A stretch of 64,000 nt of DNA from Desulfobulbaceae bacterium (GTDB lineage Bacteria; Desulfobacterota; Desulfobulbia; Desulfobulbales; Desulfocapsaceae), in assembly GCA_011390165.1 (NCBI GenBank), contig JAABSV010000001.1, positions 35,890 through 99,889 on the forward strand. Direction: 5' to 3'. The position numbers and the translations under genes were made by a program. The notes under the pieces were generated by a model. The model searched no databases. It saw only the letters and a program-made list of their open reading frames with translations, and was not told the DNA's origin. Positions 1-64,000 of the stretch are shown in pieces; the stretch's first letter is position 1, and each line of letters begins with the position of its first letter.

Positions 1-105
1 ATCGCGGCGGTATCCGTCAAGGCCACCGCCTCCGAAGATACCGACGAAAACACCGCTGCCGAGGAGGGCGACGATACTCCGGACGAGGATAACAGCGACA
101 ACTAG
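1..105 (+). CDS. rpsF: Ribosomal protein bS6, C-terminal end (partial)
   Basis: The window opens inside a frame that runs to a TAG at 103-105. The 34 visible residues form an acidic tail (repeated E and D, ending EDNSDN). Acidic, low-complexity C-terminal tails are typical of bS6, and the next gene is rpsR, the usual neighbour of rpsF. The conserved S6 fold lies outside the window, so the call rests on the tail and on gene order. Confidence 0.7.
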   Translation: MAAVSVKATASEDTDENTAAEEGDDTPDEDNSDN

Positions 106-171
106 CATTGGCGAGCCCCGCCGTATTGGCACCCTTTGGCCAACCGAACCCACCCCTGTTCAGCAAGGGAA

Positions 172-197
172 GGAACGGTACCGAAAGTGGTACTTCC
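172..197 (+). other. Stem-loop in the rpsF-rpsR intergenic region
   Basis: GGAA at 172-175 pairs with TTCC at 194-197, and an inner GTAC pairs with GTAC around a GAAA-containing loop. It lies in a 204-base gap between rpsF and rpsR, longer than is usual within this operon. There is no U-tract, so it is more likely an RNA-processing or regulatory structure than a terminator. Nothing else is recognisable in this gap apart from the strong rpsR ribosome binding site. Confidence 0.35.
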
Positions 198-309
198 CGG
201 CCTGAGGGGAACCGCCGAAGCACCGGAACAATCGCCAGATATTGCCTGTCAACACGGCATGCAGCCCTAGACTCCACAACAACTCGAATCCCCAAAGGAG
301 GGGAGAACC

Positions 310-555
310 ATGGCCCAACGCCCACAAAAGAAATTATTTTCCCGGAAAAAGTCCTGCCGATTCTGTGGTACACCGGAACAGCAAATCGACTATAAGGATG
401 TTAAAACCCTGCGCGGTTTTGTCTCCGAACGGGGAAAAATTATCCCGAGAAGGATTGTCGGCACCTGTGCCACCCATCAGCGGCAGCTCTGTGAGGCAAT
501 CAAAAAGGCTCGCCAAATCGCTTTTCTACCCTACTCCGGTAGCACTCAGGGCTGA
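310..555 (+). CDS. rpsR: 30S ribosomal protein bS18
   Basis: An 81-residue protein of normal length for bS18. The central block has the family pattern ([19 protein letters not shown]), followed by the conserved RQ...[13 protein letters not shown] end. It has a CxxC at residues 16-19 plus C53, H56 and C61, suggesting a zinc-binding form. The ATG follows a strong AAAGGAGGGG at 295-304. bS18 binds bS6 on the platform of the small subunit, in agreement with the upstream rpsF end. Confidence 0.97.
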
Positions 556-589
556 CCACCGCTCCGCACCGGCAACGAGAACCTGACAA

Positions 590-1594
590 GTGATTCAACA
601 CTCTGCAGAGCAACCGCCACTAGGCACCATTCTCCGCACCATTCTTCTGGCGATGCTGCTCATCGTCCTGCCGGCGGTGGACTGGTCCATCTTCGGCTGG
701 CTGCATATGCTCCTCCCCCTGCTCGGCATGGTTCTACCAATTCGCTACGGTTCCCGAGTCGGCAGCAGGATGCTCTTCACCGCAGCCATTCTCGCCCTGT
801 TGTTGCATCTCCTGCTGCGCTCCCTGGATACCTATATTTTTTCCTGCACCCTGTTGTTTGCCGGTTTCTTTCTCGCCACTTCGCTCAGAAAGTGGAAGGA
901 ACCGGCGATATCCGGTGCGATGGGGACGCTGGCCCTTGCCGGCAGCTGGCTGGTGTTGAGCCTGCTCTTCTCTTTCGGAGCCGAACTCTCACCCTACGGC
1001 CGGCTACAACAGAACCTGGACCAAAGTCTCTTGGAGACACAACAGTACTATCGGCAGAGCGCTTTGCAATCCGGTGACGGCAGCGGTGGTGGCGCCGCCC
1101 TCTCCGCCGACAATCTCCTGCTGATTGACGCCACCCTGGAACAGCTGCGCATGGTGGTGCCGGTCGTCTTGCCGGCGATGCTCGGCGCAGCGATTCTGAT
1201 GCTGATCTGGACGACCATGATTCTGGGAAATCTGTTCCTTCCCCGCATCGGTGGAACGGCCCCCTGGCCAGAATACCGTTACTGGCAGCTACCGGAACGA
1301 CTGATCTGGTTCCTTATCACCAGTGCGGTGCTGGCCCTGCTGCCAGTCCCCCTGTTGCGGGCAGTGGGCATCAACGCGGTCATCCTGCTCAGTATCATCT
1401 ATTGCTTTCAAGGGCTGGCAATCACCATCTATTTTATGAACAAGTGGAAGGTGCCCCTGCTGTTCCGTTCTTTTTTCTATGTCATGATCATTTTTCAATC
1501 CCTCGGCACGCTGGTCCTGCTGATTGTCGGCATCGCCGAAAACTGGGTAGATTTTCGCAAACTGAAAAAAAAGGAAGAAGAGACCCTTCCTTAA
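590..1594 (+). CDS. DUF2232 family integral membrane protein
   Basis: A 334-residue protein with about eight hydrophobic segments and a short charged C-terminus (KLKKKEEE). DUF2232 (YybS-like) proteins sit between rpsR and rplI in many Desulfobacterota, and that position is the main basis for the call. No catalytic motif is visible and the function is unknown. The start is a GTG with a weak ribosome binding site 34 bases after rpsR, so the first residues are uncertain. It is probably cotranscribed with the ribosomal protein genes on both sides. Confidence 0.8.
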   Translation: MIQHSAEQPPLGTILRTILLAMLLIVLPAVDWSIFGWLHMLLPLLGMVLPIRYGSRVGSRMLFTAAILALLLHLLLRSLDTYIFSCTLLFAGFFLATSLRKWKEPAISGAMGTLALAGSWLVLSLLFSFGAELSPYGRLQQNLDQSLLETQQYYRQSALQSGDGSGGGAALSADNLLLIDATLEQLRMVVPVVLPAMLGAAILMLIWTTMILGNLFLPRIGGTAPWPEYRYWQLPERLIWFLITSAVLALLPVPLLRAVGINAVILLSIIYCFQGLAITIYFMNKWKVPLLFRSFFYVMIIFQSLGTLVLLIVGIAENWVDFRKLKKKEEETLP

Positions 1595-1667
1595 CCACCT
1601 AACTGCGTCGGTCTCCCTCCCCCGGGAGCGGATGCGCCGATCGCCGTCCGACAAGGAGTTGCACACT

Positions 1668-2120
1668 ATGGAACTTATATTACAGCAAACAATTGCCTCT
1701 CTCGGCCAGGAAGGAGATGTGGTGCGGGTCAAACCTGGCTACGGCCGCAATTATCTCCTCCCCCAAGGGAAAGCCCTTCTCGCTACAGCCGAGAACCTCG
1801 CTGTGCTGGAGAGCCGTCGCGCCGACATCAAAGCCCGACTGGCCAGTGAATTGCAGAAAGCCGAAGGACTCGCCAAAAAGATTGCCGGTTTCAATGTGGT
1901 GATCGAACAGCTCTCCGGAGACGACGAACGTCTGTTCGGCTCGGTTACCAGTGCCGATATCTGCGCCAAGCTGGCTGAACTGGGAGTAGATATCGACAAA
2001 CGGCAGATAGTCCTTCCAGAGGCAATCAAGACCCTTGGCCAGGTAAAAGTGCCGGTGAAAGTCGGCTTCAATGTAGTCGCTGAAGTCCTGGTCACAGTCG
2101 CCCCGCTCAAGGTTCAATAG
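1668..2120 (+). CDS. rplI: 50S ribosomal protein bL9
   Basis: A 150-residue protein with the bL9 signature near the N-terminus (MELILQ, then GxxGDVVRVKPGYGRNYLLP) and a C-terminal domain ending VTVAPLKVQ. bL9 is about 150 residues long with a central helix joining two RNA-binding domains, and this fits. I chose the ATG at 1668, preceded by AAGGAG at 1652-1657, over an upstream in-frame start that would add 12 non-family residues. A strong terminator follows, so rplI probably ends the rpsF operon. Confidence 0.97.
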   Translation: MELILQQTIASLGQEGDVVRVKPGYGRNYLLPQGKALLATAENLAVLESRRADIKARLASELQKAEGLAKKIAGFNVVIEQLSGDDERLFGSVTSADICAKLAELGVDIDKRQIVLPEAIKTLGQVKVPVKVGFNVVAEVLVTVAPLKVQ

Positions 2121-2159
2121 GCTAAGAGTTGCACCATCCCTCTTTGCCACTGCCACACG

Positions 2160-2197
2160 AAAACACACCTGGAGGCTTGACCTTCCCGGTGTGTTTT
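2160..2197 (+). terminator. Rho-independent terminator after rplI
   Basis: AAAACACACC at 2160-2169 pairs perfectly with GGTGTGTTTT at 2188-2197. The loop contains a further GGAGG/CCTTCC pairing, and the stem ends in a T-rich tract. It separates the ribosomal protein operon from dnaB. Confidence 0.85.
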
Positions 2198-2258
2198 TGT
2201 TTAGTGAACAGATACCAGCCGCCCGCCTGAACCCTGCACAGAAGGCCTTGCCCCAGCC

Positions 2259-3653
2259 ATGAATCTGCCCCAGCAGTCCCGAACCGACCAGCCGCCCACC
2301 ACCCCCTTCGCTGCACGCATCCCCCCCCAAAACACTGAGGCGGAGCAGGCTGTTCTCGGTTCCATTCTGCTTAAATCGGACCTCCTCGGATCGGTTCTGG
2401 AGATTCTTAAACCGGCTGATTTCTACCGAGACAACCATCGTCTGGTGTACGAGGCGATGATCGACCTCTTCGACCGCAACGAACCGCAGGACCTGCTGAC
2501 CGTCTCCAACCAGCTTCGCAACACCAATCGACTGGAAGCCGTCGGCGGAGCCACCTATCTGGCCACCCTCACCTCCATTGTCCCGGTCACCGCCAACATT
2601 GCCAGCTACGCCAGGATCATTCGGGAAAAGGCGATTCTTCGCCACCTGATCCGGGTAAACAGCGATATCGCCAACCGCTGTTACGAGGAACAGAACGATA
2701 TCGACCTGCTGGTTGATCAGGCAGAACAGGCCATCTTTGATATCGCCGGCAGCAAAAGCGACCAGAATTTCACCCCGATCCGCAGCATTGTCCCCAAGGC
2801 CTTTGCCGCTGTGGAAAAGCTCTACAACCGCAAGGAGATGATCACCGGTGTCCCCACCGGTTACGCCGCCCTTGATCGGATGACCGCCGGTTTGCAACCC
2901 TCTGACCTGGTCATTGTTGCCGCCCGCCCCTCCATGGGCAAAACCGCCTTTGCCATGAACATTGCCCAGCATGCCGCCCTGGTGGAAAAGATCGGTGTCG
3001 CGGTATTCAGCCTGGAGATGAGCAAGGAACAACTGGTGATGCGCCTGCTCAGCGCCGTTGGTCGAATCGACTCGCAGCGGATCAGGACCGGCAAACTGCA
3101 GAGTGACGACTGGATGAAACTGACCCGGGCAGTGGGCATGCTCTCCGAAGCACCGATCTATATCGATGATACCCCGGCGATTACCATTCTGGAGATGCGG
3201 GCAAAAGTGCGCCGTCTCGCCTCCCAGTATGCCATCGGGGCAATCATCGTTGACTACCTGCAATTGATGCGTGGCCGCCACGACAGCGAAAACCGTACCC
3301 AGGAGATCAGCGAGATATCCCGCTCTCTGAAGGCACTGGCCAAGGAGCACCATGTGCCGGTTATTGCCCTTTCCCAGCTTAACCGAGGGCTGGAGAGCCG
3401 CACCGACAAGCGGCCGATGATGGCCGATCTGCGTGAATCGGGTGCGATCGAACAGGATGCCGACGTAATCTGTTTCATTTACCGCGACGAGGTCTACAAC
3501 AAGTCGGAGGACAACCCGGAGAAGGGGATTGCCGAAATCATCGTCGGCAAACAGCGAAACGGGCCGACAGGCGTCAGTCGTCTGGCCTTTATTAAAGAGT
3601 TCACCATGTTCGAAAATTTATCCAACTACGACGATTCGGGCGAGTACAGGTAA
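2259..3653 (+). CDS. dnaB: Replicative DNA helicase DnaB
   Basis: A 464-residue protein with the DnaB N-terminal domain (PPQNTEAEQAVLGS, residues about 22-37) and a RecA-like helicase core. Walker A is RPSMGKT, with G227-K228-T229. Walker B lies in IIVDYLQLM, and the downstream LSQLNR and RP...DLRESGAIEQDAD motifs are intact. It unwinds DNA at the replication fork as a hexamer. Length and motifs match canonical DnaB, with no intein. It follows rplI, a common bacterial order, but sits beyond the terminator and so probably has its own promoter. Confidence 0.97.
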   Translation: MNLPQQSRTDQPPTTPFAARIPPQNTEAEQAVLGSILLKSDLLGSVLEILKPADFYRDNHRLVYEAMIDLFDRNEPQDLLTVSNQLRNTNRLEAVGGATYLATLTSIVPVTANIASYARIIREKAILRHLIRVNSDIANRCYEEQNDIDLLVDQAEQAIFDIAGSKSDQNFTPIRSIVPKAFAAVEKLYNRKEMITGVPTGYAALDRMTAGLQPSDLVIVAARPSMGKTAFAMNIAQHAALVEKIGVAVFSLEMSKEQLVMRLLSAVGRIDSQRIRTGKLQSDDWMKLTRAVGMLSEAPIYIDDTPAITILEMRAKVRRLASQYAIGAIIVDYLQLMRGRHDSENRTQEISEISRSLKALAKEHHVPVIALSQLNRGLESRTDKRPMMADLRESGAIEQDADVICFIYRDEVYNKSEDNPEKGIAEIIVGKQRNGPTGVSRLAFIKEFTMFENLSNYDDSGEYR

Positions 3654-3762
3654 TTCGACCCCGACCGTGTGACGGCAACGAGCCGACCGTACCAAATCGC
3701 CCATCGCTACATCCGGGAGCCATGGGCAGCCAGCCATTGTCCCAGAGCCAAATGAGGTCAGC

Positions 3763-6258
3763 ATGAGTAACGAAATTGAGGGCGCCGACAAGTATACCTT
3801 TGCCGAGATCGAGGAAAAATGGCAAACGATCTGGGAAAGCAGGCGGAGTTTTCGAGCCGACGAAGAGGCCTCCGGGGAAAAATACTACTTGCTGGAGATG
3901 TTCCCCTACCCCTCCGGGCGGATCCATATGGGCCACGTTCGCAACTACACCATTGGTGATGTCGTGGCCCGATACAAGAGGATGCGCGGCTACAATGTCC
4001 TCCACCCCATGGGTTGGGATGCCTTTGGCCTGCCGGCGGAAAATGCCGCCCAAAAGAACAACAGCCACCCGGCAACCTGGACCTACGCCAACATCGACTA
4101 TATGCGGGTCCAACTGCACCGTCTTGGCCTCTCCTACGATTGGAACCGGGAACTGGCCACCTGCCACCCGGAGTACTACCGCTGGGAACAGCAGCTGTTC
4201 ATTGAAATGTTCAACAAAGGGCTGGTTTACCAGAAGGTGACCACGGTCAACTGGTGCGACTCCTGCCAGACCGTTCTCGCCAACGAACAGGTGATCAACG
4301 GTGCCTGCTGGCGCTGCGACGAACTGGTCTACCCGAAAAAGATGAGTGGCTGGTTCCTGAAGATCACCGCCTATGCCGAAGAACTCCTTGCCGACCTGGA
4401 TCGGCTTGGCGGTTGGCCGGAAAAGGTGGTCACCATGCAGCGCAACTGGATCGGCAAGTCGACCGGGCTAAACTGCGCCTTTGCCGTCGAGGGTCTCGAC
4501 TGCCAGATCGATATCTTCACCACCCGTCCGGACACCGTCTTCGGGGTCACCTTCATGTCCATTGCCGCCGAACACCCGCTGCTCGACAAGTTGATTGCCG
4601 GTACCCCGGATGAGGATCAAGTCCGGGCCTTTGCCGAACGAATCCAGTTGGACAAACAACGCCGCTCACTCACCGAAGAACCGGAAAAAGAGGGGATTTT
4701 CACCGGCCGCTCCTGCATCAACCCCTTCAACGGGGCCCGGGTACCAATCTATGTGGCCAATTTTGTCCTGATGGAGTACGGCACCGGCGCAGTTATGGCG
4801 GTACCGGCCCATGACCAGCGCGATTTCGAATTTGCCCGCAAGTACACCTTGCCGGTGGTGCCGGTGGTGGTGCCGGAAAACCGGCAACTTAACCCCGACG
4901 AGATGGTCGAGGCGGTCAGTGATGCCGGCATACTCGTCAACTCCGGGCCCTTCAGCGGCATGCCCTCAGCAGCGGCCGGGGAGGCGATCATCGCCCATGC
5001 TCAAGCAGCCGGCTTCGGCAGCCCCCAGGTCACCTACCGCCTGCGCGACTGGGGAATTTCCCGACAGCGCTACTGGGGGGCACCGATCCCCATGATCCAT
5101 TGTGCTGATTGTGGTGTCCAACCGGTTCCCCTCCATGAACTGCCGGTCCAGCTTCCCGATGACGAGGATCGTGATGGCGCCTGCCGCCCGCTGCACCAGC
5201 GGCCATCCTTTATCGCCACCACCTGTCCCGCTTGCGGCGCTCCGGCCAGACGGGAGACCGACACCATGGACACCTTCATGGAGTCCTCCTGGTACTTCGC
5301 CCGCTTCACCAACCCGCGCTACCAGAAGGGGCCTCTCGAACAGAGTAAGGCCGACTACTGGTTGCCGGTGGATCTCTACATCGGCGGGGTGGAACACGCC
5401 ATTCTCCACCTCCTCTATTCCCGTTTTTTCGTCAAGGTACTCCGTGATTTCGGCTACCTGAAGATTGACGAGCCCTTCACCAACCTGCTGACCCAGGGTA
5501 TGGTGATCAAGGATGGCGCCAAGATGTCAAAATCCAAGGGCAATGTCGTTGACCCCCATGAACTGATTGAGGCCTACGGGGCCGACACCGTCCGCCTCTT
5601 CAGCCTCTTTGCCGCCCCGCCGGAGAGGGATCTGGAGTGGAGCCCCCAGGGGGTGGAGGGGGCATCGCGCTTCCTGAACCGGGTGTACCGGCTGATCAGC
5701 AGCCAGCGCAGTCTGCTGCTCACTGCCGACCCGCTACCGGCAAACCTGAATGGGGCCGGACGGGCCCTGCACCGCAAGACCCACCAGACCATCCGCCGGG
5801 TTACCGAATCGATCGAGCAGAATTTTCACTTCAACACCGCCATCAGTGCGATGATGGAACTGTTCAACAGCCTGACGGCCAGTCTTGCCGATGACGCCAA
5901 AGAGGCACCGGAACCGGAGGTGCTCCGGGAGGCGGTATCGGTCCTGCTCCTCCTCCTCGCCCCGATGGTGCCTCATTTTGCTGCCGAGATGTGGGAACTC
6001 ATTGAGGGCAATGGCCTGCATCTCGCCGACCAGCCCTGGCCCGGTTACGATGCCGAAGCCGCCCGGGAAGAAAAGATAACCATCGTTATCCAAATCAACG
6101 GCAAGGTCCGTTCGCGTCTGCAGGTACCGGCTGATATCGATGACGAGGCACTCCTGCAACTGACCTTCACAGACGCCAACACCTTGAAATACCTCGATGG
6201 AAAGGCTCCAAAAAAGACCATCGTGGTCAAGAAGAAGCTTGTCAATATCGTTGTTTGA
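3763..6258 (+). CDS. leuS: Leucyl-tRNA synthetase
   Basis: An 831-residue class I synthetase that charges tRNA-Leu. The HIGH motif is HMGH at residues 55-58 and the KMSKS motif is at 587-591. A CxxC pair (C165, C168) and a second CxxC (about 182-185) form the zinc-binding insertion. The CP1 editing domain lies between (TTRPDTVFG, GTGAVMAVPAHDQRD). The C-terminus has the LeuRS ending with INGKVR. The start follows a purine-rich AATGAGG. I looked for a T-box leader in the 109-base upstream gap and found none. Confidence 0.97.
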   Translation: MSNEIEGADKYTFAEIEEKWQTIWESRRSFRADEEASGEKYYLLEMFPYPSGRIHMGHVRNYTIGDVVARYKRMRGYNVLHPMGWDAFGLPAENAAQKNNSHPATWTYANIDYMRVQLHRLGLSYDWNRELATCHPEYYRWEQQLFIEMFNKGLVYQKVTTVNWCDSCQTVLANEQVINGACWRCDELVYPKKMSGWFLKITAYAEELLADLDRLGGWPEKVVTMQRNWIGKSTGLNCAFAVEGLDCQIDIFTTRPDTVFGVTFMSIAAEHPLLDKLIAGTPDEDQVRAFAERIQLDKQRRSLTEEPEKEGIFTGRSCINPFNGARVPIYVANFVLMEYGTGAVMAVPAHDQRDFEFARKYTLPVVPVVVPENRQLNPDEMVEAVSDAGILVNSGPFSGMPSAAAGEAIIAHAQAAGFGSPQVTYRLRDWGISRQRYWGAPIPMIHCADCGVQPVPLHELPVQLPDDEDRDGACRPLHQRPSFIATTCPACGAPARRETDTMDTFMESSWYFARFTNPRYQKGPLEQSKADYWLPVDLYIGGVEHAILHLLYSRFFVKVLRDFGYLKIDEPFTNLLTQGMVIKDGAKMSKSKGNVVDPHELIEAYGADTVRLFSLFAAPPERDLEWSPQGVEGASRFLNRVYRLISSQRSLLLTADPLPANLNGAGRALHRKTHQTIRRVTESIEQNFHFNTAISAMMELFNSLTASLADDAKEAPEPEVLREAVSVLLLLLAPMVPHFAAEMWELIEGNGLHLADQPWPGYDAEAAREEKITIVIQINGKVRSRLQVPADIDDEALLQLTFTDANTLKYLDGKAPKKTIVVKKKLVNIVV

Positions 6259-6323
6259 GACTACTATCCCGGACAGAGTACTACCCCGGAGCAATTCTGC
6301 CCCTTACCCGGAGGAGAAAAGAC

Positions 6324-6845
6324 GTGAAAACGATTCGGCGCTTGCTTCCCCTGCTTCTCGTCGCCCTGGTGGTCACCGCCTGTGGCTATCGGAACCCGAA
6401 TATCTACAGTGGCCCGCCGAAAACAGTTTATCTCGCCGAATGGAAGAACCGGACCAGCGAGATGAACCTCGACTCCGACATCTACCGTGCCCTCACCCGC
6501 TGGTTCCAATACTCCGGGTCGATCTCCACCAGCCGTTCCCGGGCCGGTGCCGACCTGGTGCTTGCCGGTGAAATCATCTCCATCGAACTGCCAAGCCTCT
6601 CCTACGGTGCCGGCAACATCGCCACCGAGGTCAAAGTACGTCTGCGCACCCGCTACATCTTGAAAGAGATCGCCAGCGGCAAGATCCTCCTGGAGGTTCC
6701 CGACGAGTACTGGACCGAAGAGTACCGCACCTCCACCAACACCAGCAGAAATCGTGACAACGAGGCTGCAGCACTGGAAGAGATCGTTGAAAACCTGGCG
6801 CAGAAAATCTATCAGCGGACCGTTGCCGAGATACCGAAACTGTAG
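6324..6845 (+). CDS. lptE: LPS-assembly lipoprotein LptE
   Basis: A 173-residue lipoprotein. The signal peptide begins with K-T-I-R-R, has a leucine-rich core and ends in lipobox V-T-A-C with C20. The body carries the LptE pattern around VYLAEWKNRTSEM and the later ALEEIVENLAQKIYQRT. LptE plugs the LptD barrel in the outer membrane for LPS export. I chose the GTG at 6324, preceded by GGAGGAG at 6310-6316, because upstream starts would put a charged stretch before the signal peptide. leuS-lptE adjacency is also seen in enterobacteria. Confidence 0.9.
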   Translation: MKTIRRLLPLLLVALVVTACGYRNPNIYSGPPKTVYLAEWKNRTSEMNLDSDIYRALTRWFQYSGSISTSRSRAGADLVLAGEIISIELPSLSYGAGNIATEVKVRLRTRYILKEIASGKILLEVPDEYWTEEYRTSTNTSRNRDNEAAALEEIVENLAQKIYQRTVAEIPKL

Positions 6846-6890
6846 GCCGCCTCGCCGCTGTTAACAGAATCCCGCGATCCCGATTCGACA

Positions 6891-7847
6891 ATGCTGCAGA
6901 TTGGTGCACTGCGCAGTACGCCCTGGGTTCTCGCCCCGCTAGCAGGCTACAGTGACCTTCCTTTTCGCCTCCTCTGCCGGGGCCATGGCGCTGGCTTGGT
7001 GGTGAGCGAAATGATCAGCTGTCATGGCCTGGTCTACCGCCAGGCAGCCACTATGGCCATGCTCAGGACGGTGCCGGCAGAGAGGCCGGTCTCCTTCCAA
7101 CTGTTCGGTGCCGACCCGGCGATAATGGCCGAAGCGGCGGCAATTATTGCCGAACAACCGGTCGATTGTATCGACATCAACATGGGCTGCCCGGTAAAAA
7201 AAGTGACCAGGCGGGGGGCCGGGGCGGCTCTGATGGCCAATCCTGACCTGGCCGAGGCAATCATCTCGGCTGTTGTTGGCAGGGTTCGGCTGCCGGTTAC
7301 GGTGAAGATCAGGTCTGGTCCCAACGGGCAGCAATTGAACGCCGTCGAATTTGCCAGGATGGCGGAAGGGGCCGGCGCGGCGGCACTCACCGTCCATGGA
7401 CGAAATTGGGCCCAGGGCTTTGCCGGCAATGCCGACCGCGGGGTGATTGCTGCCGTGAAAAAGGCGGTGGCCATCCCGGTTCTTGGCAACGGCGATATCA
7501 CCTCGCTTACCGAGGCCCGGGAGATGATTGCCGACACCGGCTGCGACGGGGTGATGATCGGTCGGGCTGCTCTCGGTAACCCTTGGGTATTTCAGGAGAC
7601 CGGTCGCCCACAAAACCTGGCCGGAATCGCTGCCGGGGCGCAGCAGCACCTGCAACTCATCGAACAGTTTCTGCCGGCGGCCCGCCTGCTCGGGTTGATC
7701 AAGAACCACCTCTGCCGCTACTTTCGCGGCCTGCCGGGCTGTGCCACTCTTCGTCAGCAAATTTTCGCCACCACCACTCTGGCCGACCTGCAGACCCTGC
7801 TAGCCAGGCTGTCTCGAGCCGCCTCTCCCCCACCGCCCAGCCGGTAA
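6891..7847 (+). CDS. dusB: tRNA-dihydrouridine synthase (DusB-like)
   Basis: A 318-residue FMN-dependent TIM-barrel enzyme that reduces uridine to dihydrouridine in tRNA. It has LAPLAGYSDLPFR at the N-terminus, the catalytic cysteine in NMGCPVKK (C100), VKIRSG, VHGR and NGDI flavin-binding segments, and GVMIGRAALGNPW. Length and motifs are those of bacterial Dus enzymes. The subfamily (DusB rather than DusA or DusC) is a judgement from the CPVKK context. It starts 45 bases after lptE and probably belongs to the leuS transcript. Confidence 0.93.
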   Translation: MLQIGALRSTPWVLAPLAGYSDLPFRLLCRGHGAGLVVSEMISCHGLVYRQAATMAMLRTVPAERPVSFQLFGADPAIMAEAAAIIAEQPVDCIDINMGCPVKKVTRRGAGAALMANPDLAEAIISAVVGRVRLPVTVKIRSGPNGQQLNAVEFARMAEGAGAAALTVHGRNWAQGFAGNADRGVIAAVKKAVAIPVLGNGDITSLTEAREMIADTGCDGVMIGRAALGNPWVFQETGRPQNLAGIAAGAQQHLQLIEQFLPAARLLGLIKNHLCRYFRGLPGCATLRQQIFATTTLADLQTLLARLSRAASPPPPSR

Positions 7848-7857
7848 GACCGCCATC

Positions 7858-7896
7858 CGGCCATTCGCCTCTCCAGCGCGTGGAGCGAGAAGGCCG
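7858..7896. terminator. Hairpin between convergent dus and M48 genes
   Basis: CGGCC at 7858-7862 pairs with GGCCG at 7892-7896, with an inner CTCCA/TGGAG stem. It fills the 51-base gap between two convergent genes. There is no clear U-tract on either strand, so its efficiency as a terminator is uncertain. Confidence 0.4.
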
Positions 7897-7898
7897 GC

Positions 7899-9305
7899 TT
7901 ACTTACGCAGACGGACAATTTGCTCCAGCAGTTCCTTACCTTCCCGCAGCTGTTGCAGGGGAAGATGGCGGTCACCCAGGGCGGCGCGGAGATGTTCTTC
8001 GGCAAGCGTCAGTTTGCCTTCATAAAGATTATACTTACCGAGGAAAAACGAGGCCATCCCTCTCTCCCGACGGTCGGCGGCCAGCTGACCCAGTTCAAAA
8101 TAGACCTTGGCATACTCCGGCAACTCGTAACTGACCCGAAGAAAGTACTCCTCCGCCTCACCGCCACGACCAGTGCGGGAGAGGAGTCTGGCCAGGGTGA
8201 AAGCAGCGTACATCTCATTGCCATCCGCCTGCACGGCCTGCCTGAGGACCTTCTCCGCCTCGCTCAAACGGCCGGCGGCAAAAAGAAAGGCGCCGAGATC
8301 AGTCAGCAGAATCATCTTTTCAGGATAGGCGGTCCGGACAGCCTCCAGCCGTCGCAAGGCCTGATCATGGTCGTTTTCGCCATGGGCCAGCAGGGCGAGG
8401 CCGTAGCCGGCCATGGTCCGGGCACCATTGCCGGCCTCCTCATCGGCTGCAATCCGTTTCAGGTGCAGGCGAAAACTTCTTGCCTCTTGGGTTCTGCTGA
8501 GTATCCGATACTTAAAGCGGAGGAAGTCGAAGTCATCTTCGGAAAAATTTTGCCGATCAAGGGTCTGCCGGTCGATATCCAGCAGAGACTGGATGGAATG
8601 GAGCCTGGCCTCCGGGTTGGGGTGGGTCAGCAGATACTGTGGCAACTGATCGCTGCGGTAGCGGGCAATACGACGCATCGACTCGAGCATCGTTGCCTGG
8701 GCCTCGGGGTTGCGATTCATCTTCTTCATCCAGCCGTAGGCGAGGAGATCGGCCTCCTCCTCGTGCTGGCGGCTGAAGTGGAGATTCATGCTCTGGCCGG
8801 TTGCCAGAGCCCCGGTGAGCAATACCGGTGTTGCCGCACCTCCAAAGGCCAGGGCGGCCAGGGCCAGGCCCAGGGAGGCGATGGAGGTATAGGTCCCCTT
8901 CTCTATCCGCTCGGCCAGGTGTCTTTTGGCAATGTGGCCAACCTCGTGGGCGAGTACCGAAACCAGTTCGTCCTCGGACTGCATGGTGGCAATCAGGCCG
9001 GAATAGAAGAAAAGCAGCCCGGAGGGGGCGGCAAAGGCGTTGAACTCCTTGTTGTCAACGACAAAAAAATGGTAATCGAAATACTGTACTCCGGCCACCG
9101 CCAGTACCGACGTCCCCAACCTGGTGAGGTACTGGCTGATGTCCGGGTCATCGACCAGGGGGAAGGCGGCACGAACCGAGTAGAGCAGCTTTTCTCCCAC
9201 CTCACGCTCACTGCCGATGGAAAAGGCTGCCACCGAGTTGGCAGGATAGCTGCTGGTAAACAGGAGAAGAATCCAGATCAGACAGTTACGACACACTCTC
9301 TTCAT
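7899..9305 (-). CDS. Periplasmic M48 metalloprotease with TPR repeats (BepA-like)
   Basis: A 468-residue protein with an N-terminal signal peptide (MKRVCRNCLIWILLLF core). The zinc-binding motif is HEVGH (residues about 120-124), and the third ligand lies in HEEEADLLAYGWM. A C-terminal half with several TPR-like helical pairs follows. This is the BepA/YfgC architecture, whose E. coli member degrades or assists stalled outer-membrane proteins such as LptD. I chose the ATG at 9305 because it overlaps the oleD stop as ATGA, a sign of translational coupling. It is the last gene of the ole operon, although its known role is not olefin synthesis. Confidence 0.9.
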   Translation of the reverse strand: MKRVCRNCLIWILLLFTSSYPANSVAAFSIGSEREVGEKLLYSVRAAFPLVDDPDISQYLTRLGTSVLAVAGVQYFDYHFFVVDNKEFNAFAAPSGLLFFYSGLIATMQSEDELVSVLAHEVGHIAKRHLAERIEKGTYTSIASLGLALAALAFGGAATPVLLTGALATGQSMNLHFSRQHEEEADLLAYGWMKKMNRNPEAQATMLESMRRIARYRSDQLPQYLLTHPNPEARLHSIQSLLDIDRQTLDRQNFSEDDFDFLRFKYRILSRTQEARSFRLHLKRIAADEEAGNGARTMAGYGLALLAHGENDHDQALRRLEAVRTAYPEKMILLTDLGAFLFAAGRLSEAEKVLRQAVQADGNEMYAAFTLARLLSRTGRGGEAEEYFLRVSYELPEYAKVYFELGQLAADRRERGMASFFLGKYNLYEGKLTLAEEHLRAALGDRHLPLQQLREGKELLEQIVRLRK

Positions 9306-10324
9306 TTTTTCCGTAACCATGCCACCGTCCGGCGCAACCCCTCTTCGGTGGTAACCCGGGGCCGGTAGCCGAGATCCCTCCTTGCTCGTTCAATGGAAAA
9401 ATAATGCGATTTGGCCAGTTGTTCGGCGACAAAGCGGGTCATCCTCGGCTCTCCCGACAGGCGCAGCAGCCGGTACAGCCCTTCCAAAAACCACCCCAGC
9501 CGATAGGCGGCGAGGTAGGAAATTGACCCGTTTACCGGCGGAATACCCATCCGCAGGAAGAGCTCATTGATCCATTGCCAGAGGTTGACCGCTTCGCCCT
9601 GACTGATAAAGTAGGCCCGGCCGGCGGCGCTGCCACCGGCGGCAAGATTTTCGGCGGCAAGAAGGTGGGCTTCGGCGACATTATCAATATAAGAGATGTC
9701 CACCAGATTACCGCCATCGCCAACCCGTTTCAATCTCCCCGCCCGGCCGGCGGCCAGCAGCCTGGGGAAGAGGTGCGGATCACCTGGTCCCCAGACCAGA
9801 TGAGGGCGGAGGGCACAGCAGCGAAGGTTTCGCGTGCTGGCAGCCAGCACCAGTTTTTCCGCCAGCACCTTGCTCCGGGCATAGTGACAGAGAAAACGGC
9901 TCGGGTAGGGCAGCCCCTCATCACCGGCGCGGATATCGCTGCCGGCAAAGACCACCGAGGGGGTTGAGGTGTGCACCAGAATCGGCACCCCCGCCCGTCG
10001 GCAGCCATCGACAACATTGCTGGTACCGAGAACATTGGTATGCTGGAACTCCCGCCACGACCCCCAAATTCCGGCCAGGGCAGCGACATGAAAAACCGCA
10101 TCCACCCCAGCCATTGCCGCCACCACCGCCTCCTGGTCACCCAGATCTCCCTGGCGGCAGTCGCCACCGAGACCCTCGATTTCCGGATAGTGGTGGCGGC
10201 CAAAGACCCTTGTCGTCACGCCCCGTTGCAGGAGAAGCCGGGCAACCGCACCGCCGACAAAACCTCCTCCACCGGTGACCAGGGCCGTGCCGATGGTCAG
10301 CGGGTGATCTTCCGTTCTGCCCAT
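9302..10324 (-). CDS. oleD: OleD-like NAD(P)-dependent 2-alkyl-3-ketoalkanoate reductase
   Basis: A 340-residue extended SDR of the 3-beta-hydroxysteroid dehydrogenase type. The nucleotide loop is TGGGGFVGG (residues 17-25) and the catalytic pair is Y148-x3-K152 (YARSK). OleD reduces the 2-alkyl-3-keto acid made by OleA to a beta-hydroxy acid. The function is inferred mainly from position directly after oleB and oleC, the order seen in ole clusters. The ATG start overlaps the end of oleC by 28 bases. A sterol- or sugar-type substrate would be the alternative if the neighbours were ignored. Confidence 0.82.
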   Translation of the reverse strand: MGRTEDHPLTIGTALVTGGGGFVGGAVARLLLQRGVTTRVFGRHHYPEIEGLGGDCRQGDLGDQEAVVAAMAGVDAVFHVAALAGIWGSWREFQHTNVLGTSNVVDGCRRAGVPILVHTSTPSVVFAGSDIRAGDEGLPYPSRFLCHYARSKVLAEKLVLAASTRNLRCCALRPHLVWGPGDPHLFPRLLAAGRAGRLKRVGDGGNLVDISYIDNVAEAHLLAAENLAAGGSAAGRAYFISQGEAVNLWQWINELFLRMGIPPVNGSISYLAAYRLGWFLEGLYRLLRLSGEPRMTRFVAEQLAKSHYFSIERARRDLGYRPRVTTEEGLRRTVAWLRKK

Positions 10325-11922
10325 AGTGCCAGCCGCTCCCGAAAAATTTTGGCGTTGTGGCGGATATCAACAGGAAAGGAGGGGTGGATGAGGAAATGTT
10401 CGATCTCCCGGGTCAGGGGGCTCCGGCCGGCAAGCTGACGCACCTCGGCAAGCAGCCTCTTGTTGTTCACCGCCCTCTTCTTTTCCGCCTCGACAATCAG
10501 CACCGGCACCTTGCTCCCCCCCGGACCACCGCTGATTCCGACCAGAGCGGAACGAAAGACATCGGGGTGTTCGTTGACAATTGCCTCGCAGGGAATAGGC
10601 AACAAAGTGCCGGTGGCGGTCACTACCCGGTGGGCGACCCGGCCGCAGAACCACAACCGCCCTTTCTGGTCGAGGTAGCCGACATCCCCCATCCGGTGCC
10701 AGAAATCCTGCCCGTCTTTGATCTTGGCCAGGGCGGTCGCCTCCGGGTTGTTTTGATACGCCCGGGTAACCACCGGACCACTGACGACAATTTCCCCCCG
10801 TTCACCGGTGGCAAGAAGCTGCGCCTCAGCCAGTTCGGCAATGGGGCGATCGGTGATGGCGATAATCGCTATCCTGATCCCGGGCAACGGCCGCCCGACG
10901 CAGGTTCCTGCCCCTTCCCGGCTCAGTCGCCAGGTCTCGGCAAGGACCTCGCGGCTCTCGATGGAGACGATCGGCAGGCTTTCCGTGGCCCCGTAGGGGG
11001 TAAACACCTCCGCCCGTTCCGGGAGGATTGATCGGACCCGCTGTAGCAGTTCATAGGGGACCGGGGCACCAGCCATAAGAACCTTGTCCACCGACTGCAG
11101 AGTAATTCCGGCAGAAAGACAGTAGCGGCTGACCACATTCCAGATTGCCGGTGAACCGAAGCTGTAACTGACCCGATGGCGGCGGATGGAGTCGACGAAG
11201 GTAACCGGGTCGACTGCTGCCGGCCGGCTCGGGTCCATATCCGGAATGACTGAACAGGCCCCGGCAGCAACCGAGAAGAGGGCAAAAAGAGGAAAGGCCG
11301 GCTGGTCGATCTCCTCCGGACCGATCCGAAAATACTCCTTGACCGACCGCAGTTGGGCAGCAAAAATCCGCTGTTCGTAGCGAACCCCTTTCGGCGGGCC
11401 GGTGGAACCAGTGGTAAAGATGATCGCCGCCAGATCTTCCGGGTCGGCGGCGTAGGCCTGGCCAGGCCCTGGGTCACCAGGGAGCCTGGCGCCGATGTCA
11501 CCGCCGAACAGGCCACAGCCGCCACCACAGCAGAAAAACTGCCGGACAGTGCGAAAGTGGCGGCGAAATATCTTCGCAAAGAGCACTGCCGCCGGTATGC
11601 CGATCAGGTAGAGCGGTTCGACCCTGGCCACACAGCGGAGCAGGTTGCGGTAGCCCATCCCCGGGTCGATCAACACCACCGGCGCACCGATTCTGAACAG
11701 CGCCAGGCTCAGACAGATAAAGTTGATCGACGGCTTCACCATCAGCATGACGATCTCACCGGGCTGCACTCCGGCGGCGGTGAGCAGGGCGGCAAAGCCC
11801 TCCGCCCGCCGCTGCAGATCGGCAAAACTGATACTCCGGCCGCTCCGTTCCTCGATCAGTGCCGTCCGTTCCCCCTCTTGCCGGGCAACTGTGGCGAAGG
11901 TCTCGGCAATATTAGCGGTCAT
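10297..11922 (-). CDS. oleC: OleC-like beta-lactone synthetase (ANL superfamily)
   Basis: A 541-residue AMP-forming enzyme. The ANL P-loop is TTGSTGPPKG at residues 170-179. Further motifs are YGATE, GERGEIVVSG and WHRMGDVGYLDQKGRLWFCGR. OleC adenylates the beta-hydroxy acid from OleD and closes it to a beta-lactone. The chosen ATG at 11922 forms an ATGA overlap with the oleB stop. An upstream start would add 46 residues that lie inside oleB. Many ANL proteins look alike, so the specific OleC call depends on the oleB and oleD neighbours. Confidence 0.85.
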   Translation of the reverse strand: MTANIAETFATVARQEGERTALIEERSGRSISFADLQRRAEGFAALLTAAGVQPGEIVMLMVKPSINFICLSLALFRIGAPVVLIDPGMGYRNLLRCVARVEPLYLIGIPAAVLFAKIFRRHFRTVRQFFCCGGGCGLFGGDIGARLPGDPGPGQAYAADPEDLAAIIFTTGSTGPPKGVRYEQRIFAAQLRSVKEYFRIGPEEIDQPAFPLFALFSVAAGACSVIPDMDPSRPAAVDPVTFVDSIRRHRVSYSFGSPAIWNVVSRYCLSAGITLQSVDKVLMAGAPVPYELLQRVRSILPERAEVFTPYGATESLPIVSIESREVLAETWRLSREGAGTCVGRPLPGIRIAIIAITDRPIAELAEAQLLATGERGEIVVSGPVVTRAYQNNPEATALAKIKDGQDFWHRMGDVGYLDQKGRLWFCGRVAHRVVTATGTLLPIPCEAIVNEHPDVFRSALVGISGGPGGSKVPVLIVEAEKKRAVNNKRLLAEVRQLAGRSPLTREIEHFLIHPSFPVDIRHNAKIFRERLALWAERKITR

Positions 11923-12797
11923 TTCTCCCCCTCCCCAGCGATGGCACTGCTGAAAAAGTCGCTGACCAGGGGCAGGATACGCTCGATCTCGTCTTCCAGA
12001 ACATAATGTCCGGCATTGGGGAAAAAGTGGCCGACAGCTTCTGGAAAACGTTCCAGCCACTGACGATAAAAGCTTCTGGTAAAACAGAAATCCTTTCCTC
12101 CCCAGAGCAACAGCATCGGCACCCCGACCGCCCGCAGGCCGGCCAGCCCCTCCTCCACCGCCAGCAGGGTCGGATAACTGGGGTGGTCGACAGTGAGAGG
12201 GATATCCTGGACAAAGCGGTGGATCGCCACCCGATTTCGCCAGCTGTTATAGGGGGCAAGGTAGGCCTCGGCCACCGCCCTGGGCAGCCGCCGCCGAACC
12301 GCCATGTAACGGGCCGGGCCGGCAAAACCGTTCAGTCCTCGAACCAGCAGTCCACCCAGCAGGGGGAGACGGCAGAGGCTGATCCGCCAGGGAATTTCCG
12401 TCGACCGGAAGGCGGCACTGTTCAGGATGACAATTTTTCCAAGATCGGCCGGTCGGCGGACAGCGCAACCGAAACCGATGGCCCCGCCCCAGTCGTGCAC
12501 CACCATGGAGAACCGTTGCAGACGGAGATGGGCTAGAAGGGCCTCAAGGTTGGCAATATGGCCGGCCAGAGTGTAGCCGAACTCCTGCGGTTTGGCCGAC
12601 AGCCCGCAGCCCAGGTGGTCAACGGCGATCACCCGGTGATTGCGGCTGAGGGTGCTGATCAGATGACGAAAATAATAGGACCAAGTGGGATTGCCATGGA
12701 CCATCACCACCGCCGGACCACTCCCCTCGTCCAGGTAATGCAGTTGACCGGCGGGCAACTGCAGATAACGGGAGGTGAAAGGATAATCGGGAAACAC
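11919..12797 (-). CDS. oleB: OleB-like alpha/beta-hydrolase, beta-lactone decarboxylase
   Basis: A 292-residue hydrolase of the haloalkane-dehalogenase branch. The oxyanion motif is HGNPTWSY, the nucleophile is aspartate D102 in VVHDWGG, and the base is H264 in NAGHYVLED. OleB has this Asp-nucleophile form and converts beta-lactones to cis-olefins. The alternative, a haloalkane dehalogenase, is less likely because oleC and oleD follow at once. It is the first ole gene here, and no thiolase-like oleA lies upstream. The gap to the malic enzyme gene is 81 bases. Confidence 0.85.
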   Translation of the reverse strand: MFPDYPFTSRYLQLPAGQLHYLDEGSGPAVVMVHGNPTWSYYFRHLISTLSRNHRVIAVDHLGCGLSAKPQEFGYTLAGHIANLEALLAHLRLQRFSMVVHDWGGAIGFGCAVRRPADLGKIVILNSAAFRSTEIPWRISLCRLPLLGGLLVRGLNGFAGPARYMAVRRRLPRAVAEAYLAPYNSWRNRVAIHRFVQDIPLTVDHPSYPTLLAVEEGLAGLRAVGVPMLLLWGGKDFCFTRSFYRQWLERFPEAVGHFFPNAGHYVLEDEIERILPLVSDFFSSAIAGEGEK

Positions 12798-12878
12798 CGG
12801 GGAAAACCTCAGCAGAGGGAAAACAACGGCTTATAAGACCCCGTCACGGCAGACACCATCAGAGGGGAAAACGACTTT

Positions 12879-14609
12879 CTACATCGGCACCAGCGGCAGA
12901 TATTCCGGGCGCCAACGCATCCGATCGATCAGTCGACGCATCCTCGCCTCCTCGTTGCTGTGGTGAAAATCACTATAGACACAGGGGCGGCTTACCCCGA
13001 GCCGGACAGCGCACATCGCCACCGCCTCGGCAACCTGCCGGCCGACATTGCGCATCTCGGCAAGGGGCGGCATCAACCGTCCCTTGGCCAACTCCTCCAG
13101 GGGCATCTTGCCACTGATCGCCTCGGCGGCGGCGGCGAAAAATTCCGGCAACACCTCAGTGGCCCCGGAGGCAAGCACACCCAAGGCAACCCCGGGAAAG
13201 ACAAAGGCATTGTTGCACTGGCAGATCGGCTCGTCGAGCATGGCCGGGGTGGTACAGGGGGTACCGGTAGCAATCAACATGCCATCCTGACGCCAGCGAC
13301 GAATATTGCGGCAAAGACTGTCCGGAATCGACATATGTTGGAAAAGTGGCAGGAGCAGTGGCCGCTCGGTGTTTTTGCCGAGTGCCTCCACCGTCTCGCG
13401 GCGGAAAAAAGACTGCTGGCCGGTCGTACCGATGAGGACGGTAATTCCACCACCGGCAATAAGCGCCGCGGTATCACTGCCGTCGAGATCGGCAAGCCAG
13501 GGCAGTTCTTTCGCCTTGCGGGCGAATTTCTGCTTGTAGAGGGGAAGACGGCGGTCAGCGGTAATCAGTCCGGCGGCATCGACCATGAAAATCCGCTGCA
13601 GCGCCTCTTTTTCCGACAGGCCTTCGGTGATCAGGCTGTAGCGGAGCTGTTCGGCAATTCCCACCCCCGCCGCTCCGGCCCCCTGGATAAGAAAGCGTTG
13701 GTCCTGAAGCCGCTCGTTCTTGATCCGCAGGGCCGAGAGGATTGCCGCCAGGGCCACCGCCCCGGTACCCTGGATATCGTCGTTGAACGAAATCAACTCA
13801 TCGACAAAGGCATCACGAATATTGAAGGCATTTTGCTGCGAAAAATCCTCCCACTGGCAGAGTGCGCTGGGAAAGACGGTGCGGAAGGCGCGGACGAATC
13901 GGCCGATGAAGGAGAGATAGGCCTCTCCCTCCAGGCGTCGGTGACGCCAGCCAAGATACTGGCTGTCGGCGAGAAGCTTTTCGTTGTTGGTGCCGACATC
14001 AAGAGAGATGGGCAGACAGTGCCAGGGGGCGATACCGGCCCCTTGGCTGTAGAGCATCAGTTTGCCAAGGCAGACAGCGATGCCGCCCGCCCCCTGGTCG
14101 CCGATTCCCAGGATACCCTGGTTATCGGTGACCACCGCCACCCGGATATCGCGGTGGGCGAAGCGGCGGAGGATATCTTCGGCCCGTTCGATGTTGCCGG
14201 GGTAGAAGTGCAGGCCGTTGGCCTGCCGAAACATCGAGGAGTAGCGCTGAACGGCCTGCCCGACTGTGGGTGTGTAAATAATTTTTATATATCGTTCGAT
14301 ATCGGAATCGATCAGGGCGTGGGCAAGGGTGACATTACGGTCAAAGAGTGAGCGGATAAAGATGAATTTTTCGATATCGTCGACCTTTTCGTCAACCTTC
14401 AGACGAGAACTGGCCACCTGTCCGGCCAGATCACGGACCCCTGGCGGCAAAGTGGCATCCAGGTCGAGTAACCGCCTCTCTTCATGGGTGAAGGCGGTTC
14501 CCTTGTTGATATAGCGGCAGGAACGGGCCGACGAGCCGCTCGCATAGACCACTATCTCCCGGGTATTGCCATATTCATCATACTTGAATCTATACAGGTT
14601 TTGTGACAT
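12879..14609 (-). CDS. NAD(P)-dependent malic enzyme (SfcA/MaeA type)
   Basis: A 576-residue protein of the long malic-enzyme class, which oxidatively decarboxylates malate to pyruvate. Signatures are YTPTVGQAVQRYS (catalytic tyrosine), GIGDQGAGGIAVCLGK, DVGTNNEKLL, FNDDIQGTGAVALAA (metal and nucleotide region) and GAGAAGVGIA. I chose the ATG at 14609 because family members begin shortly before the RRLLDLD segment and a G-rich ribosome binding site precedes it. It lies upstream of oleB on the same strand, so pyruvate and NAD(P)H production may be cotranscribed with the ole genes. It is divergent from the radical SAM gene. Confidence 0.92.
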   Translation of the reverse strand: MSQNLYRFKYDEYGNTREIVVYASGSSARSCRYINKGTAFTHEERRLLDLDATLPPGVRDLAGQVASSRLKVDEKVDDIEKFIFIRSLFDRNVTLAHALIDSDIERYIKIIYTPTVGQAVQRYSSMFRQANGLHFYPGNIERAEDILRRFAHRDIRVAVVTDNQGILGIGDQGAGGIAVCLGKLMLYSQGAGIAPWHCLPISLDVGTNNEKLLADSQYLGWRHRRLEGEAYLSFIGRFVRAFRTVFPSALCQWEDFSQQNAFNIRDAFVDELISFNDDIQGTGAVALAAILSALRIKNERLQDQRFLIQGAGAAGVGIAEQLRYSLITEGLSEKEALQRIFMVDAAGLITADRRLPLYKQKFARKAKELPWLADLDGSDTAALIAGGGITVLIGTTGQQSFFRRETVEALGKNTERPLLLPLFQHMSIPDSLCRNIRRWRQDGMLIATGTPCTTPAMLDEPICQCNNAFVFPGVALGVLASGATEVLPEFFAAAAEAISGKMPLEELAKGRLMPPLAEMRNVGRQVAEAVAMCAVRLGVSRPCVYSDFHHSNEEARMRRLIDRMRWRPEYLPLVPM

Positions 14610-14645
14610 CCCCAGCCCCCCCGAAAGCACTGCGAAAATGGACGA

Positions 14646-14674
14646 TTGACAACAGCCCGGCCATGCCCCATAAT
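14646..14674 (+). promoter_or_regulatory. Sigma-70 promoter for the radical SAM gene
   Basis: TTGACA at 14646-14651 and CATAAT at 14669-14674 are separated by exactly 17 bases. The expected start of transcription is near 14681, only about two bases before the ATG at 14683, which implies a leaderless transcript. Confidence 0.65.
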
Positions 14675-14682
14675 GCCCGGCC

Positions 14683-15723
14683 ATGGAAACATGGCAAGAA
14701 ATCCTGCAGCAGAGCATCACCAGCCTTGATGAACTGGCAAGGCTGACAGAGTGTGATACTACCGCATTGTCCGAGGTTATAGCAAACTTTCCAATGCGGA
14801 TAAATCCATATTTTTTCCGCCTGCTCACCGCCCCTGGAGATCCCCTCTGGCGGCAGGTGGTTCCGGACCGGCGCGAACTCGACCCGGGCCCCTGCCTGGA
14901 GGACCCCTTAGGCGAAGAGGGGCTCAGTCCGGTGCCGAATCTGGTCCATAAATATCCTGATCGGGTCCTATTTCTGGTTGCCTCCAGTTGTGCCGTCTAC
15001 TGTCGTTTCTGCACCCGCAAACGCAAGGTGGGCAGTGACCGGCTGCGGGTCACCGCCGCCACGCTTAATGCCGGGCTCGACTATATCAGAGAACATCCAC
15101 AGATCCGCGAGGTACTCCTCTCCGGCGGTGACCCCTTTCTGCTCGAAGACGAGCAACTCGCCGATATCCTCTCCCGACTGCGGCAGATTCCCTCCCTCGA
15201 GATCATCCGCATCGGCACCCGGGTACCCTCGGCCCTGCCCATGCGGGTTACCCCGTCCCTGGCCTCCCTCCTCAGCCGTTTCCACCCTCTTTACGTCAAC
15301 ACCCATTTCAACCACCCCCGCGAACTGACTGCCGAAGCAGGCCGGGCCTGTGCCCTGCTGGCCGACGCCGGCATACCCCTTGGCTGCCAGACCGTCCTGC
15401 TCAAAGGGATCAACGACGACCCGGTCACCCTACGGCAGCTGTTCTGCGGACTTCTCCGCTTCCGGGTTCGTCCCTATTACCTTTTTCAGGCCGATCTGAC
15501 CAGAGGGACCGACCACTTCCGCACCCCGACCAGCAGCGGTATCGACATCATGCGCAGCCTGTACGGCCATGTATCCGGGATGGCCATACCCACCCTGGCC
15601 CTTGATGCTCCGGGCGGCGGTGGCAAGATCCCCCTCACCCCCAACTATCTCGTTGAAACGGGAGAGGAACTCCGTTTTACAAACTACCTCGGTACAGCAT
15701 GCCGCTACCCCGAAGCCGGCTGA
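14683..15723 (+). CDS. KamA/EpmB-family radical SAM aminomutase
   Basis: A 346-residue radical SAM protein with the 4Fe-4S motif CxxxCxxC (C103, C107, C110, in CAVYCRFCTRKRK). LLSGGDPFLL and a PLP-binding lysine in GGGGKIPL are typical of lysine 2,3-aminomutases. At 346 residues it is closer to EpmB (EF-P lysine modification) than to the longer KamA of lysine fermentation. No epmA or efp gene is nearby, so the substrate is left open. No ribosome binding site precedes the ATG, in keeping with the promoter placed almost on top of it. Confidence 0.85.
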   Translation: METWQEILQQSITSLDELARLTECDTTALSEVIANFPMRINPYFFRLLTAPGDPLWRQVVPDRRELDPGPCLEDPLGEEGLSPVPNLVHKYPDRVLFLVASSCAVYCRFCTRKRKVGSDRLRVTAATLNAGLDYIREHPQIREVLLSGGDPFLLEDEQLADILSRLRQIPSLEIIRIGTRVPSALPMRVTPSLASLLSRFHPLYVNTHFNHPRELTAEAGRACALLADAGIPLGCQTVLLKGINDDPVTLRQLFCGLLRFRVRPYYLFQADLTRGTDHFRTPTSSGIDIMRSLYGHVSGMAIPTLALDAPGGGGKIPLTPNYLVETGEELRFTNYLGTACRYPEAG

Positions 15724-15847
15724 CCCCTTGGCTGCCAAGGCGTTGCCGCCACCAAAAAGATGTAGCGCAACCACTGCCACCAGAATTGGTCGTGCTAAAA
15801 TTCCAGCCAAAATCAACATGGTATGGGGAGATTCTGCCCTTCCGCCC

Positions 15848-15877
15848 TTGCATCGGAATCGGATAAGGCGCTATACT
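15848..15877 (+). promoter_or_regulatory. Probable sigma-70 promoter for the HDOD-GGDEF gene
   Basis: TTGCAT at 15848-15853 and TATACT at 15872-15877 are spaced by 18 bases, about 60 bases upstream of the start codon. It is the best match in the 212-base gap after the radical SAM gene. Confidence 0.45.
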
Positions 15878-15935
15878 TGCTCCAATCCGCTTTACCCTTC
15901 GACCCCCCAGAGCCAACTCCAGCGAGAGACGCCCC

Positions 15936-17489
15936 ATGATGGACAAAGAGCAACTGCTGCAGTCGATTCTCGCCAGCGACGAGTTACCCACCCTGCCGAC
16001 CGTCGCTTCAAAGCTGATATCACTCACCGCCCGTGAGGACGCCACCCTGGCCGATATAAGCGAACTGGTCTCCCGGGACATCTCCCTCTCTGCCCGGATT
16101 CTGAAGGTCTCCAACTCCGCCTTCTACAGTTTTCCCCAACAGATCGGCTCTATCAACCAGGCAGTGAGCATCCTTGGCATGAACGCCGTCCGCAGCCTTG
16201 TCCTCTCCTTCTCCTTCCTTACCATCAAGGGTGGAAAGGCAGGCAGCCGATTCAATTTCGAACAGTTCTGGAAACGGTCACTGGCGGCAGCCGTGGCTGC
16301 CAAGCTGATCCTCGAGAAGGTGAAGGGGGCCGATACCGAGGAAATCTTCATCTCCAGCCTGCTCCAGAACCTCGGTGAACTGATCCTTGCCCGAACCTTC
16401 CCGGCAGAGTACGACCGGGTACTTGAGGCGGTGGAAGAGAACCAGTATGATTCTTTGCGGGCCGAGGAAGAGGTGTTCGGTCTCAACCACTGCCTGGTCG
16501 GGGCGGAGGTTGCCCGCAGCTGGGGCTTCCCCGTGGCTCTGCAACTGCCCATCCAGTTTCACCACCAGCAGGAGAGCTACCAGGGAAAAAACAAGGCGGT
16601 ACAGCAGACCATCAGCGCCGTCTATCTCTCCGATCTGCTCGTCAATATCCTCTTTTCGCAGATGCCCGAGACCTACCACAGGCAGTTCCGCCGTGAGGCC
16701 GGCAAACTGCTCAACCTGGACAACGAGACCATTGAGGAGATCCTGGATCAGGTTCATCTCCGCATCAAGGAGGCCGGGACCTGGTTCAATCTGCCGATGC
16801 AGAAGACCAAATCGGTACAGGAGATTCTCCAGGAGGCCAATATCCGCCTCAGCCTGATCAATCTTGACTACGACCAGATGAACAAACAGCTGGTCCAGGC
16901 CAAGATCCGCCTGGAGAATCTCACCGACGAACTGGAGGAGAAAAACCGTATCCTCGACAATCTGGCCAACCTCGACGGGTTGACCGGAATCTATAACCAC
17001 CGCTACTTCCAGAACGCCCTGGACCAGGAGATCAGCCGGGCCGGCCGGCACGGCGGGACGATTTCCCTGCTGCTGATCGACATCGACCACTTCAAACAGT
17101 TCAACGACAACCACGGCCACCAGGCCGGCGACTTTGTACTGGCCGCCTTTGCCCGGCTGATCAAGGAGAATATCCGCAAGTACGATGTCCTCGCCCGCTA
17201 TGGCGGGGAAGAGTTTGTCATCATCCTCCCGGAAACCTCCTCCGAGGATGCCCTGCCAGTGGCCGAAAAACTGCGCGCCCTCATCGCCGATACCCCCTTT
17301 GCCGACAACCGGCAGGAGTACCGGGTAGCCGCCAGTTTTGGCCTTGCCAGTGCAACCCCGAACATTGAAGATACCTTCAGCAAAAACGGTTTTATCGGCC
17401 AGGCCGACCAGGCACTCTATGACGCCAAGGAGAGGGGTCGGAACCGGGTCTGCAGCTATACTCCCAAAAAGAAGTGGTACTCGTTCTGA
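15936..17489 (+). CDS. HDOD-domain diguanylate cyclase
   Basis: A 517-residue cytoplasmic signalling protein. The N-terminal HDOD domain (about residues 1-285) has LPTLPTVASKL and SNSAFY...IGSINQAVSILG. A coiled coil (about 300-345, INLDYDQMNKQLVQAKIRLENLTDELEE region) leads to a C-terminal GGDEF domain. The active site is GGEEF at 423-427, and an intact inhibitory I-site RKYD lies five residues before it, so it should make cyclic di-GMP and be product-inhibited. No receiver or membrane segment is seen, so the input signal probably acts through HDOD. ATG codons at 15936 and 15939 are both possible starts. Confidence 0.92.
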   Translation: MMDKEQLLQSILASDELPTLPTVASKLISLTAREDATLADISELVSRDISLSARILKVSNSAFYSFPQQIGSINQAVSILGMNAVRSLVLSFSFLTIKGGKAGSRFNFEQFWKRSLAAAVAAKLILEKVKGADTEEIFISSLLQNLGELILARTFPAEYDRVLEAVEENQYDSLRAEEEVFGLNHCLVGAEVARSWGFPVALQLPIQFHHQQESYQGKNKAVQQTISAVYLSDLLVNILFSQMPETYHRQFRREAGKLLNLDNETIEEILDQVHLRIKEAGTWFNLPMQKTKSVQEILQEANIRLSLINLDYDQMNKQLVQAKIRLENLTDELEEKNRILDNLANLDGLTGIYNHRYFQNALDQEISRAGRHGGTISLLLIDIDHFKQFNDNHGHQAGDFVLAAFARLIKENIRKYDVLARYGGEEFVIILPETSSEDALPVAEKLRALIADTPFADNRQEYRVAASFGLASATPNIEDTFSKNGFIGQADQALYDAKERGRNRVCSYTPKKKWYSF

Positions 17490-17518
17490 CCGGAACACGA
17501 AAGGCCCATCCCCGGTCA
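17487..17518. terminator. Hairpin between convergent HDOD-GGDEF and priA genes
   Basis: TGACCGG at 17487-17493 is a perfect inverted repeat of CCGGTCA at 17512-17518. The left arm includes the TGA stop codon of the HDOD-GGDEF gene. There is no U-tract, so it is only terminator-like. Confidence 0.4.
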
Positions 17519-17525
17519 GCGGCTG

Positions 17526-20051
17526 CTAAAGCATATTTTCCGGATCGACGTCGATGACCAGGCTGCAACCAGGGGCAAGCAGATTCTGCTCTCCCCGCAG
17601 AGCTGTGCAGAGTCGGCCCAGCGGCTCACTACCCTGTCCTTTGAGCAGGACTTGCCAACGGTACAGATCCTTGATCTTATCGAGGGGAGAGGGGGCCGGG
17701 CCGAGAGTCTCCACCGGCAACCCCTCCTTGCCGACCAGCTGCCGACAGAAGCTGGCAACCCTCCCGGCACTGGCTCGAGCCTCGTCCTCGGCTCTGGCGA
17801 CCAGGCGGAGAAGGGTCAAGCGGACGTAGGGGGGGAAGGCCGGGTGGCGGCGCAAGCCCATTTCGTGCTGAAACATCTCCCGGTAGCGGTGTTCTCTGGC
17901 ATATTCAATGGCGTAATGTTCCGGGCGCAGGGTCTGGATCACCACCTCTCCCGGGGTATCGCCACGGCCGGCCCGGCCAGTGACCTGGGCTATCAACTGA
18001 AAGGTCCGTTCGGCTGCCCGAAAATCGGGCATGTTCATACCACCATCAGCCCACACCACCCCCACCAGGGTGACCTGCGGAAAATGGTGGCCTTTGGCGA
18101 TCATCTGGGTACCGATAAGGATATCAATTTTGCCGCCGTGCATCGCCCGCAGTACCGCTGCCATTTTTTTCCGGTCGGTGGCGGTGTCGGAGTCGAGTCT
18201 CTCAAGCCGCGCCTCAGGGAGCAGTTGCCGCACCTCCTCCTCCACCCGCTCGGTACCAAAGCCCACCGGCACGAGACTGCTCCCCCGGCAATTGTTGCAG
18301 AGAGTTGCCGTCTGCCGTTGGAAACCACAGTAATGGCAGATCAGGCGATCCTTCCCCTTGTGCAGGGTGAGCGATACATGGCAGTGACTGCACTCCACCG
18401 CCGTGCCGCAGCTCTGGCAGAGGAGAACGGCGGAAAAGCCTCGCCGGTTGAGAAGCAGGATTGCCTGTTTGCCGGCAGCGATGGTATGGCGCAACCGCTG
18501 CAGCAGCTCGGCACCGATGATCCGGCCACTCTCTCTGGGTCTCTCACCCCCCAACCTGACCACCAATACGCTGGGCAGAGGCCGCTCCCCTACCCGCTCT
18601 GGCAGTTCAAGCAGACCATACTTGCCGGAGAGGGCGTGGCTGTAGCTGGTAAAGGAGGGGGTCGCCGAGCCGAGCAGGACCACCGCCCCCTGCTGTTGCC
18701 CCCGTAACACCGCCAGATCCCGGCCATGGTAAGAAAAGCTGTCGTCTTGTTTGTAGCCGCCGTCGTGCTCTTCATCGACGATGATCAACCCGGGATCCGG
18801 CAACGGCGCAAAGACCGCCGAACGCGCCCCGATCACCACCCTGGCCTGGCCAGTCAGGGCAAGGAAATACTGATCAAATCTTTCCGCCGCAGAAAGCCCG
18901 GAGTGCAGCAGGACAACCTGTCCGGGAAATCGGTCCAGGAGTTGCCCGGCCAACTGGCTGGCCAGGGCAATCTCCGGCACCAGTATCAGGACATCACGGC
19001 CGATTTCGAGGGCCTTCGCGGCAGCGTGGAGATAGACTTCGGTCTTACCCGAACCGGTCACCCCATGGAGGAGAAAGGGGGCAAAGGTTCTTTGTTCGAT
19101 GGCCGGAAAGAGCCGGTCGAGGGCGGCCTGCTGTTGCCGGGTAAGGCAGATCGGTGGCCGACTCTCTGTGGGCGGTGGTTCGGGGGCACGGAATTGCCGC
19201 CGACGGCTGAAACGGACCAGCCCTTTTTCCGCCAGCCCGGCCAAAGCCGTGGGGGCACCACGGTACCGCTGCCGCAGAGCACCCAGGCCCACTTCCGGCG
19301 CGCCCCTTTCGGCAGCTAGGGAGGCCAGGCTGTGCAGTGCCCTTGCCTCGGCCAGGCTGCAGGGAATACCGGTTTGGTCCTCCAACTCGTTTCGATAGGC
19401 GTTCAAGGCAAGGCGGTCCGCCTCGGCATCGTCATCCGGACGGGGGGTCGTCTCGGCAAAGGTGTAGACCAGTTCGTTTTTCTCTTTAACCCCATCCGGC
19501 TGCAGAAGCTGCCGCCAGCCGAGAATGTTTTCGGCCAGCAACTGCCGGAGAAGCTTGCGGTTGCCGGCATCGGTGGCCAGGGCGGTGCTTGCTCCGGCGG
19601 AGAGTTCTCCCCGTTCGGCAACTCTGGCCAGCCAATCGGGCAGAGGGTCGATGCCAGAGGCCTGCAGGGCCTCACCGGCACCAGGCTGGAGGACGAGACA
19701 GCGAACGGATTTCGGGGCCAGCCCGGCCGGCAGGGCGGCCTTGATCACCAGGCCAAGGGGATGCTGGTAATAGCCGGCGACCCAGCGAAAGAACGGGACC
19801 ATTGCCGTGTGAAAGAGAGGCGCCTGGTCGGCGAAGGAGCTGATCGGCCGGATCCGGTACGCGCTCTCGCCGTTCGGGGTAAAGCTGGACACTATGTAGC
19901 CGGTTACCCGCCTCTTTCCCAAGGGGACCAAGACCCGTCTGCCCACCAGAAGCGCCTCGCCCCCAGTCGAGCCGGGCAAGGCGGAATCGCTGAGGGCGTA
20001 AGTCAGGGTCTGCTCGAGGGGGGCGGCGACAGCCACCTCCAGGTGGATCAT
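17526..20051 (-). CDS. priA: Primosomal replication-restart helicase PriA
   Basis: An 841-residue protein with an N-terminal 3'-DNA-binding domain (MIHLEVAVAAPLEQTLTYAL) and a superfamily 2 helicase core. Walker A is HGVTGSGKTE and the DEAH-like box is DEEH in IIVDEEHDGGYKQDD. A cluster of paired cysteines (CQSC, CSHC, CHYC, CNNC) binds zinc between the helicase lobes. PriA reloads DnaB at collapsed forks. The length is slightly above the E. coli protein. The ATG overlaps the galU stop as ATGA, suggesting coupled translation. Confidence 0.96.
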   Translation of the reverse strand: MIHLEVAVAAPLEQTLTYALSDSALPGSTGGEALLVGRRVLVPLGKRRVTGYIVSSFTPNGESAYRIRPISSFADQAPLFHTAMVPFFRWVAGYYQHPLGLVIKAALPAGLAPKSVRCLVLQPGAGEALQASGIDPLPDWLARVAERGELSAGASTALATDAGNRKLLRQLLAENILGWRQLLQPDGVKEKNELVYTFAETTPRPDDDAEADRLALNAYRNELEDQTGIPCSLAEARALHSLASLAAERGAPEVGLGALRQRYRGAPTALAGLAEKGLVRFSRRRQFRAPEPPPTESRPPICLTRQQQAALDRLFPAIEQRTFAPFLLHGVTGSGKTEVYLHAAAKALEIGRDVLILVPEIALASQLAGQLLDRFPGQVVLLHSGLSAAERFDQYFLALTGQARVVIGARSAVFAPLPDPGLIIVDEEHDGGYKQDDSFSYHGRDLAVLRGQQQGAVVLLGSATPSFTSYSHALSGKYGLLELPERVGERPLPSVLVVRLGGERPRESGRIIGAELLQRLRHTIAAGKQAILLLNRRGFSAVLLCQSCGTAVECSHCHVSLTLHKGKDRLICHYCGFQRQTATLCNNCRGSSLVPVGFGTERVEEEVRQLLPEARLERLDSDTATDRKKMAAVLRAMHGGKIDILIGTQMIAKGHHFPQVTLVGVVWADGGMNMPDFRAAERTFQLIAQVTGRAGRGDTPGEVVIQTLRPEHYAIEYAREHRYREMFQHEMGLRRHPAFPPYVRLTLLRLVARAEDEARASAGRVASFCRQLVGKEGLPVETLGPAPSPLDKIKDLYRWQVLLKGQGSEPLGRLCTALRGEQNLLAPGCSLVIDVDPENML

Positions 20052-20920
20052 AGCTGGGTGACAATCTCCCGAAGATGTTTTTTCAACTGCGGTCCCAGTT
20101 GCCGATGGAGCAGACCAAAGGCGATGATCGCCTTCAAATAGCCCATCTTGTCACCGGCGTCGTAACGGGTTCCTTCGAATTCGTAGGCGTACATGGCCCT
20201 CTTTTTAGAGAGGGCGAGCAAGGCATCGGTCAGCTGGATCTCGCCACCATGGCCGGGGGTGGTCCGATCAAGCATGGCAAAGATCTCCGGCATCAGGATG
20301 TAGCGGCCAATGATTGCCATATCCGAGTCGGTGGTGCCGGGCGGTGGTTTTTCCACCAGGCGGGAGATCCGCAACGTCCGTTCACGACTCCCCTGCTCGC
20401 CTTCGACAATCCCGTATTGGTGTGCCTCCTCCATCGGCACCTTCTGGATGGCAACGATCGACTCGCCAACTTCTTCAAAAAGATCGAGCATCTGTTTGGC
20501 ACATGGGACCTGACTGAGGACCAGGTCATCGCCCAGCAGCACCATGAAGGGTTCGTTGCCGACCACATGCCGAGCGGTCCAGATGGCATGACCAAGTCCC
20601 AGCGGTTTTTTCTGTCTGACCGAAACAATGTCGATGAGATTGGAGATATTGTTGAGTTCTTCGCCAAGAACTGTTTTATTCTTTTCCCTCAGCACCGCAT
20701 CGAGGTGGAAATTGTAGTCGAAATGATTTTCGATCGCCGATTTTCCCTCGCTGGTAACAAAAATGATCTGATCGATACCCGAGGCGACAACCTCCTCGAC
20801 GATGTACTGGATGGTCGGACGGTCGACGATGGTGAGCATCTCTTTGGGAATCGCCTTGGTCGCCGGAAGGAACCTCGTTCCCAGACCGGCAACCGGTATC
20901 ACAGCCTTGCGTATCTTCAT
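20048..20920 (-). CDS. galU: UTP-glucose-1-phosphate uridylyltransferase
   Basis: A 290-residue nucleotidyltransferase that makes UDP-glucose. It has the signature KAVIPVAGLGTRFLPATKAIPKEML, then LGHAIWTARHVVGNEPF and the substrate-binding VEKPPP and AIIGRYIL segments. I chose the ATG at 20920, giving an N-terminus MKIRKAV like known GalU and a GAGGTGG just upstream. An ATG five codons earlier is possible. The last bases overlap priA. UDP-glucose would feed the LPS and glycan genes elsewhere in the window. Confidence 0.95.
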   Translation of the reverse strand: MKIRKAVIPVAGLGTRFLPATKAIPKEMLTIVDRPTIQYIVEEVVASGIDQIIFVTSEGKSAIENHFDYNFHLDAVLREKNKTVLGEELNNISNLIDIVSVRQKKPLGLGHAIWTARHVVGNEPFMVLLGDDLVLSQVPCAKQMLDLFEEVGESIVAIQKVPMEEAHQYGIVEGEQGSRERTLRISRLVEKPPPGTTDSDMAIIGRYILMPEIFAMLDRTTPGHGGEIQLTDALLALSKKRAMYAYEFEGTRYDAGDKMGYLKAIIAFGLLHRQLGPQLKKHLREIVTQL

Positions 20921-21072
20921 AACCACCTCATCCATGATTGAACACCCAGCACCGGCGAGCGTTGGCAACAGAGCCGCTCGGGGTACCATTGTAGAGAACC
21001 TGGAGCGGACGCCGACCGTTGCTCCGCTCACCCGTGACTTACCATACTTCCCTGTCGACTTCTATTGTTTTC

Positions 21073-24000
21073 ATGGATTTCTGCTACCCTGACAACCTGC
21101 CGGTAACCGCCGCTCGCACCAGGATTATCGCCACTCTTCGTCAGCATCAGGTGGTGGTGGTTGCCGGTGAAACCGGTTCCGGCAAGACCACCCAGCTGGC
21201 CAAAATGTGCCTGGAAGCACTGGCCGATAGCGACCCTCTGATCGGAGTTACCCAGCCGCGGCGAATCGCCGCCACCTCGGTTGCCGCCAGGGTTGCCGAA
21301 GAACTGGGGCCGGCCGGTGGCCTGGTCGGCTACAAGATCCGCTTCCACGACCAGACCAGTGCGGCAACCCGGATAAAATTCATGACCGACGGGGTCCTGC
21401 TGGCCGAAACCCGCCAGGACCGCCTTCTCTCCCGGTACCAGGTGATCATCGTCGACGAGGCACACGAGCGGAGTCTCAACATCGATTTTCTCCTTGGCTA
21501 CCTCCGCCAACTGCTCGACCGCCGCCCCGACCTGAAATTGATCATCACCTCGGCCACCATCGATACCGACTCCTTTTCCCGCCATTTCAACAATGCCCCG
21601 GTGATCACCGTTACCGGTCGAAACTACCCGGTCACCATACGCTACGCCCCACCCCCGGAAGAGGGTGGGGAAGAACGGGAAGGGCTTATCGAGCACAGTG
21701 TCGCCACCCTGGTGGATCTCTGCCGCAGCCCGACCCACGGCGATATTCTGGTTTTTCTCCCCACCGAGCGGGATATTCGCGAATGCTGTGAACTTCTTGC
21801 CGGAAAGAATCTGCCGGCGGAGATCCTCCCCCTCTATGGCCGCCTTCCCCTGGCCGAGCAGCGGAAAATCTTCCAACCCGGCAAACGGCGGAAAATCGTG
21901 GTGGCCACCAATGTCGCCGAAACCTCGGTAACCGTCCCCGGCATCCGCACCGTGGTCGACACCGGTCTGGCCCGAATCTCCCAGTACAATATCCGGGCGA
22001 AAACCACCAGCCTGCCGGTGGTGCGCATCTCCAAGGCGGCTTGTGCCCAACGAACCGGCCGCTGCGGCAGGGTGGGCCCGGGGCTCTGTATCCGGCTCTA
22101 CAGCGAAGAGGACTACGCCGACCGGCCTGATTACACCTTGCCAGAACTGCAGAGAGCCAACCTGGCCGAGGTAATTCTGCAGATGATCGCCCTTGGCCTG
22201 GGTGAGCCGGAGGAGTTCCCCTTCCTCTCCCCGCCGAGCCGGGCGGCGGTACGGGAGGGGTACCGACTCCTCCAGGAATTGGGCGCCATTGATACCAGCC
22301 GGCAGTTGACTCCGCGGGGCAGGATGATGGCCGGGCTCCCCATCGACCCCTGCGTCGCCCGGATCATCATCGAAGCCAGGGAACTTGCCTGCCTGCGGGA
22401 AATCAAGATCATCGCCGCTGCTCTGGCCATTCAGGACCCACGACTCTACCCCAGTGGCCGGGAAAAGGAGGCGACTGCCGCCCAGGCGGTCTTTGCCCAC
22501 CGCCAGTCAGATTTTCTGGTCCTTCTGCAGATCTGGCAGCAGTGTCATGCCGCTGCGGACGGCTCTCCCTCTTGGTCTGCAATTAAAAAATTCTGCGCCA
22601 GCCATTACCTCTCCTTTCAACGAATGCGGGAATGGATCGATCTGCACGAACAGCTTGACCGGATCGTCTCACGCCTGGAAGGCTTTGCCGACAACCTCGA
22701 GGCGGCGGCCTATGAACCCCTCCACAAGGCCCTTCTCTGCGGCTTCGTTCGCAATATCGCAGTGAAAAAAACCGGTAAGATCTACCAGGGGGCACAGAAC
22801 CGGGAGGTGATGGTCTTCCCCGGCTCGCATCAGTTCTCCCAGCCGGGTCGCTGGCTGGTTGCCGCTTCCTTTCTGGAGACCAGTCGGCTCTACGCCCTTA
22901 CCGTCGCCAGTATCGAACCGGAGTGGGTGGAGGCGGTCGCCGCCCATCTCTGCAGCTACTCCTGGAGCGCTCCCCATTGGCAGAAAAAGAGCGGCCAGGT
23001 ACTGGCCATTGAAACCGTTTCTCTTTTCGGTCTGGTGCTCTCTTCAGGCCGGACGGTGGACTTTCCCGCCCGCAGCGGCAAGAACATCGCCCCAGCCAGA
23101 GAGATCTTCATCGCCCATGCCCTGGTGCGCGGCGAGATCGACGGCAACTACCCTTTTCTCAGCAAAAATCAAACCCTGATCGACTACTGGCGGGAGGCGG
23201 AAGAAAAACTGCGATCAAGAAACATCGTCATCGACGAATCGGCAATCCATGACTGGTACCAGGTCAGGCTCCCTGCCGAAGTGTGTGACCGGCGCAGCCT
23301 CAACCGCTTCCTTCGCCAGCCGGAGAGCAATGGCCGACTGCAGATGAGCGAGGCCGATGTTCTCCTCCGCCGCCCGGAGGATCGGGAACTGATCGACTTC
23401 CCGACCCATGTCCGGATCGGTGCTCTGCGGGTGGCGGCCAGCTACCATTTTGATCCCGGCTCGGAGGAGGATGGCATCACCTTCCAACTGCCCCTCGACT
23501 CAGCCGAGAGCGTTCCGGCGGAGAGCTTTGACTGGCTGGTTCCGGGGCTTTTGGAAGAGAAGATCCACACCCTTCTCCGCGCCCTGCCCAAGGCTACCCG
23601 CAAAAAACTGGTGCCGCTGAACGAGACGGTTCAGCGTCTGCTGGACGGGATGGACCATGGCAGAGGTTCCCTCTATACGGCCCTGGAAAGAAATTTGTTG
23701 AAATTCTACCAGGTATTGGTCCACCGTGCGGATTGGACAACCGATCTGCCCCGCCATCTCCAGCCCCGTTTCCTGCTCACCGATGCCAACGGCAGGGAAC
23801 TTGTCGCCGGCAGAAATCTGCCGGCCCTGCTCAATGAAAAGAACAAGGATGCAACGCCGGCAACTTCCATCCGCTTGGGGAAGGCCGAGCAGACACTGCT
23901 TGACCGCTGGCAGGGAAAGGAGTTCACCGCCTGGGCCTTTGCCGGCTTACCCGCCAACATCCCGATAACCGCTGCCGGTGGTGAACCACTGGGTTGGTAC

Positions 24001-24834
24001 TACCCAATGCTGGTGCCGGTTGCCGAAAGGGGACAGGTTCGGGTCGAATTTACCACCAGCCGAAAAATCGCCACCGACAACTGCGCCAGGGGCAACCTCC
24101 TGCTCTGCACTCTCCAATTTCCCGGCCAGGCCAAGGCCTTGAAAAAATTCATGGCCACCGCCCTGACCGGCCCAACCGGTCTCTGGTTGCAGAATCTGGC
24201 CGGAAGCCACCGAGAGGCCAACGAGCTGCTCAACCAGGCGGTGCTCAACACCCTTTTTGGCCCACTCCCCACCACCCTGCCAAGCGAAAGGGAATTCGCC
24301 GAATCGGTTCAGCGGGTCCGGGTAGCGGGCGGACTCTATGCCGCCGGCCAGAGGGTCTCCGGGCAGTTGCTCGCCCTGTTGCGCACCAGGCGGACACTTG
24401 AGGAAGAGATCAACAAGGTTTGCCGGCAGGCCAGGGGCAAACCCCACGACCCGGATTGCCGAAACCAGTTTGCTGAACACCTGGAGGCAATCTTCCCGGT
24501 AACCCTCTTCGCCGGTTCGGCCCCCCTGCCCCTGGCCGACCTGCAACGGCATCTGCAGGGACTGACGATCCGCCTGCAGCGCTACCACGCCGACCCGGGC
24601 AAGGATCGCCGCAAAGCGGGCCTTCTTGCCCCACATCGCCAATGTCTAGACCGGCTGCTGGCAAACGACAGTGAGGGAGAGGCCGGCGAGGAAATCGAAC
24701 GCTCCATTGCCCTGGTTAACGAATACCGGCTGGCGCTCTTTGCCCCGGAAATAAAAACCAGCGAAGTGGTCTCGGAACAAAGGCTCAAACGGCACTGGCA
24801 AGGCCTTCTGGGCACAGCCTACGGAAAGGGATAA
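21073..24834 (+). CDS. hrpA: ATP-dependent RNA helicase HrpA (DEAH box)
   Basis: A protein of about 1253 residues, close to E. coli HrpA (about 1300). Motifs are GETGSGKTTQ (Walker A), TQPRRIAATSVAARVAEE, DEAHERSLNIDFLLGYL, SATIDTDSFSRHF, and QRTGRCGRVGPG in lobe 2. They are followed by the HA2/OB region and the long HrpA-specific C-terminus. The ATG at 21073 is taken because the residues upstream look non-coding, but no clear ribosome binding site precedes it and an in-frame TTG at 21019 cannot be excluded. HrpA acts on mRNA processing and collided ribosomes. Confidence 0.93.
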   Translation: MDFCYPDNLPVTAARTRIIATLRQHQVVVVAGETGSGKTTQLAKMCLEALADSDPLIGVTQPRRIAATSVAARVAEELGPAGGLVGYKIRFHDQTSAATRIKFMTDGVLLAETRQDRLLSRYQVIIVDEAHERSLNIDFLLGYLRQLLDRRPDLKLIITSATIDTDSFSRHFNNAPVITVTGRNYPVTIRYAPPPEEGGEEREGLIEHSVATLVDLCRSPTHGDILVFLPTERDIRECCELLAGKNLPAEILPLYGRLPLAEQRKIFQPGKRRKIVVATNVAETSVTVPGIRTVVDTGLARISQYNIRAKTTSLPVVRISKAACAQRTGRCGRVGPGLCIRLYSEEDYADRPDYTLPELQRANLAEVILQMIALGLGEPEEFPFLSPPSRAAVREGYRLLQELGAIDTSRQLTPRGRMMAGLPIDPCVARIIIEARELACLREIKIIAAALAIQDPRLYPSGREKEATAAQAVFAHRQSDFLVLLQIWQQCHAAADGSPSWSAIKKFCASHYLSFQRMREWIDLHEQLDRIVSRLEGFADNLEAAAYEPLHKALLCGFVRNIAVKKTGKIYQGAQNREVMVFPGSHQFSQPGRWLVAASFLETSRLYALTVASIEPEWVEAVAAHLCSYSWSAPHWQKKSGQVLAIETVSLFGLVLSSGRTVDFPARSGKNIAPAREIFIAHALVRGEIDGNYPFLSKNQTLIDYWREAEEKLRSRNIVIDESAIHDWYQVRLPAEVCDRRSLNRFLRQPESNGRLQMSEADVLLRRPEDRELIDFPTHVRIGALRVAASYHFDPGSEEDGITFQLPLDSAESVPAESFDWLVPGLLEEKIHTLLRALPKATRKKLVPLNETVQRLLDGMDHGRGSLYTALERNLLKFYQVLVHRADWTTDLPRHLQPRFLLTDANGRELVAGRNLPALLNEKNKDATPATSIRLGKAEQTLLDRWQGKEFTAWAFAGLPANIPITAAGGEPLGWYYPMLVPVAERGQVRVEFTTSRKIATDNCARGNLLLCTLQFPGQAKALKKFMATALTGPTGLWLQNLAGSHREANELLNQAVLNTLFGPLPTTLPSEREFAESVQRVRVAGGLYAAGQRVSGQLLALLRTRRTLEEEINKVCRQARGKPHDPDCRNQFAEHLEAIFPVTLFAGSAPLPLADLQRHLQGLTIRLQRYHADPGKDRRKAGLLAPHRQCLDRLLANDSEGEAGEEIERSIALVNEYRLALFAPEIKTSEVVSEQRLKRHWQGLLGTAYGKG

Positions 24835-24972
24835 ATGAAGTACGCTCTCTTCGGTGCGGGACTCTGTGTCGCGGCAATTCTCCTCCTCCAGCGGCAACAA
24901 CTGGCCCTCGGCCTCTTTCTGTTCATTGTCGGGATAGTGCTGATGTACGGTGGCAGGTGGCGAAAGCCCTGA
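24835..24972 (+). CDS. Small membrane protein of 45 residues after hrpA
   Basis: An ATG directly after the hrpA TAA opens a 45-codon frame. A ribosome binding site GGAAAGGG lies in the last hrpA codons, about six bases away. The product has a short first hydrophobic segment (ALFGAGLCVAAILLL), a polar QRQQ turn, a second segment (LALGLFLFIVGIVLMY) and a basic end (GGRWRKP), a two-helix hairpin with an internal charged tail. I do not recognise the family. Tight spacing and clean topology favour a real gene. Confidence 0.6.
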   Translation: MKYALFGAGLCVAAILLLQRQQLALGLFLFIVGIVLMYGGRWRKP

Positions 24973-25065
24973 AGTAACCTGCCGCTCAGGCGGCGCAGGA
25001 GGGATCGGCGAAAACGGCCTCGTCCTGAACCGGGACAGCCACAATGAGAGGGCACCGGCAGTCGG

Positions 25066-25440
25066 TCAGGGATGGTGCAGGCTCTGCCACTCGACCACAG
25101 CCGTATGCAGGGCCTCCATATCCACCGGCTTGGTGAAGACCCGCCAGGCGCCCAGTTGCTCCGCTACCCGAAGATAGGAGTCAGGGCCGATTTTGCCGCC
25201 ACCGGAGATGGCAATGATGCCAGTATCAGGAAATTCCTGACGGAATTCGGTTATCGTCTCGATACCGTCCTGCACCGGCATGATCAGGTCGCAGATCAGC
25301 AGGTCTATGGCCACCGTCCGGCGCAACTGCACCCCTTTGCGGCCATTTTCGGCCTCATAGACCTCAAAGCCGGCCCGCTCCAGTGATATTCGAATCAGCG
25401 TGCGGATTCGTTCTTCATCATCGATAACGAGTATCTTCAT
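25066..25440 (-). CDS. Single-domain response regulator (receiver only)
   Basis: A 124-residue CheY-like protein with the acidic pair in VIDDEE (D7, D8), the phospho-acceptor D51 in LLICDLIMP, a Ser in AISGGG and the conserved lysine in VFTKPVD. There is no output domain. Its ATG overlaps the stop of the CofD-like gene as ATGA, so the two are very likely translated together. No histidine kinase is adjacent, and the partner is unknown. Confidence 0.93.
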   Translation of the reverse strand: MKILVIDDEERIRTLIRISLERAGFEVYEAENGRKGVQLRRTVAIDLLICDLIMPVQDGIETITEFRQEFPDTGIIAISGGGKIGPDSYLRVAEQLGAWRVFTKPVDMEALHTAVVEWQSLHHP

Positions 25441-27749
25441 CGTTTCTGTCGGGGGTGAGGGGTGTTGAAAGGGTGCATTGACGGCGTGGCCGTAAAGACC
25501 ACTTCACAAAAAAATTCCACCATCTTCCGTCGTCGCTGCACCATTTTCTGCTGTTCTGGAATAAGATCGGTCTGGTTGATCCGCATCACCGACATCTTGT
25601 ATTCGATGTGGGTGGCAAAGCGGTTATCCAGGTACCAGGCGTACATCAATCCCAGCAGCAGCCCGGGGGGGGTAAAACCCTCACCGTCATTTACCAATCG
25701 GGTGTAGTGGCGGGGGTCGCTGGCGGTACTGCACATCCGGGCCAGAAAGAGGAAGGCGCGAAGTTGTCGGTCAGAGAAATAACAGTACCGTTCCTCCTCG
25801 TCCCGGAGATGGAGATGGTATACCCGGCCGAGGGTAAGACCCTCCTGCACCACCTGCCGCATCTCTTTCTCGGCGGCATAGTTACCGAGCAGTGACTCTC
25901 CCAGGGCTATACAAAAGGCCACTTCCAGCCCTTTCTCGGACATGAGTTGGTCACTGCGGATCTTGATCCGGCTGTCGACCGGATCATAGAACGAGAAGAC
26001 GTTATCCCACTGTTGGTCCCGATCCCAGACGGTACGGTCAATACACTGTATCCCCCGGCAGTAGTGGAGATGGGAGAGAGGAATAATCGGATGGTCCCAG
26101 AGTGTTTCCACCAATCTGCGCCGCAACTCCGACAACTGGATAGTGTCGCCGGCCACCTCGATGGGCAGGGCATCGACCCAGAGAGAAAGCTCTCGGTATC
26201 GCTGGAAGGGCAACAACCTGGGACAGTCGTCAAGCGTCTCCGCCACCGGCTGGGCGAATGGGGTGGTGTCGTCAGGGGCCGGGAAACAGCCACGAGCACT
26301 GTACAACCCCTTGACTGCCAGGGCGAGGGAATCCGGGTCATGCTGAATGACACCCCTTTCCGCCAGGGCACTCCGGGAATAGACCCCGCATTCTATGGGC
26401 AGATTCCCCCGCCGGCTGAGTCGCTCACGGTCGAGGTAAATGGGCACCTTGCCCTCCACCGCGTACCGCTGCAGAATGGAAGCCGGGATGTCCTGGAGTG
26501 AGATGCAGATCACTTCGTTGAACAGCCCCTTGGTGCCTCCGGGGATATTTTCCTCGTAGGCCCGGATCATGTCCGAGACATGAAACTTCCGTTCGGGATC
26601 CGCCAGGCTCAGGTCGGTCTCGCCACTTTGCACCCAGAGGTTGGAGACCAGAATTTTCAAGGCCCGACTGTTTTGTCGTACCGCCTCGGCAAGACCGGGT
26701 ACCTTGAAAATCGGGATGATCGACGAGTAGAGACTGCCAGGAGCAAGAACGACGATATCGGCCGCGGCGATGTCCGCCAGTACCTCATCGTAGACGTGGA
26801 CTGCCCCGAAATATTGGACCGCCACGCTTTCCACCGGACATCCACGACGGGTCTGACTGAGCCGGGACTCGCCACCACTCTCCACTCCGTTGCTATACCG
26901 GACCCGCAGCTGTGCCGGGGTGGGGGTACAGGGAAGCACCGAACCCGCCCCGAGGGCCATAGCCAGTGCCTTCATCCCCAGTTGGACTGCCGGGTAGAGC
27001 AGATCCTGCCTTTTCGCCAGCAGCTGATTATCGTGTTCGGCGGCAATTTCGCGATACATTGCCGCCACCAGCAGCAGGTTGCCGAAACAGTGCGGACGGC
27101 TGAGCGTTCCGGCAAGTCGTCGATCAGTGAAAAGGGCGTCGAGGAGAAAGAGCAGATACGTTCCCAGGGCAGTTGGCAGCTGCCTGATTTTTTGTGCAAT
27201 CGCCGCCAAACCCGGATGTTCGCGACTGAGTTGATCGGTATAGCGCCAGTTGAAGATATCGGCCAACAGAGCCACCGTGGTGGTCGCTTCCTGGGCGGTG
27301 AGGCGGTATCTTTTTTGTAATCGAGCCAGTTGGATCGAGGAGAGGAGGACGTGGCGCATATCACCGATCGCCACCAGCGGCAGATCCTTGAGCAGTTCGC
27401 CGGTGGAACCGCCATCATCGGTGATACAGACAATGGAGCTGGTCTGCCGGAAAATCTCTTTCAGGCCGGAAAATGGCTTCTGGGCCCAGCTCGACAACCG
27501 GGAATCTCCGCCAATGATGTTGGAGAGGCCGGAGCCACCGCCAAAAACCACAACCCGCACTCCGTCGACATTGGTTGCCAGCAGCCGTTGGCGCAACCCT
27601 TCCAGATGGGTCCAGGCCTGCCCGTGGGCATGCTCGGGAACCCCCTGGATGGCCAGGGCGACAATTTTTTCACGCAGTTCGCGCTGCGGCAGAAGATCGA
27701 GCGGCGACAGGCTGAAAGCGGCTATTTCTGAGAGTTTTTCAGCTATCAC
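25437..27749 (-). CDS. Long CofD/YvcK-like protein
   Basis: A 770-residue protein. After about 62 N-terminal residues comes the CofD/YvcK core: VVVFGGGSGLSN (about 67-77), TDDGGSTGELL (110-120), GDMRHVLLSS and LAPGSLYSSIIP. CofD transfers phospholactate in F420 synthesis, and YvcK-type proteins bind UDP-sugars and affect gluconeogenic growth and the cell wall. Both are usually about 300-450 residues. Here a C-terminal part of roughly 300 residues (from about 470) has no motif I can name. The GTG start overlaps the kdsB stop and the stop overlaps a receiver gene. The substrate cannot be read from sequence. Confidence 0.8.
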   Translation of the reverse strand: MIAEKLSEIAAFSLSPLDLLPQRELREKIVALAIQGVPEHAHGQAWTHLEGLRQRLLATNVDGVRVVVFGGGSGLSNIIGGDSRLSSWAQKPFSGLKEIFRQTSSIVCITDDGGSTGELLKDLPLVAIGDMRHVLLSSIQLARLQKRYRLTAQEATTTVALLADIFNWRYTDQLSREHPGLAAIAQKIRQLPTALGTYLLFLLDALFTDRRLAGTLSRPHCFGNLLLVAAMYREIAAEHDNQLLAKRQDLLYPAVQLGMKALAMALGAGSVLPCTPTPAQLRVRYSNGVESGGESRLSQTRRGCPVESVAVQYFGAVHVYDEVLADIAAADIVVLAPGSLYSSIIPIFKVPGLAEAVRQNSRALKILVSNLWVQSGETDLSLADPERKFHVSDMIRAYEENIPGGTKGLFNEVICISLQDIPASILQRYAVEGKVPIYLDRERLSRRGNLPIECGVYSRSALAERGVIQHDPDSLALAVKGLYSARGCFPAPDDTTPFAQPVAETLDDCPRLLPFQRYRELSLWVDALPIEVAGDTIQLSELRRRLVETLWDHPIIPLSHLHYCRGIQCIDRTVWDRDQQWDNVFSFYDPVDSRIKIRSDQLMSEKGLEVAFCIALGESLLGNYAAEKEMRQVVQEGLTLGRVYHLHLRDEEERYCYFSDRQLRAFLFLARMCSTASDPRHYTRLVNDGEGFTPPGLLLGLMYAWYLDNRFATHIEYKMSVMRINQTDLIPEQQKMVQRRRKMVEFFCEVVFTATPSMHPFNTPHPRQKR

Positions 27750-28549
27750 CCTGCTCCTCCGGGCTGGGATGAGCGGCAGGCCGACTCGCTGTCGTCCGCC
27801 TGCAGAGAAGCTTCCACCCGGCCAAGATCCTCGGCCGTATCTACCTCGATGGAGTCATGGGCGGTGACCGCCACCCTTATTTGATAGCCATGTTCTAGAG
27901 CACGAAGCTGTTCCAGTTTTTCACACCTCTCCCACTCCCCTTCCGGCAACTGGACAAAGGTCTGGAGAAAGCTCATTCGATAGGCGTAGAAACCGAGATG
28001 CTTGTAATAGGTCGGCCTGACCTTCTCCTCCGGATTGCGCTGATAGGGGATTGGTGCACGGGAGAAATAGAGGGCATTAAAGTTCCTGTCAAAAACAGTC
28101 TTGACATGGTTTGGGTCGGTGATCTCCTCCGGCCGGATGATTTTGTAGATCAGGGTGGCCATCGGCAAGAGAGGATCTGCCAGGAGCGGCCGGGTCACCT
28201 CCTCGACCACCTCCGGTGGAAAGAGAGGCTGGTCCCCCTGGATATTAACGACAATATCGTCATCGGCGAGTTGAAGAATTCGCGCCGCCTCGGCCAGACG
28301 GTCGGAACCGGAAAGATGGTCGGGTCCGGTCATCACCACCTCCCCACCAAAGCCTTCGACACAGCGGGCGATGCGCCGGTCGTCGGTGGCAACCACCACC
28401 CGGGAAAGAATGGCGGCAGCCCGCGCCCGTTCCACCACATGTTCGATCATCGGTTTGCCGAAAATAACGGCGAGCGGCTTCCCGGGAAAACGTTTTGATT
28501 GATATCTTGCCGGGATTATGGCAAGCACTTCAGGTTTACAATGGTTCAT
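27746..28549 (-). CDS. kdsB: 3-deoxy-manno-octulosonate cytidylyltransferase
   Basis: A 267-residue CMP-Kdo synthetase that activates Kdo for the LPS inner core. Signatures are IIPARYQSKRFPGKPL, VVVATDD, GEVVMTGPDHLSGSDRLAEA and NIQGDQPLFPPE. The ATG at 28549 gives the normal N-terminus; a longer frame upstream adds 117 unrelated residues. The last 20 residues (SESACRSSQPGG region) exceed the usual end. It is the first gene of an overlapping set with the CofD-like and receiver genes. Confidence 0.95.
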   Translation of the reverse strand: MNHCKPEVLAIIPARYQSKRFPGKPLAVIFGKPMIEHVVERARAAAILSRVVVATDDRRIARCVEGFGGEVVMTGPDHLSGSDRLAEAARILQLADDDIVVNIQGDQPLFPPEVVEEVTRPLLADPLLPMATLIYKIIRPEEITDPNHVKTVFDRNFNALYFSRAPIPYQRNPEEKVRPTYYKHLGFYAYRMSFLQTFVQLPEGEWERCEKLEQLRALEHGYQIRVAVTAHDSIEVDTAEDLGRVEASLQADDSESACRSSQPGGAG

Positions 28550-28688
28550 CGAGAGGTTCTCCCGAACAGACTCTGCCGGTAAAAGAGGAAGAACAAAGTG
28601 ACCCCGGAGAGAGCCCGCTGGCTCCATTCCGGAATGGAGGAGGGAACGTGGCCCACCAGATTTCAGGCCCGCAAAAACGTGACCAGTG

Positions 28689-29507
28689 ATGCCGGTACAA
28701 ACGACAATCTCAGTCTTATCTACACCAGATTCCTCGACAATACGAGAAAAAGCTGCTGCCCTGGCGGCAAAAAATTCGCTGCCGCTGATTTTCTTCGAAG
28801 AGCAGCGGCAAAGCGAGTGGCTGCTTGCCTGGCGCCCGGAGGGTCTCTGTCTGCTCCATGCCCCCCTGAAGGCCAGAAAAATGCAGCGCCGGCTGTTCAT
28901 TGACTTTGTCCGGGGGAAAAACGGCTACCGCCTGGCCAGGGACTGCTCTATCCAGCAACCTCTGGCCAGGGCCCTCGGACTGAAGCACGGTCGGCGGCCA
29001 ACAATTCTCGACGGCACTGCCGGCCTCGGTGCCGACGCCTGGGTGCTGGCCGCTCTAGGATGTCAGGTGACCATGTGCGAACGGGCACCAATTCTCCATG
29101 CACTCCTCGCCGATGCTCTCCAGCGGGCCGCTGCCGAGCCGGCCACCGCCCCCACCGCTGCCCGGCTCGAGCTGCTCCCTGTCGACACCACGACCTGCCT
29201 GGCCGGCGAGCCGCTCTTCCAGGCCATCTATCTCGACCCGATGTACCCGCAACGCCGAGGTTCCGCCCTCAACAGCCTGGCAATGCGAACCATCCGGGAA
29301 CTGGTTGGAAACGACGAGGACAGCGGCGATACCCTCGCCTGCGCCCGCAACCATGCTCCACGGGTGGTGGTAAAACGTCCCCGGTTGGCACCATTTTTGG
29401 TTGGAGGTGCACCGCACCACTCCATAGCCGCCGGTCAGAACCGTTTTGATGTCTACCTGGGCGGTGTTGATGAAGAAATCACTTGTGGTACTGTTCACCG
29501 GCCATGA
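28689..29507 (+). CDS. rsmJ: 16S rRNA (guanine1516-N2)-methyltransferase RsmJ
   Basis: A 272-residue class I methyltransferase. The SAM-binding motif is LDGTAGLGADAWVLAALG, followed by an acidic E in MCERAPILHALL. The catalytic motif is YLDPMYPQRR, matching the DPMYP seen in RsmJ, and RVVVKRP follows. It should methylate G1516 of 16S rRNA. The start is taken as the ATG at 28689, just after an in-frame GTG; the ribosome binding site is weak. Its 3' end overlaps the convergent rlmH gene by 29 bases. Confidence 0.9.
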   Translation: MPVQTTISVLSTPDSSTIREKAAALAAKNSLPLIFFEEQRQSEWLLAWRPEGLCLLHAPLKARKMQRRLFIDFVRGKNGYRLARDCSIQQPLARALGLKHGRRPTILDGTAGLGADAWVLAALGCQVTMCERAPILHALLADALQRAAAEPATAPTAARLELLPVDTTTCLAGEPLFQAIYLDPMYPQRRGSALNSLAMRTIRELVGNDEDSGDTLACARNHAPRVVVKRPRLAPFLVGGAPHHSIAAGQNRFDVYLGGVDEEITCGTVHRP

Positions 29508-29937
29508 TGGTGTAGGCACGGTACAGCTGTTCGACCAGGAGCAGCCGGCTCATATCGTGGGTAAAGGTCATTGGCGAGAGGGAGAGGAGAAGGTTGGCGG
29601 CGGCCACGACTTCGGTACCATGCCCATCCGGGCCGCCTATCAGGTAACAGACCTGGCGAACCCCGCGCAGTTCCCAGGCGGCTATCTCCCGGGCAAAGGC
29701 CTCGGAAGTAAACTGCCGTCCCCGGGGGTCAAGCACCACCAGATGTGCCCCGGCCGGTACCATCCGGAGAAGTAGCCCACCCTCCCGGGCCACACCGCCC
29801 TCCCGGCCTCGCCCCTTTTCTTTCACCGGGATCAAGGCAAAATCGGTATAGTGCTGCAGCCTTGAAGCGTATTCGAGAACACCCTCGGCCAGAAAGTCGC
29901 CCTTGGTCTTGCCAAGAAGGTAGAGCTGGTGCTTCAT
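29479..29937 (-). CDS. rlmH: 23S rRNA (pseudouridine1915-N3)-methyltransferase RlmH
   Basis: A 152-residue SPOUT methyltransferase, close to the usual 155. It has LDPRGRQFTSEAFA, the SAM-knot YLIGGPDGHG and the C-terminal LSLSPMTFTHDMSRLLLVEQLYRAY. The ATG at 29937 follows GAGAAAGGG. It ends inside the 3' part of convergent rsmJ, so two rRNA methyltransferase genes share coding sequence on opposite strands. Confidence 0.96.
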   Translation of the reverse strand: MKHQLYLLGKTKGDFLAEGVLEYASRLQHYTDFALIPVKEKGRGREGGVAREGGLLLRMVPAGAHLVVLDPRGRQFTSEAFAREIAAWELRGVRQVCYLIGGPDGHGTEVVAAANLLLSLSPMTFTHDMSRLLLVEQLYRAYTIMAGEQYHK

Positions 29938-29944
29938 CCCTTTC

Positions 29945-30361
29945 TCACCTGCCGTCTGCCCCCGGCGCCCGCTCGGCGGCACTGTCCAGGAGTTGGCAGA
30001 GAATCCGGCAGAACTCGCTGTAGCCCAGTTCCCGGTTGATTCCCGGACAGGAGTCGGCAATGGTGCGGAAGTTGTTCTCATCGAGGAGGATGGCCGGATG
30101 GAGCGGCCACTCGATACACCGCCTTGGCCGTCCGGGATGGACCGTACAGCCGTCGGCGTAAAAAATGCAGTGGCCAGCAGCCACCTGCATCTGCACCCGT
30201 TCCCCGCTCAGCCGCCAGAAGCGACGACGGACCTCCTCCTCCGGCAGGCCGAGGGTGGCGAGCATCCGCTTCTGGTCAGCAGAATCGAGGGAAACAGTGG
30301 TTTCCCCATGACAGCAGAAGCCACAGCGGGTGCATTGAAAGAGGCGACTGAGCAAGGACAT
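29945..30361 (-). CDS. YkgJ-family cysteine-cluster protein
   Basis: A 138-residue protein with CxxCxxCC near the N-terminus (C10, C13, C16, C17, in CTRCGFCC). Further cysteines occur in AGHCIFYADGCTVHPGRPRRCIEWP. This eight-cysteine pattern defines the YkgJ family (UPF0153), a putative metal or Fe-S cluster-binding group without an assigned reaction. The start is taken as ATG 30361, after an in-frame TTG, with GAGG about eight bases upstream. It is seven bases before rlmH on the same strand. Confidence 0.85.
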   Translation of the reverse strand: MSLLSRLFQCTRCGFCCHGETTVSLDSADQKRMLATLGLPEEEVRRRFWRLSGERVQMQVAAGHCIFYADGCTVHPGRPRRCIEWPLHPAILLDENNFRTIADSCPGINRELGYSEFCRILCQLLDSAAERAPGADGR

Positions 30362-30442
30362 CAATACGAAACCTCAAGGAGGAAGGGAAAGAGGGGCAGG
30401 AGCTGTAACGTTGAAAGGGCGGCGTGGTGCTCTCACCCATAT

Positions 30443-31033
30443 TCAGGCATAGCCGATAACATCGCCAAAGGTTACGATATCAATGCCGTACTGCATTGCC
30501 GCCGCCTTCCATTTCAGCTCATTGGGAAGGTGGAAAATAATCTCATCGTTGGCCGGCAGGGTCAGCCAGCCGTTCTCGAGCAGTTCACGCTCCAGTTGGC
30601 CGGGCCCCCAACCGGTATAGCCAAGGAGAAAGAGGTAATGCCGAGGCCCACTCCCTCGGGCAATATCCTCGAGAACCCTGGTCTCCCGAGTCAGCGAGAC
30701 AGTATCACTGATGTCCAAACGATGTTCGGCGTGGTAGTCGGATAGGTAGAGGATAAAAGCTGATTCCAGATCGACCGGGCCACCGATATGGACCGGCGGC
30801 AGCGGTTCCGGTGGAATCGTCAGGTTGGCGCCGCGGAGAATCTCCGCCAAGGAGAAAGAGCCGTTGGGCCGATTGACCGCTACCCCCATCGCCCCTTCGC
30901 CACTGTGGGCACAGATATAGATCAGGTGCTCCTCAAATCTCGGGTCGGGCATCTGCGGCGTTGAGACAAGAAATTTCCCGGCCAGAGAATCGCCGCCAAC
31001 ATCGGTCTGCAGGTCCATTGTCTCCCCGAGCAT
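30443..31033 (-). CDS. YqgE/AlgH family protein (DUF179)
   Basis: A 196-residue protein with the family pattern: LAGKFLVSTPQMPDPRFEEHLIYIC, GAMGVAVNRPNG, VHIGGPVD and LGYTGWGPGQLERELLENGWL. The family has no settled biochemical role. I chose the ATG at 31033 because an AGGAGG lies eight bases upstream, rather than a GTG at 31054 that would include that site. It is divergent from glgB. Confidence 0.9.
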   Translation of the reverse strand: MLGETMDLQTDVGGDSLAGKFLVSTPQMPDPRFEEHLIYICAHSGEGAMGVAVNRPNGSFSLAEILRGANLTIPPEPLPPVHIGGPVDLESAFILYLSDYHAEHRLDISDTVSLTRETRVLEDIARGSGPRHYLFLLGYTGWGPGQLERELLENGWLTLPANDEIIFHLPNELKWKAAAMQYGIDIVTFGDVIGYA

Positions 31034-31307
31034 CAAAATCTGCCTCCTCTCCACTCTGCGGCGCGGGCCGGCAGGACGAACGCCCTCTCACTCCCACGCT
31101 GATGCCCGATTGTAGCAGAATTTTCCATTCGCCGTCAAGGATGGCCCGGCTGTTCAGCCATTTCCGTTTCACCACCTTTTTCTCTTTCTGCCGACTTTGC
31201 CCATGACAAACTGGTCGGGATACCATAGAATCAGCAGACATACCACCGAAAACATGCCAACAGAGCCTGCTCGCTCAGCCCACCCCTCCCCCCGCTACGG
31301 AGTGACT

Positions 31308-33539
31308 ATGGACACCCATCTGGAAAAAATTCTCGGCGGCCGTCACCACGATCCCTTTCAATACCTCGGCGCCCACTTCGACACCCCACTCCCCGGTCGG
31401 GTCACCCTGCGGACCTTCCAGCCGGGAGCATCTACGGTTCGGCTGGTCCAGCAGGGCTCAGAACTGCCAATGACCTCTCTCCATCCGGAGGGACTCTTTG
31501 CCATAGAGCTGACGACTGAGCAACTGGTCGATCCCTTCCTTGATCCGTACAACTACCGCTATGCCGTGAGCTACCCGGATGGTGGCAGCAAACTGGTCAA
31601 CGACCCCTACCGATTCACCGTTCAACTGGGAGAACAGGACCGTTTCCTTTTCAACGCCGGCCGGAACTACCGGCTCTACGACCACTTCGGTGCCCACCCG
31701 ATGGTTCTCCACAATGTCAACGGGGTTATTTTCCGGGTATGGGCCCCTAATGCCACGGCCATCTCGGTGGTCGGCGATTTCAACAACTGGGACAGTCGAC
31801 CGCATCTGATGCGCAGTCTGGGGATCTCCGGTATCTGGGAACTGTTCATCCCCCACCTTGGCGAAAATGAGATATACAAATATCGCATCAGGGCACAGGA
31901 TGGGCAGATAGCGGAAAAATCCGACCCCTTTCAGTTCTACGGCGAACTCCGCCCGAAAACCGCCTCGGTGGTCCGTAGCCTCAACCACTACCACTGGCAG
32001 GACCACGAGTGGCAGCAGGCCGGCGGTGCCACTCCACCGTATAACCAGCCAATGGCGATCTACGAGGTCCACCCCGGTTCCTGGCAACGTGACCCTGCCG
32101 ATCCACAGCGCTTTCTCACTTACCGGGAACTGGCCGACCACCTCATCCCCTATGTCAGGCAGCTCGGCTTCACCCATATCGAACTGATGCCGGTCATGGA
32201 ACATCCCCTCGATGAATCGTGGGGGTATCAGGTGACCGCCCCCTTCAGCCTGACCAGCCGATATGGGACACCAGAAGAGTTCATGTACTTTGTCGATCTC
32301 TGCCACCAGAACGGAATCGGGGTGATTCTCGACTGGGTACCGGCCCACTTTCCCAAGGATGCCCATAGCCTTGGACTCTTTGACGGCACCGCTCTCTACG
32401 AACATGAGGATATCCGTAAAGGGTCGCACCCGGAGTGGGGAACCTTCATCTACAACTACGGCCGGAACGAGGTGAGCAACTACCTGATCGCCAACGCCCT
32501 CTTCTGGCTCGACCGCTACCACATCGATGGCCTGCGGGTCGATGCGGTAGCCTCGATGCTCTATCTCGACTACTCCCGCAAGGATGGCGAATGGCTTCCC
32601 AACAGCCATGGCGGCCGGGAAAACCTCGAGGCCATCGAGTTCATGCGCCACCTCAATGCCATTATCTATCAGAACTACCCCAACGCCCTGATGATAGCCG
32701 AAGAGTCCACCAGCTTCTACGGGGTATCAAAACCGACAGATCAGGGGGGGCTGGGCTTCGGATTCAAATGGAACATGGGCTGGATGAACGACATCCTCGC
32801 CTACTTCAGCAAGGATCCGCTGTACCGCAAATTCCACCACAACAGCCTCACCTTCTCGATCATGTACGCCTTTTCGGAAAATTTCATCCTCCCCCTCTCC
32901 CACGACGAAGTGGTGCACGGGAAGAGATCATTGATCGAAAAAATGCCCGGGGACGAGTGGCAGAAGTTTGCCAACCTGCGCCTGCTCCTGACCACCATGT
33001 GGATGCACCCGGGCAAGAAGCTGCTCTTCATGGGTGGAGAGTTCGCCCAATGGTCGGAGTGGTACTGCAAACAGAGTCTCGACTGGCACCTGCCGGAAAA
33101 GGAGGGGCTACACCGGCAATTGCAGCATTTTGTTGCCGATCTCAATGCCCTCTATCGCAACCAGCCGGCTCTCTGGGAGCAGGATTTTTCCCCTGCCGGC
33201 TTTTCCTGGCTGGACCTGGAAGACCGGAACAACTCGATCATCTCCTTCGCCCGCTACGCCAGCGACCGCCGGGACCACCTCGTCTGCCTGTTCAACTACA
33301 CCCCGCAGGTGTTTACCAGGTACCCCATCGGACTGCCGGAGAACTGCCCTTACGAGGTGGTGTTCAGTTCCGATCGGCGGGAATATGGCGGCAGTGGCGC
33401 CGAACTTCCGGATCGGTGCCCCGCCGAGGATGTTCCCCACGCCCAGGCTCCCTGCCGGAGCCATGTCACCGTGCCGCCCCTGGCCGGCATCGTCCTCAGG
33501 CCTGTACGGCTTAATCGGCCCAATCGGCCTAATTCCTGA
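31308..33539 (+). CDS. glgB: 1,4-alpha-glucan branching enzyme
   Basis: A 743-residue GH13 enzyme that adds alpha-1,6 branches to glycogen. It begins with an N-terminal domain (HHDPFQYLGAH), then a CBM48 domain (RVWAPNATAISVVGDFNNWD). The catalytic barrel has DGLRVDAVASMLYLDYSR (nucleophile Asp), MIAEEST (acid/base Glu) and LSHDEVVHGK. The ATG at 31308 follows GGAGT with five bases of spacing and gives a normal length; upstream starts add unrelated residues. With pgm, galU and malQ also in this window, a glycogen pathway is likely. Confidence 0.96.
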   Translation: MDTHLEKILGGRHHDPFQYLGAHFDTPLPGRVTLRTFQPGASTVRLVQQGSELPMTSLHPEGLFAIELTTEQLVDPFLDPYNYRYAVSYPDGGSKLVNDPYRFTVQLGEQDRFLFNAGRNYRLYDHFGAHPMVLHNVNGVIFRVWAPNATAISVVGDFNNWDSRPHLMRSLGISGIWELFIPHLGENEIYKYRIRAQDGQIAEKSDPFQFYGELRPKTASVVRSLNHYHWQDHEWQQAGGATPPYNQPMAIYEVHPGSWQRDPADPQRFLTYRELADHLIPYVRQLGFTHIELMPVMEHPLDESWGYQVTAPFSLTSRYGTPEEFMYFVDLCHQNGIGVILDWVPAHFPKDAHSLGLFDGTALYEHEDIRKGSHPEWGTFIYNYGRNEVSNYLIANALFWLDRYHIDGLRVDAVASMLYLDYSRKDGEWLPNSHGGRENLEAIEFMRHLNAIIYQNYPNALMIAEESTSFYGVSKPTDQGGLGFGFKWNMGWMNDILAYFSKDPLYRKFHHNSLTFSIMYAFSENFILPLSHDEVVHGKRSLIEKMPGDEWQKFANLRLLLTTMWMHPGKKLLFMGGEFAQWSEWYCKQSLDWHLPEKEGLHRQLQHFVADLNALYRNQPALWEQDFSPAGFSWLDLEDRNNSIISFARYASDRRDHLVCLFNYTPQVFTRYPIGLPENCPYEVVFSSDRREYGGSGAELPDRCPAEDVPHAQAPCRSHVTVPPLAGIVLRPVRLNRPNRPNS

Positions 33540-33542
33540 CTG

Positions 33543-33737
33543 GTGCGCAAGGTGCCCGACACGACCATCTACCCCCCCGGTGACAAGATCACCAAGGCGA
33601 TGAGGGAGTTTTCCCTTCTCCTCGATGAACATCCGGAAAAGAGCCGTCAGCAGCTGCTGGCCGAGGTTGCCCTGCGTTTTGACCTCTCACCCCGGGAATG
33701 CGTTTTTCTCGAGCGCCATTTCAGCCGCCTGGAATAG
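33543..33737 (+). CDS. Hypothetical 64-residue protein after glgB
   Basis: A GTG three bases after the glgB stop opens a 64-codon frame. The product looks soluble and helical, with an N-terminal Pro/Thr segment, then ITKAMREFSLLLDEHP and LLAEVALRFDLSPRECVFLERHF. The amphipathic pattern and the spacing to glgB suggest a real gene, but I do not recognise the family. A shorter form from the ATG at 33600 is possible. Function unknown. Confidence 0.55.
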   Translation: MRKVPDTTIYPPGDKITKAMREFSLLLDEHPEKSRQQLLAEVALRFDLSPRECVFLERHFSRLE

Positions 33738-33738
33738 G

Positions 33739-33813
33739 TTGTGACCCATTCATTAGGCTGCGACCCATTAGGCTGCAACCCATTCATTGGGCTGCTGCGA
33801 CCCATTCATGGCC
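33739..33813. repeat. Imperfect short tandem repeat
   Basis: Four imperfect units resembling TGYGACCCATTCATTAGGC, 15-23 bases each, lie head to tail just after the 64-residue frame. They run directly up to a dispersed repeat copy. There are no spacers of uniform length, so this is not a CRISPR array. Confidence 0.75.
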
Positions 33814-33818
33814 TGTGC

Positions 33819-33981
33819 GTAACCGTTGACCAGCACACCATTTTCGCCCGGTCAAGCCACCCCACACAGCCAGCACCTTGAAAGAAGAGCCGACTCTAGC
33901 TCGGCGGCCTGTCTGAACGAACCGGGAGCACTGGCTGAACGGTTACAGGTCCGGGTTTTGCGCTCTTTTCCTGCATACCGG
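33819..33981 (+). repeat. Dispersed repeat element, copy 1
   Basis: About 160 bases closely similar to 45224-45387 and to the complement of 52028-52190. Shared blocks include TAACCGTT, AGC-ACCATTTT, GCCCGGTCA, CTGAACGAACC and CTGGCTGAACGG. A frame from TTG 33826 reads TSTPFSPGQATPHSQH, then CLNEPGALAER and FPAYR, and remains open. At the position where the other copies have the TGA stop, this copy has TCA (33982-33984), whose complement is the stop codon of the convergent glycosyltransferase gene. Confidence 0.85.
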
Positions 33982-36291
33982 TCAATGATTTCGCCTGTGC
34001 TGCCTCTCTCTGGCCGCCAACAGGACGGAATAGAACTCAAGGGTTTGTTCACACATGGCCTGGGCAGTAAAACTGGCCAGTACCCGCTGTCGGCCATTCT
34101 CCCCAAAGCGGCGCAGTTCAGCCGGATCCATGGCCAGGGCCTGATCGATGGCCAGAGCCAGACCGCTTGGATCGGAAGGTTTGACCAGCCAGCCGTTCTG
34201 ACCCGGCACCACCGTTTCCAGGCTGCCACCATGGGCGGTGGCAATCACCGGCCGACCCATCGCCATCGCCTCCACTGTCGTTCGCCCGAAGGCTTCCGGT
34301 TCGAGAGAAGAGGTGGAAAGGACCACATCGGCGAGAAGAAAGGCGGCCGGCATATCGGCACAGTGGCCGACACAAAAGACCCTGTCGCCCAGCTGATTGC
34401 TCTGGATAAAAGCAGAAAGTTCAGAAAAATACCCCGTGTTTTCAGAGGTATCTCCCACCAGGACAGCTTGATAGCAAGTATTTTTGAGAAGCAGCAGACT
34501 CTTCAGGAAGATCTCCTGCCCCTTCAGGCGAGTCAACCTTCCCGGCAGCATCAGCAGCGGAACTTCTGCCACCACCCCCCAGGCCTGGCGGAGTGCCTCG
34601 CACCGCTCCCGGCCCACCTTGGCCGGGTCAAAGGATTCAGCGTCGACTCCCCGGAATATGAGCCGGACATTTTTCTCCCGTTGATAGTTTTCCCGAATAT
34701 GTCGACGAATACTCTCGGAAATGGCAATCACCCCGTCCCCTTTGGTCATGATCGCACTGTAGACGTTTACTGAATAGAAGCCATGAAAGGTGGTTACCAG
34801 CACCGGCCGGAGGCGGGAGGGGAGGCTCTTCCAGGCAGCATACCCTATCCAGGCGGGCATTCGCGAACGGAGGTGGAGAACGTTGACTCCCTCCTTTTTC
34901 AGCAGACGGCGCAAGGGCCAGATATGGAGGAGGGCGGCCGGGCTTTTCGAGCCGATCCCCTTGCGGATATGATGGCTCCCTTCCTCCTCGAGTTGTTTCA
35001 CCAGTCGACCGCCGGCGGAGACGACCAGTGAGCGGTGGCCGTTACGGACCAGATGTCTACCCATCTCCAGAGTGCCCCGCTCGACCCCACCACTGTTCAG
35101 TTCCGGAAGCAACTGCATGACGGTGTAACAGTTTTTTTGCCGGATTTTGCATCTCTCGGCATGGGTCGACAGATAGAGGTCAACCGTTTTTTCGCACATG
35201 GTCAGGGCAGTGAACCGCTCTCCAACCCAGAGTTGCCCCTCTTTGCCGCGCCGACTGGTTTCCTCGGGGTGGGTGATCGCCTCGCGCAGAGCATCGGCCA
35301 TCCCCTGCGGGTCGAGGGGGGGGACCAGCCAGCCGGTGATCCCTGGAACCACCGTCTCCAGACTACCGCCATGGGCGGTGGCAATCACCGCCCGCCCCAT
35401 GGCCATCGCCTCGATGGCAACCTTGCCGAAGGCCTCCGGTTGGGTGGAGGAGGCGGAAACCACCACATCAGCCAGCGTCAGCGCTGCCGGCATGTCCCGA
35501 CAATGCCCAGCCAGAATCACCTTCTTTTCCAGACCATGGAACCGGATCCGCTCAGCCAGTTTTCGGGTGAAGACCGGGTTTTCTTCGGTATCGCCGATGA
35601 GCAGGCTGACAAATTCAAGGTCCGGCAGCAGGGCAAGGCTTTCGATCAGGACATCCTGTCCTTTCCAGCCGGTTAGACGACCAGGCAGGATCACCACCGG
35701 TTTACCGGCATAGCCGGCCAGCCACTTCTCCCGCAAGGGGGCGATGCGTTCTTCGGTCACCGCAGCCGGCGAGAACTCCTCGACGGCAAACCCGCCGTGG
35801 ATCAGCTGTATCCGTTCCGGGGCGATCCGATAGTTGGCAATGATATGCTCTCTGATCGTTTCCGACACCGCCACCACCCGTTCCCCTTTGGTCATGATGG
35901 AGGAGTAGGCGTTGACCGAGTAGAAGCCATGAAAGGTGGTGATCAGTGCCGGCCGGACAGCCTCCGGCAAAGTGCGCCAGGCCAGATAGCCGATCCAGGC
36001 AGGGAGACGGGAGCGAAGATGAACGATGTCAATCTCTTCTTCAAGAAAAAAACGGCGCAGTTTCGTGACGTACTGCAGACAACGGAGATTCTTTTCACCG
36101 ATATGCGGCCAATGGATATGCCGACAGCCGGCGGCCAGCAATTGCGGTACCAACCGGCCACCGCCGGAGATGACCATCGATTGGTATCCCTGTTGGGCCA
36201 GGTAGATGGCCAGATCAAGGGTTTCCCCCTCCACCCCCCCCTCATCGAGTTCGGGGAGAATCTGTACAATTTTAAGTATATTGCTGTCCAT
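33982..36291 (-). CDS. Tandem two-module GT4 glycosyltransferase
   Basis: A 769-residue protein made of two homologous GT-B modules, about 1-385 and 389-769. Each starts with a QLLPEL/QILPEL-x3-GGVE segment, then HLRSRxPAWIGYxAW, TTFHGFYSVN, LPGRLT-KGQ and a family 4 E-x7-E motif (QPEAFGKVAIEAMAMG at about 285-300 and EPEAFGRTTVEAMAMG in module 2). GT4 enzymes transfer sugars from nucleotide donors, here probably in LPS or cell-surface glycan assembly. No membrane segments are seen. Module 1 has GGVEGET where module 2 has GGVERGT. Internal duplication within one gene is unusual. Confidence 0.88.
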   Translation of the reverse strand: MDSNILKIVQILPELDEGGVEGETLDLAIYLAQQGYQSMVISGGGRLVPQLLAAGCRHIHWPHIGEKNLRCLQYVTKLRRFFLEEEIDIVHLRSRLPAWIGYLAWRTLPEAVRPALITTFHGFYSVNAYSSIMTKGERVVAVSETIREHIIANYRIAPERIQLIHGGFAVEEFSPAAVTEERIAPLREKWLAGYAGKPVVILPGRLTGWKGQDVLIESLALLPDLEFVSLLIGDTEENPVFTRKLAERIRFHGLEKKVILAGHCRDMPAALTLADVVVSASSTQPEAFGKVAIEAMAMGRAVIATAHGGSLETVVPGITGWLVPPLDPQGMADALREAITHPEETSRRGKEGQLWVGERFTALTMCEKTVDLYLSTHAERCKIRQKNCYTVMQLLPELNSGGVERGTLEMGRHLVRNGHRSLVVSAGGRLVKQLEEEGSHHIRKGIGSKSPAALLHIWPLRRLLKKEGVNVLHLRSRMPAWIGYAAWKSLPSRLRPVLVTTFHGFYSVNVYSAIMTKGDGVIAISESIRRHIRENYQREKNVRLIFRGVDAESFDPAKVGRERCEALRQAWGVVAEVPLLMLPGRLTRLKGQEIFLKSLLLLKNTCYQAVLVGDTSENTGYFSELSAFIQSNQLGDRVFCVGHCADMPAAFLLADVVLSTSSLEPEAFGRTTVEAMAMGRPVIATAHGGSLETVVPGQNGWLVKPSDPSGLALAIDQALAMDPAELRRFGENGRQRVLASFTAQAMCEQTLEFYSVLLAARERQHRRNH

Positions 36292-36394
36292 ATCCTGAGG
36301 AAACGGGTCAATCCCCTGGCAAATCGCCTTCAGCCCGGGGAATGGCGGTGGAATTCAATCCTGGCGGCTGCGGTGGCGGCGACAGGCGTTTTGT

Positions 36395-37339
36395 TTACCG
36401 GGCCAGCAGTTCGAGGATACACTCGGCACAATGGCTGGCCTCGTTACGGTACTGCCCGGTCTGCCAGTCGACCTGGTCTCTCTCCCAACTCAAAAAGGAA
36501 CGGGCGAGGCCGCGGCTCAGCAGCACCTCCTGATTGCGTTGGAATTTGTTCTTCGATCGCCGCCAGGGCAACGGCAAAATACCAAGACGACAACCGGCGG
36601 CCAGGGCTTCATACATCATCGAGATCGAATCGGCGGTCACCCAGGCGACACTGCTCTCCCGGTAGCGCTCTTCGATCCAGCCGGGACCGGTATCCGAATA
36701 GGCAAAAAAGGCGGTATTGGCATGGGCCCTGGCGAGAGCGGCAAGGAGGCTCACCGTCTCGGCAGGAGTCCGGGGGGAGGCGGCGATCACCCAGCTGCGC
36801 CTGTCACTGGTGACGATCGTCTCCACCATCCGGAGCACCTCCGTGCCCTGCCAGGAGTGGCTGGCCGGATCAACCCCCCCGATCAGAACCAGCCCTTTTC
36901 CCTCCTGGTGTTCTCCCAGGTCAAGGAGGCAATTTGGGGCTCCGAGGGTAAGGACGATGTTGCCACCGGCCGGCAGACCGTCGTGCACCGGGACAAAACA
37001 GAGATCAAAGCCACCGCGCAGATGCCATCCGGGGCTCATGCAGGTTACCGCCGGTATCCGGTACCTTTTTTTGTACAGCAGCAAGGGCAGATGGGTACTG
37101 CTGCCGGTGCCAATCAGCAGCTCGGCATCAGCCAGCTCCGGCCGGGAAAGACCCAGCCCGGGCAACCGGCAGCGACAGCTCTCTACCAGCCGGCGCAAGG
37201 GGGAGGGGCGTTCGACCGGAATTGTGCTAAGACGGACATCAAGCCGCCGGCCAAGGGCCTCGACCAAACCCAGGGTCTGTTTTTCGTGACCGGGTCGACC
37301 ATCCAGGAGGGCGGCGACGTGCAGCCGGTCGAGCGTCAT
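36395..37339 (-). CDS. ELM1/GtrOC1-like putative glycosyltransferase (DUF1022 type)
   Basis: A 314-residue protein with the family's N-terminal LLDGRPGHEKQTLGLVEAL, then ELLIGTGSSTHLP, FDLCFVPVHDG and IGGVDPAS. The C-terminal half has the GT-B-like WVTADSISMMYEALAAGC. Members of this group (mitochondrial fission ELM1 and bacterial homologues) are predicted glycosyltransferases without a proven substrate. The ATG at 37339 is chosen because it removes a proline-rich stretch overlapping the upstream gene; the ribosome binding site is weak. It precedes the tandem glycosyltransferase on the same strand, so the two probably serve one glycan. Confidence 0.8.
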   Translation of the reverse strand: MTLDRLHVAALLDGRPGHEKQTLGLVEALGRRLDVRLSTIPVERPSPLRRLVESCRCRLPGLGLSRPELADAELLIGTGSSTHLPLLLYKKRYRIPAVTCMSPGWHLRGGFDLCFVPVHDGLPAGGNIVLTLGAPNCLLDLGEHQEGKGLVLIGGVDPASHSWQGTEVLRMVETIVTSDRRSWVIAASPRTPAETVSLLAALARAHANTAFFAYSDTGPGWIEERYRESSVAWVTADSISMMYEALAAGCRLGILPLPWRRSKNKFQRNQEVLLSRGLARSFLSWERDQVDWQTGQYRNEASHCAECILELLAR

Positions 37340-37406
37340 CGCCGGGGCCGGCGGGAACCAGGTAAGAGGCCCGGACCACCGTACCGGCCAGCGGAGGTTC
37401 TGTTCT

Positions 37407-39653
37407 TCATGATCGGGAGGCAACGGCGGTTGCCGGTGGCGGACGCCGCACCGCGCCACCGGCCAGTTTGACAATAATCTGGTTCGACTTCTGCAGTCGC
37501 CTGGTCATGGTCTTGAACAGATGGCGGGAAACATCGGGGTATTTCTCGATAACCTCCTCAAGCTTGTTTCCGGGGTAGCGTTTCACCGTCGAACGGCCCT
37601 GGGAGATGATGGAAGCGGTCCGCTGTTCGCCCGTGATTGCCGCCATTTCACCGAAGAACTCTCCCGGCTCGGTGAGTTCGGCAATCTTCTTCCCCCCCTT
37701 GATGACGGTCAGTGCGCCTCGAATCAGCTTGAAGAAATCCCTGTCCTTATTGCCTTCACGGATAATCACATCACCGTCCTCGTAATTCTCCTCGTCCGGA
37801 TTGACCATATAGGCGGGCAGACTCTCCTTGTGGGCAACCGTGCGGCGTAACGCCTCATCGACACTGGTGATTCCCTCCCGGACCTTCTGCAGGGCAGCAT
37901 CACGGAGGGGGGTCATCCCCTCCTGGATAGCAATCTTGCGCAACTGGTCCTCCGGTACCTCGGCGTTGATTGCCTTGGCCACCTCGTCGGTCACCTCCAT
38001 CAATTCGAAAAAGCCAACCCGGCCCTTGTACCCAAGGTTGTTGCAGACCGGACAGCCGACCGGCCCGTATACCACCAGGTCGGCCACCTCATCTTCGCGA
38101 AAGCCGACCTTGATCAACTCTGCCGGGGAGTACTCTTGAGGTTTTTTACACTGTTGGCAGAGCCGCCGACCAAGACGCTGGGAAAGGACCATGCTCACCG
38201 AAGAAGCAAGCATATAGGGGGGAATACCGATATCGACCAGCCGGCCGATGGTGGCAGGACTGTCATTGGTGTGGAGGGTGGAGAAGACCAGGTGACCGGT
38301 CATCGCCGCCTTGATGGCGATCTCGGCCGTCTCGATGTCACGGATCTCCCCCACCATGATGATATCCGGGTCCTGGCGGAGAAAGGCCTTCAAGGCGGCG
38401 GCGAAGGTCATCCCCACCTCCTGATGGACATTGACCTGATTGATCCCCTTGAAGTTGAACTCCACTGGATCCTCGGCCGTAAGGATCTTGATATCCTCGC
38501 TGTTCATCGAGTTGAGGGCGGAGTAGAGGGTGACCGTCTTGCCGGAGCCGGTCGGCCCGGTTACCAGCAACAACCCCTGCGGTTGGCTGAGGCAGCGGCG
38601 GAGCATGGCAAAGGTCTCTTCGGCAAAGCCCAGCTTGGTCAGATCGACGTTCAAGGACGATTTGTCGAGAATCCGCAGAACCACCGATTCGCCATAGAGG
38701 GTCGGCAACGAGGAGACCCGGAAGTCCACTGATCGGTTACGGCCCATCCGCATCTTGATCCGGCCATCCTGGGGAACGCGCCGTTCGGTGATATCGAGGC
38801 CGGAGAGAATTTTCAGGCGGGCAACCAGGGCATTCTTGATCGCCATGGGGAGGTTCATCGACTTGAACAGCGAGCCGTCTTTGCGGTAACGGACCTGCAT
38901 GCTCTTTTCGTAGGGTTCGACGTGGATATCGGAAATCCCATCCTGAACTGCCTTGACCAGAATGCCGTTGACCAGTTTGATGATCGGCGCATCGGAGGCG
39001 GCGAATTGCTCGCCGATATCGTCGTCACCCTCGGCATCAATCTCAAAATCGTCGGCCGCTTCAGCGACGATGGAACCGAAATCGTCAACCTGGGTGATAT
39101 CCAGTTCCTCATCCACCTCATCCCGCACCCCGATAAAGGACTTGGCCTCCTCATCGTCGATTCCGAAGTACTTCTGGTAGGCCTCGATAATATCCGATTC
39201 GGTGGAGACACAGACCGAAAGCTCCCGATTGACCAGGTTCTGCAACTCTTCCACCGCCGTACTGTCGGAAGGTTCGACCATGGTCACCTGCAGGGTGCTG
39301 CCGGCAACCCGCAGGGGAAAGGCAAGAAAGCCCTTGGCTTGCTCGTAGGGGAGTAGCCGCAGCGCGTCCTTGGAGGGGGCCTCGTTCCTGATTACTATCG
39401 CCGGATAGTTGTGCTGTCGGCTGAGAAAGTTAAAAACGGTATTGTCGTCGATATACTCAAGTTGGCGAAGGATGGCACTGAGCCGGCCACCGCTTTTCTG
39501 CAGTATCTTTTTCGCGGTCTCCAGCTGGCTCGGGGTTATGTAACCGGCCTTGCTGAGCAGTTCGCCAATCTTCACTCGACCGGCACCGGACTGGTCCTTG
39601 ACGGTCTTCTTCATCGAGGATTTTCGATCTGCGAGGGGACTGCGAAGCGCCAT
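37407..39653 (-). CDS. PilB/GspE-type assembly ATPase with C-terminal cNMP-binding domain
   Basis: A 748-residue protein. An N-terminal MshEN/GspE domain (about 25-165) is followed by an acidic linker (about 166-215) and a secretion ATPase core with SDIHVEP, Walker A GPTGSGKT at 366-373, AEDPVEF, GEIRD and a paired-cysteine zinc site (CQQC and CPVC). Residues about 625-735 form a cyclic-nucleotide-binding domain (YEDGDVIIREG, GEFFGEMAAITGEQRTASI). PilB-like ATPases power type IV pilus or type II secretion assembly. The cNMP domain suggests nucleotide-dependent control. No other pilus gene is nearby. A start at the internal ATG at residue 14 is possible. Confidence 0.92.
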   Translation of the reverse strand: MALRSPLADRKSSMKKTVKDQSGAGRVKIGELLSKAGYITPSQLETAKKILQKSGGRLSAILRQLEYIDDNTVFNFLSRQHNYPAIVIRNEAPSKDALRLLPYEQAKGFLAFPLRVAGSTLQVTMVEPSDSTAVEELQNLVNRELSVCVSTESDIIEAYQKYFGIDDEEAKSFIGVRDEVDEELDITQVDDFGSIVAEAADDFEIDAEGDDDIGEQFAASDAPIIKLVNGILVKAVQDGISDIHVEPYEKSMQVRYRKDGSLFKSMNLPMAIKNALVARLKILSGLDITERRVPQDGRIKMRMGRNRSVDFRVSSLPTLYGESVVLRILDKSSLNVDLTKLGFAEETFAMLRRCLSQPQGLLLVTGPTGSGKTVTLYSALNSMNSEDIKILTAEDPVEFNFKGINQVNVHQEVGMTFAAALKAFLRQDPDIIMVGEIRDIETAEIAIKAAMTGHLVFSTLHTNDSPATIGRLVDIGIPPYMLASSVSMVLSQRLGRRLCQQCKKPQEYSPAELIKVGFREDEVADLVVYGPVGCPVCNNLGYKGRVGFFELMEVTDEVAKAINAEVPEDQLRKIAIQEGMTPLRDAALQKVREGITSVDEALRRTVAHKESLPAYMVNPDEENYEDGDVIIREGNKDRDFFKLIRGALTVIKGGKKIAELTEPGEFFGEMAAITGEQRTASIISQGRSTVKRYPGNKLEEVIEKYPDVSRHLFKTMTRRLQKSNQIIVKLAGGAVRRPPPATAVASRS

Positions 39654-39892
39654 GATCTACCCTTTAGCAAAAGATTGGTACACCGTCGACATCAAGCCAG
39701 AAGAGGCAGGAAAGCGAGTGCCCATCGGCGACCGGGAGAGTGGCGAAATCGACCACCCGGCGGGACGAGGGGGGGGCGGTCAGAAAAGTAGGTTTGCGCC
39801 AGGCCCGGGGCTTCCGCTACCGATAGCTGCAATATAAACCATACTCATGGCAATCTTTAAAGAAAATCCTTACCAGAGAGGCGCAAACAGAC
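39654..39892 (-). other. Long upstream region of the PilB-cNMP gene
   Basis: About 240 bases without a credible gene. Read on the minus strand, it contains a GC-rich segment with ATCGGTAGCGGAAGCC followed by GGCGCAAACC, an eight-C run near 39770-39780, and a purine-rich GGGTAGATC before the ATG. I compared it with the c-di-GMP (GEMM) riboswitch consensus and could not fit it. No clear -35/-10 pair was found. Confidence 0.35.
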
Positions 39893-39922
39893 AAAAAAAC
39901 CGGTAGCTGAAATGGCTACCGG
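39893..39922 (-). terminator. Rho-independent terminator after thyX
   Basis: CCGGTAGC at 39900-39907 and GCTACCGG at 39915-39922 form a perfect 8-bp stem with a seven-base loop. On the minus strand the stem is followed by seven Ts (39893-39899). It ends the nifU-nifS-thyX transcript. Confidence 0.88.
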
Positions 39923-39966
39923 GTTGAGAAAACTCCCGCGCGGACAAGGTCTTTGAGCCGGAGGGC

Positions 39967-40890
39967 TCAGAGACAGGGGAATCTTTGGCGCATAGCCGCA
40001 GCCAGGGGGATCATGATCTGCCGCATTGACGGTTCAGCCCCGGCGGAGGTGCGCAGGGCCAGGATATGCCTCCATTCGGCGAGATTGCAGTAGACAATGA
40101 TCTCGGTTTTGCAGGAGTTGGGCAGCACAGTCCGCGCCGCCTGCGGAGAAGAGGTTTCCAGAAGCTTGAGATAGCGGTTTTCAGTCAGCTCCATGGCCTC
40201 CTGCCAGATGCGGTACTCGTCACTTTCCGGGTCAAAAAAGAGCGGTTTGATAAAGGTGACCTGGTTGGAGAACTTATCCTCGCTGTATCGGCAGTAGCGC
40301 TGACTTTCCTGAAGAAAGGAGCAGGGGCGGTGTCGCACCAGTTCGTGGGTCACCGCCCGGTTGACCACCATCCGGACACTGACAAAACGGTGGCGGAGGA
40401 GCAACTCCGCCGGCAGTTTTTCCACATCCGCCAGGGAGAGGCGAACGACCTCCACACCCTCGGGAAGAGGCGGCTGGTCGGCTGTCACCTGGCGGGCAAA
40501 GAGCTGCGGTTCTTCCGTGGCCAACTGGGCCACCATCGCCATCAGCAGCAGCCCCCCTTCCCTGTTGGCAGCGAGTTCTCGAAAGGCACGGATCGAGCCG
40601 GTCACCAGCAGGCCATCGTCGCTCTGGTCGATTACCAGGTACCTTGGCTGGGCAGCGAAGAGTTGCCGCTGCTCTTCCGGCCGACAGCGGAGACGAAAAT
40701 GGACCACCGCCATCTCCAGCACCGAGTTGTGGCCGTGCTCGGCGATCCGCTGAACAAAGGGGCGTGCCGAGCCAGGTTCTATTCGCTCCTCGCTGCGGTA
40801 ACAGATCCGCCCGCAGGCCTCGAGCCGCTCGGCCAGGGGCATACGGTCGAGATCGTCCTGAATGACAAAAAACGGTTCAATAACCAGCAT
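39967..40890 (-). CDS. thyX: FAD-dependent thymidylate synthase ThyX
   Basis: A 307-residue protein with the ThyX motif RHRPCSFLQESQRY (the RHR-x7-S signature). HGHNSVLEMAVVHF lies upstream and PNSCKTEIIVYCNLAEW near the C-terminus. It makes dTMP from dUMP using methylene-THF and NAD(P)H through FAD. At 307 residues it is longer than many ThyX proteins (about 220-250), with the extra sequence mainly between residues 90 and 160. It starts three bases after nifS and appears to be the last gene of the nifUS operon. Confidence 0.95.
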   Translation of the reverse strand: MLVIEPFFVIQDDLDRMPLAERLEACGRICYRSEERIEPGSARPFVQRIAEHGHNSVLEMAVVHFRLRCRPEEQRQLFAAQPRYLVIDQSDDGLLVTGSIRAFRELAANREGGLLLMAMVAQLATEEPQLFARQVTADQPPLPEGVEVVRLSLADVEKLPAELLLRHRFVSVRMVVNRAVTHELVRHRPCSFLQESQRYCRYSEDKFSNQVTFIKPLFFDPESDEYRIWQEAMELTENRYLKLLETSSPQAARTVLPNSCKTEIIVYCNLAEWRHILALRTSAGAEPSMRQIMIPLAAAMRQRFPCL

Positions 40891-40893
40891 TCT

Positions 40894-42075
40894 CTACCCC
40901 TTCCAGAACGGTGACATCTTGCGCAAAGAATCGATTATGTTCGGCATCTTCTCGAGCACAAAGGCGATCTCCTCTTCGCTGTTGTAGACGCTTAAGGAAA
41001 AGCGGATCGAGCCGTGGGCAGCGGTGAACGGCACCCCCATCGCCCGCAGGACGTGGGATGGTTCCAGGCTGCCGGAGGTACAGGCAGAGCCCGAAGAGGC
41101 GCAGATCCGCTGTTGGTTCATATGGAGCAGAATGGCCTCTCCTTCGACAAATTCAAAGCTGATATTGGCGGTGTTGGGAAGTCGGCTTGTCTTGTGGCCG
41201 TTGAGCAGCGATTTGGGTATAGCGGTCAGCAACCCCTCCTCCAGGGTGTCGCGCATCGCCTTTACCCGACTGTTTTCTTCGTCCATCTTGGCCGCAGCAA
41301 GTTCACAGGCCTTTCCCAGCCCGACGATACTGGCGACATTCTCGGTGCCACCTCGTCGGCCATGCTCCTGATGCCCGCCGGTCATGAAGGGGACAAAGAG
41401 TGTCCCCCGCTTGATGTAGAGAACCCCCACCCCTTTCGGTGCATGGAGTTTGTGCCCAGAGAGGGCGAGCATGTCGATATCGAGTTGCCGCAGGTTGATG
41501 GGGATCTTGCCCACCGCCTGAACCGCATCGGTGTGGAAGAGAATCCCCCGCTGCCGGGCCATTCTGGCCATCTCCTCGACCGGATAGATCACCCCGGTTT
41601 CGTTGTTGGCCCACATGACGCTGACAATGGCGGTATCTTCTCGGAGGGCCTCTTCGTACTCGGCCATGTCCAGCATCCCCTCGGCATCCACCTTCAGCCG
41701 GGTGACCCGGTATTTGTGGCCGGTTATGGCGGTCAGGTTTTCGCAGAGGTTCTTCACTGCCGGGTGCTCAACCCGGGTGGTGATCACATGCCGCTTTTCC
41801 GGATAGGTCCGCAGCGCCGAAAGGATGGCGGCAGAATCACTTTCTGTGCCACAACTGGTGAAGGTGATCTCCTCGGGGTCGGCACCGAGCAGGGCGGCAA
41901 CCTGGCACCTGGCAGTGTGCACCGCCTCGGCAACCTGACCTCCGAAGGTGTGCATGCTGGAGGGATTTCCGTAGAGCTCGCTGAAATAGGGCATCATCGC
42001 CGCAAGAACTTCCGGGGCAACACGGGTCGTGGCATTATTGTCCATGTAGATGACGGCATCGGGGGCAAGGCTCAT
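40894..42075 (-). CDS. nifS: Cysteine desulfurase NifS
   Basis: A 393-residue class V aminotransferase-fold enzyme that delivers sulfur from cysteine for Fe-S clusters. It begins with IYMDNNATTRVAPEV, has PLP lysine K209 in LSGHKLHAPKG, and carries the catalytic cysteine C332 in SSGSACTSG. This is the NifS/IscS type with a short active-site loop. The ATG overlaps the nifU stop as ATGA. No nitrogenase genes are in the window, so it may serve general Fe-S assembly. Confidence 0.95.
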   Translation of the reverse strand: MSLAPDAVIYMDNNATTRVAPEVLAAMMPYFSELYGNPSSMHTFGGQVAEAVHTARCQVAALLGADPEEITFTSCGTESDSAAILSALRTYPEKRHVITTRVEHPAVKNLCENLTAITGHKYRVTRLKVDAEGMLDMAEYEEALREDTAIVSVMWANNETGVIYPVEEMARMARQRGILFHTDAVQAVGKIPINLRQLDIDMLALSGHKLHAPKGVGVLYIKRGTLFVPFMTGGHQEHGRRGGTENVASIVGLGKACELAAAKMDEENSRVKAMRDTLEEGLLTAIPKSLLNGHKTSRLPNTANISFEFVEGEAILLHMNQQRICASSGSACTSGSLEPSHVLRAMGVPFTAAHGSIRFSLSVYNSEEEIAFVLEKMPNIIDSLRKMSPFWKG

Positions 42076-42911
42076 GACTGCTCCTCCTCAACGATAAGCG
42101 AGTCAAGGACCAGCTCACGCAGCTTCTTTTCCACGTATTCCTTGATGGTGGTCTGTGATTTGCTGCAACTGGTACAGGCCCCGCGCAGCGACACCGAGAC
42201 GAAATCGCCATCGACATCAATCAGTTCGATATCGCCGCCGTCCTTGCGCAAACCGGGGCGAATTTCCCGTTCGAGCACCTCCTCGATCCTTTTGATCTTC
42301 TGCAGAGCAGTCATCCGTCTCGGTTTTTCCTTGGCCACCGGTCGACTGACACCGATGCCGGCATGCTGTTCCAGCAGGTTGCGCAGAGCCCCCTCACATT
42401 TGCCGCAGCCACCACCGGCCTTGGTGAAGTTGGTGATCTCCTCCACCGAGCGAAGATTGGATTCCCGAATGGCCCGGATTATCTCCAGATCAGTCACCCC
42501 GAAGCATTCGCAGACCACTTCCCCTTCTGCCATCGGCAGGATCAGCCCGCGATAGTCGGCAATCGCCGCCTCCAGCGCCTCCCGACCCATCACCGAGCAG
42601 TGCATTTTCTCTTTAGGTAGTCCACCCAGGGCGTTGGCAATATCCTGGTTGGACACTTTGGCCGCCTCATCCACTGTCATGCCAACCACCATTTCGGTAA
42701 GTACCGAAGAGGAGGCAATGGCACTGGCGCAACCGAAGGTCTTAAACTTCGCCTCGGTGATGACCCCCTTGTCGTCAATCTTCAGCGTCAATTTCAAGGC
42801 GTCGCCGCAGGCCAGCGAACCGACATCTCCTGTGCCGCTGGGATTGTCTATCTCGCCGACGTTGCGCGGGTGTAAAAAATGTTCCTGAACTGTATCGGTG
42901 TATTCCCACAT
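42072..42911 (-). CDS. nifU: Three-domain Fe-S scaffold protein NifU
   Basis: A 279-residue protein with all three NifU domains. The IscU-like scaffold has C35, C61 and C105. The central 2Fe-2S BFD-like domain has C134, C136, C169 and C172 (VVCECFGVT and GGGCGKCEG). The C-terminal NifU domain has C246 and C249 (GACTSC). It builds Fe-S clusters with NifS, encoded next. The ATG at 42911 follows GGAG with seven bases of spacing and gives the conserved MWEYTDTVQEHFLHPRNVG start. The 159-base upstream gap should hold the operon promoter, though no convincing boxes were seen. Confidence 0.96.
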   Translation of the reverse strand: MWEYTDTVQEHFLHPRNVGEIDNPSGTGDVGSLACGDALKLTLKIDDKGVITEAKFKTFGCASAIASSSVLTEMVVGMTVDEAAKVSNQDIANALGGLPKEKMHCSVMGREALEAAIADYRGLILPMAEGEVVCECFGVTDLEIIRAIRESNLRSVEEITNFTKAGGGCGKCEGALRNLLEQHAGIGVSRPVAKEKPRRMTALQKIKRIEEVLEREIRPGLRKDGGDIELIDVDGDFVSVSLRGACTSCSKSQTTIKEYVEKKLRELVLDSLIVEEEQS

Positions 42912-43070
42912 AGAGAACTCCAAGTTAAATAGATACGAGCAAACAGACGAGCTTCCACCTTCTGCCACCTCCGGCCAACCCGGCACCAGACCCTGAAGGT
43001 AAGTCAGAAAGCGGAAATTGCAACCATCGGGCCAGTCGCCGAGCCGCCCGGCGCCGCCCCTCAACAGACT

Positions 43071-44804
43071 TTAGAGGACCCCGGCCTCGACCAGCAGCCC
43101 CTTGGCAGCGGCCACCAACTCCTCCGTGCCTCGACGAGTCCTCGACTCGACATAGAATCGAACCTTCGGCTCGGTTCCGGAAGGGCGGATCATCAGCCAG
43201 GAACCGTCCGCGAAGACCATTTTTGTGCCATCGATGCTGATCACTTCATCTATCCGCAGAGACTTGCCACCGACCATAAGATGGCTGCCGGCCTGATACT
43301 CTGCCAGTCGGCCGAGTCGCTCCTGCAGGGCCGCACCATGGACTGCCACCTCGATGCCGTCGCGGTCGGGATAGAAGGCACCGTAGCGACTTTCGATATC
43401 ATCCAGATACTCGCCAAGATTCAGGCCAGTGCTGAGGATCATTTCCAGGGCCAGGAGGAGGCCGATATAGGCATCTTTCTCCGGGGTATGGCCAATCACC
43501 GTGATACCGTCCGACTCCTCGAAACAAACCAAGGCCCGGCCGATAACTTCCTTGAAATTCTTGAACCCCACCGCCGGTTCGAACAACTCCTCGGCAAAGG
43601 CCCGGGCGATGCTGTTGGCGAGGTTGGAGGTGGCCACCGTCTTGGCCACCATCCCCTTTTTCATTTTATACTCGTGGAGAAAGTGGTAGGCCATGGCGCC
43701 GAAGGAGTTCATGCCGATCTCCCGGTTGCCGTCGGTGAAGCGGATCCGGTCACCGTCCGGGTCGATTATGGCCCCCAGGCGATACCGTTCCGGTCTTGCC
43801 CGCAGCATCGCCACCATGGTCTGCATATTCTGCCAGGAGGGTTCCGGGGCAACGCCACCAAAGGTGACGTCGGCGCCGTCACGAAGCAGGAGCAGTCGCG
43901 GCGATCTGGTATCGGCGAACAGGCGCCGGAGATGCAGGCGACTGGCGCCGTGGACCGCATCGATGGCCACCACCAGCCCCTCCTCAGCATGAAAACCAGC
44001 AACCGCCCGGGGCATGGACAACCCGTGCCGGGGCTCATTGGCGGCGACCAGTTCCTGCCAATCGGCAAGCGCATCAAAGGGATGGAAGGCAGCTGACCGG
44101 GGCAGCCCCTCTTCCTCCTGCAGGCGATCGAGTATCGGCTGCAGATCTGGCTCTTCAAGCAGCGCCCGGGCATGGCTGGTTATCCGCTCGGTAACCGGGG
44201 CGGCAGCCGGACCGGCGTCGGCGGCGTTGAATTTGTAACCGCCATACTCAAGTGGGTTGTGGGAGGGGGTGAGGTTAATGGAAAAGGCGGCCCGCCGCCG
44301 CAGGACGGCGGCCGAGAGCACCCCGGTGGTGGACTCCCCGGCGTAGTGGACGATAAAACCGGCAGAGACCAGGACGGCGGCAACCCGGCCAGCCAGCAAT
44401 TCGCCGGCAAAACGGTTGTCGAAACCAAGAACGCAGCCCCGTGTCCTGGCTTCCTCCACTGAGGCAACCCCCAGCAACTCGGCCAGTTCCACAGAGTGTG
44501 CCACCTCCTCGTACATCCGGACGATGGCCATGGTCACCACCTGCACCGAACGAACCGATATATCCTTGCCCAGTCGGCCACGCCAGCCCGAGGTGCCAAA
44601 GGCGATGGTCTGAACCGGCGGGCGGCGATTTTCCCTTATTTCCGCCAGCAGCAGCGAGTAGGCTCCGGCCAGCGCCTCATCGCGTCCCGGACCTGGAGGC
44701 CCGTCAAGAACCGCCCGGATCAGCCCAAAATAATCACTCTCGGCATGGGATCCGGCAACCACGAATTGCGCCTGCAACGACGTTTCTCTCGTTTGTCCCG
44801 CCAT
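43071..44804 (-). CDS. pgm: Phosphoglucomutase/phosphomannomutase
   Basis: A 577-residue alpha-D-phosphohexomutase. It has FGTSGWRGRLGKDI at about residues 69-82, the active serine loop LTPSHNP, the metal-binding DPDGDRIRF and the C-terminal phosphate-binding RPSGTEPKVRFYVE. It should interconvert glucose-1-phosphate and glucose-6-phosphate or the mannose equivalents, feeding galU and glycogen synthesis. Sugar specificity cannot be told from the motifs. The N-terminal extension of about 60 residues before the FGTSGWRG block is longer than in minimal family members. Confidence 0.92.
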   Translation of the reverse strand: MAGQTRETSLQAQFVVAGSHAESDYFGLIRAVLDGPPGPGRDEALAGAYSLLLAEIRENRRPPVQTIAFGTSGWRGRLGKDISVRSVQVVTMAIVRMYEEVAHSVELAELLGVASVEEARTRGCVLGFDNRFAGELLAGRVAAVLVSAGFIVHYAGESTTGVLSAAVLRRRAAFSINLTPSHNPLEYGGYKFNAADAGPAAAPVTERITSHARALLEEPDLQPILDRLQEEEGLPRSAAFHPFDALADWQELVAANEPRHGLSMPRAVAGFHAEEGLVVAIDAVHGASRLHLRRLFADTRSPRLLLLRDGADVTFGGVAPEPSWQNMQTMVAMLRARPERYRLGAIIDPDGDRIRFTDGNREIGMNSFGAMAYHFLHEYKMKKGMVAKTVATSNLANSIARAFAEELFEPAVGFKNFKEVIGRALVCFEESDGITVIGHTPEKDAYIGLLLALEMILSTGLNLGEYLDDIESRYGAFYPDRDGIEVAVHGAALQERLGRLAEYQAGSHLMVGGKSLRIDEVISIDGTKMVFADGSWLMIRPSGTEPKVRFYVESRTRRGTEELVAAAKGLLVEAGVL

Positions 44805-44877
44805 CGTCCCCTCCTCTGGTCGGGTTTGCTTGCTGGTCGAGTTTTTTTACCTCCGGCATCCTCCGGCCGCTGCGGCT

Positions 44878-45066
44878 TCAGGAGCCGGGTTCTTCCGACA
44901 GTGGCAGGGCCTTCTCCACCAGCATTACCGGGATGCCGTCGCGGATCTCATACCAGAGCCGGCAGGCAGCACAGACCAACCCCTCGCCCTTTTCTCCGAT
45001 TTCCAGCCGCACCGGGCCCTTGCACTGTGGACAGGCAAGTATGGCCAGTAAGTCTTCATCTATCAT
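44878..45066 (-). CDS. Trm112-like zinc-ribbon protein (UPF0434/YcaR type)
   Basis: A 62-residue protein with CPQC and CAAC pairs forming a zinc ribbon (LLAILACPQCKGPV and GLVCAACRLWYEIRDGIPVML). This is the normal length and pattern of the YcaR group, related to the eukaryotic methyltransferase activator Trm112. In enterobacteria it sits next to kdsB; here kdsB is far away and pgm follows. Function unproven, possibly a methyltransferase partner. Confidence 0.88.
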   Translation of the reverse strand: MIDEDLLAILACPQCKGPVRLEIGEKGEGLVCAACRLWYEIRDGIPVMLVEKALPLSEEPGS

Positions 45067-45438
45067 ATCGATTTCCGGTTCTCTTGATGGATTGTGTGCA
45101 GAGCGGGTCCGGCCTTTTCGGCCCCGACGGAGATAAAACCGGCCGACTCAGTTATACCGTTGTGGAAAAAGTACGAATCTGATATTTACCTGAAACCGAT
45201 CACGTTTGCACACCACTTTTTTTGCTAACCGTTCATCAGCCACCCATTTTCAGCCGGTCAGGCCCCCCCACAGAGCCAGCACCTCGAAAGAGCCAACTCT
45301 AGCTCGACGGCCAGCCTGAACGAACCCGGAGTACTGCCTGAACGGCCACAGACCCCGGTGCTGCAGACTTGTGCTGCCTGGCAGTGACCACTTACCTTTT
45401 TCCCTGTTCGACTCAATTCTCTTTTCAGCAGGTGGACC
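45067..45438. other. Intergenic region between the Trm112-like gene and proC
   Basis: A 372-base gap between divergent genes. Its right half holds copy 2 of the dispersed repeat (45224-45387). The left half contains a short CCGGCCTTTTCGGCCCC inverted repeat near 45110 and an A/T-rich stretch near 45180-45225 that could hold promoters, but no good -35/-10 pair. No credible gene is seen outside the repeat. Confidence 0.5.
45224..45387 (+). repeat. Dispersed repeat element, copy 2
   Basis: The sequence aligns with copy 1 from TAACCGTT onward, with one 3-base deletion that keeps the reading frame. The frame reads ISHPFSAGQAPPQSQHLERA, then SLNEPGVLPERPQ, and ends at TGA 45385-45387. It lacks a usual start codon (TTC ATC where copies 1 and 3 have TTG ACC or GTG ACC). 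It lies 51 bases upstream of proC. Confidence 0.85.
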
Positions 45439-46254
45439 ATGAACAAATTTATCGGTTTTGTCGGTGGCGGCCAGATGGCCGAGGCCCTGATCAGAGGGGT
45501 GATAGCCTCCGGCCTCTACCACAGCGACAATATTCTGGTCAGTGAACCCAACGACTTTCGCCGCGAGCATCTGGAAAAGACCTATGCGGTGCATACCTCT
45601 GCCGACAACCACGAGTTGTTTAGGCGGTGCCGGATCGTCATCCTGGCAGTGAAACCACAGACCATGAAAGCGCTGCTCGAAGAGTGCCGCGAACGGGTCG
45701 GTGAACAGCACATCCTGGTCACAGTGGCTGCCGGCCTGCCGATCTCTTTTTACCAGAAGACGGTTGGGCGCGAGGGACTGAAGGTTATCCGAGCCATGCC
45801 CAACACCCCGGCCCTCGTCCTGGAAGGGGCGACCGCATTGAGCAGAAACGGCCATGTCAGCGAAGAGGAACTCCTTGAGGCGGAGGAGATTTTTCTGGCG
45901 GTGGGCGAAGTGGTCCTGCTCGACGAGGTCCATCTTGATGCGGTGACCGGTCTGAGCGGTTCCGGGCCGGCCTACGTCTTCTCCTTCGTCGAGGCCTTGA
46001 TTGATGCCGGAGTGAAATCCGGTCTTACCCGGGCAGTCTCGGAAAAACTGACCCTGCAGACCGTATCCGGTTCGGTCAAACTGCTCAAGGAGAGCGGCGA
46101 GCACCCGGCTGCCCTGCGTGGCAAGGTCACCTCACCCGGCGGCACCGCCATCACCGCTCTGCACGTCCTGGAGAAGGCCGGCTTCCATGGGATGATCATG
46201 GATATCGTCGAATCGGCTGTGGTTCGTTCCCGGCAACTGGGTCAGGTGGAATGA
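45439..46254 (+). CDS. proC: Pyrroline-5-carboxylate reductase
   Basis: A 271-residue enzyme for the last step of proline synthesis. It has an N-terminal Rossmann loop FVGGGQMAEALIRG, VILAVKPQ, VRAMPNTPA-like IRAMPNTPALV, and the C-terminal signature VTGLSGSGPAYVFSFVEALIDAGV and TSPGGTAITALHVLE. Length is normal. The ATG follows AGGTGG. The gene overlaps nadK by four bases. Confidence 0.96.
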   Translation: MNKFIGFVGGGQMAEALIRGVIASGLYHSDNILVSEPNDFRREHLEKTYAVHTSADNHELFRRCRIVILAVKPQTMKALLEECRERVGEQHILVTVAAGLPISFYQKTVGREGLKVIRAMPNTPALVLEGATALSRNGHVSEEELLEAEEIFLAVGEVVLLDEVHLDAVTGLSGSGPAYVFSFVEALIDAGVKSGLTRAVSEKLTLQTVSGSVKLLKESGEHPAALRGKVTSPGGTAITALHVLEKAGFHGMIMDIVESAVVRSRQLGQVE

Positions 46255-47138
46255 GTTCCCTCTTCCCGTTCCGCCGCCAGATACGGCTCGCTCTCCGCCA
46301 GGTCGCCCTGATCACCAAGAAGGAGGATGCCCGGGCGGAAACCTATGCCACCACCCTCAGTGAGTGGCTGCGGCAGCGAGGGGTCGAAGTGCAGTTGAAC
46401 CGGATCAACTCCGGTCAGGAGATGGTTATTGTCCTCGGTGGTGACGGTACCCTGCTCCATATCGCCGAAAACGCCGCCCGCCACGCCATCCCGGTCCTGG
46501 GTATCAACCTCGGCAACCTCGGTTTTCTCACTGAACTGACCGAAGGGGAAACCCTCGGCGTCCTTGAGCAGATTTTGAACGGCCCGGTCACCGTCGAAAA
46601 CCGCCTGATGCTGAAAACCCGCCTGCTCCGGGATGGCCGGCCAAGCGCCTACCGCTACGCCTTAAACGATGTGGTGATCAGCAAGAATGTTGTTGACCGG
46701 CTGCTCAATCTCACCGCCACCGCCGACCTGGAGTACATCACCACCTATCGGGCAGACGGCTTGATCTTCTCCTCTCCCACCGGGTCGACCGCCTACAACC
46801 TCTCTGCCGGCGGCCCGCTGGTCTACCCCGGTCTGGCCACCATCACCGTTACCCCGATCTGCCCCTTCATGCTCAGCAGCAGGCCCATCATCCTGCCCGC
46901 CGAAAAAAGGATTACCACCCGCTTTGCCAGCAACCACCGGGCCGGCAAAGCGGAGATTATCGTTGACGGGCAACCGGTCTGGGAGATGGTTCCGGGCGAT
47001 GAACTGCAGGTGGCCACCGCCCGCCACCCGCTCCAGTTGATCGTCTCCTCCGGCCGTGACTATTTCAGCATCGTCCGCAACAAACTCCACTGGGGGATTT
47101 CCGGTACCGATCAATCCCCGGTCACCTCTTCTTGCTGA
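46251..47138 (+). CDS. nadK: NAD kinase
   Basis: A 295-residue enzyme that phosphorylates NAD to NADP. The catalytic GGDGT is at 63-67, followed by GINLGNLGFLTE, LNDVVI and SPTGSTAYNLSAGGPLVYP. It starts on an ATGA shared with the proC stop. Its last 17 bases overlap the convergent response-regulator gene. Confidence 0.95.
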   Translation: MSSLFPFRRQIRLALRQVALITKKEDARAETYATTLSEWLRQRGVEVQLNRINSGQEMVIVLGGDGTLLHIAENAARHAIPVLGINLGNLGFLTELTEGETLGVLEQILNGPVTVENRLMLKTRLLRDGRPSAYRYALNDVVISKNVVDRLLNLTATADLEYITTYRADGLIFSSPTGSTAYNLSAGGPLVYPGLATITVTPICPFMLSSRPIILPAEKRITTRFASNHRAGKAEIIVDGQPVWEMVPGDELQVATARHPLQLIVSSGRDYFSIVRNKLHWGISGTDQSPVTSSC

Positions 47139-48516
47139 TCCGGTATTTCTTCATTTTGTACTGCAGAAGGCTCTTGGTAATCCCCAATTTTTCTGCGGCC
47201 CTGGCCTGAACATAGTCAGTATCGTACAGCGCCCGGACGAGCATCTTCTTTTCCACCGCATACAACACATCGTTGAGCCCGACATCCTCGGGGAGCAACT
47301 GCTGCAGATCGAGATCGCTGTCCCAACTCGGTCGTTCCTCGCCGTAGAGGGTCTCCGGCTGGACATCCTCCGCCTCTATCCGGTCGTTGGCGCAAAGGAC
47401 GGCGGCCCGCTCGATGGTGTTCTCCAACTCACGGATATTCCCCTCCCAGGGGAGACGGAGAAGGAGTTTGACCGCCTCAGGGGAGATACTCAGCGCCGGT
47501 CTTGCCAATTCCTGACGGTACTTGTCGACGAAATAATCGGTCAGCAGGGGAATATCGTCCATCCTCTCCCGCAGGGCCGGCAGGTGCACCGGAATAACAT
47601 TGAGCCGATAAAAGAGATCCTCACGAAAACTGCCGGTGGCCACATCCTCGCGCAGATCCCGGTTGGTGGCACTGATAATCCGCACATCCACCTCGATGGT
47701 GGTGCTCCCCCCTACCCTTTCAAAGTTCTTCTCCTGCAGAACCCGGAGCAGTTTCGCCTGAACCGAGGGGGGGATGGCGCCAACCTCGTCAAGAAAGACG
47801 GTGCCACCATCGGCCTGTTCGAGACGCCCTTTGCGCATCGCCACCGCGCCAGTGAAGGCCCCCTGTTCGTGGCCGAACAGTTCGCTCTCCAGGAGATTCT
47901 GGGAGAGGGCGGCACAGTTGACGGCGATAAAGGGCTGCGCCTCCCGTGGCGAGTTGAGGTGAATCGCCTTGGCCACCAGTTCCTTGCCGGTACCGCTCTC
48001 GCCGGTAACCAGCACCGCAGCCTGGGTCGGTGCCACCTTTTCGATTAACTGGTAGACCTGAAGAATTTTCTCATTCTTGCCGATCATCCCGGAAAAGCCG
48101 GTTGTGCTGCGAATCTGGTCGCGCAGCCGGCTGTTTTCCCGGATCAGCGAATAGTGGTGCGCCGCCTTGCGCAGGGTGACAATCAACTCATCATTGGAAA
48201 AGGGTTTGGCGAGATAGCTGAAGGCCCCGGCCTGCATTGCCGCCACCGCCTTGTCCACCTCGGCAAAGGCGGTGATGACGATCACCGGCAGATCCTTCTT
48301 TTTTTCTTTCACCCTAGCCAGCAGTTGCAAACCGTTGATCCCCGGCATCTGCATATCGGTGACCACCAGGTCAAGGTCGACATTATCGACTACTGCCAGG
48401 CCGGCCTCACCGTCTGCGGCGGTAAACACCTCGAAACCTTCGTCCTGGAGAAGTTCGGAAAGGACGACAAGATAGTTCGGCTCATCGTCAACCACAAGGA
48501 TCGAAACCCTGCTCAT
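47122..48516 (-). CDS. NtrC-family sigma-54-dependent response regulator
   Basis: A 464-residue protein with an N-terminal receiver (phospho-acceptor D54 in VVTDMQMPG, lysine in YLAKPF). The AAA+ domain has Walker A GESGTGKE at 172-179 and the sigma-54 contact loop GAFTGA at 219-224. A C-terminal Fis-type helix-turn-helix has AAEKLGITKSLLQYKMKKY. It should activate sigma-54 promoters after phosphorylation. The ATG at 48516 follows AAGGGG. No histidine kinase is adjacent. A PHP phosphoesterase gene lies 16 bases upstream on the same strand. Confidence 0.95.
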   Translation of the reverse strand: MSRVSILVVDDEPNYLVVLSELLQDEGFEVFTAADGEAGLAVVDNVDLDLVVTDMQMPGINGLQLLARVKEKKKDLPVIVITAFAEVDKAVAAMQAGAFSYLAKPFSNDELIVTLRKAAHHYSLIRENSRLRDQIRSTTGFSGMIGKNEKILQVYQLIEKVAPTQAAVLVTGESGTGKELVAKAIHLNSPREAQPFIAVNCAALSQNLLESELFGHEQGAFTGAVAMRKGRLEQADGGTVFLDEVGAIPPSVQAKLLRVLQEKNFERVGGSTTIEVDVRIISATNRDLREDVATGSFREDLFYRLNVIPVHLPALRERMDDIPLLTDYFVDKYRQELARPALSISPEAVKLLLRLPWEGNIRELENTIERAAVLCANDRIEAEDVQPETLYGEERPSWDSDLDLQQLLPEDVGLNDVLYAVEKKMLVRALYDTDYVQARAAEKLGITKSLLQYKMKKYRISKKR

Positions 48517-48532
48517 TACCAGCACCCCTTCA

Positions 48533-49378
48533 TCAAAGCCTCTGATCGAGACGTACTTTCAATAATGCCAGCACCTCGTTCGGCACCGCATTGTTTTTGC
48601 CACCGGCAAGGGTGGTCTGTGGGCGGATCGCCCCATGGTAATCACTTCCACCGGTGGCCAGGAGGCTGTGCCGCTCAGCAAGGGCCAGCATTTCCCGGCG
48701 CTGGCGGCGACTGTGAGTAGGATAATAAACCTCCAGGCCATCCAGGCCCAGCTGGCACCAGTGCGGCAGTTGGGCAGCGAGTAGAGAGGGTTCCGGGCAG
48801 GCCTGGAGGGGATGGGCAAGTACCGCCAGGCCACCGGCCTGATGGATCACCACAATTGCCTCGGCCAACTGCAGGAGAGGGCGGCTCCGGTAGGCCAGAC
48901 CATTTCGGCCAAGATAGAGACGAAAGGCCTCCTCGTGGCTGGCAACCGCCCCTATTTGCCGAAGAATGGCGGCAATGTGCGGCCGGCCACATTGACCGGG
49001 GCCGGCGACCTTGGCCAGTTCCTCAGCACTAATCCTGAACCCGAGATCGGTCAGAGTCTTGAGTATGGCAGCGTTCCGCGCTCTTCGCCCCTCCTGCAAC
49101 TGGCAAAGAGCCTGGTCGAGGACGACGCTGGTCGGGTCGAAGCCGTAGGCAAGAAGATGGAGATGAAAGTCCTGCCAGCGGACACTCAACTCAAGGCCGG
49201 TAACCACCTCAACCCCGTACTCCTTTCCGGTTGCCACCGCCTCGGCGATACCGGCCACCGTGTCGTGGTCGGTGATGGCAATCGCCGGCAATCCTTTTTG
49301 CCTGGCCAGCCGAACCAGTTCCGAGGGCGTCATGCTGCCGTCAGAGAAGGTAGAATGGATATGCAGATCAATACTCAT
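48533..49378 (-). CDS. PHP-domain phosphoesterase (TrpH/RnmM-like)
   Basis: A 281-residue PHP protein with the metal-binding motifs DLHIHSTFSDGS, ITDHDT and GLELS, and a late GGSDYHG. Family members such as TrpH hydrolyse 3',5'-nucleoside bisphosphates or trim RNA ends; which activity applies here is not visible. Length is typical. It is the first gene of a pair with the sigma-54 regulator and is divergent from a lipoprotein gene. Confidence 0.88.
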   Translation of the reverse strand: MSIDLHIHSTFSDGSMTPSELVRLARQKGLPAIAITDHDTVAGIAEAVATGKEYGVEVVTGLELSVRWQDFHLHLLAYGFDPTSVVLDQALCQLQEGRRARNAAILKTLTDLGFRISAEELAKVAGPGQCGRPHIAAILRQIGAVASHEEAFRLYLGRNGLAYRSRPLLQLAEAIVVIHQAGGLAVLAHPLQACPEPSLLAAQLPHWCQLGLDGLEVYYPTHSRRQRREMLALAERHSLLATGGSDYHGAIRPQTTLAGGKNNAVPNEVLALLKVRLDQRL

Positions 49379-49393
49379 CGTGGGCCAGGGTCG

Positions 49394-49410
49394 AAGGGAA
49401 TATTTCCCTT
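49394..49410. promoter_or_regulatory. Operator-like palindrome between divergent genes
   Basis: AAGGGAA at 49394-49400 and TTCCCTT at 49404-49410 form a perfect 7-bp inverted repeat around TAT, 16 bases upstream of the PHP gene start. The size and position suit a dimeric repressor site, but no regulator can be assigned. Confidence 0.45.
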
Positions 49411-49469
49411 TACTTTTTTACCATCCGTCCGATACAGTTGCACAGTTACACAATCAGTGGAGAAATGCA

Positions 49470-50312
49470 ATGCGTCACCCATGCCGATCCTTTTTGCCTC
49501 TTTGTAGTCGTCAACGTCCCTTTCCCTGTCCTTATCCCCGGACCCATCTCCTTACCACCGCCCTGCTCACCCTTCTCCTGGCCACCGCAGCCTGCACCGC
49601 ACGAATTCCCGAGCCGATCAGCCACCCCTACAGCCAGCAGGAAAAGATGCAGGCATCCGGACACTGGGACATCCTCGCCCAGGATCTGGCCAACCGGATC
49701 AACAACCAATTGATCCGCACCAACCATCTCCACAGCCCGATCTTTGTCGAGCAAACCTGCGGTGACGAGAAGAAAAACTGCTCGCCCGAGGAGACCAGCC
49801 CGTTCAACGAAGCCTTTCGTGACCTGCTGATCACCAGCCTGGTCGACCACGGCATTCCCACCCGACACCAGCCTGACGACCAGGCCATCGAGGTGCTCTA
49901 CAAGGTGCAGGTGGTCCGCCACCATGGGGAACGGATCCGTACCCTGCAACCCGGGCTGCTCACCGCCCTCGCCGCCGGCATCGTTGTCCTCCGCAATGCT
50001 CCCGCTGATATCGTTCTCCTTGCCGCCGGCACCGCAGCCGATGTCGCCAACAGCAGTTTGAACCGCCATGGCCACTACGAAGTGATCATCACCACCTCAA
50101 TGCTTGCCGACGACAACTACCTCTTCCGGGCATCGGATATCTACTATATCAACGACCGTGATTTCTGGCATTACGAAGAAAACCGGCTCACCCCGAAGAC
50201 CATCCGGCTGACCAGTGCCGGCCATTCAGCAAAGGGGGGGACTTCCGCGCCGGTGGCAAAGAAACCGGCTGGGGAAGTGGCCACTGCGCCGGTGGATGGA
50301 CAGGCCCTGTAA
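49470..50312 (+). CDS. Hypothetical lipoprotein next to the FlgO-like gene
   Basis: A 280-residue protein. Its long N-terminal region contains a signal-like stretch with a lipobox ending L-A-T-A-A-C about 40 residues in. The mature part has DILAQDLANRINNQL, an internal hydrophobic patch (GLLTALAAGIVVL, ADIVLLAAGTA) and YYINDRDFWHYEENRL. The C-terminus is Ala/Pro/Gly-rich. I do not recognise the family. The ATG at 49470 follows GGAGA. It is followed by another lipoprotein gene of the FlgO family, so the two may act together at the outer membrane. Confidence 0.7.
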   Translation: MRHPCRSFLPLCSRQRPFPCPYPRTHLLTTALLTLLLATAACTARIPEPISHPYSQQEKMQASGHWDILAQDLANRINNQLIRTNHLHSPIFVEQTCGDEKKNCSPEETSPFNEAFRDLLITSLVDHGIPTRHQPDDQAIEVLYKVQVVRHHGERIRTLQPGLLTALAAGIVVLRNAPADIVLLAAGTAADVANSSLNRHGHYEVIITTSMLADDNYLFRASDIYYINDRDFWHYEENRLTPKTIRLTSAGHSAKGGTSAPVAKKPAGEVATAPVDGQAL

Positions 50313-50355
50313 TCATCCCCTGGCCTCACCTCCGGAAAAGGGGAGAGACCCTCGC

Positions 50356-50420
50356 CACCACCAAAAGTGACAAATGGTGGTGTGACCCGGCCGGTACCCC
50401 TCGGAGTTCAGCCAACTCCG
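50356..50420 (+). other. Two stem-loops in the leader of the FlgO-like gene
   Basis: CACCACC at 50356-50362 pairs with GGTGGTG at 50376-50382. CGGAGTT at 50402-50408 pairs with AACTCCG at 50414-50420 around a five-base loop. They lie between two lipoprotein genes and just before the GGAGGT ribosome binding site of the second. No U-tract follows either stem. Confidence 0.4.
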
Positions 50421-50449
50421 TGCATCTTGTTCACAGGAGGTCACTCGAG

Positions 50450-51100
50450 ATGACTGCCTCTCCCCCCCACCGCCCCCGCAGTAACGGGAGACGGTGGACT
50501 TTGTCGATCCTCCTTCTGCCCCTCCTCTTCGGGGGCTGTGCGCAACTCAACTGCACTCCTCTGGAAAGGGTTCTGGGTGGGCCAACCAACCTGATCAATT
50601 TTGCCTACCGGATCACCGACAACCTCAGCTACCAGGCCATACCACCACTGCTCCCCAACTATCCGGCAATGCCAATACTGGTCACCACCTTTGTCGACAA
50701 CAACGATCTTGAACAGACCAGCAATTTCGGCAGGATCCTTCAGGAACACATCAGTTCCCGGCTGGTGCAATTGGGCTATGCGGTTCGGGAGATAAAGATT
50801 GCTCAAACCCTGGAAATTACCCCCCGTTCCGGGGAAACCATCCTCAGCCGTGATCTCTCGCGGATCAGTGCTGATCAGCCGGCCCAGGCAATTCTGGTCG
50901 GCACCTACGCCCGCAGCAATCGGGTTCTCTACATCTCGGCCCGGCTGATCAACCCGAAGGACAACACCATCATTGCCGCTGATGACCACCGACTCTGCAT
51001 GGATGACGAACTTCTGGCAATGTTTGGCCTGCAGCGGCGGTCGCCGGTCGATGAGCCGATACGCGACCCCGGTCGCCCCTTACTCAACTCAGTTCTGTAG
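50450..51100 (+). CDS. FlgO-family outer-membrane lipoprotein
   Basis: A 216-residue lipoprotein with signal segment WTLSILLLPLLFGGC (lipobox F-G-G-C). A FlgO domain follows with ILVTTFVDNNDLEQTSNFGRILQEHISSRL, AQAILVGTY and VLYISARLINPKDNTIIAADD. In Vibrio, FlgO is an outer-membrane protein linked to flagellar stability and motility. No flagellar gene lies in this window, and FlgO-domain proteins occur in other envelope contexts. The ATG at 50450 follows CAGGAGGT. Confidence 0.82.
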   Translation: MTASPPHRPRSNGRRWTLSILLLPLLFGGCAQLNCTPLERVLGGPTNLINFAYRITDNLSYQAIPPLLPNYPAMPILVTTFVDNNDLEQTSNFGRILQEHISSRLVQLGYAVREIKIAQTLEITPRSGETILSRDLSRISADQPAQAILVGTYARSNRVLYISARLINPKDNTIIAADDHRLCMDDELLAMFGLQRRSPVDEPIRDPGRPLLNSVL

Positions 51101-51113
51101 AAGAACGTCAGCG

Positions 51114-51950
51114 ATGCCCCTCACCGGCCGTACCCTCCTCCTCCCCGGGGCCGCCCGGGCCATCGGCAGGGCCATTGCCCGCCGTTTTGCCGACCGGGGG
51201 GCGCGGCTGGTCCTGCCGGTGTACGACTGGCCGGAAGCGGTAGACGAGATGGCCGGGGAGTTTCGGGACAAGCGCTACAACTGCCTGATTGTCCACGCCG
51301 ACCTCCGCAAGGAGGAGGACGCCGCCATGCTGGCCGAAAAAATTTCCGCCGAATACGGCTCGCTTGACTACCTCGTCAACAACATAGAACGGGGGGGGAT
51401 GCCGGTGGTGCACGGTGGCTACCATCTCCCCGCCAACCGAGGGCAATGGGACCTCGAGTTCAACACCAGCCTGAAGGCCAAGTGGCTGCTTTTCAGCCAT
51501 TGTTACCCCCTTATGGCCGGGCGGAGCGGCAGCGCCGTGGTCAACCTTTCCTCCATAGCCGCCAGCACCGGTCGCAGCGGCGCAACCGCTGCCCTGTTCA
51601 GTGACGGCTACAGTGCCGCCAACCGCGGCGTCCGGACGTTGACGGAAACCTGGGCCAGACAGGCGGCACCCCATACCCGGGTAAACGAACTGGTGCTCGG
51701 GCTGGTGCGGGGGCGGCATGGCGAGGGGACACGGGGCTGGGCCTGTCTTGCCGAAAACGAGCAGGAGGCCATTGTAGAGAGCATCCCCCTGCAGCGCACC
51801 GGCCTGCCGGAAGAGGTTGCTGAAGCGGTCTATTTTCTCGCCGTGGAGGCTGCCTACATCACCGGAGCCAGCCTACTGCTGGACGGTGGCCTGCATCTCG
51901 GCCCGAACAGGGTACCTCCCATCCCTCCGGGGGTTGTCGCTGACGACTGA
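51114..51950 (+). CDS. SDR-family protein lacking the catalytic lysine
   Basis: A 278-residue classical short-chain dehydrogenase fold with nucleotide loop GAARAIGRA (12-20), NN at 89-90, the serine in NLSSIAAS and Y166. The usual Y-x3-K reads Y-S-A-A-N, with N170 in place of lysine. It has the common SDR ending AAYITGASLLLDGGLHLG. Without the lysine normal SDR chemistry is doubtful; the protein may be regulatory or use an altered mechanism. The substrate is unknown. The ATG at 51114 is preceded only by a weak AGAAG. It starts 13 bases after the FlgO-like gene. Confidence 0.85.
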   Translation: MPLTGRTLLLPGAARAIGRAIARRFADRGARLVLPVYDWPEAVDEMAGEFRDKRYNCLIVHADLRKEEDAAMLAEKISAEYGSLDYLVNNIERGGMPVVHGGYHLPANRGQWDLEFNTSLKAKWLLFSHCYPLMAGRSGSAVVNLSSIAASTGRSGATAALFSDGYSAANRGVRTLTETWARQAAPHTRVNELVLGLVRGRHGEGTRGWACLAENEQEAIVESIPLQRTGLPEEVAEAVYFLAVEAAYITGASLLLDGGLHLGPNRVPPIPPGVVADD

Positions 51951-52027
51951 AGGTGCAGCCCGAACCTGAACAGACAAGGGGCACCAGGCAAAAGAGCAGT
52001 TGCCGATACGCGACAAGTCGTACTCGT

Positions 52028-52190
52028 TCAGCGGTAGGCAGCAAAAGGCTGTAGGACCCGGATTCGTTCCCGTTCAGCCAGTTCCCCAAGTTGGTTCAGG
52101 CAGGTTGCCAGGCCTAGAGCTGTATCTGTGCGGTGTTTGCTCTGTGAGGTGGCCTGACCGGGCAAAAATGGGGTGCTGGTCACCGGCTAC
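52028..52190 (-). repeat. Dispersed repeat element, copy 3 (opposite strand)
   Basis: The complement matches copies 1 and 2. On the minus strand TAG-CCG-GTG-ACC-AGC opens a frame from GTG 52183 to TGA 52028 (51 codons) reading TSTPFLPGQATSQSKH, then CLNQLGELAERERIRVLQPFAAYR. The element starts about nine bases after the stop of the HEAT-like gene on the same strand. Relative to copy 1 it has an in-frame one-codon length difference. Confidence 0.85.
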
Positions 52191-52198
52191 GAAAAAAA

Positions 52199-53053
52199 TC
52201 AGGGAAGGAGGCGACAGGCCTCTTCAGCCAGTTGCCCGAGAGTGGTTTGCCGCGTACCGCAGGCATCATAAATTTCGACCAGATGATGGTGATGGCGATA
52301 CCGGTCAATCCGCCCCCGCAGTTTCTGCCGACCCGGACCGGCCCAGGGCCAGTCGGTATCACTGCCGGAACCGGCATCTTCGACAGGATCCTCATTACCT
52401 GGTACGGCAAGAAAGCCCAGAGCCCTGATTGCCAAGCCCACTACCTGGAGGTCGGCTGAGTCGAGATAGGCGACGAGATCCTGCTCTATCCCCTGCCGCC
52501 GCATCTCCACGGGGTGCCGGGCACAGAGGCGGCCAATCCCCCAGAGCAGCCCCCGCTGCAGGAAAGGCAGTTCGAGATAATTTCCTTCCTGGAACGGTTC
52601 AGGGCCGTCCTCACGCATATAGGAGAAGAGCAGATGCCGGTATTCCCGGCGGAGCAGAGAAGAGTGGCAGAGAATCTCCGCCATCGCCTCCGGCGCTCCC
52701 CAGCCGATGCCACCGGATTCGTCATTGAGCGACCAGAGGAGGCGTCGCATCACCACTCTCGCCGCCTCCGGATCATCGACTGCCAGTGCCGGCACCACCC
52801 GACCGAAGGCAAAGACCCCATTCCAGCGCACCCTCTGGTCGAGGTGGCAAAGGCTGGCAAAGAGGGGGGGGAGCAACTGACTGGTGGGGTAGACCTGCAA
52901 CCGTTGCCGGACCCTCTCCTGTTCCCTGTCGGCAAGAATTGTCAGAACCTCTTCTTTTACCCTTCGCCGTCGCACCTTCCCTCCCGCCAAACCCTGCCGG
53001 AGTAACCAGAACTCCAGGACCACCGCCCCCCTTTGAGACCAGTCAACCGCCAC
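52199..53053 (-). CDS. HEAT-repeat-like protein
   Basis: A 284-residue protein with repeated helical pairs such as LASLCHLDQRVRWNGVFAFGRVV, RRLLWSLNDESGGIGWGAPEAMAEIL and RGLLWGIGRLCARHP, resembling HEAT or ARM repeats and the conserved DVU0298-type proteins of sulfate reducers (from memory, not searched). No catalytic motif. Such repeats mediate protein binding. It starts 12 bases after the cNMP/PATAN gene and is the last gene of that operon. Confidence 0.72.
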   Translation of the reverse strand: MAVDWSQRGAVVLEFWLLRQGLAGGKVRRRRVKEEVLTILADREQERVRQRLQVYPTSQLLPPLFASLCHLDQRVRWNGVFAFGRVVPALAVDDPEAARVVMRRLLWSLNDESGGIGWGAPEAMAEILCHSSLLRREYRHLLFSYMREDGPEPFQEGNYLELPFLQRGLLWGIGRLCARHPVEMRRQGIEQDLVAYLDSADLQVVGLAIRALGFLAVPGNEDPVEDAGSGSDTDWPWAGPGRQKLRGRIDRYRHHHHLVEIYDACGTRQTTLGQLAEEACRLLP

Positions 53054-53065
53054 CAGGCCGACGGC

Positions 53066-54136
53066 TCAGCTTCGGTCATCAAGTCGCTTCATCCCCTCCA
53101 TCAACATACCCATGAAGCCGGCGATTACTTCGTAGCCCTTCTCTAGTTCGTTCAGTCCCTGGACGAATTTGAATCGACCACTCTCAATGGCAAGAATTCG
53201 GTAGAAGGCCTCACGACCATGCTGGCCATCCAGTTCCGCCTGCACCACCTCACCCTCATTGAACAGCACGACCCCCCTTTTCTCGTCACTCTCGATGTTC
53301 AACCGGCCGGTCTTCTGGTTGCTATTGATCATCTGGCACAGTTCGACGGCAGAGATATCGGCCAGTTGGCCAACCATTCCGGAGGCAAGTTCCTCGGCCC
53401 GTTGCTTGTTGATCCTGGTGATCCGACTTATCAGGAGTTTATAAAAAAAGACCTGCAGGGCCGGAAAGCGGTTGAGGATATGGCGAAAATTTTTCTGGTT
53501 CATCACCACAACCTGACATGGTTCTGCAGCCATTATGGTTGCCGTAACGCGTTCTCCGGAGAGAAGACTCATCTCGCCAAAAACTTCACCCTTACCCATT
53601 TCCGCCAGAACCACCCCATTTTCATCGATCACTTCCGCACGGCCCGAGACAATGATAAAGAGCCGGTCACCGGGGTCACCCTTCTGGGCGATGGGAAACT
53701 GCCAGGGATAATCATTGAGTTCGAGGAGGGTGGCCAGGTCGAGGAGGTCGTCACGAGTGAGGGAGGAAAAGGCCTCAATAGTCTGGAGCAGATCGGCAAA
53801 TTGCTGTACCCCCTGCACTTTCTGCCGCCGTTCGGCCGCAGCCAGGAGTTTCATCTGCAGCGTAGCAAAGCCCTTATCTTTTTTATATTCGAACCGGATC
53901 AGGCCGATACAGCCGCCACATTCAAATTTTGCCTTTTGCGTCGTCCCCTGGGAGAGTGTTTCGTAACTGTTCTCTTCAGAGGCGATGGCCACCAGATCCC
54001 TGGCCAGGGTGAGACAGGTGGCTTTGCCGGTCGGCAGGATGAGGCTGCCATCCTTGACAGTCAACTCCTCACGGACGTTATAGAGGGGGCAATGGTCCTC
54101 TTCGGTAATGATGAATACACCGTTTCGAAATCGCAT
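53066..54136 (-). CDS. cNMP-binding and PATAN (DUF4388) domain protein
   Basis: A 356-residue cytoplasmic protein. The N-terminal part (about 1-115) has a short cysteine motif FECGGCIG and no assigned fold. A cyclic-nucleotide-binding domain follows (about 120-245: IAQKGDPGDRLFIIVSG, GEVFGEMSLLSGERVTATI). A C-terminal DUF4388/PATAN domain (about 250-340: GRLNIESDEKRGVVLFNEGEVVQAE) completes it. PATAN domains appear in bacterial signalling proteins of gliding and pilus systems. There is no helix-turn-helix, so it is not a CRP-type transcription factor. It lies between a small membrane protein gene and a HEAT-like gene. Confidence 0.85.
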   Translation of the reverse strand: MRFRNGVFIITEEDHCPLYNVREELTVKDGSLILPTGKATCLTLARDLVAIASEENSYETLSQGTTQKAKFECGGCIGLIRFEYKKDKGFATLQMKLLAAAERRQKVQGVQQFADLLQTIEAFSSLTRDDLLDLATLLELNDYPWQFPIAQKGDPGDRLFIIVSGRAEVIDENGVVLAEMGKGEVFGEMSLLSGERVTATIMAAEPCQVVVMNQKNFRHILNRFPALQVFFYKLLISRITRINKQRAEELASGMVGQLADISAVELCQMINSNQKTGRLNIESDEKRGVVLFNEGEVVQAELDGQHGREAFYRILAIESGRFKFVQGLNELEKGYEVIAGFMGMLMEGMKRLDDRS

Positions 54137-54148
54137 GATCCCCCCCGT

Positions 54149-54478
54149 TCAATCAGATCTGCCAAAGAGCAGGTAGATGATCAGGCCAAGGGCGGCCGCC
54201 CCGCCAAAGATAATCGGCAGAATCTTTTCTATCTGTATCTCGCCGTTGACGATCAGACTCCCCATGTAGGGGGTCCCCGAAACCCACCAGACAGCGATAC
54301 AGATGGCGATGATCACCAGATCCCGCCACTGTTGTTTGAAGAGCATATAGCCAATCAGAATGCCAAAGGGTACGATGAACCAGGGGTTGGTAAACAGACC
54401 GACCACATCGACATCGAGAATTTGCGTGTGGATGCCGGTGGAGGAAAACCAGTCAACCAGGTTGGTGAAAAATTCCAT
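54149..54478 (-). CDS. Small three-helix membrane protein
   Basis: A 109-residue protein with three hydrophobic segments (PWFIVPFGILIGYMLF, LVIIAICIAVWWVSG, IEKILPIIFGGAAALGLIIYLLFG). The N-terminus MEFFTNLVDWF is amphipathic. The ATG at 54478 follows AGGA with eight bases of spacing. I do not recognise the family. It is 12 bases upstream of the cNMP/PATAN gene and likely cotranscribed, perhaps as its membrane anchor. Confidence 0.75.
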   Translation of the reverse strand: MEFFTNLVDWFSSTGIHTQILDVDVVGLFTNPWFIVPFGILIGYMLFKQQWRDLVIIAICIAVWWVSGTPYMGSLIVNGEIQIEKILPIIFGGAAALGLIIYLLFGRSD

Positions 54479-54737
54479 AATGAGATCCTCATGATTTCGA
54501 CTGCGAAATGAGAAATTGAACTGGCACCATGCCGCCAACATGCCACCAGCACACCACCACCTGTCAGCAGCGGCCAAATTGCTGCCACTATACCACATGG
54601 TCGACGGTTTTTCCTCATCCCTTTCGGCCTCTTTTCTGCCTGGCACCGAGTCTCAACGAAGCGACCCAAGCTGCCTTGCATGTCGGCAGTACGGCCTTAC
54701 CATATCGACAAAATCAGTTTGGCAAGGAGGAGCAGTG

Positions 54738-55295
54738 ATGAAGGGTGACAAATCGAATATAATCCTGATCGGTATGCCGGGCTCTGGGAAAAGCACCGTC
54801 GGGGTTGTTCTGGCCAAGAGCCTGGCGATGCGATTTCTCGATACCGATCTGTTGATCCAGTGCAGCCAGGGGCGAACACTGCAGGAAATCGTCGACAACG
54901 ACGGTCACATGGCCCTGCGGGCGGTTGAGGAGGCGGTTCTTTTGAAGATACGTTGCCGCCACCATGTTATCGCCACCGGCGGCAGTGCAGCCTACAGTGA
55001 TTTGGCCATGCACCACCTGAAACAGAGTGGCATCACGGTTTTTCTCCATGCCGACCTGGCTGCACTCGAGGCAAGGGTCGATAATTACCAGACCAGAGGG
55101 CTGGCAAAGCGTCCCGAACAGAGTTTTGCCGATCTCTTTGCCGAACGACTGGCACTCTACGAACATTATGCCGATATCCGGATTGCCAGTTCGGCGCTGA
55201 ACCAGGAGCAGGTCGCCGCCCGAATAGTCGAGGAACTCTCTGGTGTGCGGGAAGCCTCGGCAACTCTCCAGCCATCTGCCACTACCCTCTCTTGA
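54738..55295 (+). CDS. Shikimate-kinase-like protein
   Basis: A 185-residue P-loop kinase with Walker A GMPGSGKST at 12-20 and D35/D37 in FLDTDLLI. It has the shikimate-kinase-type substrate loop IATGGSAAY and the lid RGLAKRPEQSFADLF. The usual GGG of AroK at 81-83 reads GGS, and an aromatic-rich shikimate pocket is not obvious, so another small alcohol substrate is possible. The ATG follows a perfect AAGGAGG at 54724-54730. No other aromatic-pathway genes are adjacent. Confidence 0.8.
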   Translation: MKGDKSNIILIGMPGSGKSTVGVVLAKSLAMRFLDTDLLIQCSQGRTLQEIVDNDGHMALRAVEEAVLLKIRCRHHVIATGGSAAYSDLAMHHLKQSGITVFLHADLAALEARVDNYQTRGLAKRPEQSFADLFAERLALYEHYADIRIASSALNQEQVAARIVEELSGVREASATLQPSATTLS

Positions 55296-55325
55296 GGAAA
55301 CTGTCGAGTGAAAAAAGGAGTAGAG

Positions 55326-56234
55326 ATGAAAACATTGGTAACCGGCTGTACCGGCCTGGTCGGCAGCGCCTTGGTCGAGGGACTTTTTCAACGGGGACAT
55401 GCAATCCAGTGTCTGAAGCGCAACAAGATGGCGGGGCGGGGACGGCGTGGCAGTTTTTGGGCGACCAATGCCCTCCCCGGCAGCGACCAAAACTTCGATC
55501 TGGTGGTTCACCTGGCCGGTGAAAACGTGGCCGATGGGCGCTGGTCGGCGGCAAAAAAAGAGCGGATTCTTGCCAGCAGGGTGGACGGCACCCGGGAACT
55601 GGTCGATTTCATAGCAAGTATGCCGAAAAAACCAAAGGCGGTTCTCATCGCTTCGGCAGTCGGCTACTACGGCAGTCGTGGCGAGGAAATTCTCGACGAG
55701 AGCAGTACCACCGGGTCTGGTTTTCTTGCCGATGTCTGTCGGCAGTGGGAAGGGGAGAGCTTGCGCCTGACGGCGCTGGGAATCCGCACGGTGAACATGC
55801 GCTTCGGGATGGTGCTCAGCCCGCGAGGGGGAGCTCTGCAGAAGATGATTCCACCTTTTCGCCTCGGTCTCGGCGGGGTGGTTGGCACCGGCAACCAGTT
55901 CATCAGCTGGATCAGCATCAGGGACCTGGTGGCGATTATCGATTTTATAAGCCAGAAGGAGACTATTTCAGGGCCGGTCAATGTGGTCAGCCCCATCCCC
56001 ACCACCAACCGAGAACTCACCCACAGCCTCGGCAAAGCGCTTGGCCGCAGGACTCTGTTTACCGTACCGGCCTTTGCCGTTCGTCTGCTCTTTGGCCAGA
56101 TGGCCGATGAGATGCTGCTGAGCAGCACCCGGGCTACCCCCCGGGTGCTGCTTGAGGCCGGATATTCCTTTCAGGATCAGTCTCTGGCCGCGGTTCTCCG
56201 CCTCTGCGTCAAACCACCGCCGGACAACGACTGA
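55326..56234 (+). CDS. TIGR01777-type NAD-dependent epimerase (YfcH-like)
   Basis: A 302-residue extended SDR. It has the loop VTGCTGLVGSALVEGL, then HLAGENVADGRWS, VLIASAVGYYGSRG and RFGMVLSPRGGAL, all typical of the YfcH/TIGR01777 family, and the C-terminal domain with ATPRVLLEAGYSF. The substrate is unknown. The ATG at 55326 follows GGAG with five bases of spacing. It lies 30 bases after the kinase gene. Confidence 0.88.
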   Translation: MKTLVTGCTGLVGSALVEGLFQRGHAIQCLKRNKMAGRGRRGSFWATNALPGSDQNFDLVVHLAGENVADGRWSAAKKERILASRVDGTRELVDFIASMPKKPKAVLIASAVGYYGSRGEEILDESSTTGSGFLADVCRQWEGESLRLTALGIRTVNMRFGMVLSPRGGALQKMIPPFRLGLGGVVGTGNQFISWISIRDLVAIIDFISQKETISGPVNVVSPIPTTNRELTHSLGKALGRRTLFTVPAFAVRLLFGQMADEMLLSSTRATPRVLLEAGYSFQDQSLAAVLRLCVKPPPDND

Positions 56235-56295
56235 ATCCATCCGGCCTCTGTAGGCCACCTTGATCGAATTTTTCAAGGCAGCCTTTAGGAGAATA

Positions 56296-57186
56296 TCAGC
56301 CGGTGATACGCAGCACCGCCTCCTCGTAGCGACGACGGGTCTTCTCGATAATATCGGCCGGCAGAGGTGGCGGCGGCGGGTTTTTGTCCCAGGCCAGTCC
56401 GGAGAGGTAATCGCGGAGGAACTGTTTGTCAAAGCTTGGCGGTGCCACTCCCGGACGGTACTGTTCCACCGGCCAGAAACGGGAGGAGTCGGGAGTCAAC
56501 ACCTCGTCTATCAAAATCAATTTGCCATCCAGTTCCCCCAGTTCAAACTTGGTGTCGGCGATAATTACCCCTTTGCCGCGGGCATAGTCAGCCGCTCTGC
56601 GGTAGAGCTCGACGCAGATTGTGCCAATCTGCCCGGCCCGCTCCACCCCGACAAGTTCACCCAGGCGGGTCAGGGAGATATTTTCGTCATGGGCACCCTG
56701 CTCTGCCTTAGTCGACGGGGTGAACAGCGGTTCGGCAAAGGGCTCCGACTCTTGCATCCCGGCAGGCAGTTCAAAACCGCAAACCACCCTGTTTTTCCGG
56801 TAGGCACTCCAGAAGGAACCGGAGAGATAGCCACGGACAATACACTCCACCGGCAGAGGCCGTGTCTTCCTGACCAGCATCGACCGACCTCGAAGCTGGT
56901 CGGCATATGGCTGACAGGCTGCGGGAAACTCCTCCACCGCGGCGGTGATCAGATGGTTGTCGACAATCCCCGCCAGCAGGTCGAACCAGAAAAGTGACAG
57001 TCTGGTCAATACAGCCCCCTTGCCGGGAACAGGGTCATCCATGATCACGTCGTAAGCGGATATCCTGTCGCTGGCAACCATCAGCAAGGTATCGTCATGG
57101 CCGGGGATTTCGTACATATCCCTGACTTTGCCGCGGTGCTTGAGCACCAGTGTCGGAAATTCGGTATAGGTGACGGGGCTGATCAT
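56296..57186 (-). CDS. purC: SAICAR synthetase
   Basis: A 296-residue enzyme of purine synthesis joining aspartate to CAIR. It has HRGKVRDMYEI, ASDRISAYDVIM, VECIVRGYLSGSFW, IADTKFELG and DEVLTPDSSRFWP. The length fits the longer (about 300-residue) purC type. The ATG overlaps the DUF3108 stop as ATGA. Confidence 0.96.
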   Translation of the reverse strand: MISPVTYTEFPTLVLKHRGKVRDMYEIPGHDDTLLMVASDRISAYDVIMDDPVPGKGAVLTRLSLFWFDLLAGIVDNHLITAAVEEFPAACQPYADQLRGRSMLVRKTRPLPVECIVRGYLSGSFWSAYRKNRVVCGFELPAGMQESEPFAEPLFTPSTKAEQGAHDENISLTRLGELVGVERAGQIGTICVELYRRAADYARGKGVIIADTKFELGELDGKLILIDEVLTPDSSRFWPVEQYRPGVAPPSFDKQFLRDYLSGLAWDKNPPPPPLPADIIEKTRRRYEEAVLRITG

Positions 57187-58118
57187 TGGTTCTTGCTCCT
57201 GAGTTGAGGGTTGTTCGGTATCAAGGGACTTGCCGCCGGCCCGGTCGGCACGGTGGAGTAGAGAGGACAGGCTGGGTTGCGGTAGGCAACCAGTTCTGCG
57301 GTGAGGGAGCCGATGACAATCTTCGAGCTGATCCGAACCGGCACCCTACAGAGGTCGTCAGTGTACCAGATCACCGTATCCCCCTTTTTCTCATACAGCC
57401 CCTTAAAGGTCAACTGCGGGGTAACCTCCACCACCGGCACCGGGCCCAAAACCGTTTCGGTGAGCACCCCGGCTGCCACCACATGGACCACCACAGCCAC
57501 CCTCTTTCGGTCGGCAAAGGTCGGCACCAGAAAAGATTCCCCGGCAACAAGGGGCATCAAGCGGCTGTTGAAGAAGGAGGAAAACTCGTTGTTCACCTTC
57601 CCATCCACCAGGTACTCGCCATCCGGGCGGCTGTTTTTCCAGACGACTATCCGCCCTTCTTCCTGAAAATAGTCGGTAAGCCGGTGAGCCCGGTACGAGT
57701 AGCCTTCACGCTGCCATACCTCGTACTGATAGGGCAACCGCGCCGCACCCCGGACCCGGGTGGCATACACATCATCAATGGGGTAAAGCAGATTGAGGGC
57801 ACCATTTCTGGTGGTCACCCAGGCGTGGATCTCGTAGGCCGCCTCGGCAAGCGCCTTCACCTCGAGATGGAGTTCACCGATCTTGATCCCACCGCTCCAG
57901 GAGACATCGTAAACGAGCCGCTCTTCCCCGGAGTAGCCGACGGGCAGAAGGTCGGGGTCGATTTGGCCCTGAGGTACAGCCTCCGCCGAGACTATTTCCC
58001 TACCCTCTCCAGCCTGAAGAGAGGCTCCGGACAGGTGAAGAGTTCCCAGCAGCAAAAGAAGCAGGCCGGGCAGGAACCGGCGGGCGGCCCGAAACAACCG
58101 GTGTACGCACCTCATCAT
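57183..58118 (-). CDS. Exported DUF3108 family protein
   Basis: A 311-residue protein with an N-terminal signal peptide (basic start, core LLLLLLGTLHLSG). The mature domain has YSGEERLVYDVSWSGGIKIGELHLEV and later KGDTVIWYTDDLCRVPVRISSKIVIGSLTAEL. DUF3108 proteins are predicted periplasmic beta-barrel-like domains of unknown role. The start is the ATG at 58118, which shares a TGATG with the mqnA stop; a second ATG follows at once. It is cotranscribed with mqnA upstream and purC downstream. Confidence 0.85.
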   Translation of the reverse strand: MMRCVHRLFRAARRFLPGLLLLLLGTLHLSGASLQAGEGREIVSAEAVPQGQIDPDLLPVGYSGEERLVYDVSWSGGIKIGELHLEVKALAEAAYEIHAWVTTRNGALNLLYPIDDVYATRVRGAARLPYQYEVWQREGYSYRAHRLTDYFQEEGRIVVWKNSRPDGEYLVDGKVNNEFSSFFNSRLMPLVAGESFLVPTFADRKRVAVVVHVVAAGVLTETVLGPVPVVEVTPQLTFKGLYEKKGDTVIWYTDDLCRVPVRISSKIVIGSLTAELVAYRNPACPLYSTVPTGPAASPLIPNNPQLRSKNQ

Positions 58119-58966
58119 CAGTAGAGATTGGCAAAGACCTTCATGGGCAGGGCCGCACTGTCGCATTCACCCCGTTTGAGAAGGAACTGCAGAAAGGTTT
58201 CCAGGGCCTTTCTCTTGTTGGCACCGAGGTCGTATTGCAGGGTCGAGAGATAGTCATGACAGCGTTTTTTACTCATCGGGATACGCCCTGCCGACAGGGC
58301 GCAAACCGTTTCAAGGTCGGCCCGCCCTTCGTCCCGGCAGCGGAGCAGTTCCCGGTGGATGGCGACAACCGCCTCTTCACTGACAGCACACAGCTCTTCT
58401 CGCACCACACAGACTGCCAGCACCAGAGGCAATGCCGTCTCTCTTCGCCAGATATCACCGAGATCGTACTGGTAGAGATATGCCGCCTCTTCGACAAAGC
58501 GAAGGGCGTCGTCACCGGCCGCCAGCACCGCCTGGAAGTTCCGCCGATCCTCTCCCCGGACCATTCCGGGTTGGTACTGGGGGCGCAGACCATGTAACTC
58601 CTCGAGGACTATACGAAGAAGGGCGAGCGCAGCTGGGGATTCGGCACTGACCAGAACCGGCTGCTGATGGAGCTGGTCGAGGGGAACATGGGAAAAGAGG
58701 TAGGTCACCCCGACCGGACCACAGGCGGTCACCGAAAGGCCGGATAGAATGCGGTATCGCTCCGGGTGGAGGGCGTAGGCGACAGGAGAAAGGAAGCCAA
58801 TATCGATCCGGCCGGTCGCCAGGCCGGCATCGAGGGCAGCCGGGGTATCAACCAGCAGGCGCCAGTTGCCCGGCAACAGGCAGCCCCGCCATTGCTCGTA
58901 CAGAGGTACGGTGTTGAGACAGGCTGACATGCCGATTGTGATACAACCCTTCGGGTTCTCATCCAT
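58118..58966 (-). CDS. mqnA: Chorismate dehydratase MqnA (futalosine pathway)
   Basis: A 282-residue protein of the MqnA/MqnD fold. It has ITIGMSACLNTVPLY, an aspartate-rich substrate region (GRIDIGFLSPVAYAL), VLVSAESPAALALL and the C-terminal AGRIPMSKKRCHDYL. MqnA opens the futalosine route to menaquinone by dehydrating chorismate. The related MqnD would be the alternative. The ATG at 58966 follows GGAG with suitable spacing; a TTG six bases upstream is possible. No other mqn genes are in the window. Confidence 0.88.
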   Translation of the reverse strand: MDENPKGCITIGMSACLNTVPLYEQWRGCLLPGNWRLLVDTPAALDAGLATGRIDIGFLSPVAYALHPERYRILSGLSVTACGPVGVTYLFSHVPLDQLHQQPVLVSAESPAALALLRIVLEELHGLRPQYQPGMVRGEDRRNFQAVLAAGDDALRFVEEAAYLYQYDLGDIWRRETALPLVLAVCVVREELCAVSEEAVVAIHRELLRCRDEGRADLETVCALSAGRIPMSKKRCHDYLSTLQYDLGANKRKALETFLQFLLKRGECDSAALPMKVFANLY

Positions 58967-59055
58967 GGCCAAGACTCCTGCGGCGTCGGCTGGTGGTCTG
59001 CATTGGAATGCGGTCTGTGGAGGGGGCGGTCGGGGCAGAGATGCGGCATCTCGTT

Positions 59056-60381
59056 TCAGTCGATGAAAAATTTCAGCTTTTCCCGGCGACTGGAGTGGCG
59101 CAAACGATTCAAGGCCTTCTTTTCGATCTGTCGGATTCGCTCGCGGGAGACATTGAACAGCTTGCCAATCTCCTCGAGGGTGTATTCCGCCTTTTCACCT
59201 ATACCGAAACGGAGGCGGATGATCTTCTCTTCCCGCTCACTGAGGGTCTCGAGGATATCGTTGACCCGCCCGGAAAGTTCCCTGGTCTGGACGGCATCGT
59301 AGGGTGACTGCGACTCCTGGTTCTCGAGGAAATCGCCAAGGGTGGAATCATCATCCCCCACCGGGGTCTCCAGAGAGATGGGCTCCCGGGACGCCTCAAG
59401 GATGGAGAGGATTTTATCCATCGGCAGACTGGTGGCCTTGGAGATCTCCAGAGGGGTAGGCTCTCGGCCAAGCTCCTTGAACAAAGCGTAAAAGGCCTTG
59501 AAGAACTGGCTGCGCAGTTCAAGAAAATGGACTGGCAGGCGGATGGTCCTGGTCTTGTCGAGAATCGCCCGGGTGATCGCCTGTCTGATCCACCAACTGG
59601 CATAGGTGGAGAACTTGTTCCCCTTGGTGTAATCGAAGCGGAACACCGCCCGCATCAGGCCGAGGTTGCCTTCCTGAATGAGGTCGGCCAGGGTCAGGCC
59701 CTGGTGCATGTACCGTTTGGCAATGGAGACAACCAGGCGGAGATTAGCCCGGATCATGGTATCCTTGGCCACTTCGATGGAGCGGCTGTAGGCCTCGAGT
59801 TTGGCCTGCAATTCAAACAGATCGCGTATATCGGGATATTTCTTCGCGGCGCTGATGATGTTGTAGCGCATGAAGTTGAGTTGCTGCTTCTTCGGCTTGA
59901 GGGTCGGATCACGCTTTTCCCACAGGTCGATACGCTCCCGGAGAAGGAGCACCTCTCTCACCCCGGAGCGGTCCTCGCGGATTGCGGCAATGATCGCCTC
60001 AAATCCCTGCCGGATAGTTTTGCTGTACTTTGCCTCCTCTTCCGGGGTCAGCAGGTCAAAGCGTCCCATTTCCCGAAGGTAGGTGGTCGTGGTCTCCTCC
60101 GCCTCATGGCCCTCTTCGTCTGCTAAAACGACCTCCTCCTCCTGACCGGCCTCCGGCTGGCCATCGGATTTTTCCCAGATCTCACCGGAAAGTGTCCGTT
60201 TTTCCCCACTCTTTTCGACGGTGACGATCTCAATGGAATGGGCCCCGAGAAAGTTGAAAATCGACTCGATTTCGTTGGGATCCTTGATTTCGTCTGGTAA
60301 CAGCTCGTTCAGATCGTCAAAGCTGATACACCCCTCTTCCTTCCCTGCTTTCAAAAGGTTTTCTTTCAGTTCAGGCAGCAC
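59056..60381 (-). CDS. rpoD: Sigma-70 family RNA polymerase sigma factor (RpoD-like)
   Basis: A 441-residue sigma factor. It has a region 1.1-like N-terminus (LLKAGKEEGCISFDDLNELLP), region 1.2 (TYLREMGRFDLLTPEEEA), region 2 (NLRLVVSIAKRYMHQGLTLADLIQEGNLGLMRAV and STYASWWIRQAITRAI), region 3 and region 4.2 (VSRERIRQIEKKALNRLRH). It is shorter than most RpoD (about 570-610 residues) because the non-conserved insert after region 1.2 is reduced. Region 2.4 reads DKTRTIRLPVHFLE rather than the RpoD consensus DQARTIRIPVHM. It could be the principal or a group 2 sigma. Start is GTG at 60381. Confidence 0.85.
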   Translation of the reverse strand: MLPELKENLLKAGKEEGCISFDDLNELLPDEIKDPNEIESIFNFLGAHSIEIVTVEKSGEKRTLSGEIWEKSDGQPEAGQEEEVVLADEEGHEAEETTTTYLREMGRFDLLTPEEEAKYSKTIRQGFEAIIAAIREDRSGVREVLLLRERIDLWEKRDPTLKPKKQQLNFMRYNIISAAKKYPDIRDLFELQAKLEAYSRSIEVAKDTMIRANLRLVVSIAKRYMHQGLTLADLIQEGNLGLMRAVFRFDYTKGNKFSTYASWWIRQAITRAILDKTRTIRLPVHFLELRSQFFKAFYALFKELGREPTPLEISKATSLPMDKILSILEASREPISLETPVGDDDSTLGDFLENQESQSPYDAVQTRELSGRVNDILETLSEREEKIIRLRFGIGEKAEYTLEEIGKLFNVSRERIRQIEKKALNRLRHSSRREKLKFFID

Positions 60382-60846
60382 CAGTGACCCGCTCCATGAC
60401 TAGAATTGCTGGAATGAAAAAGACTTCCGGGCAGCGGGTGGTTCAGACACCGGCCTGAAAATCTTCATATATCTTTGTTTCTGCTTCCAGCCCCTCTTCG
60501 TACAAGAAGATCGGCAGGGAAGGGAACCGGTTTTCACCGACCACCTGCCAATACGGGGCAACAAGCAACTATTTTTGACAAAAAAAAATGCCAGCGAGAT
60601 GCCACTCGCAAGCAGGCGGATTTTTTCACGGGAACCTACTCATACAGCCTCACCAGGAAAAAGGCAATGGGAATATGGCCTGTAACCGGAACCCGCAGGC
60701 TTACCCACCGATTTCTCGTTTCTTATACCTGCAACCGGGGTATATTATAGGATGACTCAAGGCAGATTCAAGTGCACTGATGCTTTTCTTCCACTCCTCC
60801 CGACAGGCGATGGGAGACACGCCCATCCTCTTCTACAAGGTCGCCA
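60382..60846. other. Long intergenic region between rpoD-like gene and malQ
   Basis: A 465-base gap between divergent genes. It holds a terminator-like hairpin (60580-60614), a GCCTG/CAGGC stem near 60684-60705, and an AT-rich TATATTATAGG near 60742 that could be a -10 for malQ, without a convincing -35. No credible protein-coding frame is seen; an open frame at 60475-60750 has no family-like features. Confidence 0.5.
60580..60614 (-). terminator. Terminator-like hairpin upstream of the sigma-factor gene
   Basis: GCGAG at 60594-60598 pairs with CTCGC at 60605-60609, flanked by TGC/GCA. On the minus strand the stem is followed by nine Ts (60580-60588). No minus-strand gene lies upstream to be terminated, so it may end a short untranslated transcript or insulate the sigma gene. 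Confidence 0.5.
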
Positions 60847-62445
60847 ATGATCCAGCAACGTGCCAGCGGCATCCTCGCCCATATCAGTTCCCTTCCCTCA
60901 GCCTACGGGATCGGCGATATCGGCAGGTCAGGACAGCGCTTTCTCAACTTCCTCGCTGAAGCGGAGCAACTCTGCTGGCAATTTCTCCCCACCGGACCAA
61001 CTCACCCGCTCGTCGACAATTCCCCCTACATGAGCCTCTCAGCCTTTGCCGGCTCTTCTTTGCTCATCTGCCCGGAACTGCTTCACGAGGAGGGTCTGCT
61101 CCCTCGTCAGGCGCTCACCCCGCCGGCAGGAATTTCTCCGTACGCCACTGAATATGCCGCGGTGCGCGACTACAAGCAACAGCTTTTGCAAGAGGCCTTC
61201 ACCAACTTTCAGCCGGAAGATTCCCTCCCCTATCAGACCTTTGTCTCCACCTCCCCCTGGCTGGAAGAGTACGCCCTCTTCATGAGCCTAAAAGAGTCGT
61301 TTCAGGGGGCCGGTTGGTTTGCCTGGCCGCAGCAACTTGCCACCAGGGAGCCGGCCGCCCTGGAAAAAGCTGCTGGCGAAAACAGCCAGCGGATGGCCTA
61401 TTACCGTTTCGAACAGTTCATCTTCTTCCAACAGTGGCAGGCCCTGCACCGTACTGCCCGGGGACTGGGCATCGAGTTGTTTGGTGATTTGCCCATTTAC
61501 GTGGGCTACGACAGTGCCGATGTCTGGGCGAACCAGAGGATCTTCGCCCTCGACCGCAATACCCTCCGCCCCCAGTTGGTCTCCGGTGTCCCCCCCGACT
61601 ATTTTAGTGCCACCGGCCAGCGCTGGGGAAACCCTCTCTATGACTGGCAGAATGCGCAGCCGGAAATCCGCGAGGCGTTGCTCGACTGGTGGTGCGACCG
61701 CCTCGCCCATCTCTTCACCATGGTTGATATCGCCAGAATCGACCACTTTCGCGGCTTTGCCGCCTACTGGGCGATCCCGGAAGAGGAGGAGACCGCCGAG
61801 AAAGGCCACTGGCTGCCGGGGCCGGGTAAGGATTTCTTCGCCGCCATTACCGGTCGGCTTGGCGAGTTGAATATCGTTGCCGAGGATCTCGGGGTCATAA
61901 CCCCGGATGTGGAGGCCCTTCGTGACGAACTGGGCTTTCCCGGGATGAAGATCCTCCAGTTTGCCTTTGATGGCAGCCTGGACAACCCCTATCTCCCCCA
62001 TAATTTTACCACCAGCAACTGCCTGGTCTACACCGGCACCCACGACAACAACACCACTGTTGGCTGGTTTCTGGGCGACATCCAGAGCGAGGAGCGGCGC
62101 GACGAAATCCGCCGTCTGACCAACCGCCGCCCCGGTGACCGGGAGGATATCCACCGCGACCTGATCTATCTTGCCCAGGCCTCCATCAGCCGCCTGTGTA
62201 TCTTTCCGTTGCAGGATATCCTCGGTTTCGGTGGCGACTGCAAGATGAACAGCCCTGGGGTGGCAACAGGCAACTGGCGCTGGCGCTGTCCGGCAGATCT
62301 TCTCTCCAGCGACAGGGCTGAAGAACTCCGGATCAGCACTCGTCTTTTCGGACGGGGCCGGCGGGCGGCGGAAACAGAAGCGGCGACTGGCCAAAAAGAG
62401 GAAGCGGCCGGCAGCGAGTTCTCCCTGCCGACCGCTCCGGACTGA
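60847..62445 (+). CDS. malQ: 4-alpha-glucanotransferase (GH77)
   Basis: A 532-residue amylomaltase. It has RASGILAHISSLPSAYGIGDIG, WQFLPTGPTH, FGDLPIYVGYDSADVW, the nucleophile aspartate in VDIARIDHFRGF, the acid/base glutamate in IVAEDLG and GTHDNNT. It rearranges alpha-1,4-glucans, working with glgB in glycogen use. The last 30 residues (about 503-532) are a low-complexity charged tail. No other maltose genes are adjacent. Confidence 0.95.
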   Translation: MIQQRASGILAHISSLPSAYGIGDIGRSGQRFLNFLAEAEQLCWQFLPTGPTHPLVDNSPYMSLSAFAGSSLLICPELLHEEGLLPRQALTPPAGISPYATEYAAVRDYKQQLLQEAFTNFQPEDSLPYQTFVSTSPWLEEYALFMSLKESFQGAGWFAWPQQLATREPAALEKAAGENSQRMAYYRFEQFIFFQQWQALHRTARGLGIELFGDLPIYVGYDSADVWANQRIFALDRNTLRPQLVSGVPPDYFSATGQRWGNPLYDWQNAQPEIREALLDWWCDRLAHLFTMVDIARIDHFRGFAAYWAIPEEEETAEKGHWLPGPGKDFFAAITGRLGELNIVAEDLGVITPDVEALRDELGFPGMKILQFAFDGSLDNPYLPHNFTTSNCLVYTGTHDNNTTVGWFLGDIQSEERRDEIRRLTNRRPGDREDIHRDLIYLAQASISRLCIFPLQDILGFGGDCKMNSPGVATGNWRWRCPADLLSSDRAEELRISTRLFGRGRRAAETEAATGQKEEAAGSEFSLPTAPD

Positions 62446-62515
62446 CGGGCAGGCGGATGTGCCGCCGCCGGACAGAAAGGCGACCCGTTCAGATACGACA
62501 TTTTCATAGAAACTG

Positions 62516-62544
62516 TTGACAGCGGCAAGAAGTTCAGGTATAAG
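62516..62544 (+). promoter_or_regulatory. Sigma-70 promoter of tRNA-Glu
   Basis: TTGACA at 62516-62521 and TATAAG at 62539-62544 are exactly 17 bases apart. The expected transcript start lies about seven bases before the tRNA 5' end. Confidence 0.85.
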
Positions 62545-62557
62545 GCACATCAATTTT

Positions 62558-62633
62558 GGCCCCATCGTCTAGTGGCCTAGGACACTGGCCTCTCACGCCG
62601 GCAACAGGGGTTCGAGTCCCCTTGGGGTCACCA
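62558..62633 (+). tRNA. tRNA-Glu (anticodon CTC)
   Basis: A 76-base tRNA with encoded CCA. The acceptor GGCCCCA pairs with TGGGGTC (one G-U). The anticodon stem CTGGC/GCCGG encloses loop CTCTCAC with anticodon CTC, reading GAG. The T-arm is GGGGTTCGAGTCCCC. Identity follows from the anticodon and the close match to bacterial tRNA-Glu. Confidence 0.97.
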
Positions 62634-62645
62634 GAAAAGATTGAA

Positions 62646-62680
62646 GGGTTTACGGCACATGCCGTAAACCCTTTTTTTTT
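62646..62680 (+). terminator. Rho-independent terminator of tRNA-Glu
   Basis: GGGTTTACGGC at 62646-62656 and GCCGTAAACCC at 62661-62671 form a perfect 11-bp stem with an ACAT loop, followed by nine Ts (62672-62680). Confidence 0.95.
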
Positions 62681-62684
62681 GGAT

Positions 62685-62757
62685 AAGCCAATGTGCTGAG
62701 GTATTGGCTTGTTGGGGGCTGTAGGGATATGCCAACGCAGTTGGTCGTCCCCAGCCC
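62685..62757. other. Two strong stem-loops after the tRNA-Glu terminator
   Basis: AAGCCAAT at 62685-62692 pairs with ATTGGCTT at 62703-62710. A second hairpin at 62716-62757 has three nested stems: GGGCTG/CAGCCC, GGGA/TCCC and CCAAC/GTTGG around a GCA loop. They lie between the tRNA terminator and the convergent enoyl-CoA hydratase. Neither has a U-tract. Function unknown. Confidence 0.5.
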
Positions 62758-62790
62758 AGACAGCGCCCATGCCGTTCAGGCGGCCTTGTG

Positions 62791-63570
62791 TCAGCTACAA
62801 CTCCAGTTGGGGTTTCTCTTGCCGAGGAAAGCGGCCACCCCCTCCTTGGCATCAGCGGTGGTACAAAGGCGGGCAAAGACCTCGTTCATATACTGGAACT
62901 GTTTCTGGTAGTCCATATCCTCGGACTGGTAGAAGGCACTCTTGGCAATCTGCACCGCCAGTGGACTCTTCGCCGCCAGTTCCTCAGCCCATTGCCGTGC
63001 CGCTTCCTCAAGTTCCTCGTGGGGAACCACCCTGTTGACCAGGCCCAGGGCCAGGGCCTCCTGGGCCTTCAGGAGGTTGCCGTACAGGAGCAATTCGAGA
63101 GCCTTTTTCCGGCCAACACAACGGGACACCGGCAGGATCGGGCCGACGCAGTTCAAACCGACATTAATCGCCGTCAACCCCATTTTTACCCGATCCGAGG
63201 CGATGACCAGATCTGCCGCCGCCACCAGCCCCATCCCGTTAGCGGTGGCAACGCCCTGTACCTGAGCGATCAACGGTTTTTTCATCAAAGATATGGCAAC
63301 CAGCGGATTCTCCATCCACTCTATCCACTCCCGGTACTGAACCGCCGACTTACCGGTCAGTTCGTTGACATCAATACCGGCACAAAAGGCCCGTCCGGAG
63401 CTTTTCAAAAGGATCACCCGAACGGCCTGGTCGGCCTCCATGGCCAGCAGCGCCGCATGGAGTTCCCCGGCCATCTCACTGGTAAAGGTATTTAACTGCT
63501 CCGGGCGGTTCAGGGTAACGATACCGAGATGGCTGGCGGTGGTTTCAACAAGGACGGTTGCATAGGCCAT
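62791..63570 (-). CDS. Enoyl-CoA hydratase/isomerase family protein
   Basis: A 259-residue crotonase-fold protein with the oxyanion segment SGRAFCAGIDVNEL and ANGMGLVAAADLVIAS. ALELLLYGNLLKAQEALALGLVNRVVP and KSPLAVQIAKSAFYQ follow. The crotonase family covers hydratases, isomerases and others; the usual catalytic glutamates are not clear here, so the exact reaction is open. The ATG at 63570 follows GGAGGT. Confidence 0.88.
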   Translation of the reverse strand: MAYATVLVETTASHLGIVTLNRPEQLNTFTSEMAGELHAALLAMEADQAVRVILLKSSGRAFCAGIDVNELTGKSAVQYREWIEWMENPLVAISLMKKPLIAQVQGVATANGMGLVAAADLVIASDRVKMGLTAINVGLNCVGPILPVSRCVGRKKALELLLYGNLLKAQEALALGLVNRVVPHEELEEAARQWAEELAAKSPLAVQIAKSAFYQSEDMDYQKQFQYMNEVFARLCTTADAKEGVAAFLGKRNPNWSCS

Positions 63571-63790
63571 AGGGCTACCTCCAGTATACGGGTTGGCGTG
63601 GGCAGGCTGAGGCTGCCGAAAGAGAGGGAGGCGCGGTTCATTTCCCCGGAACCGCGGCACCAGTTTCCAGGCAGGTTACCTCCGTGTTTTTATTTTCGCA
63701 AGGCGTAACACACTGTTGCCTTTCTGGGTCGTACTTAGGACAAGTCGCCAGGCCGGCCTGGTCGAAGAGGATGGAACACCGCCGTACTCA
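63571..63790. other. Intergenic region without a recognisable gene
   Basis: A 220-base gap between the end of a histidine kinase gene and the hydratase gene, both on the minus strand. I see no clear promoter or terminator; a CAGGCCGGCCTG palindrome occurs near 63749-63760. Confidence 0.4.
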
Positions 63791-64000
63791 TCACTCTTTT
63801 GGGAGGGTAAAGACAAAGTTGGGATGGCCACCGAGCGCTGAAGGCTCGCACCACAAATCACCACCATGGCGGCGGACCAGATCACGGATGACCGGCAGGC
63901 CGATTCCGGAACTCACTTCGCTGTCGAACATTTCAAAGATAGACGACAACTTTGCCGCCGGGATCGGCGCGCCGTTATTAAAGACATTGAGACGGTACTG
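63791..64000 (-). CDS. Sensor histidine kinase, C-terminal end (partial)
   Basis: The last 69 codons of a minus-strand gene cut by the window edge. They contain the ATP-binding domain of a histidine kinase: FNNGAPIPAAKLSSIFEMF, the G2 box SGIGLPVIRDLVRRHGG and the ending FVFTLPKE. Input domains and the phospho-accepting histidine lie beyond the window. Confidence 0.9.
   Translation of the reverse strand, partial: QYRLNVFNNGAPIPAAKLSSIFEMFDSEVSSGIGLPVIRDLVRRHGGDLWCEPSALGGHPNFVFTLPKE

What the first reader, a model, noticed from the sequence alone, without database searches (positions are those of the whole stretch)
33819..52190. Dispersed element of about 160 bp in three copies with a conserved open frame of about 50 codons
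Copies lie at 33819-33981 (+), 45224-45387 (+) and 52028-52190 (-), each between genes. All three begin with an in-frame stop followed by CCG and a TTG, GTG or TTC codon. Length differences are whole codons, and several differences are synonymous (CAA/CAG, CTT/CTC, TGT/TGC, GGA/GGG). The shared frame reads roughly PF-PGQA...S-H...LN--G-L-ER--VL. The opposite strand is also open in all copies, so the coding strand is not proven. It may be a spreading small-protein gene or a mobile RNA/DNA element not matching a class I know.
Basis: partly seen in the sequence, partly recalled or inferred. Interest (0 to 1): 0.72.

Follow-up and report, generated by a model that had tools for sequence, protein, structure and literature searches.

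The report
Three-ended IS66-type miniature transposon family
The three copies belong to a large family of very short, gene-less jumping DNA elements that spread through the genomes of sulfate-reducing bacteria and their relatives, probably with help from a larger transposon's enzyme; they are not small-protein genes.

Summary
The repeat is real, but it is not a gene. The three copies (33819-33992 +, 45225-45395 +, 52020-52190 -) belong to a dispersed family with at least 81 matches in this genome (scoring stops at 81). [quoted passage not shown] Ends read GTAAnCGTTCACC, and the flanks agree at a spacing of exactly 8 bp (83 copies: 41 match at 7 or 8 of 8; 0.24% of re-paired flanks do). Window copy 1 has a perfect duplication. 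The same end motif bounds IS66-family transposons in related genomes, three of four with a DruA-like gene. The protein reading fails: among 28 copies, lengths are not whole codons, 20 hit early stops, and codon positions change equally. The unusual feature is a recurring plan: a palindromic core of about 108-128 bp with an end at each side, plus a tail of about 45 bp carrying a third end. The inner end can also serve as a terminus (two perfect duplications). In one complete genome the core arms co-vary strongly. This is a new variant of a known kind. The mobiliser is inferred, not shown.

The parts
33811..33818 (+). Target-site duplication, left copy (GCCTGTGC) of element 1
   Evidence: 8/8 identical to 33993-34000
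33819..33992 (+). MITE copy 1, 174 bp, GTAACCGTTGACC...GTCAATGATTTC
   Evidence: Profile R1 157.8 bits, full length (the copy is one of the 46 sequences of the model); ends and duplication
33819..33946 (+). Palindromic core of copy 1 (L end to inner end ...GCTGAACGGTTAC)
   Evidence: Self-hit on opposite strand; inner end located
33947..33992 (+). Right tail of copy 1 with the third (R) end
   Evidence: Alignments
33993..34000 (+). Target-site duplication, right copy (GCCTGTGC)
33982..36291 (-). Two-domain glycosyltransferase gene whose stop codon lies inside the R end of copy 1
   Evidence: Translation ends ...RERQHRRNH* within the element; Pfam PF00534 and PF13439, two stretches each
45225..45395 (+). 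MITE copy 2, 171 bp, between a divergent Trm112-like gene (start near 45066, -, named by eye from the translation) and proC (45439, +)
   Evidence: R1 132.5 bits; flanks TTTTTTTG/CTTTTTCC match 5/8; P5CR domain by Pfam
45225..45349 (+). Palindromic core of copy 2
   Evidence: inner end ...CTGAACGGCCAC read
52020..52190 (-). MITE copy 3, 171 bp, on the minus strand, between ORFs that converge (50973-51950 + and 52199-53053 -)
   Evidence: R1 136.9 bits; flanks TTTTTTTC/GACTTGTC match 4/8; ORFs
52066..52190 (-). Palindromic core of copy 3
   Evidence: Opposite-strand self-hit 52066-52190

Best explanation
The repeat is a non-autonomous miniature transposon (MITE) with IS66-type ends. A DDE transposase of the IS66 family, supplied in trans, most likely by a two-gene IS (DruA-like protein plus IS66 DDE), binds the GTAAnCGTTCA[CG]C ends, moves the 150-175-bp unit into intergenic DNA and leaves an 8-bp duplication. 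The unit carries three ends: L and inner face each other as the two sides of a palindromic core, and R lies about 45 bp beyond inner. L+R is the usual pair and L+inner a rare alternative. In the window genome the mobiliser seems lost (IS66 fragments, no DruA match; the assembly is 91% complete) and the copies are decaying. Shown: family, ends, duplications, architecture, non-coding nature, no clear upkeep of the palindrome in the window genome, co-varying core arms in one relative. Inferred: that the IS66/DruA element is the mobiliser, and the transposition steps.
For: 8-bp duplication: mean flank identity 0.703 at k=8 against 0.269 (sd 0.019, max 0.319) in 200 re-pairings; k=7 and k=9 give 0.355 and 0.344. 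41 of 83 copies match at 7 or 8 of 8, against 0.24% of re-paired flanks; own genome 13 of 34. G027, ends chosen without regard to flanks: 34 of 51. In one search, which picked the end pair with the best flank match, G026 gives 15 of 20 and G027 11 of 18 at 7-8 of 8. IS66 elements with the same end motif: L064 (2414 bp, duplication ATTTTATT 8/8) and L065 (1712 bp, 8/8); L196 in the same genus (2458 bp) has GTAACCGTTCACCGGG at both ends and L177 has GTAACCGTTCAGC / GTAATCGTTCACCGGT, though these two lack a duplication. Pfam PF14236 and PF03050; NF033517 over its cut-off for L196, L177 and L064. MITE-rich G003 has two DruA matches with the end GTAACCGTTCACCGGGATTTTAATCA about 370 bp away (L227, L228). 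Motif GTAAYCGTTCACC occurs in 15 of 27 genomes, the reversed control only twice in all. Profile hits in 24 of 37 genomes. Own genome: three PF03050 pieces, none intact, no PF14236. Inner end as terminus with 8/8 duplication: L149 and L280:13147. Three-end plan: L083 (G000), L081 (G013), L074 (G026), L075 (G030); G003 copies; G026 and G027.
Against: Mobiliser not found in several copy-rich genomes: the complete G027 has one IS66 gene without matching ends nearby and no DruA match; G026 has no IS66 match and one DruA match; G029 has neither; G014 has no relative of the L196 DDE at E 0.01. L196 and L177 show no target duplication. Of 30 DruA loci fetched, 7 hold an end with the motif at 0 mismatches in the held flank, and two of these ends look like MITE copies instead (L208, L213). 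Two of the three window copies have flanks matching only 5/8 and 4/8. No empty site was seen: among the listed matches of the L127 region in five other genomes, none continued across the flanks (list cut, 40 candidates scored per genome). No transposition has been observed.
Confidence: 0.85

Rival explanations
1. A spreading small-protein gene of about 50 codons.
Against: Of 28 copies: length mod 3 is 11/10/7, 20 have a stop before codon 45, a usable start in 2, equal change at the three codon positions, synonymous share 0.240 against 0.268 expected.
Confidence: 0.02
2. A REPIN-like element moved as a folded single strand by a REP-associated tyrosine transposase (RAYT).
For: Palindromic core with compensatory changes, as reported for REPINs in PMC3116915 (passages read); Y1 transposase matches in 8 of 8 copy-rich genomes tested.
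Against: Precise 8-bp target duplication, which Y1 transposition is not known to make (recalled). Of 8 Y1 loci, one holds a clear IS66-type end (L302); five others hold only looser matches that I take for chance. Two of three Y1 genes examined (L304, L305) are flanked by unrelated inverted repeats of 25-33 bp; the third (L303) has a separate hairpin on one side.
Confidence: 0.06
3. A MITE moved by a different, unidentified DDE transposase with 8-bp duplications and GTAA ends.
For: Copy-rich genomes without an IS66/DruA pair, including a complete one.
Against: The end motif is found at IS66 elements, with perfect 8-bp duplications at two of them; mobilisers are often lost after a burst (general knowledge).
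Confidence: 0.13
4. A cis-acting RNA or structured regulatory element kept by selection at each site.
For: Very stable fold; arms co-vary in G027.
Against: In the window genome arms pair hardly better within a copy (0.707) than between copies (0.701; 21 of 500 shuffles reach it; 28 copies), so little or no upkeep after insertion. RNAalifold on 46 copies gives -0.12 kcal/mol. Rfam: only a tRNA in the window.
Confidence: 0.04

Closest known systems
Prokaryotic MITEs in general (e.g. Chunjie of Geobacter uraniireducens; review PMC10969869, part 1 of 6 and some passages read)
   Same: Under 500 bp, terminal inverted repeats, direct-repeat target duplications, dozens of intergenic copies with partial and decayed ones; per the review Chunjie has 38 copies of 178-235 bp and 57 partial ones.
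   Different: Three ends instead of two, co-varying palindromic core, order-wide spread. The Chunjie sequence could not be compared: its paper is not held.
IS66 family of insertion sequences
   Same: GTAA ends and 8-bp duplications (family hallmarks, recalled); the candidate mobiliser encodes an IS66 DDE transposase.
   Different: The element encodes no protein; the candidate mobiliser pairs the DDE gene with a DruA-like gene (PF14236).
REPINs (Bertels and Rainey 2011, PMC3116915, passages read)
   Same: Two inverted conserved ends around a hairpin with compensatory changes; non-autonomous and extragenic.
   Different: 8-bp target duplication, IS66-type ends, a third end on a tail, no clear link to a RAYT gene.
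Multicopy nucleotide sequences of Geobacter bemidjiensis (PMC2996986, passages read)
   Same: Some families are palindrome-based and lie in intergenic regions.
   Different: No sequence comparison was possible; the main text does not mention IS66 (0 occurrences).

Membership tests
MITE | Short (<500 bp) and non-coding | tested here: met
   34 of 36 full copies are 148-184 bp; no conserved frame
MITE | Terminal inverted repeats | tested here: met
   GTAAnCGTTCACC / GGTGAACGnTTAC at both ends
MITE | Target-site duplications | tested here: met
   8 bp only; 41 of 83 at 7-8 of 8
MITE | Multiple dispersed copies, mostly intergenic | tested here: met
   81 of 81 scored matches in own genome; in G027 2 of 72 overlap a predicted gene by more than 60 nt (home-made gene caller). 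Not tested genome-wide in the window's genome
MITE | Mobilised in trans by an autonomous element with matching ends | tested here: inconclusive
   Matching IS66/DruA elements in G012 and G046, one end with DruA in G003, none in the own genome; no assay
IS66 family (as mobiliser class) | Ends start GTAA, 8-bp duplication (recalled) | tested here: met
IS66 family (as member) | Encodes IS66 transposase (PF03050) | tested here: not met
   Element is non-coding; hence a derivative, not a member
REPIN / RAYT system | RAYT gene flanked by the same repeat | tested here: not met
   8 Y1 loci checked, 1 with a clear IS66-type end, 5 with looser matches only; L304 and L305 carry other inverted repeats
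REPIN / RAYT system | Compensatory changes in hairpin arms | tested here: met
   17 of 44 pairs with double changes against 7.6 shuffled, G027
Small-protein gene | Frame kept and purifying selection on codons | tested here: not met
Rfam RNA family | Match at gathering score | tested here: not met
   Only a tRNA at 62558-62630

The most novel reading that the evidence does not exclude
The core is recognised as a folded single strand (RNA or single-stranded DNA) during spread, so that a DDE-type MITE depends on a hairpin much as REPINs do, with L and inner ends coupled by folding and R free. For: in G027 base 5 of L and inner agree in 50 of 51 copies with four base types, while L and R agree in 7 of 51 (chance level); 11 of 11 representative cores from nine genomes keep a two-base wobble at one place and a purine-purine mismatch at another on the same strand (two bases in 9, one base in 2). 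Against: the same strand skew of mismatches is present, more weakly, in decaying copies of the window genome (56 to 24), so part of it is probably mutational; subfamily descent and arm-to-arm correction of the palindrome would also explain the coupling.
Probability: 0.17. Interest if true: 0.72.

Novelty: new variant of a known kind. Interest (0 to 1): 0.43.

Why it matters
The family accounts for many intergenic repeats in Desulfobulbales genomes, where it could be miscalled as small genes or RNAs. Its recurring three-end plan and co-varying core give a concrete test case for how a gene-less element keeps its structure while it spreads, and for how it spread in genomes where no mobiliser is now visible. 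The candidate mobiliser couples an IS66 transposase to a relative of DruA, a protein of the Druantia anti-phage system, which hints at a transposon-linked role for that family.

Tried and rejected
Small protein: rejected. Known RNA family: no match. RNAalifold consensus over 46 copies: nearly nothing (-0.12 kcal/mol), perhaps because gappy and decayed copies dominate; model R1 built on it has 5 base pairs and acts as a sequence profile. Selection for the hairpin after insertion in the window genome: not supported. Tree of base-5 changes: 12 changes, but only 6 of 48 inner branches are well supported, so the number of independent events is uncertain; on supported branches only 1-2 independent pairs per comparison. 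Autonomous elements between convergent ends in G026: ORFs listed, none recognised by eye as a transposase; no family search was run on them. End pairs 250-6000 bp apart in the held loci (1749 pairs; hits from 230 bp up): perfect duplications at L064 and L065 (IS66 genes) and at four small units of 232-320 bp, one of them the MITE copy with an insert in L123. Empty site: none seen (cut list). RAYT as mobiliser: not supported. Viral contigs: one hit, not followed. Literature: nothing on this repeat or on an IS66 MITE in Desulfobulbales turned up in searches (open-access library only; listings, and passages or parts of five papers: PMC2996986, PMC10969869, PMC3189936, PMC8565338, PMC3116915).

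Rows dropped: one search kept 83 of 135 hits (both ends found, flanks of 16 nt or more, duplicates removed), and its automatic end choice took the inner end in several copies, window copy 1 among them, which lowers the count of matches. Alignment A1 holds 46 of the 62 references; 18 of 20 G027 stretches gave an element. G027 set: 51 of 72 cores had an R end 38-55 bp away, from 400 kb of 3.1 Mb chosen for many ends; 65 of 72 classified (2 overlap genes, 5 at edges).
Full report
WHAT WAS CHECKED. The three copies are real. A search of the own genome with copy 1 gave 40 scored matches from 98 candidates; a profile gave 81 matches of 81 scored, so the true number is at least 81. Exact limits in the window are 33819-33992 (+), 45225-45395 (+) and 52020-52190 (-). 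Alignment of 42 copies shows one element of mostly 150-180 bp with GTAnCCGTTCACC at the start and GTGAACGATTAC at the end.

NOT A GENE. Over 28 aligned copies of this genome, length modulo 3 is 11/10/7; 20 copies meet a stop before codon 45; the supposed start codon is TTC in 21 and ATG/GTG/TTG in 2; codon positions change at 0.136/0.133/0.123; the synonymous share is 0.240 against 0.268 expected. The open opposite strand follows from the palindromic core: profile hits fall on both strands.

IT IS A TRANSPOSABLE UNIT. In 83 copies with both ends and flanks (34 of this genome, 49 of others) the flanks agree at a spacing of exactly 8 bp: mean identity 0.703 against 0.269 in re-pairings, and 0.355 and 0.344 at 7 and 9 bp. 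32 of 83 are perfect and 9 more match 7 of 8; among re-paired flanks 0.24% reach 7 of 8. Copy 1 in the window has a perfect duplication, GCCTGTGC; copies 2 and 3 match 5 of 8 and 4 of 8. In G026, 12 of 20 sampled copies are perfect and some copies are identical in sequence; in G027, 7 of 18 (which picks the end pair with the best flank match). With ends chosen blind to the flanks, 24 of 51 G027 copies are perfect and 10 more match 7 of 8.

WHERE IT OCCURS. A degenerate pattern found 85 stretches in named genome records, titled Desulfobulbaceae, Desulfocapsa, Desulfopila, Desulfobia, one Desulfobacterales and one Deltaproteobacteria record. The profile matches 24 of 37 related genomes; most matches are in G000 (81, cap), G026 (81, cap), G027 (81, cap), G003 (73), G029 (69) and G014 (60). 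In bin10037 many copies sit at contig ends, as expected if near-identical copies broke the assembly.

THE PROBABLE MOBILISER. IS66-family loci in relatives carry the same end motif. L064 (2414 bp) and L065 (1712 bp) have matching ends and perfect 8-bp duplications; L196 (same genus, 2458 bp) has GTAACCGTTCACCGGG at both ends; L177 has GTAACCGTTCAGC and GTAATCGTTCACCGGT. The last two show no duplication. L064, L177 and L196 contain a DruA-like gene (PF14236) followed by an IS66 DDE gene; L065 has the DDE gene alone. In G003 two DruA matches lie about 370 bp from GTAACCGTTCACCGGGATTTTAATCA (L227, L228). The window genome, 91% complete, keeps three PF03050 pieces, none intact, and has no PF14236 match. 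Against this, copy-rich genomes lack the pair: G029 has neither family, G026 one DruA match and no IS66, the complete G027 one IS66 gene and no DruA, and G014 no relative of the L196 DDE.

THREE ENDS. The unit is a palindromic core (L end to inner end; about 108 bp in G026 and G027, 125-128 bp in the window copies) plus a tail of about 45 bp ending in R. The plan is seen in loci of G000, G013, G026 and G030, in G003 copies, and in G026 and G027. Duplications as a rule flank L and R. Two short forms end at the inner end with perfect duplications: L149 and L280:13147 (1 of 21 cores without R end). So the inner end can work as a terminus.

THE CORE CO-VARIES WHERE THE ELEMENT SPREAD RECENTLY, NOT WHERE IT DECAYS. 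In 51 G027 copies base 5 of L and inner agree in 50 (T, G, A and C all occur; shuffles mean 16.8, maximum 27), while L and R agree in 7 (shuffles 6.4). Over the whole core 17 of 44 pairs show double changes against 7.6 in shuffles and at most 5 when slid; 92 cells against 27.5. Subfamily descent explains part of this: base 5 needs 12 changes on a poorly resolved tree, and few of them are well supported. In the window genome arms pair hardly better within copies than between them (0.707 and 0.701; 21 of 500 shuffles reach it), as for dead copies. Mean pairwise identity there is 0.775.

STRAND SKEW. Between the two arms, mismatches that would be G.U pairs on the inner-to-L strand outnumber the opposite kind 64 to 12 over 11 representative cores of nine genomes; two wobble positions are shared by 11 of 11, and a purine-purine mismatch at one place by 11 of 11 (two bases in 9, one in 2). 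The skew is 43 to 8 in G027 and 56 to 24 in the decaying copies of the window genome, so a mutational cause is likely for part of it.

NEIGHBOURHOOD. In 400 kb of G027, 2 of 72 cores overlap a predicted gene; between tandem genes the L-to-R direction follows the genes in 27 of 37 cases (p = 0.008; home-made gene caller). In the window, copy 1 supplies the last codons and stop of a glycosyltransferase gene, copy 2 lies upstream of proC and copy 3 between convergent ORFs.

VERDICT. A MITE family with IS66-type ends and an unusual three-end plan; new variant of a known kind; mobiliser inferred.

Noticed in passing
L092, L110, L112, L116, L125, L132, L135, L139, L140, L145, L146, L157, L161, L163, L168, L170, L207: A second, much smaller dispersed sequence, GGAGTCTnCGCTTAnCTG (about 20 bp, one mismatch allowed), at 21 places in five genomes: inside MITE copies at differing sites and in both orientations, and also alone; a longer form sits in several G003 copies (seen by eye). 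REP-like, mobiliser unknown.
   Followed up: partly
L196:1704-4005, L177:159-2457, L064:1265-3576: A DruA-like gene (PF14236, family of the Druantia defence protein DruA) forms a two-gene insertion sequence with an IS66 DDE transposase; no paper of the library holds both DUF4338 and IS66. PADLOC's DruA model matches only one of the three, weakly.
   Followed up: partly
L138 and L123 (G003): A hairpin-like insert of about 60 bp sits at the inner end of two MITE copies with intact outer duplications.
   Followed up: no
L091:2301-2348: Beside a full copy lies a 32-bp mini-unit with both ends, inverted, that shares the 8-bp duplication CAATTTTT (by eye).
   Followed up: no
window 33742-33810: Short imperfect tandem repeat of ACCCATTCATT(A/G)GGCTGCG directly upstream of MITE copy 1 (by eye).
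   Followed up: no
window 34183-35957: Internal repeats (84% and 72% identity, spacing about 1140 bp) mark a glycosyltransferase with two tandem homologous halves.
   Followed up: partly
L304:908-1918, L305:1396-2485: Y1 transposase genes of RAYT-like length flanked by their own 25-33-bp inverted repeats in G027 and G026.
   Followed up: partly
L229:917-935: One viral contig carries the L-end motif GTAASCGTTCACCAGCACC.
   Followed up: no
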